From NCBI GenBank assembly GCA_937885075.1, contig CAKZYZ010000045.1:1-36962 (forward strand): a stretch of 36,962 nt of DNA, given 5' to 3'. The translations under genes and the position numbers were made by a program. The notes beneath the pieces were generated by a model. The model was not told the DNA's origin. It did no database searches and worked only from the letters and a program-made list of their open reading frames with translations. The first letter of the stretch is position 1. Every line of letters starts with the position of its first letter. This document shows, in pieces, positions 1-36,962 of the stretch. Source of the stretch: an uncultured bacterium (GTDB lineage: Bacteria > Auribacterota > Erginobacteria > Erginobacterales > Erginobacteraceae).

Positions 1-62
1 TCTTCGTTTTGTGTCTTCTTCTTTTTTCTTCTGTTTTTTTTTCCATTTTTTTTTTTTTTTTT

Positions 63-128
63 CAAGCAGAAGACGGCATACGCGATATATCAGTGTGACT
101 GGAGTTCAGACGTGTGCTCTTCCGATCT
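63..128 (+). other. Illumina P7 adapter with 8-nt index (library artefact)
   Basis: CAAGCAGAAGACGGCATACG(C)GAT - ATATCAGT - GTGACTGGAGTTCAGACGTGTGCTCTTCCGATCT; preceded by a T-rich low-complexity stretch at 1-62. Confidence 0.98.
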
Positions 129-398
129 GGTTACGGCTACACCGCCATTCTGGTAGCCTGGCTGGCCCGAACCAATCCGCTGATAGTAGTCATAGTAGCC
201 TTCCTCTTCGGCGGTCTTTTAACCGGGGGAGAGATGATCCAGATTACGGTCGGGGTTCCCATCTCGGTGATTCACATCCTGGAAGGGGCTATCTTATTCT
301 TTCTCCTGGCCGGGGATCTGATGATGCAGTATCGAATGGTCTTTAAAATGGAAATAACGGAAATACCTGAAGCACCTGAAATGCCTAAAGAGGACTGA
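129..398 (+). CDS. ABC transporter permease, C-terminal fragment (BMP/Nup nucleoside-type, YufP-like), truncated by contig end
   Basis: GYGYTAILVAWLARTNPLIVV...GAILFFLLAGDLMM resembles the C-terminus of the permeases at 5390 and 10024; residues before codon 129 are adapter-derived. Confidence 0.8.
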   Translation, partial: GYGYTAILVAWLARTNPLIVVIVAFLFGGLLTGGEMIQITVGVPISVIHILEGAILFFLLAGDLMMQYRMVFKMEITEIPEAPEMPKED

Positions 399-579
399 AG
401 TGCGGGGAAAGAAGTGCCTAAAGTGCGCTAAAGTGCCTAAAGTTTATTATTTTTTCTTCAAAAAAATAATAGTTTGCAAGCATTGGAATAACGTTGAATT
501 AATTTTCAATACTGCTTCAATAAAATAATGATGGTCGTTGTTCAAAACTAAAGTAGCGAACGAAGTGAGCTAATTTATT

Positions 580-1554
580 ATGGATTTAATCACAATACTA
601 CTTCAATCCGGTTTGGCCCAGGCCGCCCCGATTATCCTGGTCGCCCTGGGGGAGGTCGTCAGCGAACGGTCCGGGGTCCTTAACCTGGGACTGGAAGGGA
701 TGATGCTGATGGGAGCACTCTTCGGCTTCATGGGGACTTACTACACAGATAGCCTCCTGGTAGGCTGCCTGGTCGGGATCTTGGCCGGGACAGCTTTCAG
801 CCTGATTCACGCGGTCCTAACTATCAGCCTGCGGGCCAACCAGATCGTGAGCGGCCTGGCCCTCACCATATTCGGCGGAGGGTTCACCGCGTTTATCGGC
901 GATAAGCCGATCACCTGGCTGGCCGACCTCTTTCACGCCATACCGGTCCAGATGACCATGGCGGTCCCCAACGACTCTTTCCGGGCCATCGCGCTGCCCG
1001 GACTTTCTCAGATCCCGGTTCTGGGGCCGATTCTCTTCAATCAGAATCTGCTGGTCTATCTCACCTACCTCCTTATTTTCGGGGTCTGGTTTCTGCTCAA
1101 CCGGACCCGCTTCGGTCTCAATGTCCGCTCGGTCGGGGAGAATCCGGCCTGCGCCGAAGTGATGGGAGTGCCGGTCAATCGAACCCGCTATATCTGCGTA
1201 CTGATCGGGGGGGCTTTCGCCGGGCTGGGCGGGGCTTATCTCTCCCTCGCCCTCTCCCCGGGCTGGAAGGAGATGATGTCAGGGGGACGGGGCTGGGTGG
1301 CGATCGCGATCGTGATCTTCGGAAACTGGAAAGCGGTCCGGTCTTCGCTGGGTGCGCTGCTCTTCGGAACCCTCTACGCTCTGGATTCCATCCTGCAGGC
1401 TCACGGGACCATGGTTCCCACCCACTTCCTGCAGATGCTCCCCTACCTGGCCACCATCGGTTTCCTGATCATCGCCCGAACCAAGGCCTTTAAAAAGTCG
1501 ATGGGAGCTCCGGAAGCTCTGACCAATCCCTATCATCGGGAATCGAGGGAATAG
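580..1554 (+). CDS. ABC transporter permease (BMP/Nup nucleoside-type, YufQ-like)
   Basis: LGEVVSERSGVLNLGLEGMMLMGA and RSVGENPACAEVMGVPVNRTRY motifs; paralogous to ORFs at 6791 and 11130. Confidence 0.92.
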   Translation: MDLITILLQSGLAQAAPIILVALGEVVSERSGVLNLGLEGMMLMGALFGFMGTYYTDSLLVGCLVGILAGTAFSLIHAVLTISLRANQIVSGLALTIFGGGFTAFIGDKPITWLADLFHAIPVQMTMAVPNDSFRAIALPGLSQIPVLGPILFNQNLLVYLTYLLIFGVWFLLNRTRFGLNVRSVGENPACAEVMGVPVNRTRYICVLIGGAFAGLGGAYLSLALSPGWKEMMSGGRGWVAIAIVIFGNWKAVRSSLGALLFGTLYALDSILQAHGTMVPTHFLQMLPYLATIGFLIIARTKAFKKSMGAPEALTNPYHRESRE

Positions 1555-1684
1555 ACTCCCCCCTGTATTGATGCCAATATCAATACAATAAAGTTTTTTT
1601 GCCGTCCCGCCTCCGGGATGGTATACTGGTTTATTCAAACTAATTTAGCATCGCAGGTGCTGCATTTTGGAGTAGCTATATATA

Positions 1685-2254
1685 ATGTCGTATCGAGTTC
1701 CAGACGGAAGATCGATGAAAGTGGTGGTATGTACTCACTGCATACTCAACCAGAACGCTAAGCTGGAAGGAATCGCCGGTTGGCCCGGGATGATCGAAGA
1801 AGTTATGGCAATTATCCGGCGGTCCGGGGCCGGGATTCTCCAGATCCCCTGTCCCGAGGTAATATATGAAGGAATCGGGCGGTTCGACAAGAGCGTCGAA
1901 CAGTACCGGTGCCCCGCCTTCCAGAGCTTGAGTAAGACAATCGCCTCGGGGGTGATCGATCAGATTGAAGATTATCTCAACTGGGGATACCAGATTCCCG
2001 CGATCCTGGCAATAGATGGGAGTCCGACCTGCGGCTTCAACCTGACCCAATCGGCGCCGGAGTGGCGAGGGCGCGTGGCGGAGATGAACTGGAAGGAGGT
2101 TCGCTACATCCCGGAACCCGGCGTCTTCATGAAGATCCTCAGTGATGAAATGAAAGAGAGATCTATAGATATCCCGATCATAGGAATCCCCGAACTCCCG
2201 GAGTTGGGGTCGATGGAAGAAGCGCTGGAGAAGATAGAAGGAGCGTTGAAATAG
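1685..2254 (+). CDS. TudS/DUF523-related putative desulfidase (CD3072-like)
   Basis: CTHCILNQNAK, QIPCPE and DGSPTCG cysteine motifs as in the TudS/DUF523 superfamily; paralogous to 13873-14448. Confidence 0.75.
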   Translation: MSYRVPDGRSMKVVVCTHCILNQNAKLEGIAGWPGMIEEVMAIIRRSGAGILQIPCPEVIYEGIGRFDKSVEQYRCPAFQSLSKTIASGVIDQIEDYLNWGYQIPAILAIDGSPTCGFNLTQSAPEWRGRVAEMNWKEVRYIPEPGVFMKILSDEMKERSIDIPIIGIPELPELGSMEEALEKIEGALK

Positions 2255-2271
2255 AGAATAGGGAGGGGGTA

Positions 2272-2348
2272 GTAATCAGTAAGCGGTAAGCGGTAAGCGG
2301 TAGGCGGTAAGCAGTAAGCGGTAAGCAGTAAGCGGTAGGCGGTGAGTA
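2272..2348 (+). repeat. Heptanucleotide tandem array, consensus GTARKCR, 11 units
   Basis: gtaatca gtaagcg gtaagcg gtaagcg gtaggcg gtaagca gtaagcg gtaagca gtaagcg gtaggcg gtgagta read directly. Confidence 0.95.
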
Positions 2349-2660
2349 GGGAGTGGAGGCGCCCGATCGTCCGACTTGTCCGACTCCCCGGATCAGTCAG
2401 ATCCGACCGATCCGTCTGATTAAAAAAAGGCCGAGGCGGGGAAGGGATCGGTAATCAGTAAGGCGGGTATCCGGGTGTTCTTTTACTGATAACTGATTAC
2501 CGTTTACTGATTACTATTCTTTTAAAAGGGGCCGAGATAGAGGGAGCTATTCACTATTCCCCATTCTCTATTCCCCAATTATAAACCAGCGGCAATGGCT
2601 GAAGATCAATCCTTAATGGAGCATTGATCCACCACCGCCGCGCAACAACAGGAGGAAAAG

Positions 2661-3686
2661 ATGAGCACTATGAGAAAGAGTTCATCCGTTGTATTGGCGC
2701 TGGCCATCCTGGTCGGCATTGGTTTGATCGTGTCCGTGATATGGCCGGGCGGAGTACAGGCGGCTGTCGCCAAGAAGTTAAAATTGGCGGCCTGCTATTC
2801 GACCCCGATCGAAGAACCCTGGCCGAACGTTATCCATCAGGCCTGCCTGAAGGTAGCCAAGGAGACCGGCATCAAGTACGATATGACCGAGCATATCGGC
2901 TACACCGACTTCGAAAAGGTCTTGCGGGAGTACTGCGAGCGCGGTTATGACATCATCACCGGAGACGCTTTCGGAAATGAAGAGGTGGTGCGTCGGGTGG
3001 CCAAGGACTACCCCAAAATCGCCTTCTGCTTCGGCTCCGGCCTGGGACCGGCGGAACCTAACTTCTCCGTCTTCGACAACTGGATCCAGCAGCCGGCTTA
3101 CCTCTGCGGCATTATCGGAGCCAAGGTTTCCAAGACCGGCATTATCGCCGCGCTGCCCCAGATGGATATCCCGGAGATCAACCGGATTCTCAACGCCTAT
3201 ATCGCGGGAGCCAAGGACACCAACCCTAAAATCAAGGTGATCGGAACCTATATCGGCAGTTTCTTCGATCCCGCCAAGAACAAGGAAGCCGGTCTGGCCC
3301 TGATTGAAGGCGGAGCGGATGTTATCTTCTCCATGGGTTACGGAGGAATCGAAGCCGCCAAAGAGAAGAAAATACTGGCCTTCGGCAACATGCAGGACCA
3401 GTGGGAACTGGCACCCGACAGCGTCATTACCGGCCCGATCTGGGATATGTATCCCACCATCAAGGCCCTGGTGGATGCCGTTCAGGGCGGATACTTCAGC
3501 GGTCGGGATTACGCGGAGTATAGCTTCATGACCAAGGGCGGTTCCTATCTCGCGCCCTACCATAACTTCGAGAAGAAGCTGCCCCAGGAAGTAAAAGATC
3601 TGGTCGCAGCGAAGACGAAAGAGATCAAGGACGGCAAACTCCGGGTCGCGATCGACGAAGCCACCGCGAAGTTTGATACGAAATAA
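2661..3686 (+). CDS. BMP-family ABC transporter substrate-binding protein
   Basis: Signal-peptide-like N-terminus; ACYSTPIEEPWPNVIHQACLKVAKE..., GYDIITGDAFGNEEVV, FGSGLGPAEPNFSVFDNWIQQPAYLCGIIGA typical of the BMP/Med family; SD AGGAGG upstream. Confidence 0.9.
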   Translation: MSTMRKSSSVVLALAILVGIGLIVSVIWPGGVQAAVAKKLKLAACYSTPIEEPWPNVIHQACLKVAKETGIKYDMTEHIGYTDFEKVLREYCERGYDIITGDAFGNEEVVRRVAKDYPKIAFCFGSGLGPAEPNFSVFDNWIQQPAYLCGIIGAKVSKTGIIAALPQMDIPEINRILNAYIAGAKDTNPKIKVIGTYIGSFFDPAKNKEAGLALIEGGADVIFSMGYGGIEAAKEKKILAFGNMQDQWELAPDSVITGPIWDMYPTIKALVDAVQGGYFSGRDYAEYSFMTKGGSYLAPYHNFEKKLPQEVKDLVAAKTKEIKDGKLRVAIDEATAKFDTK

Positions 3687-3721
3687 CGCGGGGGGCTTTC
3701 TTGTAACAAAGCATGTGATTA

Positions 3722-3802
3722 ACCACGAAGGACACGAAGACCACGAAGAGAAGATATTCTCTTTTTTCAGTCTCCCTTCGTGTTCTTCGTGTCCTTCGTG
3801 GT
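3722..3802. repeat. Inverted repeat built of CACGAAGR words
   Basis: 27-nt arms 3722-3748 and 3776-3802, one mismatch: accacgaaggacacgaagaccacgaag / cttcgtgttcttcgtgtccttcgtggt. Confidence 0.95.
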
Positions 3803-3819
3803 TTAATTAAACGTGGATT

Positions 3820-5406
3820 ATGTCTGAGAATAGTACATCCAATATAACACCCCATCCTTTAGTCGAGATGCGTGACATCTGTAAGCGGTTTCTGGATGTC
3901 AAGGCCGAGGACCATGTCGATCTCTCGGTCTACCCCCGGGAGATTGTCGGGCTGCTGGGAGAGAACGGAGCGGGCAAGACCACGTTGATGAAGATCCTCT
4001 TCGGCTTATATCAGCCGGACTCGGGGGCAATCCTGGTGAACGGAGAAGAAGTTACCTTTCACTCTCCGCTTGATACCATTCAGCATGGAATCGGGATGGT
4101 TCACCAGCATTTTAACCTGGTGGACCACCATTCGGTGATCGAGAATATCATCATCGGCGACAAGAAGAGCAGCCCGCGGGGGATCGTTGACTACCGGGGC
4201 GCGAGAAAACGAATCCGGGAACTCAGTGAACGGTACGGCCTGGAGGTGGATCCGGACTCGGAAGTCTGGCAGCTTTCGGTGGGAGAGAAACAGCGGGTAG
4301 AGATCCTCAAAGCCCTCTACCGGGATGTTAAGCTTCTGATCCTCGATGAACCGACCGCGGTTCTGACCCCGCAGGAGGTGGTGAACCTCTTCATCACCCT
4401 CAAACAGCTGGTCAAGCATGGCCTCTCCATTGTCTTTATCTCCCATAAACTGAACGAGGTGATGGAGGTGACCGACCGCTCGGTCATACTCCGCCGGGGG
4501 AGAAGAATCGGAGAACAGAAGACCTCGGAGACAACCAAAGAAAAACTGGCCGCCATGATGGTCGGAACCGACGAATCATTCGTAGTCCCCAAAAAAGCCG
4601 TCTCATTCCAGGGCGAACTGTTAAAAATCGACTCCCTCACCGTGAAAAACGATATGGGGTTGGTGGCGGTCAACAATATCAGCCTGACCCTGAATAAGGG
4701 ATCCACCCTCGGCATAGCCGGGGTCTCCGGAAACGGCCAGCGGGAACTGGCCGAGGCGCTGGGTGGGGTGCGACGCGCGGAGAGCGGCCGGATCATCATG
4801 GAAGGGAAAGATATTACCAACCTGCCGCCGGCGCGGCTGGTCGAGGCAAAGATGGCCCGGATTCCTGAGGACCGCTTCCGGCTCGGCCTGGTGATGGACT
4901 TCAATATCGCCGAGAACCTGGTCATGGAGAAGCACCGGCAGCCTCCCTTTTCCCGCGGTATATTCCTCAGTTGGCCGAAGATAATGGAGAGCGCTCGGGG
5001 ACTGATTGAAAAATTTGATATCAGGACACCCGGTGCCAGGACCACCACCCATTCCCTCTCCGGTGGAAATATTCAAAAGGTCCTGCTGGCCCGGGAGTTA
5101 AGCATGGACCCCACCGTTGTTCTGGCGGCCCAGCCCACCCGCGGCCTCGATATCGGAGCGGTCAGCTTTGTTCATCGGTTGATGGAAGATGAACGGTCGA
5201 ATGGAAAAGGAATTTTATTCATCTCCGAGGATCTGGATGAACTGCTGGCGGTCAGCGATATCATCGCGGTGATGTACGAAGGCGAAATCATGGGGATCAT
5301 CCCGGCCGCGGAGGCGACCAAAGAAAAACTGGGCCGTCTGATGATGGGGATCAAAGATTCTTCCCCGGCGGAGAAGACGAGGGAGGTTAGTGCCTATGCG
5401 GATTAA
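3820..5406 (+). CDS. Nucleoside-type ABC transporter ATP-binding protein (two ABC domains, YufO-like)
   Basis: Walker A GENGAGKTT, signature LSVGEKQRVEI, Walker B LLILDEPTAVLTPQE; second domain LSGGNIQKVLLARE, AAQPTRGLDIGA. Confidence 0.95.
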   Translation: MSENSTSNITPHPLVEMRDICKRFLDVKAEDHVDLSVYPREIVGLLGENGAGKTTLMKILFGLYQPDSGAILVNGEEVTFHSPLDTIQHGIGMVHQHFNLVDHHSVIENIIIGDKKSSPRGIVDYRGARKRIRELSERYGLEVDPDSEVWQLSVGEKQRVEILKALYRDVKLLILDEPTAVLTPQEVVNLFITLKQLVKHGLSIVFISHKLNEVMEVTDRSVILRRGRRIGEQKTSETTKEKLAAMMVGTDESFVVPKKAVSFQGELLKIDSLTVKNDMGLVAVNNISLTLNKGSTLGIAGVSGNGQRELAEALGGVRRAESGRIIMEGKDITNLPPARLVEAKMARIPEDRFRLGLVMDFNIAENLVMEKHRQPPFSRGIFLSWPKIMESARGLIEKFDIRTPGARTTTHSLSGGNIQKVLLARELSMDPTVVLAAQPTRGLDIGAVSFVHRLMEDERSNGKGILFISEDLDELLAVSDIIAVMYEGEIMGIIPAAEATKEKLGRLMMGIKDSSPAEKTREVSAYAD

Positions 5407-6454
5407 ACTCGTCAAACGGCCTCCCCTCCCATTGTGGAAACGGGCCCTGCTGCCGGTCTGGGCGATACTGCTGGCTTTCCTGATCAGCGGCATCTTTATC
5501 GCTCTGACCGGAACCAATGTTCTCGAAGCATTCTGGCTGATCATTACCGGTTCGCTCGGATCCCGTTTCGCCTTTCTGGAGACCCTGATCAAGATGACAC
5601 CGATGTGCCTGACCGGGCTGGCGGTGACCATCGCCTTCCGGGCCAAGTTCTGGAATATCGGGGCCGAAGGTCAGCTTTACATGGGGGCGATGGCGGCCGC
5701 CTGGATCGGAATAATCCCGCTCAGTTCATCTCCCTTCATTCAGATCCCGGTTATCATCATGGCCGGATTTGTCGCCGGGGGTCTGCTGGCCATCTTTCCT
5801 GCCTGGCTCAAGGTTAAATTCAAGGTGGATGATGTTGTGACCACCCTGATGCTGAACTACGTGGTGATCTTCCTGATGAGGGCGCTCCTCGATACCGTCT
5901 GGCGGGATCCCATCTCGGGTTGGCCGCATTCACCCTCCATCCTTCCTGCCGCCATCTTCCCCCGGCTTCTGCCCCCGGGGAGATTACACATCGGATTTCT
6001 TATCGCCCTCGGAGCCGCCGTGCTCTGCTTTATCCTGCTCAAATACACCGGACTCGGCTATCGGCTCCGGGCGGTGGGCTATAATCCCCAGGCTTCCCGC
6101 TACGGCGGGATCAATGTAAAACGGACCCTGCTGGCGACCGCCTTTATCAGCGGCGGTCTGGCCGGCCTCGCCGGAGTGGGCGAGGTCTGCGGGATGCAGT
6201 TCTACCTGATCGACGGCATCTCCAGCGGTTACGGTTACTACGGAGTGGCCATCGCCATGCTGGCCAACCTCCAGCCGCTCGGAGTAATCCTGGCCTCGTT
6301 CTTCTTTGCCGTCATCTTCACCGGTTCCCAGACCATGAGCCGTTATACCGTGGTACCGGTATATATCAGCGATATTATGCAGGGCCTGACCCTGATCACC
6401 ATGCTGATGGTTCTTCTGCTTAACCGGTATAAAATTAAGATAAGTCGGAAGTAA
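5390..6454 (+). CDS. ABC transporter permease (YufP-like)
   Basis: GLAVTIAFRAKFWNIGAEGQLYMGAMAAAWIG; LRAVGYNPQASRYGGINVKR; overlaps the 3' end of the ATPase gene. Confidence 0.93.
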   Translation: MPMRIKLVKRPPLPLWKRALLPVWAILLAFLISGIFIALTGTNVLEAFWLIITGSLGSRFAFLETLIKMTPMCLTGLAVTIAFRAKFWNIGAEGQLYMGAMAAAWIGIIPLSSSPFIQIPVIIMAGFVAGGLLAIFPAWLKVKFKVDDVVTTLMLNYVVIFLMRALLDTVWRDPISGWPHSPSILPAAIFPRLLPPGRLHIGFLIALGAAVLCFILLKYTGLGYRLRAVGYNPQASRYGGINVKRTLLATAFISGGLAGLAGVGEVCGMQFYLIDGISSGYGYYGVAIAMLANLQPLGVILASFFFAVIFTGSQTMSRYTVVPVYISDIMQGLTLITMLMVLLLNRYKIKISRK

Positions 6455-6539
6455 GTTCGTGCTAACAAAATGTTGAGATATAGAAGTCAGTAGAAAAGCA
6501 GGTAATCAGTAGACAAGCAGGTAATCAGTAGACAAGCAG

Positions 6540-6574
6540 GTAATCAGTAACCAGTTATCAGTAATCAGTAAGCC
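6540..6574 (+). repeat. GTAATCA-type heptamer array, + orientation (gtaatca gtaacca gttatca gtaatca gtaagcc)
   Basis: Read directly; preceded by ~20-nt direct repeats agacaagcaggtaatcagt from about 6487. Confidence 0.9.
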
Positions 6575-6600
6575 TTCACCAGGTAACTGGGCGAGGCGCA

Positions 6601-6761
6601 CCGATTACCGATCACCGATTACCGATCACTGATCACCGATTACCGATAACCGATTACCGATCACTGATAACCGATCACCGATCACTGATAACCGATCACC
6701 GAACACTGATCACCGATTACCGATAACCGATCACCGATCACCGATTACCGATTACCGATTA
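6601..6761 (-). repeat. Heptanucleotide tandem array CYGATNA, 23 units (reverse complement of the GTAATCR word)
   Basis: ccgatta ccgatca ccgatta ccgatca ctgatca ... ccgatta ccgatta ccgatta; 23 x 7 = 161 nt with one ccgaaca variant. Confidence 0.97.
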
Positions 6762-6790
6762 CTATCTTTTCGCCGGAGGCGCTAAATACT

Positions 6791-7729
6791 ATGGACCAAA
6801 TCCTGACCTATACCTTTATCGCCGGCCTGCTGGCCGCGACCATTCGGATGTCGATCCCGCTCATCTTCGGTACCCTGGGAGAGCTTTTTAATGAACGGTC
6901 CGGGGTATTAAACCTGGGCATTGAGGGAATCATGACACTGGGCGCCATGGCGGCCTTTGTCGGAACCTATCTGACCGGTTCCCTTCTGGTCGGGGTGATC
7001 GCGGCGATTGTCTGCGGGATGATCCTGAGCATTCTGATGGCGTTCCTGACAGTCACACTCGGTCTAAGCCAGCATGTATCCGGGATCGGGGTAACATTCT
7101 TCGGCACCGGGGTCAGTTACTATATCTATCGGCTGATCGTCGGCACCCCAAAAGTACCCCCCATAGTTGATCCGTTCCAGGTTATTCGGATCCCGATTCT
7201 GAGCGACATACCGTTGATAGGCGAGGCCTTTTTCAGCCAATATCTCCTGGTCTACATCGCGTTCCTCTCTATCCCCGCGGCTTACTGGGTACTCTTCAAG
7301 ACCAGCCTGGGGCTGAAGATCAGGACCTGCGGAGAGAACCCGGCCGCGGCCGATACCATGGGAGTAAACGTCAGCGGCACCCGATACCTCAGTCTGATAA
7401 TAGGGGGAGGCCTGATCGGCCTGGGAGGAGCTTTTCTCACTATCGCCCAGAACAACATGTTTACCTTCGGAACCGTCGCCGGGAGAGGGTGGGTCTGCAT
7501 CGCTCTGATCGTCTTCGCCAACTGGAAACCCGGCAAGGTCCTCCTGGGGGCGCTGCTCTTCTCGCTGATCGACGCCTTCCAGCTCCGCCTCCCTATGCTG
7601 GGGCTGCATATACCCTATCAGATCTTCCTGATGCTCCCCTACCTGATTACGATCGTGATGCTGGTCCTGGTGGCTCGCAAGGCCAGTTACCCGGCCGCGA
7701 TGCTCAAGTCCTACTCCCGAGAGGAATAG
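6791..7729 (+). CDS. ABC transporter permease (YufQ-like)
   Basis: FGTLGELFNERSGVLNLGIEGIMTLGA; RTCGENPAAADTMGVNVSGTRYLSLIIGGGLIGLGGAFL. Confidence 0.93.
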   Translation: MDQILTYTFIAGLLAATIRMSIPLIFGTLGELFNERSGVLNLGIEGIMTLGAMAAFVGTYLTGSLLVGVIAAIVCGMILSILMAFLTVTLGLSQHVSGIGVTFFGTGVSYYIYRLIVGTPKVPPIVDPFQVIRIPILSDIPLIGEAFFSQYLLVYIAFLSIPAAYWVLFKTSLGLKIRTCGENPAAADTMGVNVSGTRYLSLIIGGGLIGLGGAFLTIAQNNMFTFGTVAGRGWVCIALIVFANWKPGKVLLGALLFSLIDAFQLRLPMLGLHIPYQIFLMLPYLITIVMLVLVARKASYPAAMLKSYSREE

Positions 7730-8112
7730 AACATAGCGCCTGCGGCGCTACTAATGAAGAAATCCGAATGAAATCCAAATGACAAATGATTAAATTCCTA
7801 ATTCCCAGCTCTACTTCGCGTCCCGAACAGCCCGTGCGAGTTTCGCCATTTCTCACTCATGGCTTCGTCATTTGATTCGTCATTCCCCATTCCCCAAATT
7901 TGCTCCGCAGGCGCTAATTAACTAAAAATATTATCTTGACCACTGGATCCCAGGGGAGATATACTCTACAGACCATCGTATTATATTTGAATGTGATAGA
8001 ACTGACCATACAGACCGCCGGATACCTTATCCCACCCGGGAATAGCGGCGATTGAGATAATATATTTTAATAAACCTTAGAGATACCGTTTTTGATTGAG
8101 GTATAATTACTC

Positions 8113-9696
8113 GTGAATAATCAGATTTCTAAATCAACTGATTCCCGTCCGGCTCCGGAGACGGGAGAGACACTCCTGGAGATGCGGGGGATCAGCAAGC
8201 TCTTTTCCGGGGGGGTTCTGGCCAATGATCAGGTAGATTTTGAGATCAAGGCCGGGGAAATCCACGCCCTGCTGGGAGAAAACGGGGCGGGGAAAACCAC
8301 CCTGATGAATATTCTCTACGGGCTCTACCAGCCGACGGCCGGGGAAATCTATATCCGGGGGGAGCAAGTTCACTTCAAATCTCCCCAGGATGCCTTTGGA
8401 GCGGGGATCGGCATGGTCCATCAGAACCGAAAACTCATCCCCGCCCATACCGTTATAGAAAATATAATGCTGGGGCACCCGGCCACCCGGATGATTATAA
8501 ACGAGAAAAAAGCGAAAGAAGAAGTAAGCCGGATCGAGGAAAGATTCGGCTTCGATATCGACCTGGATGCCCGGGTCTGGCAGCTGGACGCGGGTGAAGC
8601 CCAGATAGTAGAAATCATCAAGGCTCTCTATCTGGGGGCCCGAATCCTGATTCTGGATGAACCGACTTCAGTCCTGACCCCTCCGGAGACAGAAAAGCTG
8701 ATGTATTCTCTCAAGGATATGGTGGACAGCGGCCTGGCGGTTATCCCATTCATCACGCACAAGCTTCCCATTGTACTTGAGATAAGCGACCGGATAACCA
8801 TCCTTCGAAATGGCAGGGTGGTCGATCATATTAAAACCAAAGATGCCACCAAGACCAGTCTGGCCCAGGGTATGGTCGGAAAAGAGATCCTTTTCGACCT
8901 TAATCGACCCGAGGTAAGCCCGGGAGATGAGATTCTTAAAGTAGAGCACCTCTCCGCGCTCAACGACAAGGGATTTCCGGCGGTGACCGACCTCTCCCTC
9001 TCCGTCCGGGAAGGGGAAATTTTCGCGCTGGCGGGCGTGGCCGGAAACGGGCAGCATGAACTGACCGAACTTCTGATGGGGCTCCGCAAACCTACCGGAG
9101 GGAAGATTATTTATCAGGAAAAAGATATTACCCGGAGGACGATAAAGCAGAGATGGAAGGCTGGGATAGGTTTTGTCCCGGCCGATCGCGCGGGCATGGG
9201 ATCGGTGGCTGAATTCTCCTTATGCGATAATATGGCGATGAACTTTTATTTCCTCGATGAATTCTCATCTTTCGGAATACTGGACAATGAGAAGATCTGC
9301 CGATGGACGGGGCAAGCCATTGAAGAATTTAACGTCAAGGCACCGGGGGTCCATGCTCTGGCCCGGCAACTCTCCGGCGGAAATCTGCAGAAGATGATCC
9401 TGGCCCGGGTGCTCACGGCCAATCCCCGCCTTTTGATTGTCAATAGCCCAACTCAGGGCCTCGATGTGGGGGCCGCGGTCTTCGTCCAGAACCGATTGCT
9501 GGATATGAAGAAGCATGGAACCGGAATCATTCTTGTCTCGGAAGACCTTGATGAAGTCCTGGCCCTGGGAGACCGGATCGCTCCGATTTATGAGGGGAAA
9601 CTGATGGGAGTTTTCTCCCGGGAGAATATAGACAAAGCAAAAGTAGGGCTGCTGATGGCCGGGCTGGAAGAAGAAGAGGAAGAGGAAGAAGGGTAA
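8113..9696 (+). CDS. Nucleoside-type ABC transporter ATP-binding protein (two ABC domains, YufO-like)
   Basis: GENGAGKTTLMNILYGLYQPTAG; LILDEPTSVLTPPE; LSGGNLQKMILARV; NSPTQGLDVGA; start is TTG/GTG-ambiguous (ORF begins GTGAATAATC). Confidence 0.93.
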   Translation: MNNQISKSTDSRPAPETGETLLEMRGISKLFSGGVLANDQVDFEIKAGEIHALLGENGAGKTTLMNILYGLYQPTAGEIYIRGEQVHFKSPQDAFGAGIGMVHQNRKLIPAHTVIENIMLGHPATRMIINEKKAKEEVSRIEERFGFDIDLDARVWQLDAGEAQIVEIIKALYLGARILILDEPTSVLTPPETEKLMYSLKDMVDSGLAVIPFITHKLPIVLEISDRITILRNGRVVDHIKTKDATKTSLAQGMVGKEILFDLNRPEVSPGDEILKVEHLSALNDKGFPAVTDLSLSVREGEIFALAGVAGNGQHELTELLMGLRKPTGGKIIYQEKDITRRTIKQRWKAGIGFVPADRAGMGSVAEFSLCDNMAMNFYFLDEFSSFGILDNEKICRWTGQAIEEFNVKAPGVHALARQLSGGNLQKMILARVLTANPRLLIVNSPTQGLDVGAAVFVQNRLLDMKKHGTGIILVSEDLDEVLALGDRIAPIYEGKLMGVFSRENIDKAKVGLLMAGLEEEEEEEEG

Positions 9697-10023
9697 CAGG
9701 TTCTCAATCATTTTGGTTGGGTAGGTACTGGTAATAATATCAATAGTTAGAATGACTAAATCCGAATGAGGAATGACGAATGAATGCCCAAATCCCAATG
9801 TCCAAAGGGGACCGCATCTCGTGCGAGTGCTTGCGGGCGGCTGGTAGCGGCTGGCGAAGGAGTCTCGGCGAAGGCACTTAGACATTTTGGTTTTGTCATT
9901 ATTTCGTCATTCGTCATTCGGGTTTCGTCATTTAAATCATGATTTTGTCATTAACATTCCTGGATAACCGACAATATATATATTTAAGAATTACCCACAC
10001 AAAATAACTAAAAACCCAATACC

Positions 10024-11130
10024 ATGAAAATCGGTCCTTACAAAATTAAATTCGAAGATCGTCTGAAGTTCACCGCCTTAGACGCGACCCGGATAGCGCT
10101 TTTCTCGGTGATCCTGACCCTGATAGCATTTTCCGCCTTTTTCTGGAAAGAGGGGATCAATCCAATTAAGGGTTACAGTGAGATGTTCACCTATGCCTTT
10201 GCTACTGCCTCGGGAATTGAACTTACCATAAGAAGAATGGCTTTTATGCTTTTTGTTACCCTGGCGTTTATTATCCCCATGCGGGGAGGGATCTGGAACG
10301 TCGGGGCTCCCGGTCAGCTCTATATCGGCATGTTAGCCGCCGTGGGTATCGGCATCTGGGGGAAAGGACTCCCTCCGGGCATTCTTATTCCCTTGATGTT
10401 CCTGGCGGCAATTATCGGCGGGGGCATACTGGGGGCGTTTGTCGGTTATCTGAAAGAAAAGATGAATGTCAACGAAATTGTGGTCGCGCTCATGCTGAAC
10501 TTAATCATGTATTACCTGGTTAAGTATCTGATTGAGGGCCCCTGGATGGATCGGAGCGGAAGACCGGAGAGTACCCAGCTTCCTCACGCGGCGCGTCTCC
10601 CGATGATCTCCGACAGCTTGATCCCCTACACCATATTTCTGGCGATCGCCCTGGGTATTATCTTGTACTTTTTCTTATCCAAAACCAGCTTTGGATATCA
10701 AATACGGCTTATGGGAACCAATCCCAACGCGGCTCGGTATTCCGGAGTCAGCCGGGTCAAGATCGGGGTGGTTACCATGATGATGGGAGGTGCCCTGGCC
10801 GCGATTGCCGGAGTTCATCAGGTCGCCGGGATTGCCGGAGTTTACCGAATCCACCGCTATTTCGCCAAATTCCCCGGCACCTGGGCCTATTATGGAATAG
10901 TCTTCGGACTGATCGCGGTCTTGAACCCCATGGCTGCTATAGTGGTCTGTTTCTTATTCACCGGGATGCAGGTCGGTACCATGGCTCTTCAGGGTCGCCT
11001 GGGAATGGGCTATGGAGCGGACCTGGCTCTAATAGGAATCTTGATGATCTTTCTGGTCGCGGGCCAGTTTTTTTACCGCAGGAAGATTGTTTTTTCTAAA
11101 GAAATAACGACAGCAGACGGAGAAATATAA
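10024..11130 (+). CDS. ABC transporter permease (YufP-like)
   Basis: RRMAFMLFVTLAFIIPMRGGIWNVGAPGQLYIGMLAAVGIGI; IRLMGTNPNAARYSGVSRVK. Confidence 0.92.
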   Translation: MKIGPYKIKFEDRLKFTALDATRIALFSVILTLIAFSAFFWKEGINPIKGYSEMFTYAFATASGIELTIRRMAFMLFVTLAFIIPMRGGIWNVGAPGQLYIGMLAAVGIGIWGKGLPPGILIPLMFLAAIIGGGILGAFVGYLKEKMNVNEIVVALMLNLIMYYLVKYLIEGPWMDRSGRPESTQLPHAARLPMISDSLIPYTIFLAIALGIILYFFLSKTSFGYQIRLMGTNPNAARYSGVSRVKIGVVTMMMGGALAAIAGVHQVAGIAGVYRIHRYFAKFPGTWAYYGIVFGLIAVLNPMAAIVVCFLFTGMQVGTMALQGRLGMGYGADLALIGILMIFLVAGQFFYRRKIVFSKEITTADGEI

Positions 11131-12023
11131 TGGACTGGATATTTGTGGTAGCAGCTATTCAAGCGTCTATGATCTTCCTCTTCGCCGCCATCGGCGAACT
11201 GATCGACCAGCGCTCCGGTATCCTCAATGTCGGACTGGAAGGTCTGATGCTGGTGGGCGCGCTGGGTTCATTTGTGGTGGCCGACGCAACCGGGAACCCC
11301 TGGCTGGGATTTATAGCCGGGATAGCCGCGGGAGGAATTTTCGGACTCCTGCACGGGTTTCTCTCCATTACACTCAAGGCCGATCAGGTGGTGAGCGGCA
11401 TGGGGATCTGGATCTTCGCTTTAGGGCTTACTACCTACATCGGCAACCCCCTCTCCGGTCCCCTGAATGACGCGGGAAAGATGAATGGGATAGCCGGGGG
11501 ACTTACCCCCATGTTTTTCATCGGACTATTAATAGTCTTCGCGGTCTGGTTCATTCTCTTCAAGACCAGACTTGGGCTGGAGATCAGGTCCATTGGAGAA
11601 GACCCCTATGTCGCGGAAGCCTCCGGATTGAATGTCGAGAAGATCCGTTATCTCTGTGTAATAGCCGGGGGGGCGCTGGGAGGATTATCGGGAGCGTATC
11701 TGATCCTGGTCTACAATCCCATCTGGTCACCGAATCCCACCATGGGACGCGGCTGGATTGCCCTGGCCATAGTCTTCTTCTCCATGGGGAAACCGAAAAT
11801 CTTGATTCTGGGAGCCTTTCTCCTGGGATTCCTCTGGCATTTCGCGCTCTCTTCCACCGAGATAATCCCCTGGCTGCCCGCCCTCTCCTACCACTTTTAT
11901 CGGATGATTCCGTTTGCCGCGACCATCATAATACTGATGATTATATCTTCCAAAAGAATCAGCCGGAAATTGGGAGCAGCCCGACCGGCCGCGCTGGGTA
12001 AACCATATATTCATAACGAATAA
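11130..12023 (+). CDS. ABC transporter permease (YufQ-like)
   Basis: IGELIDQRSGILNVGLEGLMLVGALGSF; RSIGEDPYVAEASGLNVEKIRYLCVIAGGALGGLSGAYL; start overlaps the previous stop (ATAATGG). Confidence 0.92.
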   Translation: MDWIFVVAAIQASMIFLFAAIGELIDQRSGILNVGLEGLMLVGALGSFVVADATGNPWLGFIAGIAAGGIFGLLHGFLSITLKADQVVSGMGIWIFALGLTTYIGNPLSGPLNDAGKMNGIAGGLTPMFFIGLLIVFAVWFILFKTRLGLEIRSIGEDPYVAEASGLNVEKIRYLCVIAGGALGGLSGAYLILVYNPIWSPNPTMGRGWIALAIVFFSMGKPKILILGAFLLGFLWHFALSSTEIIPWLPALSYHFYRMIPFAATIIILMIISSKRISRKLGAARPAALGKPYIHNE

Positions 12024-12250
12024 GATTAAACAAACATTATTTAATCCGAAAAGGAGGGCTATGAATGGTAAGACATTTATATCTATCTAATTAAGTAATA
12101 ATCTTATAGAGGAGGGTAATATATGGCGAGACCCTGTTGCAGATAGATCCAGTATATGGGAAATGATATTAATTTTACCAGTACCGTTAGTTTCAGTGGA
12201 TTTCCACTGAATCAGCGGCGCCGGCGCTAATTTATAAAGGAGTTTAGAGC

Positions 12251-13453
12251 ATGAATAAAAAAGGAATCTCAACCTGGTGGATTATATCCATGTTTGCCGC
12301 CGTGGCCATTATAGGTATGGTCGGCAGCGTCCAGGCAACCGATCTGGCGCATAGTCCCCGGCACATTGTCCTGGCCGTAGAACATTTCTCCCCCGTATCG
12401 GGAGCTTCCTGGTGCGGATCGTTCCACGCGGCCTGCCAGTGGCTGGACAAGAAATATCCCTGGCTGGACTATCTTTACCAGGAAAATGTAGGGCCGGACA
12501 GCACCATCGCGGTAGCCAAGGACTTCATTGAGAATAAACATGCCAATATCGTTATCTCCAATGCCGAGTTTATGGCCCTCCCCATTGAAGCAATCTACAA
12601 AAAGTATCCCAATGTTTACTTCATGGGCAACATCGCCAGTGATACCGAGACCAGAGGACAGAACTGGATCCGTTACTTTGGACGGCAGTATCAGTCTCAG
12701 TTCCTGGCCGGTATCGTGGCCGGAGCGATCACCGAAACTAACGCCATCGGACTGGTTGTCTCCTTCCCCGCGGTACAGAATGTGAGAAAGGTCAACGCCT
12801 TTACTTTAGGGGTACAGGCCGTCAATCCCAAAGCCAAGATTTATCTGGGCAGTTACGTAGGCGCCTGGTACGATCCGCCGACCGAGAAAGAGGTCAGTGA
12901 AAAGCTGATTAGTAACTTCAAGGTAGATGTTCTCTCCAATCCCGGTTCTGACTCCTCCGCTCCGGTAACCGTGGCCAAAGAAAAGGGTATCTGGTTCATC
13001 GGCAAGGATGCTGACCTCACCAAGCTGGGCTGGGCGGATGAGGATACCGTCGCTACCTCCTATATCTGGAACTGGCAGGTAATCATAGACCGGGTCCTGA
13101 GCGATTATATGAAGGGAGAAACCCACCCGAGAAATCTATATTTCATCGGAATGGAAGAACCCCTCTACACCCCGGATGGATCGATCCCGGTGGTCGATAT
13201 AGCCAACAACGGAAGATACGGCGTCGACTCAATCAGTCCCAAAGCCAGAAAAAAGATGTCGAAGGACGAGATCGAGCTGATCAGAAGCCGGAGAGAAGAG
13301 ATGCTGAACGGTCAGTGGGATCCGTTTGAGTATTACGAACTGAAAGACGGCAAAACCGGCAAAGTAATGAGTCCCGCCGGCGAGATGCCCTCAGACGTGG
13401 AACTGCTCTCCAAGATGGACTACTACATTCCGGGGGTAGTGCCTCCTAAATAG
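12251..13453 (+). CDS. BMP-family ABC transporter substrate-binding protein
   Basis: Signal-peptide-like N-terminus; YLYQENVGPDSTIAVAKDFIENKHANIVISNAEFMALPIEAIYKKYPNVYFMGNIASDT; SD AAAGGAG upstream. Confidence 0.85.
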   Translation: MNKKGISTWWIISMFAAVAIIGMVGSVQATDLAHSPRHIVLAVEHFSPVSGASWCGSFHAACQWLDKKYPWLDYLYQENVGPDSTIAVAKDFIENKHANIVISNAEFMALPIEAIYKKYPNVYFMGNIASDTETRGQNWIRYFGRQYQSQFLAGIVAGAITETNAIGLVVSFPAVQNVRKVNAFTLGVQAVNPKAKIYLGSYVGAWYDPPTEKEVSEKLISNFKVDVLSNPGSDSSAPVTVAKEKGIWFIGKDADLTKLGWADEDTVATSYIWNWQVIIDRVLSDYMKGETHPRNLYFIGMEEPLYTPDGSIPVVDIANNGRYGVDSISPKARKKMSKDEIELIRSRREEMLNGQWDPFEYYELKDGKTGKVMSPAGEMPSDVELLSKMDYYIPGVVPPK

Positions 13454-13469
13454 TGGTTCTTTAAACAAC

Positions 13470-13621
13470 CGCGGCAAGTTTTCATCGGGACCGGAACGCG
13501 GGAGCGAACCGGACCTGATGAAAACTTATCCGCGATCAGCAACACCGGGAGTGGCAGCTCCCCACGGCAGGGTCCGTTGGAGAGATCTCCGCGACCTGCC
13601 CCGGGGAGTTCCACTCTTTTT
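13470..13621 (+). terminator. Tandem long hairpins, second followed by a T-run (structured 3' region of the BMP gene, terminator-like)
   Basis: Hairpin 1 13470-13534 (cgcgg.aagttttcatc.gggaccgg / ccggacct.gatgaaaactt.ccgcg); hairpin 2 13549-13616 (gagtgg.agctcccc.gcagggtc / gacctgc.ggggagtt.ccactc) then TTTTT. Confidence 0.7.
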
Positions 13622-13872
13622 CGCTTAAAATTCATCCCCGAGCAACTTGCTGCTTCGGAATTTCCCCGAAATACTTCGGGATCCCGGATTGTTTAATTGA
13701 TATTACCGGGACAATGAATCTGCCACAAAGGCACAAAGACACTAAGAAAAACTTAAGAAAGAATAAATAAAGGTTGTTATTGCATCTTTAAATCTTTTCT
13801 TTGTGTCTTAGTGTCTTCGTGGCAAAAAAAGTTGCGGAGCTATGTTCTTGATATATTAAGGAGAACAAATCC

Positions 13873-14448
13873 ATGTTAGAGCGAGACAAAAGAGCAAAAA
13901 AAGTGGCAATAGTGGCGCATTGCCTCCTTAACCAGAACGCGAAAGTAAACGGTTTCGCCTTCTTCCCGGCCATGGTAGGAGAAATTATCGATCTCTTGCG
14001 GGCTCACGACTACGGAATTCTACAGCTCCCCTGCCCGGAGACTATCTACGCCGGAACCCACCGATGGTGGTTCGTCAGAGAACAGTATTTCACCCCGGGG
14101 TTTACTCATCTGGCGAAAAATCTGCTTGGTCCTATTATCGATCAGATAAAGATATACCAGGAGGATGGATTCAAGGTTATCCTGATCGGCCTGGATGGAA
14201 GCCCCTCCTGCGGACTTAGATGGTCGGGAAGTAATCCGGAATGGGGAGGGAGACCGGAGATTCCGGCGGGTGATTATCCGGTGATAGAGGCTAAAGGCGC
14301 GTTTATGTCGACCCTGGTTGATATGATCAAGGAGAATAATCTCTCGATGCCCCCCATGATCGGAGCCGGTTTTGACATGCCTGATTTTTCAGTGGAAGAT
14401 GTAGTAAAGGAACTGGATGAATTTTTAACTGAATGTGATAAGCTATAA
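13873..14448 (+). CDS. TudS/DUF523-related putative desulfidase (second copy)
   Basis: AHCLLNQNAKVNG, QLPCPETIYAG, LDGSPSCGLRWSGSNPEWGGRPE. Confidence 0.75.
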   Translation: MLERDKRAKKVAIVAHCLLNQNAKVNGFAFFPAMVGEIIDLLRAHDYGILQLPCPETIYAGTHRWWFVREQYFTPGFTHLAKNLLGPIIDQIKIYQEDGFKVILIGLDGSPSCGLRWSGSNPEWGGRPEIPAGDYPVIEAKGAFMSTLVDMIKENNLSMPPMIGAGFDMPDFSVEDVVKELDEFLTECDKL

Positions 14449-14957
14449 ATAATGTAGTATCGTTCTTTCGCTACCGCTTCAGAACTTGTAGGATCAGAAT
14501 GCCTCCGGCATTCTTTGGAGTAATTGTGGGATCGCTTCGCCTGTAGAGAAACAAGTCCCGCGTAAAGTTTTCGCCTTCACTTTCCCCTCTCCGGTTACCC
14601 CGGCCGGGACCGGAACGCAGACTTCAAAATCAACCGGCTCTGAATCTGGCGATGAATAGCAGACTGCCACCGGCGGACCGGTCGGGGTAATCCCTTTCGG
14701 GCCAGGACAACGGAAGTTTTCTCCGAATAACACTTCTCCCTTTGAACTTCAGCATCCTACTTTTGCCTGAAAATATAATAAAAATAGAGAAAATATCCTT
14801 AAAAAAATCATTATTCCGGTTGACTATCATAACAGATGATTATAGATTGAGATACCAAGAATCACTGTAACCCTGTTCAAAACAAAATTGGCGCCGGAGG
14901 CGCTGATTTAACATTTAAATCCGCGCTCGAGGCGCGAACTCAACGGGAGGAGTTATC

Positions 14958-16205
14958 ATGATAAATATTGATCAAGCAAATGAACAGGCGCTGAAAAAAC
15001 TGCTGGAAGCGCGCCCGTTCTGGGTTGATATACAGCCGGCGATCGAATGTGTCCCGGGGATGAAGGATAACCTGATCCTTCACGCCGGACCCCCGGTCAC
15101 CTGGGATAGGATGTGCGGTCCCCAGCGCGGCGCCACAATCGGAGCCCTGATCTATGAGGGAAAGGCCAAATCCGTGGAAGAGGCGCAGGAACTGGCCGCT
15201 TCCGGTGATATCGAATATGATCCCTGCCATCACCACGATACCGTAGGCCCGATGGCCGGTATTGTCTGCCCCTCGATGCCGATGATCGTAACCGAGGACG
15301 AGGTTACCGGCAAACGGGCTTACCAGAGCCTCAATGAGGGTATCGGGAAAGTGCTCCGGATGGGAGCTTACGATGATGAGGTGATTGAACGTTTGAAGTG
15401 GATGGAAGATGTGCTGGGACCGGTCTATCAGAAAGCGATCCGGAAAGCCGGTAAGATCGACCTCAAGAATATCATGGCTCAGGCTATCCAGATGGGTGAT
15501 GAACTCCATAACCGGAGCCGGGCGGCCTCTTACATTCTCTTCACCAAGACCGCCCCCTATATCATGGAGACCCTGGATCAGAATAAACTCCCGGAGACCA
15601 TTGAGGCCCTGAAGTTTATGGAGGCCAATATCCACACCTTCTTAGGCTTCGCTATGACAAGCGCCAAGGTCAGCCTTATGGCGGCGGAGAATGTTGAAGG
15701 AAGCACCATGGTCACAGTGATGGCCCGGAACGGTACCGACTGGGGTATTCAGGTCAGCGGTCTTGGCAAAGAGTGGTTCACCTGCGAATCACCGGTTCCG
15801 GATGTACTCCTCTTCCCCGGATTCACCAAGGATGACGTCGGCAGGGATATCGGAGACAGCGCCATCATGGAGACCTACGGTATCGGCGGATCGGCGCTGG
15901 CCGCGTCCCCCGCCATCGTCCTCTTCGTCGGCGGCACTTACGATCTGGCCCTCTCCAAGACCATGGATATGTACGAGATCACCATCGGAGAGAATAATAT
16001 CTACCAGATCCCATCGATGGACTTCCGGGGAACCCCGACCGGGATCGACATCAAGAAGGTAGTGGAGAAGAACCTTCCGCCCTTCATTGATACCGGCGTA
16101 GCCCACAAGGATCCGGGAGTAGGACAGGTCGGAGCGGGCTTATGCGACGCCCCGATGAAGGTATTCACCGACGCGATCAAGGCGTTTGCCAAGAAATACG
16201 CCTGA
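14958..16205 (+). CDS. DUF1116 family protein (AllG/YlbE/YahG-like)
   Basis: RPFWVDIQPAIECVPGMKDNLILHAGPPVTWDRMCGPQRGATIGALIYEG... PCHHHDTVGPMAGIVCPSMP... ELHNRSRAASYILF... MARNGTDWGIQVSGLGKEWF; SD GGGAGGAG. Confidence 0.85.
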   Translation: MINIDQANEQALKKLLEARPFWVDIQPAIECVPGMKDNLILHAGPPVTWDRMCGPQRGATIGALIYEGKAKSVEEAQELAASGDIEYDPCHHHDTVGPMAGIVCPSMPMIVTEDEVTGKRAYQSLNEGIGKVLRMGAYDDEVIERLKWMEDVLGPVYQKAIRKAGKIDLKNIMAQAIQMGDELHNRSRAASYILFTKTAPYIMETLDQNKLPETIEALKFMEANIHTFLGFAMTSAKVSLMAAENVEGSTMVTVMARNGTDWGIQVSGLGKEWFTCESPVPDVLLFPGFTKDDVGRDIGDSAIMETYGIGGSALAASPAIVLFVGGTYDLALSKTMDMYEITIGENNIYQIPSMDFRGTPTGIDIKKVVEKNLPPFIDTGVAHKDPGVGQVGAGLCDAPMKVFTDAIKAFAKKYA

Positions 16206-16399
16206 TTAACCAGTAAACCACGAAGAGCACGAAGTAAATAATGTGTTGGAGTAATGGAGTGGTGGAGTATCGGGAGCCGGGCATCAATGTTCCCCATTAC
16301 TCCAACACTCCATCACTCCAGTTTACCCTACGTATGTTTTAGCCACATTTTAATTCTTCGTACTGCAATAGATTGTTTAACAAAAAAAGGAGGAAAGTA

Positions 16400-18058
16400 A
16401 TGAATATGATTGAATTATTAAGTAAGGCCAAATGGTACGACCTAACCCAGGCGCTGAGCATCTTCACGCCGCCCTGGCCGGGGGAGTTGCCGCTCCAGAT
16501 CCAGTTCTTCAAGAGAGTAACCGGATCGTTCATCGGCGGGGCAGGCGCCAACGGGCAGCTTATCGAGTGGTCTAACAATACCGGAACCCACCTGGTCGGT
16601 CCCACGGCTTTCCATTCCGGCCTCCGGTCGATCGCCGATATTCCATTGGAAGACATCTGCGGAGAGGGAGTGATCGTCGATATCTCCAAGGATGTCTCGG
16701 ACTACAGCCTCTACACCCCGGAGATGATCGAGAGCAAGGTAAAGGTCAAGGAAGGCGACATCCTGATCATCAACACCGGCTATCACAAGTACGGATATGA
16801 CCAGCCGGATGTCAAGAATAAGAAAGCCCAGGGGGGCATAGATAGCAAGGAGTTCAGTTATCTCGTCCGCCATCCGGGACCGGCGCCCGGGTTCTTCGAG
16901 TGGGCGCTGAAGAAGAAGATCAAGGTCATCGGTGTCGACTGTGGCTGCGCCGAGCACCCGATGAACACCAACATCCGCTATATGCACGGACGGGATTTTG
17001 AAAAGGCGGAAAAGAAACTCATCAAGGATTACGGCAAGACCTGGGATGAGATGTTCCCCCAGGATAAATACTACAAGCTGACCCACAGCAAGATGCCGAA
17101 AGCGGGATTGCTGCTGGCCGAGTCGCTCGGTGGAGATATAAAGAAACTGAAGAACCAGCGGGCCTGGATCATGATTCACCCGATTCCTTTCTGCGAGGTT
17201 GAATCGGCCTGGTCCCGGGTGGTCGCGGTGCAGCCGCCGAAGGGGATGACCAATTCTGCCTTCTTCTCCCGGATGAAACGGAACAAGATGTACGATATGT
17301 CGATCCCATTCAGTGTCCAGACTCCGCAGTGGGCCAACTATATCCCGCTGATCGTCCAGTACACCAAACGGGTCGGCGGCCAGTATTTCGGCATGGGACG
17401 CAACAACGCCCAATGTAAGGCCAGTTTCCACCTGAGCTGCCATATGGACGGAGAGAAACATTTCCATATGGGCGGCCGGACAATCGGCGAAACTCCGATG
17501 GATTTCTGGATCGGACAGGGCGCGATCGCCGATATCTCCAGCATGGTCAGCGATACCAGTGTCTATACCCCGGAGATGATCGAGAAGGTGGTTGAGGTAA
17601 AAAAAGGCGACATCCTGATCATCAAGACCGGTTATTACAAATACGGCTGGAAGAGTGAGGAGTCTGACGAGTTCCGTTACATGATCCGTCACCCGGGCCC
17701 GTCGCCGGACTTCGCGGAATGGTGCCTGAAGAAAGAGATCAAGTGGCTGGGCGTGGACTGTGTGGCCATGGAACATCCCATGAACACCATTCAGCGCGAC
17801 TGGCATCCCAAGACCTTCGAGGAAGCCGACCGGAAGTTGAAGGAAGCTTTCGGCAAGGACTGGGATGAGATGTACCCGCTGGACAAGTTCTACCAGGACA
17901 TGCATCTGAACCTCTTCCCGAAGGGGATCATCCATGCCGAGAACCTCGGCAAGGACCTGGGGGAATTGAAGAGCGGCCGCTATTTCCTAGGCTGCTTCAT
18001 CCAGAAGGGGATGGAGCTAGCCTCCTGCTGGGCCCGTTTTGTCGCCTGGAAGAAATAG
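16400..18058 (+). CDS. Tandem-duplicated cyclase family protein (kynurenine formamidase/isatin hydrolase-like metal hydrolase fold)
   Basis: Two homologous halves (KWYDLTQALSIFTPPWP.../KMYDMSIPFSVQTPQWANY...) each with VYTPEMIE..V.VK.GDILII.TGY.KYG and RHPGP.P.F.EW.LKK.IK..GVDC..EHPMNT. Start chosen at 16400 from SD AGGAGG (ORF track starts at 16373). Confidence 0.88.
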   Translation: MNMIELLSKAKWYDLTQALSIFTPPWPGELPLQIQFFKRVTGSFIGGAGANGQLIEWSNNTGTHLVGPTAFHSGLRSIADIPLEDICGEGVIVDISKDVSDYSLYTPEMIESKVKVKEGDILIINTGYHKYGYDQPDVKNKKAQGGIDSKEFSYLVRHPGPAPGFFEWALKKKIKVIGVDCGCAEHPMNTNIRYMHGRDFEKAEKKLIKDYGKTWDEMFPQDKYYKLTHSKMPKAGLLLAESLGGDIKKLKNQRAWIMIHPIPFCEVESAWSRVVAVQPPKGMTNSAFFSRMKRNKMYDMSIPFSVQTPQWANYIPLIVQYTKRVGGQYFGMGRNNAQCKASFHLSCHMDGEKHFHMGGRTIGETPMDFWIGQGAIADISSMVSDTSVYTPEMIEKVVEVKKGDILIIKTGYYKYGWKSEESDEFRYMIRHPGPSPDFAEWCLKKEIKWLGVDCVAMEHPMNTIQRDWHPKTFEEADRKLKEAFGKDWDEMYPLDKFYQDMHLNLFPKGIIHAENLGKDLGELKSGRYFLGCFIQKGMELASCWARFVAWKK

Positions 18059-18061
18059 CAT

Positions 18062-18108
18062 AAAACAATCGCCTCCCCGAGATGAAACGTCGGGGAGGCG
18101 ATTGTTTT
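18062..18108. terminator. Intrinsic terminator hairpin, perfect 18-bp stem
   Basis: aaaacaatcgcctccccg - 11-nt loop - cggggaggcgattgtttt. Confidence 0.85.
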
Positions 18109-18194
18109 AGTTTTGAAATTTTTTAATTCTTTTTGTTTTAGAATTCGCGTAATTCGTAGTTTATTAAAGTGGGCGAGGCGGGGAAAGCGGAATG

Positions 18195-18276
18195 TCCAAT
18201 ATCCAATGACCAATAACCAATGTCCAAATGCGAGGTTGAATTTGGATATTGGAAGTTGGAAATTGGCCATTGGAAA
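18195..18276. repeat. Head-to-head heptamer arrays (TCCAATA-type x5 facing TTGGAAR-type x5)
   Basis: tccaata tccaatg accaata accaatg tccaaat (18195-18229) and ttggata ttggaag ttggaaa ttggcca ttggaaa (18242-18276). Confidence 0.93.
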
Positions 18277-18468
18277 TTCAGCATGGGGCCAAGATTGGGG
18301 GAGCAATTAGTGTAAATTCGTGTCCCCGAAAAATGACTCCGTCATCTCGGGGTAAAAATTAGTGGACTGTGAAGCCGCCGAACCAAGGCGAAACAATCAG
18401 TGAAATCCGTGTAATCCGTGGACAAAAAAGAGGCCGAGGCGGGGGGCATAAAAATTAGGAGGTCAGAA

Positions 18469-19359
18469 ATGGCAATAGCGCATGAGTTTGAATATTTCAA
18501 GCCGGAGAGCCTTAAAGAGGCGATAAATCTGGCCGCGAAATTTGGAGAGAAAGGACGCCCCCTGGCCGGAGGAACCGACCTGGTGGTCAAGATCAACGAC
18601 GAGATCGAGTTTCCCGACGCCGTCATCGACCTGAAAGGGATCGATGAACTGAAAAAACTCGAACTAAAAGATGGGAAACTCTTTATCGGACCCCTGGTGA
18701 CATTCACCGAACTGATCAACTCCCCGGTGGTCCGGGATAAATTCCCTCTCCTTCGGGAAGCCTCCGGGACAGTTGCCTCCAGCGGAGTCCGCAATAGGGC
18801 CACCCTGGTGGGGAATATCTGTTCCGCGGTACCGTCTCTGGACAGCGGCACACCGCTCCTGGTCTATCAGGCGGAAGTCCTGGTCAAAAGCAAGGACGGG
18901 GAGAGAACCATCCCCATCGGGGAATGGTTTACCGGCCCCAAGAAAAACGCCCTGAAACCGGGCGAGATTGTAGTAGGCGTCACCATCGATGAGATCACCG
19001 GCAAACAGGGCGGCTGCTATGTAAAACTCGGCCGCTACCGGGGAGAAGACCTGGCCCAGGTTGGAATCGGAATCCTCTCCCTGGAAAATAATGAATATCG
19101 AATCGCCTTCTGCGCTGTGGGGCCGGTCGCTGCCCGGGCGGAGAAGATAGAGAACCTCCTGAACGGGAAAGAGCTGACCGATGAAATAATCGGAGAAGCC
19201 AAAAAACTCGTCCCGGAAGAAATATCCCCCATCGATGATATCAGGGCCACCGGAGAGTACCGGATGCACATGGCCGAGGTGATGCTGGTCCGGGGATTAA
19301 AAGAAGCTACGGCCAGACTAAACGGAGAAGGGACCGAATACGGAACCAGTGTTATTTAA
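18469..19359 (+). CDS. Xanthine dehydrogenase-family FAD-binding subunit (CoxM/XdhB-like)
   Basis: FEYFKPESLKEAINLAAKFGEKGRPLAGGTDLVVKI; ASGTVASSGVRNRATLVGNICSAVPSLDSGTPLL; SD AGGAGG before ATG 18469. Confidence 0.92.
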   Translation: MAIAHEFEYFKPESLKEAINLAAKFGEKGRPLAGGTDLVVKINDEIEFPDAVIDLKGIDELKKLELKDGKLFIGPLVTFTELINSPVVRDKFPLLREASGTVASSGVRNRATLVGNICSAVPSLDSGTPLLVYQAEVLVKSKDGERTIPIGEWFTGPKKNALKPGEIVVGVTIDEITGKQGGCYVKLGRYRGEDLAQVGIGILSLENNEYRIAFCAVGPVAARAEKIENLLNGKELTDEIIGEAKKLVPEEISPIDDIRATGEYRMHMAEVMLVRGLKEATARLNGEGTEYGTSVI

Positions 19360-19417
19360 ACCAAGTTTAATTTAACCACGAAGTACATTCATGGTTCCAT
19401 TTATTTTAGGAGACGCG

Positions 19418-19882
19418 ATGAAAAAAACAATAACACTCACAATTAACGGAGAACTACGCTCCGTGGATGTTGAACCAAACGATATCCTGATATATGTATT
19501 ACGGGATAAGCTGGGTGTCAAAAGCCCCAAGATCGGCTGTGAAAGAGGTGACTGCGGCACCTGTACCATACTTCTCAACGGCGAACCGGTCCGGAGTTGC
19601 CTTATCCTGGCGATCGAGATGGATGGGCAGGAAATAACCACCGTGGAAGGACTCTCCGAAGATGGACTTACTCCTCTTCAGGAAAAATTCGTCGAGCACA
19701 ACTCCTTTCAATGTGGATTTTGCGCGCCGGGTATGACCCTGACCGCGACTAAATTTTTAGAAAAGAATCCTCACCCCACCCGGGAGGAAGTCCAGGAAGC
19801 TATCGCCGGGAATCTCTGCCGGTGTACGGGCTATAAACAGATCATTGAAGCAATTCTGGACGTTTCAAATAAATTAAATTAA
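19418..19882 (+). CDS. Xanthine dehydrogenase-family 2Fe-2S subunit (CoxS/XdhC-like)
   Basis: GCERGDCGTCTILLNGEPVRSC and QCGFCAPGM...GNLCRCTGYKQI cysteine motifs; SD AGGAGA before ATG 19418. Confidence 0.95.
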   Translation: MKKTITLTINGELRSVDVEPNDILIYVLRDKLGVKSPKIGCERGDCGTCTILLNGEPVRSCLILAIEMDGQEITTVEGLSEDGLTPLQEKFVEHNSFQCGFCAPGMTLTATKFLEKNPHPTREEVQEAIAGNLCRCTGYKQIIEAILDVSNKLN

Positions 19883-19892
19883 GGGGGAGATC

Positions 19893-22244
19893 ATGGAAGA
19901 ATTAAAATTTGTCGGTAAATCGTTGCCCCGGATTGACTCCAAGGAGAAACTCACCGGGGCGGCACAATATGTTGACGATCTGGAATTCGGGCCCAATCTG
20001 CTCTACGCGGAAATTGTGGAAAGTACCGAAGCGTTTGCCAGAGTAACTAAAGTCGACACCTCGGAAGCGGAAAAAATTACCGGAGTAGTCAAAGTGATCA
20101 CCGGAAAAGATTTTCCCTATAAATTCGGGCTCTATATGAAAGACCGTTTCATCCTGGCCCAGGATGTAGTTCGATTCGTCGGGGAACAGGTGGCGGCGGT
20201 TATCGCCCGGGATCCAAAGATCGCCCGGCGGGCGGCGAAGTTGGTTAAAGTCGAATATGAGCCCTTTACTCCCGTCTTCGATCAGATGGAGGCTATTAAA
20301 AAAGATCCCATCCTGATCCATCCCGACCTGGGGGAATACCCTCATGTTCCCTGGTTTTATCCGAAAGCGGGAACTAATATCGCTCACTGGAAAAAAGTAC
20401 GGGTCGGCGATATGGAGAAGGGTTTTGAAGAAGCGGACGTGATCGTGGAGGATACCTACTTCGTCCCCCGTTACGCTCACTGCTGCATGGAGACCCATAA
20501 CGCGGTTGGTCTATTGGACTACTCGGGACGATTGACGGTATGGTCCTCATCCCAGTCACCCCATACCCAGCGGAACCTCTTTGCTGAGGCTCTGTCCCCG
20601 CTTGGTTTTACCCACAAGGATGTCCGGGTAATCACACCTTACATCGGAGGCGGATTCGGGGGGAAAGCCGGCGTAACCATGGAGATACTGGCCGCCGCTT
20701 TTGCCACCAAGGTAAAAGGAAACCCGGTTAAAGTCCGCTGGACCCGGGCGCAGGAGTTCTATAACACCTATATGCGCCAGGCCGTGGTCTCTAAATTAAA
20801 ACTGGGAGCCAAGAAGGACGGGACCATTGTCGCTTTTGAAGGGACTAACTACTGGGATGCCGGTCCCTACGTTGAATACGGCGCTAATGTCGTCAACGCC
20901 TCCGGTATCTCCGCGGCCGGCCCTTACCGGATTCCCAATGTCAAGATCGACTCCCTCTGCATCTACACCAACCTGCCGGCAGCCGGTCCTTACCGGGGAT
21001 TCGGCTATTCGGAGATGATGTTTGGTGTGGAAAGCCAGATGGAGAGAATGGCCAAAAAACTGGGCATGAATTCGGTCGAGTTCCGGAAGAAGAACGCCTT
21101 CAAGGGAGGGGATATCCTGGTTTACGGAGCGCCGATCAATGATAACGGATATAATGAGTGTATCGATAAGGTGGCTCAAGCCATTGATTTTGGGAAGAAG
21201 GAAGTCTCGGACGATCCCAACAAGGTCATTGGCAAAGGAATCGCCGCCGCCTGGAAGGGTCCGGCCATGCCTCCCAATGCCTCATCCGCGGCTTTCATCA
21301 AGTTTAGCGAGGATGGAAGTATAAATATCCTGGTCTCCGGCATCGATATGGGACAGGGATATCTTACCGTCATGGCCCAGATCGCGGCGGAGATCCTCAC
21401 CGTTCCCCTCGATAAGATTAGGACGGAAAACCCGGATACCGACCGCAACCCTTACGAGTGGCAGACAGTAGCCAGTCACGTGACCTGGTCCTGCGGGAAC
21501 GCCGTGAAACGGGCGGCGATGAATGCCCGGGAACAGATATTTGATACCGTGCACGCCGCCTATCTCTTCGATAAATCCACTCTCTACCTGGAAGATGAGT
21601 GCGTGAAATGCACTCTGAAACCGGATTTCGCCCTGCCCTTAAAAGACTTCGTCATCGACGGAATCATGGTCAAAGACGGAACTTTCCGGGGCGGGCCCAT
21701 CATGGGTAAGGGAATGTTCATGCCGGAGTTCTCCTCCACCAAGGGTGATCCCGAGACCGGGATAGGCGGGAAGCCCAACGTTCATTATACCGTGGGAGCC
21801 GGCGGGGTGGTCATTGAGATAGATAAAGAGACCGGAAAAGTAAAGGTTTTAAAGACCGCCCAGGCTTACGATATCGGCAAGGCCATCAACCCCTCCCTGG
21901 TAGAGGGTCAGGTCTATGGAGGATTCATGCAGGGATTGGCTACCGCGCTCTTTGAGGATATGCGGTTCGGCGAAGACGGGTCGATTCTTAACCCCAACTT
22001 CACTGACTACAAAATCCCCACCGCGCTGGATATTCCCGATGAGATGATCCCCATCATAGTGGAAGTCCCGCAGAACGATGGCCCCTACGGAGCCCGCGGG
22101 GTCGGGGAGCACGTCATGATTCCCGTCATGCCATCCATAGCCAACGCGGTGGAAGACGCTCTGGGAATCAGAATCAAATCGATGCCCATCACCGCCGAAA
22201 AGATCGCCCTGGCGATCAAAGCCGGCCTGAAAGAAGTGGACTGA
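19893..22244 (+). CDS. Xanthine dehydrogenase-family molybdopterin-binding catalytic subunit
   Basis: GGGFGGKAG, AAGPYRGFGYSEMMFGVE, GIDMGQGYLTVMAQIAAEIL, GPYGARGVGEHVMIPVMPSIANAVEDALGIRIKSMPITAEKI. Confidence 0.95.
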   Translation: MEELKFVGKSLPRIDSKEKLTGAAQYVDDLEFGPNLLYAEIVESTEAFARVTKVDTSEAEKITGVVKVITGKDFPYKFGLYMKDRFILAQDVVRFVGEQVAAVIARDPKIARRAAKLVKVEYEPFTPVFDQMEAIKKDPILIHPDLGEYPHVPWFYPKAGTNIAHWKKVRVGDMEKGFEEADVIVEDTYFVPRYAHCCMETHNAVGLLDYSGRLTVWSSSQSPHTQRNLFAEALSPLGFTHKDVRVITPYIGGGFGGKAGVTMEILAAAFATKVKGNPVKVRWTRAQEFYNTYMRQAVVSKLKLGAKKDGTIVAFEGTNYWDAGPYVEYGANVVNASGISAAGPYRIPNVKIDSLCIYTNLPAAGPYRGFGYSEMMFGVESQMERMAKKLGMNSVEFRKKNAFKGGDILVYGAPINDNGYNECIDKVAQAIDFGKKEVSDDPNKVIGKGIAAAWKGPAMPPNASSAAFIKFSEDGSINILVSGIDMGQGYLTVMAQIAAEILTVPLDKIRTENPDTDRNPYEWQTVASHVTWSCGNAVKRAAMNAREQIFDTVHAAYLFDKSTLYLEDECVKCTLKPDFALPLKDFVIDGIMVKDGTFRGGPIMGKGMFMPEFSSTKGDPETGIGGKPNVHYTVGAGGVVIEIDKETGKVKVLKTAQAYDIGKAINPSLVEGQVYGGFMQGLATALFEDMRFGEDGSILNPNFTDYKIPTALDIPDEMIPIIVEVPQNDGPYGARGVGEHVMIPVMPSIANAVEDALGIRIKSMPITAEKIALAIKAGLKEVD

Positions 22245-22272
22245 TCGAACACCAAACAATCTGACGAATAGG

Positions 22273-22310
22273 ACAATGCCGGGGTCAATGACCTCGGCAT
22301 TGTTTTATCC
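22273..22310 (+). terminator. Intrinsic terminator after the Mo-hydroxylase genes
   Basis: acaatgccg..gtcaatgac..cggcattgttttat stem-loop plus T-run. Confidence 0.8.
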
Positions 22311-22454
22311 ATTCCTATTCATCAAACACAACTGGAGTTCTTAGAAGGCCAATTTTGCCCCAAAAACTGGCACTCTAAGCTCCTCAGGATGCCTATATTT
22401 TACTTAATCCATTTATCTTCAATTACTTACGCAGGTCCGACCCCATTTACTAAC

Positions 22455-23045
22455 TTACCGTGGCGAATCTACGGTCTTATTATCATATAACCAAAACGCC
22501 AGGAGGCGAGTCACTAACGGCATAATCCAATAAGTCATTAGAATCATCGTGCCTATTATTGCTATTGCCAGACGAAGTAATTCGGGAAGAGTCCCCAGCA
22601 ATGGATTCAGCACTAAACTTACCAGGAGAATTGTCGGGAAAAGAGCTATAAATGTGACAATAACCATTTTGTAGCGTGGCGGTGGTGGGGTTAATGGTTT
22701 ATTCGATACTCTAAACCAATATTCCAAACCGGTCAGTTTACGGACATTCGACTCTCCTTCAGTCAAATCCCTGACACGCTCAAGCCATTCAGATCTAATT
22801 GGAGAATCTTCCCATCTCTTTAAGTTCTTATAGCTATTAAACCTGAAAATTACCACATATTCCAGATTGCCGGGATCAGAAGGAGGAATGATATTCACTC
22901 CATAATATCCCTTGAATTTGGAAACTTGTCTCAATATACCGGAAGTCCACTCCTCAAATTCTTGAACTCTCCCCGGTTTAACTCGTCGTGAAATAATAAC
23001 GGTTACCGGCCCTTCCTCTAAATTATGATCTTTCTTTATACTCAT
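22455..23045 (-). CDS. Antibiotic biosynthesis monooxygenase (ABM) domain protein with C-terminal transmembrane region
   Basis: VTVIISRRVKPGRVQEFEEWTSGILRQVSKFKGYYGVNIIPPSDPGNLEYVVIFRFNSYKNLKRWEDSPIR, then hydrophobic segments. Confidence 0.85.
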   Translation of the reverse strand: MSIKKDHNLEEGPVTVIISRRVKPGRVQEFEEWTSGILRQVSKFKGYYGVNIIPPSDPGNLEYVVIFRFNSYKNLKRWEDSPIRSEWLERVRDLTEGESNVRKLTGLEYWFRVSNKPLTPPPPRYKMVIVTFIALFPTILLVSLVLNPLLGTLPELLRLAIAIIGTMILMTYWIMPLVTRLLAFWLYDNKTVDSPR

Positions 23046-23301
23046 ATTATAAAGGTAGGGGCAGAAGCTCAGTTAGTCAACGGGTATTACACTCTGTTCA
23101 TTTTACCCCCAGCCAAAGTAATCCAATTGAGATTGCATTCAGATCCATCCTGAAGTAGAATTTGCGCATATATATAATGAATAATTTTGGCAAATCTGTT
23201 GGTTACTTTTTTATTTTAATCGGAGTTTTTGCTCTGACAGTTGATACTCCTGTCGCAGGTAGCGACAACTTATTACTAACCACAATTGAGAGAGTTGTTC
23301 C

Positions 23302-23724
23302 ATGAATAACATCCGGCAGCGGATTCTCGCCATCATTCGTCCGGCACACCTGGCTTCACTGGCCACCTTTTCCGGGGACGGCAAGCCCTGGGTACGCTAT
23401 GTCATCCCCCGAGTCGAAGACGACTTGACCATCCGTATCGCTACTCGCGCAAACTCCAGGAAGGTCTCCCAGATCCGGAAGAACCCCGAAGTCCACCTGA
23501 CCTGCGGCGTATCGGACCCGAGAAACGTGGACACTTTCCTGCAGATTCAGGGACGGGCCCGCTTCACCACCGATCGGGGCGAGAGAGAATCCTTCTGGGA
23601 TCCGCATCTGGAAAACATCTTCGAAGGGCCGAACGATCCTGAGTACGGCGTGATTCTGATTACGCCCTACCGGATCGAGGTCTGGAAGGAGGGGATCAGC
23701 GAACCGGATGTGTGGGAAGCTTAG
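23302..23724 (+). CDS. Pyridoxamine 5'-phosphate oxidase-like FMN-binding family protein
   Basis: HLASLATFSGDGKPWVRYVIPRVEDDLTIRIATRANSRKVSQIRKNPEVHLTCG. Confidence 0.85.
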   Translation: MNNIRQRILAIIRPAHLASLATFSGDGKPWVRYVIPRVEDDLTIRIATRANSRKVSQIRKNPEVHLTCGVSDPRNVDTFLQIQGRARFTTDRGERESFWDPHLENIFEGPNDPEYGVILITPYRIEVWKEGISEPDVWEA

Positions 23725-23811
23725 GTTTCATCCTATCTCGCTGTTATCTCTAAAAACCAGAAAGAGAGTGGAATATATTTGGCACTGGTTGATTATTACA
23801 GGGAGTGAATC

Positions 23812-23910
23812 ATGAAAGAACGAAATAATGAACGATGGGTCGAAGTCTATGTATTCTACGATGAGATAGAAAAAGAGGCTCTCGAAATGTTTTTTAAAGG
23901 AGACCACTAG
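23812..23910 (+). CDS. Small ORF, 32 aa, hypothetical (MKERNNERWVEVYVFYDEIEKEALEMFFKGDH)
   Basis: SD-like GGGAG upstream; stop TAG abuts the ATG of the next gene at 23911 (translational-coupling arrangement); below the ORF-track cutoff. Confidence 0.5.
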   Translation: MKERNNERWVEVYVFYDEIEKEALEMFFKGDH

Positions 23911-24468
23911 ATGCAAGGGATAATGGCTGTTTTTGCCGGCATCGGATTAAGCGCGACGTGCGGATTCAGAATCTTTGTTCCCCTATTGGGGATCAGTATC
24001 GCCCATCATACCGGACACCTGGCTCTCGCCCCGGGCTTCGAGTGGATTGGTGCCTGGCCCGCGACCATCGCGTTCGCCGCTGCTATGATCATCGAGATCG
24101 GCGGATACTACATTCCCTGGGTTGACAACCTCTTAGACTCTATCGCCACACCTGCCGCGATTGTCGCGGGGACCATAGTAACGGCATCAATGGTCAGCGA
24201 ACTATCTCCCTTCCTGCGCTGGTCACTTGCCATCATCGCCGGGGGAGGTGTAGCCGGAGTGATCCAGGGATCCAGCGTGCTGGCGCGCGGCATCTCGACC
24301 ACCACGACCGGAGGAACCGGCAACCCGGTAGTCTCAACCGGAGAACTGCTGGCCTCAATATTCGGAACAATAGTTTCTCTTATGTTGCCGATCATCGCGA
24401 TCATTCTGGTAGCCCTGGTGATATTCTTCATTCTTAGGCGGATTTTTCGCCGGCGAGCAAAGGTATAA
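23911..24468 (+). CDS. DUF4126 family membrane protein
   Basis: GIGLSATCGFRIFVPLLGISIAHHTGHLALAPGFEWIGAWPA...IEIGGYYIPWVDNLLDSIATPAAIVAG. Confidence 0.8.
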   Translation: MQGIMAVFAGIGLSATCGFRIFVPLLGISIAHHTGHLALAPGFEWIGAWPATIAFAAAMIIEIGGYYIPWVDNLLDSIATPAAIVAGTIVTASMVSELSPFLRWSLAIIAGGGVAGVIQGSSVLARGISTTTTGGTGNPVVSTGELLASIFGTIVSLMLPIIAIILVALVIFFILRRIFRRRAKV

Positions 24469-24697
24469 TAATTAATTTCTTTAACAGTCTTATGGAGGTG
24501 GAATCTGCCTCATCTTAGTTGGTCAACTATCAACTTCATATTATTATTCCATCGATTCTCTTATTCTTGTAGATACCATATGTTATCCGCAAAAATTCCC
24601 CGGTTTTATCAAATACCTTAAGATATATAATAGAATTTTTATCAAAGGAAAGACATAGCTAGATCGGCATTGAAGAACTCAACCCTGGGAGGAAGAA

Positions 24698-25570
24698 ATG
24701 ATTCTTGTTACTGGAGCAGCAGGGAAGACCGGCCAAGCCGTTATTCGAGCATTGCTGAAGAGAAAAAAAGAAATTCGGGCATTAGTCCACAGAGATACCC
24801 AGATCCAGTTCCTTCAAGATCTCGGAGTCCGGGAGGTTCTCGCCGGAGATATCTCTTCCCGGCAGACAATGAACCGGGCGCTGCGGGGTGTTAAATCGGT
24901 CTATCATATCTGCCCTAATGCCAGCCCTGATGAACTCCAGATTGGTAAGATAGTAATTCAGGCAGCTCAATCAGCGGGAGCCGAACATTTTGTTTTTCAT
25001 TCCGTGCTTCATCCCCAGATTGAACTGATGCCGCATCACTGGCAGAAGATGCGCGTTGAGGAACTGCTCTTTGAATCGGGTTTGCCTTACACAATTCTCC
25101 AGCCGGCCCCCTATATGCAGAACATACTGGCTTACTGGAATGACATTGTGAATAAGAGCACGTATCAGGTCCCTTTCGCTAAAAATACCCTACTGAACTG
25201 GGTTGATTTAGAAGATGTGGCGGAAGCGGCAGCACGGGTCCTCACTGAATCGGGATATGATGGGGCTACTTATGAACTCTGTGGTCCGGAAAACCTTTCT
25301 CAGACTGAGCTGGCTCAAATTCTAAGCCTATCTCTGAGGCAGAGAGTTAATGTGGAGGTCATGCCGATCGAGGAGTGGGAGGCCATTTCCCGGAATATGG
25401 GTATGGGAGATTATCAGGTTAAAACACTGATCAAGATGTTTAAATATTATGAAGAGTTTGGACTTATAGGCAATTCACATATCTTAGAGTGTTTACTTCA
25501 TCGTCTTCCCACAAGTTTTTTCACTTTTATTGAACGAACTATTATAAATAAGGAAATAATTAATGAATAA
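24698..25570 (+). CDS. NmrA/NAD(P)-binding SDR-like protein
   Basis: MILVTGAAGKTGQAVIRALLKRKKEIRALVH nucleotide-binding motif; LPYTILQPAPYMQNIL. Confidence 0.88.
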   Translation: MILVTGAAGKTGQAVIRALLKRKKEIRALVHRDTQIQFLQDLGVREVLAGDISSRQTMNRALRGVKSVYHICPNASPDELQIGKIVIQAAQSAGAEHFVFHSVLHPQIELMPHHWQKMRVEELLFESGLPYTILQPAPYMQNILAYWNDIVNKSTYQVPFAKNTLLNWVDLEDVAEAAARVLTESGYDGATYELCGPENLSQTELAQILSLSLRQRVNVEVMPIEEWEAISRNMGMGDYQVKTLIKMFKYYEEFGLIGNSHILECLLHRLPTSFFTFIERTIINKEIINE

Positions 25571-25715
25571 CAATCCATTAAATGTTATTAAATAATTAAA
25601 TCCATCATTATCTGAACAGATTGGAGATGCGCATGAATTGGCCTTTAAAGATGGAGGAATTAAGGAGGAAAAGATAGAAGAGTTAGAAGTAAATGTTCTT
25701 ACGAAAATTAGCTAG
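25563..25715 (+). pseudogene. Decayed, truncated paralogue of the CMD/AhpD-like gene at 26267
   Basis: Frame +25563 reads MNNNPLNVIK*LNPSLSEQIGDAHELAFKDGGIKEEK... versus MNGDPLNVIKEADLSFFEEINKNRDSAFKEGEITTKNK at 26267; in-frame TAA after codon 10. Confidence 0.7.
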
Positions 25716-25721
25716 GATTTA

Positions 25722-26264
25722 TTGATGAAGTATCTTAAATATATGCTCTTCTGGATTATGGCGGTAACAATTAGCGGCTGCGGATTCGTCTACACAACCC
25801 AACCTATAGGAGAGAGACCGATCCTGATAGAAACCAGTGACTGGGAAGGAACCTGGATTAATGAGGATCAGTTTATCACGATTAATGTTCAGGACGAGAC
25901 TAAGGGATTGCTACAGATCTCCTGGATCGAGAAGAAGCTGGGGCAGGTTAAATTAGAGTCCTGTAAAGTGCATCTCCTTGAGTCGGGAGATTGGATCTTC
26001 GCCAGTATCCCGGACAAGGATAATCCCGAACAATATCTCTGGGGACGTATCAAGCAGGATGGCCGGCAAGTTATTTTCTGGGTACCGGACTCAGAGAAGT
26101 TTAAGACTCTGGTGGAAGAAGGAAAACTTCCCGGAAAGATCGAAGATAACAATGTTCTGCTCGGCAATCTCACATCTGAACATTTGAAACTCATTACGTC
26201 GGAGGCGACAGGCATCCTTTTTGAGTGGGATGAACCGATTGTCTTCAGAAGAAAAGGGGATTAA
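25722..26264 (+). CDS. Hypothetical lipoprotein
   Basis: N-terminus MMKYLKYMLFWIMAVTISGCGF with lipobox ISGC. Confidence 0.7.
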   Translation: MMKYLKYMLFWIMAVTISGCGFVYTTQPIGERPILIETSDWEGTWINEDQFITINVQDETKGLLQISWIEKKLGQVKLESCKVHLLESGDWIFASIPDKDNPEQYLWGRIKQDGRQVIFWVPDSEKFKTLVEEGKLPGKIEDNNVLLGNLTSEHLKLITSEATGILFEWDEPIVFRRKGD

Positions 26265-26266
26265 TT

Positions 26267-26566
26267 ATGAATGGAGACCCATTGAATGTTATAAAGGAAG
26301 CGGATTTATCTTTCTTTGAGGAGATCAATAAAAACCGTGATTCGGCATTTAAAGAGGGAGAAATTACAACCAAGAATAAATTATTGATCGCGCTGGCCAT
26401 CGACGCGGCCCATCACGCGGAAGATGGGATTAAATCACTGGCAATCCTGGCATTAAAAGCCGGGGCAACTAGAAATGAAATACTGGAGACATTAAAGATA
26501 GTAAATTATATCTGTGGTGTGGGGAGTATATACGCAGCCGCGGGAGCTCTAAAAGAGATTTTATAG
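26267..26566 (+). CDS. Carboxymuconolactone decarboxylase/AhpD-like family protein
   Basis: KNKLLIALAIDAAHHAEDGIKSLAILALKAGATRNEILETLKIVNYICGVGSIYAA. Confidence 0.8.
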   Translation: MNGDPLNVIKEADLSFFEEINKNRDSAFKEGEITTKNKLLIALAIDAAHHAEDGIKSLAILALKAGATRNEILETLKIVNYICGVGSIYAAAGALKEIL

Positions 26567-26624
26567 AATATTTAATCAACGGAAAGATACGGATAATACG
26601 AAGTAATAAAAGAGGGATCTACCA

Positions 26625-26960
26625 ATGAAAGCTAAGGCGGAAATAGACCCCGGCATCTGTGGATTTAAGACTGTTGTAACAGCTGAATCCGAGGACGGGC
26701 GTAATGTGACCTTCAATTTTACCTCCGGGTGCGAAACAATCAAGAAGTACGGAGATCAAATAAATGCCATCTCCCCGGTGGACGCGATAATGACACTGGG
26801 TCCGAATGAAAATCCCATGCTTTTAGAAGCGAGAAAACTGCTGCAAACCGCAGGCTGCTGCGACGCGTGCGTCGTACCTGCGGCCGCGGTAAAGATTATG
26901 CATATAGTATCGGGTATGGCCATACCGAGAGATGTAACTCTAACCATCACCAAAGAGTAA
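26625..26960 (+). CDS. DUF6951-like small cysteine-containing protein
   Basis: IDPGICGFKTVVTAESEDGRNVTFNFTSGCETIKKYG...LLQTAGCCDACVVPAAAVKI. Confidence 0.6.
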   Translation: MKAKAEIDPGICGFKTVVTAESEDGRNVTFNFTSGCETIKKYGDQINAISPVDAIMTLGPNENPMLLEARKLLQTAGCCDACVVPAAAVKIMHIVSGMAIPRDVTLTITKE

Positions 26961-26995
26961 GGTCCGGCTATTGCATACCCGGGATATAATTAGAA

Positions 26996-27481
26996 ATGAA
27001 TACCAATATTACATCTCTGATTGAGGAATCCATTAATCTTGAATTGAATGTCAGTAATATATATTTACTTTTTCATAATTTATTTCAGGAAGATGAAGAT
27101 TTCTGGTGGAAGTTGGTACTGGAAGAGAAAAACCATGCCGCGCTTATTCAAAGCGGAAAAGACCACTTTGCACCGTTAAAGAAATTTCCACTTAAATTAT
27201 TACACCATAATCTGAGGGAACTGAAAGATACCAACAGTACTCTGCTTTCTTTAATCAATAACTTTGAAGAGACTCCTCCATCAAGGGAAGATGCGTTTAA
27301 TATAGCCTTAAAGATTGAAAACTCGGCCTGCGAACTGCATTTTCAAAATTTTATGGATGAAGAAGCAAACTCAGCGGTAGAGAATATCTTTAAGGAATTG
27401 AACAGAGACGATAAAGAACATGCGCTGAGAATCCGTTCTTATATGGAAGCGCATGGCATATCAGTGCACTCAAACGGCTAA
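26996..27481 (+). CDS. Ferritin-like/rubrerythrin-like domain protein
   Basis: Helical with paired E..H: EESINLELNVSNIYLLFHNLF, EEKNHAALI, ENSACELHFQNFMDEEA, DDKEHALRI. Confidence 0.7.
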   Translation: MNTNITSLIEESINLELNVSNIYLLFHNLFQEDEDFWWKLVLEEKNHAALIQSGKDHFAPLKKFPLKLLHHNLRELKDTNSTLLSLINNFEETPPSREDAFNIALKIENSACELHFQNFMDEEANSAVENIFKELNRDDKEHALRIRSYMEAHGISVHSNG

Positions 27482-27495
27482 AAACTAAGCATAAT

Positions 27496-27577
27496 AACTT
27501 GCTGCTTCGGAATTTCAATAGCACTCGTAGCGGCAATCTTCAGGTCGCCACTATGAGGTTGCGCCGCAGACGCTAAG
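27496..27577 (+). repeat. Composite intergenic repeat, left copy (inverted relative to 28305-28412)
   Basis: aacttgctgcttcggaatttcaatagcactcgtag...ctatgaggttgcgccgcagacgctaag; matches the reverse complement of the right copy at both ends. Confidence 0.85.
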
Positions 27578-27595
27578 CTCTATGAAAGAAACCTT

Positions 27596-28309
27596 ATGAG
27601 CACTCAGACTAAGCAAATCCTAAAGAATCTGCGGGAACTGAGTGATAGCAATATTGCGGCTCATTCACAGCGATTCTTCAAGACCGGGAAGGGGGAATAT
27701 GGGGAAGGAGACAGATTCCTGGGAATTCGGGTTCCCGCTATCAGAAAATGCGTTAAAGAATATCACGCGATATGCCTGGAAGATACTATAGAACTACTGA
27801 AATCTCCTTTCCACGAAGCACGACTCCTCGCCTTGCTGATACTGGTCGCGAAGTATTCCTCCGCGAAAGAGAGTCCCGAAAAAGATGCAATCTATCGGTC
27901 TTACCTGAATCATACAAAATTTATCAATAATTGGGACCTGGTTGACTCTTCCGCTCCACAGATTGTGGGGGCTCACCTATTTTCCCGGGATAGGAAACCT
28001 CTCTATCGACTGGCGCGTTCAAAAATCCTATGGGAACGCAGGATCAGCATTCTCTCCACTTTCTATTTTATCAGGAGAGAGAACTTCACGGATACTCTGG
28101 CAATTGTGGAATTACTCCTCCATGACCGGGAGGACTTGATCCACAAAGCCGTGGGATGGATGTTACGCGAAGTTGGCAATCGAGACCGGGAAGTCGAAGA
28201 AGGATTCCTGGACAGATACTACAAAGAAATGCCGCGTACCATGTTGCGCTATGCGATTGAGAAACTGCCCGAGACTGAGCGGCTGGCGTATTTGCATAAC
28301 AGAACTTAG
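27596..28309 (+). CDS. DNA alkylation repair protein (AlkD-like HEAT repeat)
   Basis: YGEGDRFLGIRVPAIRKCVKEY, LLKSPFHEARLLALLILV, FINNWDLVDSSAPQIVG, AVGWMLREVGNRDREVEEGFLDRYYKEMPRTMLRYAIEKLPE. Confidence 0.93.
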   Translation: MSTQTKQILKNLRELSDSNIAAHSQRFFKTGKGEYGEGDRFLGIRVPAIRKCVKEYHAICLEDTIELLKSPFHEARLLALLILVAKYSSAKESPEKDAIYRSYLNHTKFINNWDLVDSSAPQIVGAHLFSRDRKPLYRLARSKILWERRISILSTFYFIRRENFTDTLAIVELLLHDREDLIHKAVGWMLREVGNRDREVEEGFLDRYYKEMPRTMLRYAIEKLPETERLAYLHNRT

Positions 28310-28412
28310 CGCCTTTGGCGCAACCTCGTAGTGCAGGACTTCAGTCCTGCCCAACGAAGGCAGGACTGAAGTCCTGCACTACGAGCTTATTGAAATTCCG
28401 AAGCAGGAACTT
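28305..28412 (-). repeat. Composite intergenic repeat, right copy; contains a REP-like perfect inverted repeat at 28325-28385 (27-bp arms, 7-nt loop)
   Basis: ctcgtagtgcaggacttcagtcctgcc caacgaa ggcaggactgaagtcctgcactacgag; flanks cttagcgcctttggcgcaac and tattgaaattccgaagcag mirror the left copy. Confidence 0.93.
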
Positions 28413-28611
28413 AGCCCTCGCTGCACTCGGGCAACTTATCTGGCCCCCCAGTCCTGATTGAAAGTCATCACTTTCCCTGTCAATAATTCCATTGTACTGC
28501 CAATTTTTAACCATCAAGAAAATAGCAATCAACGAGATAATTCCGCTTAAAATTACAACGCCATCAATATATCTTCAATCTATTTTCATATTGTCTTTTT
28601 AGACATAATAT

Positions 28612-28649
28612 ATTATACACTTTCTGACGATCGTCAGAAAGTGTTCAAT
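28612..28649. promoter_or_regulatory. Palindrome upstream of the PaaX-like gene (28-bp perfect core 28617-28644)
   Basis: acactttctgacga|tcgtcagaaagtgt perfect; extends with 2 mismatches to attatacactttctgacga|tcgtcagaaagtgttcaat. Confidence 0.85.
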
Positions 28650-28681
28650 ATGTTATATCAATAGCCTCTGCTGGTAATTTT

Positions 28682-29449
28682 ATGCCAACGCTTGGAACTC
28701 AAATATTACTTATCCTGGAAGAATGCGCGGGTGTCCTGCTCAATCCCTATATGCTAATGAGGTTCTCGACTCATTACTCCCAGAGCAGTTTTTATACTAC
28801 TTCTTATAGAATGGAAAAAGATGGGTTGATCGAAAGATTTGAGAAAGAAGGAAAGAGACATCTAAAATTAACCTCCCGGGGAAAAGCTCTTATCGAGAGA
28901 CATCGTGCTGGAGCAGATAAGCAGCGACCGAATTGGGATCATAAATGGCGACTGGTAATCTTCGATGTTCCGGAAGATAAAGCCGACCTCCGTAAATATC
29001 TAAGATCATACCTTATTGCTCTTGGTTTCGGCAAAGCACAGAAGAGTGTCTGGATCTCTCCGTATGACTTCAGGAAAGAGATCAGGAACTACCTCAGAAA
29101 GTTAAAGTTGTCTGATTATGTTTATCAACTGCTGGCAGACAATTTTGATGGACTTACCGGAGCGGAGATAGCAACTACATTCTGGGACCTTGATCTCATC
29201 CATAATAAATATATTAAATTTCACCAGGACTGGAGTGAGAGATTTATCAGGCTTGAGGAGAAAATGAAGGAAGACGTTGATCCTGACCCAACTATATTAA
29301 AGCAATACATGAAACATCTGGACTGGGATTATCAATCGGTTTTATCCCGGGACCCCTACCTTCCGTTGGAATTGTTGCCTCCTGATTGGGGCGGAAAAGC
29401 GGCCGGGAAGTTGGTTGCGGAATATCATAATAAATTGAACATATCCTGA
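28682..29449 (+). CDS. PaaX-family transcriptional regulator-like protein (wHTH + Cas2-like central domain)
   Basis: N-terminal wHTH-like region; WRLVIFDVPEDKADLRKYLRSYLIALGFGKAQKSVWISPYD Cas2/PaaX-like ferredoxin-fold motif; C-terminal region ending LSRDPYLPLELLPPDWGGKAA typical of PaaX. Confidence 0.85.
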   Translation: MPTLGTQILLILEECAGVLLNPYMLMRFSTHYSQSSFYTTSYRMEKDGLIERFEKEGKRHLKLTSRGKALIERHRAGADKQRPNWDHKWRLVIFDVPEDKADLRKYLRSYLIALGFGKAQKSVWISPYDFRKEIRNYLRKLKLSDYVYQLLADNFDGLTGAEIATTFWDLDLIHNKYIKFHQDWSERFIRLEEKMKEDVDPDPTILKQYMKHLDWDYQSVLSRDPYLPLELLPPDWGGKAAGKLVAEYHNKLNIS

Positions 29450-29472
29450 CGATCGTCAGAATATGTTCAATT
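29433..29472. repeat. 40-bp palindrome overlapping the PaaX-like stop codon
   Basis: aattgaacatatcctgacga|tcgtcagaatatgttcaatt, one mismatch; shares TCTGACGATCGTCAGA core and outer ATTGAACA/TGTTCAAT with the 28612 copy. Confidence 0.9.
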
Positions 29473-29673
29473 ATGATCTATTTGACTTCCTGGGTGTATT
29501 CTCAATACTTGGGGGATTCGGGGAAATGTTATGGCAAGGGATCCCTATTGAATTAACGTAAGCTTTCAGTGAACCCCGTCGCCCCATGTTCGTAGCGTTT
29601 ATGCTTGAGAAATGATACGGAACAAGTGAAAGGAGTAGATAGTTACAAATCTTCAAATATATATTTCGGAAAC

Positions 29674-29709
29674 AAAAAAAAGACGCGCCGGGTTTAACCC
29701 GGCGCGCCT
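29674..29709 (-). terminator. Intrinsic terminator (minus strand)
   Basis: aaaaaaaagacgcgccgggtttaacccggcgcgcc: GC-rich stem followed by a U-run on the minus strand. Confidence 0.8.
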
Positions 29710-29715
29710 TTCTAG

Positions 29716-29759
29716 TAACTTAAATTGTTCATCCCGCAAGGGATAAACAATTTAAGTTA
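29716..29759. repeat. 20-bp-arm hairpin with GCAA loop overlapping the stop codon of the minus-strand gene
   Basis: taacttaaattgttcatccc gcaa gggataaacaatttaagtta, one mismatch. Confidence 0.9.
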
Positions 29760-30491
29760 GATCTCCAGTTTCTTGGGGATGATCAGCTTGGCATTCTTCT
29801 TGATCAGCTCTTTCGAAGCCGGCTTAAAAAATGACCTGGATACCTGCTTGAGATACTCGCCCTTGATGGTTGATTCCCAGAGGTCCCGGGTCAGATAGAA
29901 TATCTTGGCTCCGCCCAGTTCATGCTGCATATCCGGCCAGGGGTAGGAAGGCAGTGCCATCCTTAATCCAGCCAGGACCCAGCCATTATAGCTCTCAAAG
30001 GTGGCCCAGAACTCATCCTGCCCACAGACCTCGAAACAGTACCAGCACTTGGAATAGAAGAGGGCCGCGCCCGCGTTGACCTGGCGCTCGAAGGTCAGGG
30101 TATGGAGACTGATATTAACCTCGTCATCCATCAACCGGCCATTGGCGATACCAACCAGCTTTCCATTATTGAGACCAAGAAAGAAATACTCATCCTTCAT
30201 TCTCTTCCGCTTGATCGCCAGCAGCTCCGCGAAGACCCGGGCCCCGACGATATCGTAGTAATCGTACTCGGCGTCCAGTGTCTGCTTGAGAAATTCGAGA
30301 ACCGGATCGATCTCTTTCTCTTTAATCGAACGGATCAGGACGGTATTCTTTTTCCCCGCCTTGTTGGTAAGCACGGAGTACATCGGCTTCATCGGCGGCG
30401 CGTTATCATCCGCCTGAAGCAAGCCTTCCAGCCACTCGGTCGAGATATTATAAACTTCTTTCCGGAGCTTGGTCGGAACTTTTCTCTTCAT
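29757..30491 (-). CDS. Hypothetical protein (possibly GNAT-like; weak)
   Basis: Intact 244-aa ORF; YFFLGLNNGKLVGIANGRLMDDEVNISLHTLTFERQVNAGAALFY weakly suggests an acyltransferase-like fold. Confidence 0.65.
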   Translation of the reverse strand: MKRKVPTKLRKEVYNISTEWLEGLLQADDNAPPMKPMYSVLTNKAGKKNTVLIRSIKEKEIDPVLEFLKQTLDAEYDYYDIVGARVFAELLAIKRKRMKDEYFFLGLNNGKLVGIANGRLMDDEVNISLHTLTFERQVNAGAALFYSKCWYCFEVCGQDEFWATFESYNGWVLAGLRMALPSYPWPDMQHELGGAKIFYLTRDLWESTIKGEYLKQVSRSFFKPASKELIKKNAKLIIPKKLEI

Positions 30492-30653
30492 ATCTTTTCT
30501 CCCATTATTGCCACTAAGTCACCAAGGCACTAAGAAAAATAATATCAGGTGATATACCCGGTATTCTCCCCTCTCGATACCTCGATGCTCTGGTGACTAA
30601 TTGTATTAAAATTGCATTATAAAGATAATCCAGCCAGGGCTTGATATCAAGAC

Positions 30654-31463
30654 TTATTTCTCCTCGATCGGTTTCTTGCTGAACCACTTACCGTATATCC
30701 GGTCATATTCTCCGCCCAGTTCGATCTTTTGCAGGGCGGCGTTAAGGGCGGTGAGAACACCGAAAGCACCGTTGCTGACAGCGATACCATAATCCTCCTG
30801 AACAAGACCTTTCTCGACAATTTTAAATTGAGTCTGGCACATGCTGGCAGTACAGAACTGGAGATAGTCCAGGATAGCGTTATCTATTACGATAGCGTAT
30901 GCCAGGTTACCCCCTTCCTTCAAAGCCCGAACCAGGCTGAGTGGTGAATCGTAGGTCTTGACAACAGCCTTTAGATTCAATCGGACCCAATCATCGCCGG
31001 TGGTCCCTTTCATCACCCCAACAATCTTCCCTTCCAATCCCCGGGCAAATGCCCGCTGATTCCACTTTGCGTCCGGACGGGTAGCTACAGCAAGGGAGGT
31101 GGAGAAATAGGGCTGGGTAAAATCTACAAAATATTTCCTGATTTTGGTAATCGTAATCGCGGCCAGGGCCGCGTCAGCTCCGTCAGCCTCCAGGATATTA
31201 GCATAATTACGGATATCAAACGGCCGATCAATCCAAATAACCTTCATCCCCAGAGCCTTCCCAATCGCCTCGCCCAGCTCAATATCAAAGCCGGCCAGTT
31301 TATCACCTTCTTTAAAAGCAAATGGCGGGGACTTTGAATCAAAGATAAAACGGATTTCTCCAACTCTACTCTCATCAACCTTCTCTCCTCTGGCTTCATC
31401 CGCTAAAGCAGAAAAAGATGACAGGGAGATAATCCCGGCCAATAAAATCAAAAAATACTTCAT
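30654..31463 (-). CDS. Extracellular solute-binding protein family 3 (amino-acid-type SBP)
   Basis: Signal peptide; EIRFIFDSKSPPFAFKEGDKLAGFDIELGEAIGKALGMKVIWIDRPF...ADAALAAITITKIRKYFVDFTQPYFSTSLAVATR; SD GGAGGAG. Confidence 0.9.
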   Translation of the reverse strand: MKYFLILLAGIISLSSFSALADEARGEKVDESRVGEIRFIFDSKSPPFAFKEGDKLAGFDIELGEAIGKALGMKVIWIDRPFDIRNYANILEADGADAALAAITITKIRKYFVDFTQPYFSTSLAVATRPDAKWNQRAFARGLEGKIVGVMKGTTGDDWVRLNLKAVVKTYDSPLSLVRALKEGGNLAYAIVIDNAILDYLQFCTASMCQTQFKIVEKGLVQEDYGIAVSNGAFGVLTALNAALQKIELGGEYDRIYGKWFSKKPIEEK

Positions 31464-31473
31464 TGTCTCCTCC

Positions 31474-31500
31474 TAAAATATTTGCTTTGCAAATATTTTA
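31474..31500 (-). promoter_or_regulatory. Hairpin directly 5' of the Shine-Dalgarno of the SBP gene
   Basis: taaaatatttgc ttt gcaaatatttta perfect 12-bp stem, immediately followed on the minus strand by GGAGGAGACAATG. Confidence 0.75.
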
Positions 31501-31669
31501 TTATCATTATTGTCATAAAAACATCATTTCCGAAGCGTTCCGCAAATCCATTATTAAAACTATTGTTTGCCGATATCAACGACCTCGGTTGCGATGTATA
31601 AAGCAGCTACGGGGAATTATTAGTACAAGAATAATATAATCGGCTCCAATCGGCTCCTGGTTGATTCAT

Positions 31670-32404
31670 TTACTTCTCCACGGTTAAAAGATATGATACC
31701 TGGACTTCCTTGTTCAAGGGGATAATCCAGCGCCGATAGATATCAACCACTCTTACCGGATCGATCTTAGGATCTCCTCCGTCCCCCGTTAATTCGCGGC
31801 AATAGGTCTCCGCCTTAAAGGCGACCCTCTCCAGAACTTGTTCCTCAACCCCCTGATCGGTAATTTTTTTCATCAATCCATTCTGATCGCCGGTTACACA
31901 GAGGAGACGATAACCGTCCGGATCAGCTCTATACTTACTCTCGGCCACAAACTTCCCGTAATGGATCCGCTTGGAGAGAGCCTGAAGGCAGGTTATATCA
32001 CACATTGAGCTGGAGCCATACTGCATATCATCACCGGAACTACAGATATAGGGGACGATCTCTTCTTCGTAGATCCCGCGGATACGGGCATTAATATTGA
32101 CAGTATTGGGCCGGAGAGGATTTTCCGCGTAATGGAGCAGAGGAAGAACCGGCTCAGGGAGGTTACGGAAGAAGGGGAGTTCATCCGGGCTGGTATAACG
32201 CCGGATACGGGCATGCACCTTCTCAATCTCTAAGAGGTGAAACCCCACCAGACTCTCGCCGCCGAGGGCCAGCCCGAAAAACCCGGGCTGGTAGATAATA
32301 TCATTCCGCTTAAACTGAGCCCGCTCGATCAGTTCAAAGATAATTGTCTCCTCCAGTCGGGCCAGGACGTTTCGGATATTACTTAATAATAATTGTTTGC
32401 TCAT
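31670..32404 (-). CDS. Chorismate mutase, eukaryotic (yeast/plant)-type AroQ
   Basis: IRNVLARLEETIIFELIERAQFKRND, HARIRRYTSPDELPFFRNLPEPVLPLLHYAENPLRPNTVNIN, GDDMQYGSSSMCDITCLQALSKRIHYGKFVAESKYR, VEEQVLERVAFKAETY. Confidence 0.92.
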   Translation of the reverse strand: MSKQLLLSNIRNVLARLEETIIFELIERAQFKRNDIIYQPGFFGLALGGESLVGFHLLEIEKVHARIRRYTSPDELPFFRNLPEPVLPLLHYAENPLRPNTVNINARIRGIYEEEIVPYICSSGDDMQYGSSSMCDITCLQALSKRIHYGKFVAESKYRADPDGYRLLCVTGDQNGLMKKITDQGVEEQVLERVAFKAETYCRELTGDGGDPKIDPVRVVDIYRRWIIPLNKEVQVSYLLTVEK

Positions 32405-32434
32405 GTTAATTTAGCGACTTCGGCACTAACTTAA

Positions 32435-32498
32435 ACGTTAAAGATAACTGACGTTAAAAGATAAGGACGTTGAAGGGAAAAGACGTTAAAAAGAACTT
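32435..32498. repeat. Tandem repeat 4 x 16 nt upstream of the chorismate mutase gene
   Basis: acgttaaagataactg / acgttaaaagataagg / acgttgaagggaaaag / acgttaaaaagaactt. Confidence 0.85.
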
Positions 32499-32600
32499 AA
32501 CTTCGCCTTTGGTTTTGAACAACTAATTAGCGTTATAATTTCCCCGCAATGCCGGTTCAAGGCTTGCCCATTATTATTTTTGCGAAGAAAAAATAATAGA

Positions 32601-33128
32601 TTATATTTCGTGAAATGCCTTATAGAAAAATGCGGCAATCTGACCGGCGGTCGTTACATTCAGGTTCCCTTCGGCCAGTCTTCTTTTATATTCCCTCATT
32701 GACATGGAGAGAACAGGCCCCTGATTGTGCTCGATGAAGAGCTGGTGGACTTTCTCTCTCCAGATTCCCATCAGGTTTGGATCTACACCAACATCCCATC
32801 TGTCCGCCTGATCAGGATGTTTTGCTCTCCAAAGATTCTCCCAGATATCCCAGGATCGTACGGCCAACGCCATCTGGATCACGCCGAATTCATAATAATT
32901 ATCCGCCTCACCGCTTTTAGCCAGATAGAGGATCTGTTCGATTCGGGCTCGGAAACCCGGTTCATCGGACTTATCTCCGCCATTATCTTTGATCTCCGCG
33001 AAGATTACTCCAACTCTTCCATCCGTACTGATCCGCTCAATTTTCTCCCGGGCGGTGTCCCCCAGACCCTCCATTATTTCGACAACCTCACTGGAGTGAG
33101 TTGGTCCTTTTTTCGATTTTTCACTCAT
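32601..33128 (-). CDS. Hypothetical protein
   Basis: Intact 175-aa ORF; no family recognised. Confidence 0.6.
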   Translation of the reverse strand: MSEKSKKGPTHSSEVVEIMEGLGDTAREKIERISTDGRVGVIFAEIKDNGGDKSDEPGFRARIEQILYLAKSGEADNYYEFGVIQMALAVRSWDIWENLWRAKHPDQADRWDVGVDPNLMGIWREKVHQLFIEHNQGPVLSMSMREYKRRLAEGNLNVTTAGQIAAFFYKAFHEI

Positions 33129-33297
33129 TTCTGTGAGGGAGAGCTACTTATTCCCTTTCCGGTTGCGGAATTTTTCCGATATTAAATACTCTCAAATACG
33201 AAACATCGGTACAATACTTGTATTTTAATAACACGCACCGACAAATTTGGTGAAATATTTTACCCTATCGCCCGCGAAGAATAACCTCCGTCTTTTT

Positions 33298-34548
33298 TCA
33301 GGACATAAAAGTAGCGGCATCGCCGCTACTTTTATTAACGCACTCATGAGTATCCCGGGCGATGACCAGTTCTTCATCGGTGGGGATAACATAGACCTCC
33401 ACTTTAGAACTATCCCGTGATATCTTCCCTTCTTTCCCGTTCATCTCAAGGTTCTTATCCCTATCTAGTTCGATCCCTAGAGAATCGAGTGAGCCGGCGG
33501 AGTTCTCCCGGACCAGATCGGAGTTCTCCCCGGCACCGCCGGTAAAGATCACAACATCAGTGCCATTGAGCGCCGCCAGATAGGCGCCGATATACTTTTT
33601 CAGCCGGTAACAATATACCTCCAGGGCCATCCGGCATACTTCATCACCATCACGGGAAGCCTCTATTATCTCCCGCATATCGTTGGACTTCCCGGATAAC
33701 CCCAGCATACCGCTCTCTTTATTCAGGATCCGGGTAAACTCATCGATATCACTCCCCTCTTTGTTGATCACAAACTGATGTATCGCCGGGTCCAGGTCCC
33801 CGCTCCGGGTCCCCATCACCAGTCCTTCCAGCGGGGTAAATCCCATTGAAGTATCCATACTCTTCCCATCTTTTATCGCGGCAATCGAAGCGCCGTTTCC
33901 CAGATGACAGGAGATCGCGCTGGTCCGGGCGGGATCTTTACCGGTCAGCTTACAGTAGCGGTAAAAAACATACCGGTGGCTGGTGCCGTGAAATCCGAAC
34001 CTCCGGATCTTGTACTTCCGGTAATATTCGAGAGGGATAGCGTAGAGGTATGACGATGGCGGCATTGTCTGGTGAAAGGCCGTATCGAATACCCCGACCT
34101 GGTGAACATCAGGCAGTACTTCTTTACTGGCCTCGTATCCCTTCAGATTAGCCGGGTTATGGAGTGGAGCGAGATCGGTACATTCTTTCATCCGATCAAG
34201 AACATTATCATCTATCAAGACGGAGGAAGCGAACTCTTCTCCACCATGGACCATCCGATGCCCCACCGCTTCAATCTCATCCATACTGGATAGAACTCCA
34301 ACTTTCTCATCCAGCAGGAGAGCGATAACTTTCTTAATCGCGGCTTTATGGTCCTTAATCGGTTCAACCGACTTTATCTTTTCTTTCCCGGAAGGTTTAT
34401 AATTAACAATAGCATCATCTTCCCCTACCCTCTCAATCACGCCCCGGGCAAAAACCGTATCTTCCTTCTCCTGGTTATCCCCGGAGGATACTTCAATTAC
34501 CTGGAACTTTACCGATGAGCTGCCACAATTTAATACTAAAATCTTCAC
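33298..34548 (-). CDS. ackA: Acetate kinase
   Basis: MKILVLNCGSSSVKFQVIE, HRMVHGGEEF, VFDTAFHQTMPPSSYLYAIP, RRFGFHGTSHRYV, SCHLGNGASIAAIKDGKSMDTSMGFTPLEGLVMGTRSGDLDPAI; start taken at GTG 34548. Confidence 0.95.
   Translation of the reverse strand: MKILVLNCGSSSVKFQVIEVSSGDNQEKEDTVFARGVIERVGEDDAIVNYKPSGKEKIKSVEPIKDHKAAIKKVIALLLDEKVGVLSSMDEIEAVGHRMVHGGEEFASSVLIDDNVLDRMKECTDLAPLHNPANLKGYEASKEVLPDVHQVGVFDTAFHQTMPPSSYLYAIPLEYYRKYKIRRFGFHGTSHRYVFYRYCKLTGKDPARTSAISCHLGNGASIAAIKDGKSMDTSMGFTPLEGLVMGTRSGDLDPAIHQFVINKEGSDIDEFTRILNKESGMLGLSGKSNDMREIIEASRDGDEVCRMALEVYCYRLKKYIGAYLAALNGTDVVIFTGGAGENSDLVRENSAGSLDSLGIELDRDKNLEMNGKEGKISRDSSKVEVYVIPTDEELVIARDTHECVNKSSGDAATFMS
33307..33333 (-). terminator. Hairpin/terminator embedded in the last codons of ackA
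   Basis: aaaagtagcggc atc gccgctactttt, 12-bp perfect stem; ackA stop at 33298-33300. Confidence 0.8.
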
Positions 34549-34689
34549 GGTTACTCCCCTTATCTGATGACGGGCGTTATCTGTTCTGCTATAAGTTATC
34601 CCCACCTGCGGCGGGACTAACTTAGTATTGAACCAAGATTATCATAATTTTCTTGAGATAATAGCGGAAAAAATAATAATGACTATACA

Positions 34690-36315
34690 ATGAGCTATCA
34701 ACCGAAAACAATCATCCTCCCGGAAGGCACGGACTGGGGTTTTCTCCTGAAAGAACCTTATCGCGCGGAATTCGAATCCCTCCTCCCCCCTTTTCTGCGC
34801 AACTGCCGCTGGTTTGGAGGCAAGGCAAAAATTATTTCAGAGACTCATCTGCAAGCCAGAAAATTTCTGCCGGAGAAACAGGATCAAGCCTTGCTCCTGA
34901 TCGTAACCGTCTCTTATCAGAATGCTCCGCCGGAGCGCTATCTCCTCCCTCTATCTTTCCGCTTGACCGAACCGGGCCACCCCCCCCCGGATATCCCGGC
35001 GGCGATGGTCCCGGCCCGGCTCAGGATTGGCGCGCGGGAGGGCATTATCTTCGAGGCGACCTGGGATCCATCTTTCCGGGAGGATTGTTTCCGCTTTATC
35101 TCCCGGAAGAATGTGACCTCTGTGAACCGGAAACAGATCCGGGGGATACCGGGAAAATATCTGGTGGATTGGACCGAAAGCCACGGTTCCATTCCGGAAT
35201 CGAGACTCCTGCGGAAAGAACAGAGTAATACTTCCTTTATCTACGGGAACAATTATTTTCTCAAGATTTATCGCCGGATAACTGAAGGCATCAATCCTGA
35301 AGTTGAGATAATCCGATTTCTCACCGAAGTAGCCGGCTTTCCCCATATCCCCCCCTTCGCCGGGATGATCGAGGAACAATCTTCCGATTCACCGCCGTTC
35401 ACTCTGGGATTGCTCCAGTCCTATGTCGAGCATATCAGTGACGGTTGGACCCACTTCCTGGAGGAGGCCAGGCATTACTTGGCTGAAGGCACTCAGGAAG
35501 CTTCCGATAAACTCCGGAATCCGACAGACCGGGGAAGCAGGACTAATCCGGCCAATACTCGTAGTGCGGGACTTCAGCCCTGCCTGGATGAAGTAAAACT
35601 CTTAGGAAAAAGAACCGCCCAGCTCCATCAGGCATTAGCCTCAGACCCGGTGAACCCGGATTTCTCTCCCGAACCATATTCTCTCTCCGACCGTAAAGAG
35701 CATCTCAACTCATCGCTATCACTACTGGAAGAGACCTTCCTGAGCCTGAAAAATACGGAGAGGAACCTCCCGCCGGGAGTTCGAGTTGAAGCCGGACAAC
35801 TCCGCGAGAGAAAAGCCGCGATTATTAACCGTCTCCGGAAGATAGTGAATCAACCCGATCCGGGACTGAAGATCAGGATTCATGGAGACTATCACCTGGG
35901 ACAGGTCCTCCGTACCGGGGATGATTTCGTAATCATCGACTTCGAGGGAGAACCGGCCCGGCCCATATCCGAACGGAGACAAAAGCGGTCACCCCTGGTA
36001 GATGTCGCCGGTATGATCAGATCATTTCACTACGCCGCTTATGGAGCAATATTTCTCGGCGGAGATCCCACCCCCGAAAGAATAACCACGCTCTCTCCCC
36101 GGGCTGAAGATTGGTATCAGACCGTAAGCGACACCTTCTTAAGATCATACCTGGAAACAATCTCCCGGGGGAAAGCCGATCTTCTCCCTGCTACCCCGGA
36201 GGATCTTAAACGGTTGCTGGATGTATTTCTACTGGAGAAAACAATCTACGAGCTCAACTATGAACTCAATAACCGCCCCGACTGGATAATAATTCCTCTT
36301 CGAGGAATTAAATAA
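34690..36315 (+). CDS. Maltokinase-like phosphotransferase (TreS C-terminal/Pep2-type)
   Basis: FLRNCRWFGGKAKII, IHGDYHLGQVLRTGDDFVIIDFEGEPARPISERRQKRSPLVDVAGMIRSFHYAAYGA. Confidence 0.88.
   Translation: MSYQPKTIILPEGTDWGFLLKEPYRAEFESLLPPFLRNCRWFGGKAKIISETHLQARKFLPEKQDQALLLIVTVSYQNAPPERYLLPLSFRLTEPGHPPPDIPAAMVPARLRIGAREGIIFEATWDPSFREDCFRFISRKNVTSVNRKQIRGIPGKYLVDWTESHGSIPESRLLRKEQSNTSFIYGNNYFLKIYRRITEGINPEVEIIRFLTEVAGFPHIPPFAGMIEEQSSDSPPFTLGLLQSYVEHISDGWTHFLEEARHYLAEGTQEASDKLRNPTDRGSRTNPANTRSAGLQPCLDEVKLLGKRTAQLHQALASDPVNPDFSPEPYSLSDRKEHLNSSLSLLEETFLSLKNTERNLPPGVRVEAGQLRERKAAIINRLRKIVNQPDPGLKIRIHGDYHLGQVLRTGDDFVIIDFEGEPARPISERRQKRSPLVDVAGMIRSFHYAAYGAIFLGGDPTPERITTLSPRAEDWYQTVSDTFLRSYLETISRGKADLLPATPEDLKRLLDVFLLEKTIYELNYELNNRPDWIIIPLRGIK
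35558..35584 (+). repeat. REP-like half element inside the maltokinase-like CDS
   Basis: ctcgtagtgcgggacttcagccctgcc matches 25 of 27 nt of the left arm at 28325-28351. Confidence 0.8.
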
Positions 36316-36353
36316 ATCCACATCTCGAATTATTAGTAATTGTGCTTAACGAG

Positions 36354-36504
36354 TAATAGTTTAGCACGCGTAATAGTTTAGCACGCACATAACTTACCAC
36401 ATGGCAGGGGGTTAAAAAAGGAAATAGCAGGGATATTCGGAGATTTGTGACCATATTATTAAAAATATAGGGTCAAAAAATATAGGGTCAAAAAATATAG
36501 GGTC
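36354..36504. repeat. Short direct repeats: taatagtttagcacgc x2 (36354-36386) and aaaaaatatagggtc x3 (36460-36504)
   Basis: Read directly, upstream of the Y1 transposase ORF. Confidence 0.9.
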
Positions 36505-36551
36505 AAACCTCGACTATTGACAGATAAGCATAGCTTTGGTACTTTAGCACC

Positions 36552-36895
36552 ATGTCAAGACCATTGAGAATTGAATATCCGGGGGCCTGGTATCATGTTA
36601 CTTGCCGGGGGAACCAGAGGTTAAAGATCTTCGGGGATGACAAGGACCGGGCAAGGTTCCTTAAGGCCTTAGCGGCGAGCGCCGAAGCATTTAACGTGGA
36701 AGTACATTGCTATGTACTTTTAAAAAATCACTTCCATTTTTTATTGAGGACCCCGGAGGCAAATCTGGGTCGGTTTATGCACCGCTTTAATACCGCCTAT
36801 ATTACCTATTACAACCTGCGCCATCATCGGAGCGGACATCTCTACCAGGGACGCTATAAGGCCATCCTGGTGGAAGCGGATGAGTATTTATTGGA
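36552..36895 (+). mobile_element. REP-associated tyrosine transposase (Y1_Tnp/IS200-like, RAYT), truncated by contig end
   Basis: MSRPLRIEYPGAWYHVTCRGNQRLKIFGDDKDRARFL...VEVHCYVLLKNHFHFLLRTPEANLGRFMHRFNTAYITYYNLRHHRSGHLYQGRYKAILV; HFHF (HUH-type) motif; C-terminus missing. Confidence 0.92.
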
Positions 36896-36953
36896 AGATC
36901 GGAAGAGCGTCGTGTAGGGAAAGAGTGTAGATCTCGGTGGTCGCCGTATCATT
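36896..36953 (+). other. Illumina universal (P5) adapter, reverse complement, then poly-A
   Basis: AGATCGGAAGAGCGTCGTGTAGGGAAAGAGTGTAGATCTCGGTGGTCGCCGTATCATT. Confidence 0.99.
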
Positions 36954-36962
36954 AAAAAAAAA

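Follow-up and report, generated by a model that had tools for sequence, protein, structure and literature searches.

The window, a stretch of 36,962 nucleotides from one contig of an uncultured bacterium of the phylum Auribacterota, carries a core of co-directional genes (positions 14958–22244, + strand) for AllG, a cyclase with two domains, and a Mo-hydroxylase with three subunits. We think that these genes probably form part of an oxidative pyrimidine-degrading route, along which uracil would be converted to barbiturate, then to ureidomalonate, next to malonamate and carbamoyl phosphate, and finally to malonate and ATP.

Gene content of the core

The first gene of the core encodes AllG (DUF1116; 14958–16205; PF06545, 1.8e-86), a subunit of an AllFGH-type carbamoyltransferase, with 92% identity to its counterpart in Ca. 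Euphemobacter and 44% to that of E. coli. The known reaction of AllFGH is the conversion of oxalurate to oxamate and carbamoyl phosphate (PMC11326118). All three subunits are encoded in the source genome (87% complete), AllG both in the window and on contig C385 and AllF (FdrA) next to AllH on contig C190, and a carbamate kinase is encoded outside the window. The original prediction had stated that FdrA and AllH are absent here, which is true of the window but not of the genome, and their lack does not serve as a distinguishing feature, as both are present in the source genome and at other loci usually lie beside AllG.

The two-domain cyclase, a proposed barbiturase (16373–18058, with a likely start ATG at 16400), matches PF04199 twice. 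Alignment to the motif HxG[T/A]HxDxPxH revealed that the metal motif is lost from domain 1 (residues 1–290), which reads NTGTHLVGPTA at this place, and that domain 2 (residues 291–561) keeps the metal/catalytic positions H353, H357, D359, and H363. The domain 1 motif was likewise missing from all 15 of the relatives read, domain 2 retaining it. AlphaFold modeling of the double cyclase from five sequences failed, with a mean pLDDT of 45.7. Three loci encode a single and a double cyclase together, and the double form may therefore act on another ring.

The Mo-hydroxylase consists of an FAD subunit (18418–19359; PF00941, PF03450), a 2Fe-2S subunit (19391–19882; PF01799, PF00111), and a molybdopterin subunit (19893–22244; PF02738, PF20256, PF01315), the last a proposed uracil dehydrogenase that scores under every NCBIfam equivalog cut-off. 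Those for xanthine dehydrogenase were missed by a wide range of bits (513 vs 780 for XdhA, 428 vs 784 for PucD, and 297 vs 850 for xdhB). At least two distant Mo-hydroxylase types occur across the AllG loci compared, and consequently substrates may differ between loci.

Conservation of the core across genomes

The order AllG-cyclase-Mo-hydroxylase was found again in other phyla, usually with FdrA, which argues that the run of genes in the window goes beyond chance. Among 60 Anaerolineae AllG loci, a cyclase is present at 52, FdrA at 55, and a Mo-hydroxylase subunit at 45, and at 47 the cyclase lies on the same strand less than 3 kb downstream of AllG. In the source phylum this cyclase was identified in all 12 genomes with AllG and in one of the 32 others (Fisher p = 6e-10, a value to be read with the lineages not being independent). 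For these comparisons genes at GC-rich loci were located by tblastn, and as the all-against-all clustering of open reading frames contained antisense frames, clusters with recognizable proteins alone were used.

The original prediction had proposed a neighborhood survey for DUF1116, cyclase, Mo-hydroxylase, and BMP genes, and the counts above, together with the other phyla, show that co-occurrence of the first three is conserved; this linkage also lends support to its outline of import, hydroxylation, ring opening, and carbamoyl processing. That the route is not a canonical one holds as regards allantoin degradation, as the E. coli allantoin-pathway neighbors allC and allE were found at none of 68 loci and allD at two. 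There were allB-like matches at 15 of the 68, and the three tested scored best as dihydropyrimidinase.

Pyrimidine and malonate genes at related loci

The heterocycle had been described as unknown; the recurring neighbors of the core (uridine phosphorylase, NCS2 permeases, MdcA, MatB-like ligases, and malonamidase-like amidases) suggest uracil and malonate. On the pyrimidine side, uridine phosphorylase is encoded near the cyclase at loci L035–L037 (297.5 vs 280.3 at L036) and, in the source genome, 5 kb from the second cyclase. The best equivalog for the NCS2 permeases is uracil permease, at scores of 211–218 against a cut-off of 477, and dihydropyrimidinase-type genes occur at 15 loci, three of them above cut-off.

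On the malonate side, MdcA (malonate decarboxylase alpha) adjoins AllG at loci L035, L037, and L040–L042 (best score 802.6, cut-off 789.15) and occurs in eight genomes, all of them AllG-positive. The top NCBIfam model for the MatB-like ligases was malonyl-CoA synthase in all five tested, although at scores (505–554) under the curated cut-off of 558, and the top solved match was malonyl-CoA synthetase in both of those tested, with 386 bits vs 224 for oxalate-CoA ligase in one case and 402 vs 294 in a second. The top solved match of amidases at related loci was malonamidase E2 (2/2 tested). Malonate genes are found at a minority of loci, and CaiB-type CoA-transferases at related loci could also handle oxalate. 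In the source genome we found neither MdcA nor a strong MatB, and a partial match alone to the amidase, which weighs against the uracil reading.

A proposed route for uracil

From these genes we infer the following substrates and reactions. Pyrimidine nucleosides and bases would be imported by BMP-type ABC transporters (by NCS1 or NCS2 permeases in other lineages), uridine would be split by uridine phosphorylase, and the three-subunit Mo-hydroxylase would oxidize uracil to barbiturate. The cyclase-fold hydrolase would then act as a non-classical barbiturase, opening the barbiturate ring to yield ureidomalonate; the classical barbiturase family, PF09663, is absent from 73 of 74 AllG-positive genomes, and none was found in the source genome. 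AllG would act together with AllF and AllH, whose genes lie on another contig, in the phosphorolysis of ureidomalonate, which would yield malonamate and carbamoyl phosphate; E. coli AllFGH carries out the corresponding reaction on oxalurate. Carbamate kinase would then form ATP, CO2, and ammonia from the carbamoyl phosphate. The C3 unit may in relatives be carried to a malonyl thioester by a malonamidase-like amidase together with MdcA, a MatB-like ligase, or a CoA-transferase.

We lean slightly toward the broader view that this would be an energy-conserving oxidation of uracil that is widespread but has not been described before, combining a Mo-hydroxylase, a cyclase-fold barbiturase with no relation to the known enzyme (a fused active/pseudo pair in some lineages), AllFGH acting on ureidomalonate, and ATP formation via carbamoyl phosphate. 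Among the open-access papers searched we found no earlier description that links barbiturase to a carbamoyltransferase, a cyclase, malonamate, or carbamoyl phosphate. If the proposal is true, pyrimidine degradation, possibly with a gain of ATP, could be assigned to a group of bacteria that is common and for the most part uncultured: of 346 sampled Anaerolineae genomes 139 contain AllG, and the majority of the 60 loci read are of this type. It would also make the cyclases a second family with barbiturase activity, extend the recently identified AllFGH complex to a second substrate, and provide a set of candidate genes for uracil dehydrogenase.

The transporter and TudS array

All genes from 129 to 22244 are contiguous and on the + strand, as determined from open frames and profile matches, and every part of the co-directional run originally described (transporters, TudS pair, DUF1116, cyclase, and Mo-hydroxylase) is present. 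Positions 1–128, to which no strand applies, are an assembly artefact and not genomic, reading directly as a T-rich stretch and an Illumina P7 adapter with index; the first permease is truncated because the assembly end falls inside its gene. Scanning the window for Rfam families and tRNAs produced no matches, leaving the case without a purine riboswitch in its favor.

Pfam matches and open frames identified the tail of a third BMP-type system and two complete ones. The third retains the C-terminal end of permease A (129–398), a short remnant with no Pfam match assigned by reading and by its position before the first permease B, and permease B itself (580–1554; PF02653, 2.7e-39). System 1 comprises, in order, BMP/PnrA-like binding protein 1 (2661–3686; PF02608, 2.3e-36; nearest solved chain AtzT, 6pi5), a double ABC ATPase (3820–5406; PF00005 in two stretches), permease A (5390–6454; PF02653, 1.7e-40), and permease B (6791–7729; PF02653, 1.7e-30). 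System 2 begins with its double ATPase (8113–9696; PF00005 in two stretches), followed by permease A (10024–11130; PF02653, 1.8e-31), permease B (11130–12023; PF02653, 1.8e-33), and binding protein 2 (12251–13453; PF02608, 5.6e-29). Vitamin B6 transport (NCBIfam ABC_B6) was considered and rejected, the equivalog cut-offs having been missed (102.5 vs 400, 470 vs 670, and 229.5 vs 465 bits).

Two TudS-related putative desulfidases of the CD3072 family (1685–2254 and 13873–14448) score above the NCBIfam cut-off of 130 (NF045597; 140.0 and 133.3 bits). Both keep the Cys/CPE/SPxC residues on comparison with PMC10611767, the first with Cys, CPE, and SPTC motifs. They may convert thiouracil derivatives into uracil for the route. 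TudS was found at none of 66 other loci compared, leaving the earlier suggestion of a possibly thiolated substrate unsupported, and as TudS lies outside the conserved cluster we reject a thiolated main substrate.

The BMP and TudS genes vary from locus to locus and are additions to the conserved core. It is possible, though doubtful, that the array (129–14448) is an independent uptake and salvage array that abuts the core by chance. The nearest relative has an NCS1 permease, AllH, and FdrA in its place, which fits such an arrangement, as do the absence of TudS elsewhere and the top NCBIfam models of the transporters ("putative B6 ABC transporter," far under cut-off). Against it, the array is contiguous with the core and in the same direction, and BMP-type transporter genes flank AllFG-cyclase at L035 and L037 and occur, in part, at L052, L074, L076, L080, L085, L110, and L111. 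The allFGHK genes have also been reported with bmpA-nupABC, on one contig of a Nitrososphaerales MAG and, in comammox, adjoining a triuret cluster with bmpA-nupABC (PMC12625717).

Alternative substrates

A hydantoin-type route, in which a five-membered ring would be oxidized to parabanate, opened by the cyclase to oxalurate, and split by AllFGH to oxamate and carbamoyl phosphate, requires no new AllFGH specificity (PMC11326118) and would suit both the D-hydantoinase/dihydropyrimidinase-type proteins at 15 loci and the resemblance of the CaiB CoA-transferases to oxalate enzymes. We consider it unlikely, as it leaves MdcA, the malonamidase-like amidases, and uridine phosphorylase unexplained and the MatB-like ligases score as malonyl-CoA synthetase over oxalate-CoA ligase.

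Least probable is a purine route, with the Mo-hydroxylase acting on hypoxanthine, xanthine, or urate, the cyclase opening a purine-derived ring, and the ureido group passing to AllFGH: the XDH-like architecture, the solved chains nearest to binding protein 1 (AtzT and the 3s99 BMP protein), and genes resembling the reductive urate cluster (PMC12507026) favor it (SsnA-like and D-hydantoinase proteins with another cyclase on contig C427, carbamate kinase adjoining a YgeW-like protein on C70), but those genes are on other contigs, the subunits fall far under the xanthine dehydrogenase cut-offs, allC and allE are missing from the 68 loci, and the malonate and uridine neighbors are left unexplained.

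Comparison with known systems

The oxidative pyrimidine pathway of Rhodococcus proceeds by uracil/thymine dehydrogenase, barbiturase, and ureidomalonase. The uracil route proposed here would share with it the intermediates uracil, barbiturate, ureidomalonate, and malonate. However, ring opening would fall to a metal-dependent hydrolase with the cyclase fold and not to one with the cyanuric acid hydrolase/barbiturase fold (PF09663, 1/74 genomes), and ureidomalonate would be phosphorolyzed by AllFGH rather than hydrolyzed by ureidomalonase.

Isatin hydrolase and bacterial kynurenine formamidase, of the PF04199 cyclase family, have the four metal/catalytic positions of HxGTHxDxPxH in common with domain 2, whereas domain 2 in the window is fused to a motif-less domain, the GLQC/GLAS isatin motif was not seen in the window cyclase sequence, and the partner genes are of pyrimidine and malonate, not tryptophan, metabolism. 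In isatin hydrolase a hairpin swap completes the pocket, a role that domain 1 might have for domain 2. The window TudS-like proteins share the Cys ligand, CPE, and SP(S/T)C motifs of the thiouracil/4-thio-UMP desulfidase (PMC10611767) but belong to the CD3072 subfamily, and by eye they have Lys and Leu/Val at its Arg17/Tyr18 positions.

The reductive uric acid pathway of anaerobes (XdhD, SsnA, HyuA, YgeW, and YqeA; PMC12507026) likewise leads from a Mo-hydroxylase through ring opening to carbamoyl phosphate and a carbamate kinase, but uses the YgeW transcarbamylase and not AllFGH. Relative to E. coli AllFGH oxamate transcarbamylase and AllK, identity beyond that of AllG is 38% for FdrA, 26% over 125 residues for AllH, and 39% for carbamate kinase; unlike in that allantoin system, AllG of the cluster is joined to a cyclase and a Mo-hydroxylase.

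Conservation of the AllG neighborhood

All of the genes named in the original prediction are present in the window, in one direction, up to position 22244, and the linkage on which it depended, that of AllG (DUF1116), the PF04199 cyclase and the Mo-hydroxylase (together 14958-22244 in the window), is conserved across the loci we compared, which are a sample drawn mostly from two phyla. Within the window's phylum, AllG was identified in 12 of 44 genomes, all 12 of which encode a cyclase of the window type, versus one other genome (Fisher p = 6e-10, the lineages not being independent). AllG was also identified in 139 of 346 sampled Anaerolineae genomes; among 60 of these loci, picked for their flanking sequence, FdrA (AllF) was found in 55, the cyclase in 52 and Mo-hydroxylase subunits in 45, a common gene order being FdrA, AllG, cyclase, xdhB, xdhC, xdhA. 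At a Spirochaetaceae locus, FdrA, AllG and the cyclase are accompanied by a CoA-transferase and an amidase. FdrA is consequently a regular member of the neighborhood. Of 68 loci compared with the E. coli genes, none has allC or allE and two have allD.

The window's AllG has 92% identity to that of Candidatus Euphemobacter frigidus (phylum Candidatus Auribacterota, PVC group), whose locus corresponds to a genome (G008) assigned to the family of the window's genome. There, FdrA, AllH and an NCS1 nucleobase permease are directly upstream of the AllG-double cyclase-Mo-hydroxylase core. The reported absence of FdrA and AllH holds for the window but not for its genome, in which both are adjacent on contig C190. 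A carbamate kinase above cut-off is encoded on C70, adjoining a YgeW-like carbamoyltransferase. A second, more distant AllG (43% identity to the window's) is located on the short contig C385 (L003, 6098-7384) with no FdrA or cyclase beside it; it lies next to masked sequence and a gene resembling adenylosuccinate synthetase. E. coli AllG is placed outside the cyclase-linked group in the AllG tree, a weakly supported position on long branches.

A separate cluster in this genome (L021, C427, 1682-14252) contains several amidohydrolases, a further cyclase, RidA-like, MobA-like and SsnA-like proteins and a dihydropyrimidinase, and resembles a reductive urate/purine cluster.

Genomic DNA of the window starts at 129, bases 1-128 being a T-rich stretch and Illumina P7 adapter. 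The adapter is found at a number of contig ends in this assembly (window, 61-128; L015, 17377-17691; L022, 1-60; L021, about 15220-15303); it translates as SSRRRHTRYISVTGVQTCALPI or RRVGKECRSRWSPYH, and is assembly contamination and a source of false ORFs. In another locus (L006, 280-891, equivalent to L043) a reading frame repeats PRAGAWIET, as is typical when a CRISPR array is translated by mistake.

Neighbors and the likely substrate

The recurring neighbor genes favor a pyrimidine entering and malonate leaving, and a hydantoin or a purine in place of uracil is a less likely substrate. MdcA, the malonate decarboxylase alpha subunit, directly follows AllG in five loci (L035, L037, L040, L041, and L042), its best member scoring above the equivalog cut-off, and was found in eight genomes of the window's phylum, all of them AllG-positive. 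AMP-forming ligases at six Anaerolineae loci form one group; for all five tested the best NCBIfam model was malonyl-CoA synthase (505-554 bits versus a cut-off of 558), and among solved structures malonyl-CoA synthetase was clearly ahead of oxalate-CoA ligase. Amidases occur at ten Anaerolineae loci and one spirochaete locus, with malonamidase E2 the nearest solved relative of both tested, and CoA-transferases at nine loci. On the pyrimidine side, uridine phosphorylase is encoded near the cyclase in L035-L037, and the window's own genome has one on C57, 5 kb from a single-domain cyclase. NCS2 permeases, for which uracil permease was the best equivalog at scores below cut-off, are present at 8 of the 11 Chloroflexota loci with the Mo-hydroxylase nearest that of the window. 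The window's Mo-hydroxylase is complete, and no named xanthine dehydrogenase family in NCBIfam fitted it.

The window's own genome (4.4 Mb in 434 contigs, the window being C45; 87% complete) had no MdcA, no strong MatB and no convincing malonamidase. The classical barbiturase/cyanuric acid hydrolase family was absent from 73 of 74 AllG-positive genomes; the one genome with such a gene (G044, C400:7839-8912, L112) is a spirochaete that also has FdrA-AllG-cyclase.

Just upstream of FdrA-AllG-MdcA in L040 (2-3325; also in L039) are apparent methylmalonyl-CoA mutase parts and an aldehyde ferredoxin oxidoreductase, which might reflect thymine degradation by way of methylmalonate. An uncharacterized GNAT-like protein (no Pfam or NCBIfam hit for two members tested) lies beside the cyclase in L056, L069, L081, L093, L009, and L036, in many cases together with a thiolase and a Zn-ribbon/OB-like protein.

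The double cyclase

In isatin hydrolase, Mn is bound through HxG[T/A]HxDxPxH, and the pocket also uses residues of the partner subunit (PMC6117287). Domain 2 of the window's double cyclase (HLSCHMDGEKH) retains H353, H357, D359, and H363, while domain 1 (NTGTHLVGPTA) has lost the Asp and the two outermost His residues. In each of the 15 further double cyclases examined (Auribacterota and Anaerolineae), domain 1 has GTHLVG and domain 2 keeps H, H, D, H. The natural reading of these motifs is that the double cyclase would be a fused active/pseudo dimer. Single- and double-domain cyclases occur together in three loci (L079, L103, and L107), so that their substrates may differ, suggesting two ring-opening activities.

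BMP-type transporters and TudS

The upstream part of the window (129-14448) encodes two complete BMP-type systems, preceded by the tail of a third; one TudS-like gene comes after the tail and the other after the second complete system. BMP1 has the atrazine-binding protein AtzT as its nearest solved chain. An uptake role is plausible, as BMP-type systems are also found with AllFG-cyclase at several other loci and with allFGHK in genomes of nitrifiers (PMC12625717). Both TudS-like proteins exceeded the NCBIfam threshold for the CD3072 TudS-related family; TudS was found in none of the 66 other loci compared and in the window more probably represents a local addition. TudS enzymes convert 4-thiouracil derivatives to uracil derivatives (PMC10611767), chemistry that would suit a uracil route.

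A proposed route and its relation to known pathways

On the basis of the genes present and of the chemistry known for their families, we infer a pathway in which uracil would be hydroxylated to barbiturate, which the cyclase would open to ureidomalonate (HOOC-CH2-CO-NH-CO-NH2). As ureidomalonate is oxalurate plus one CH2, and phosphorolysis of oxalurate was shown for E. coli AllFGH (PMC11326118), an AllFGH-type enzyme could phosphorolyze ureidomalonate to malonamate and carbamoyl phosphate. An amidase and a malonate-activating enzyme would complete the route, and carbamate kinase would yield ATP. Pyrimidine degradation is known to proceed by reductive, oxidative, Rut, and URC pathways (PMC12507026); the route proposed here would be one form of the oxidative pathway.
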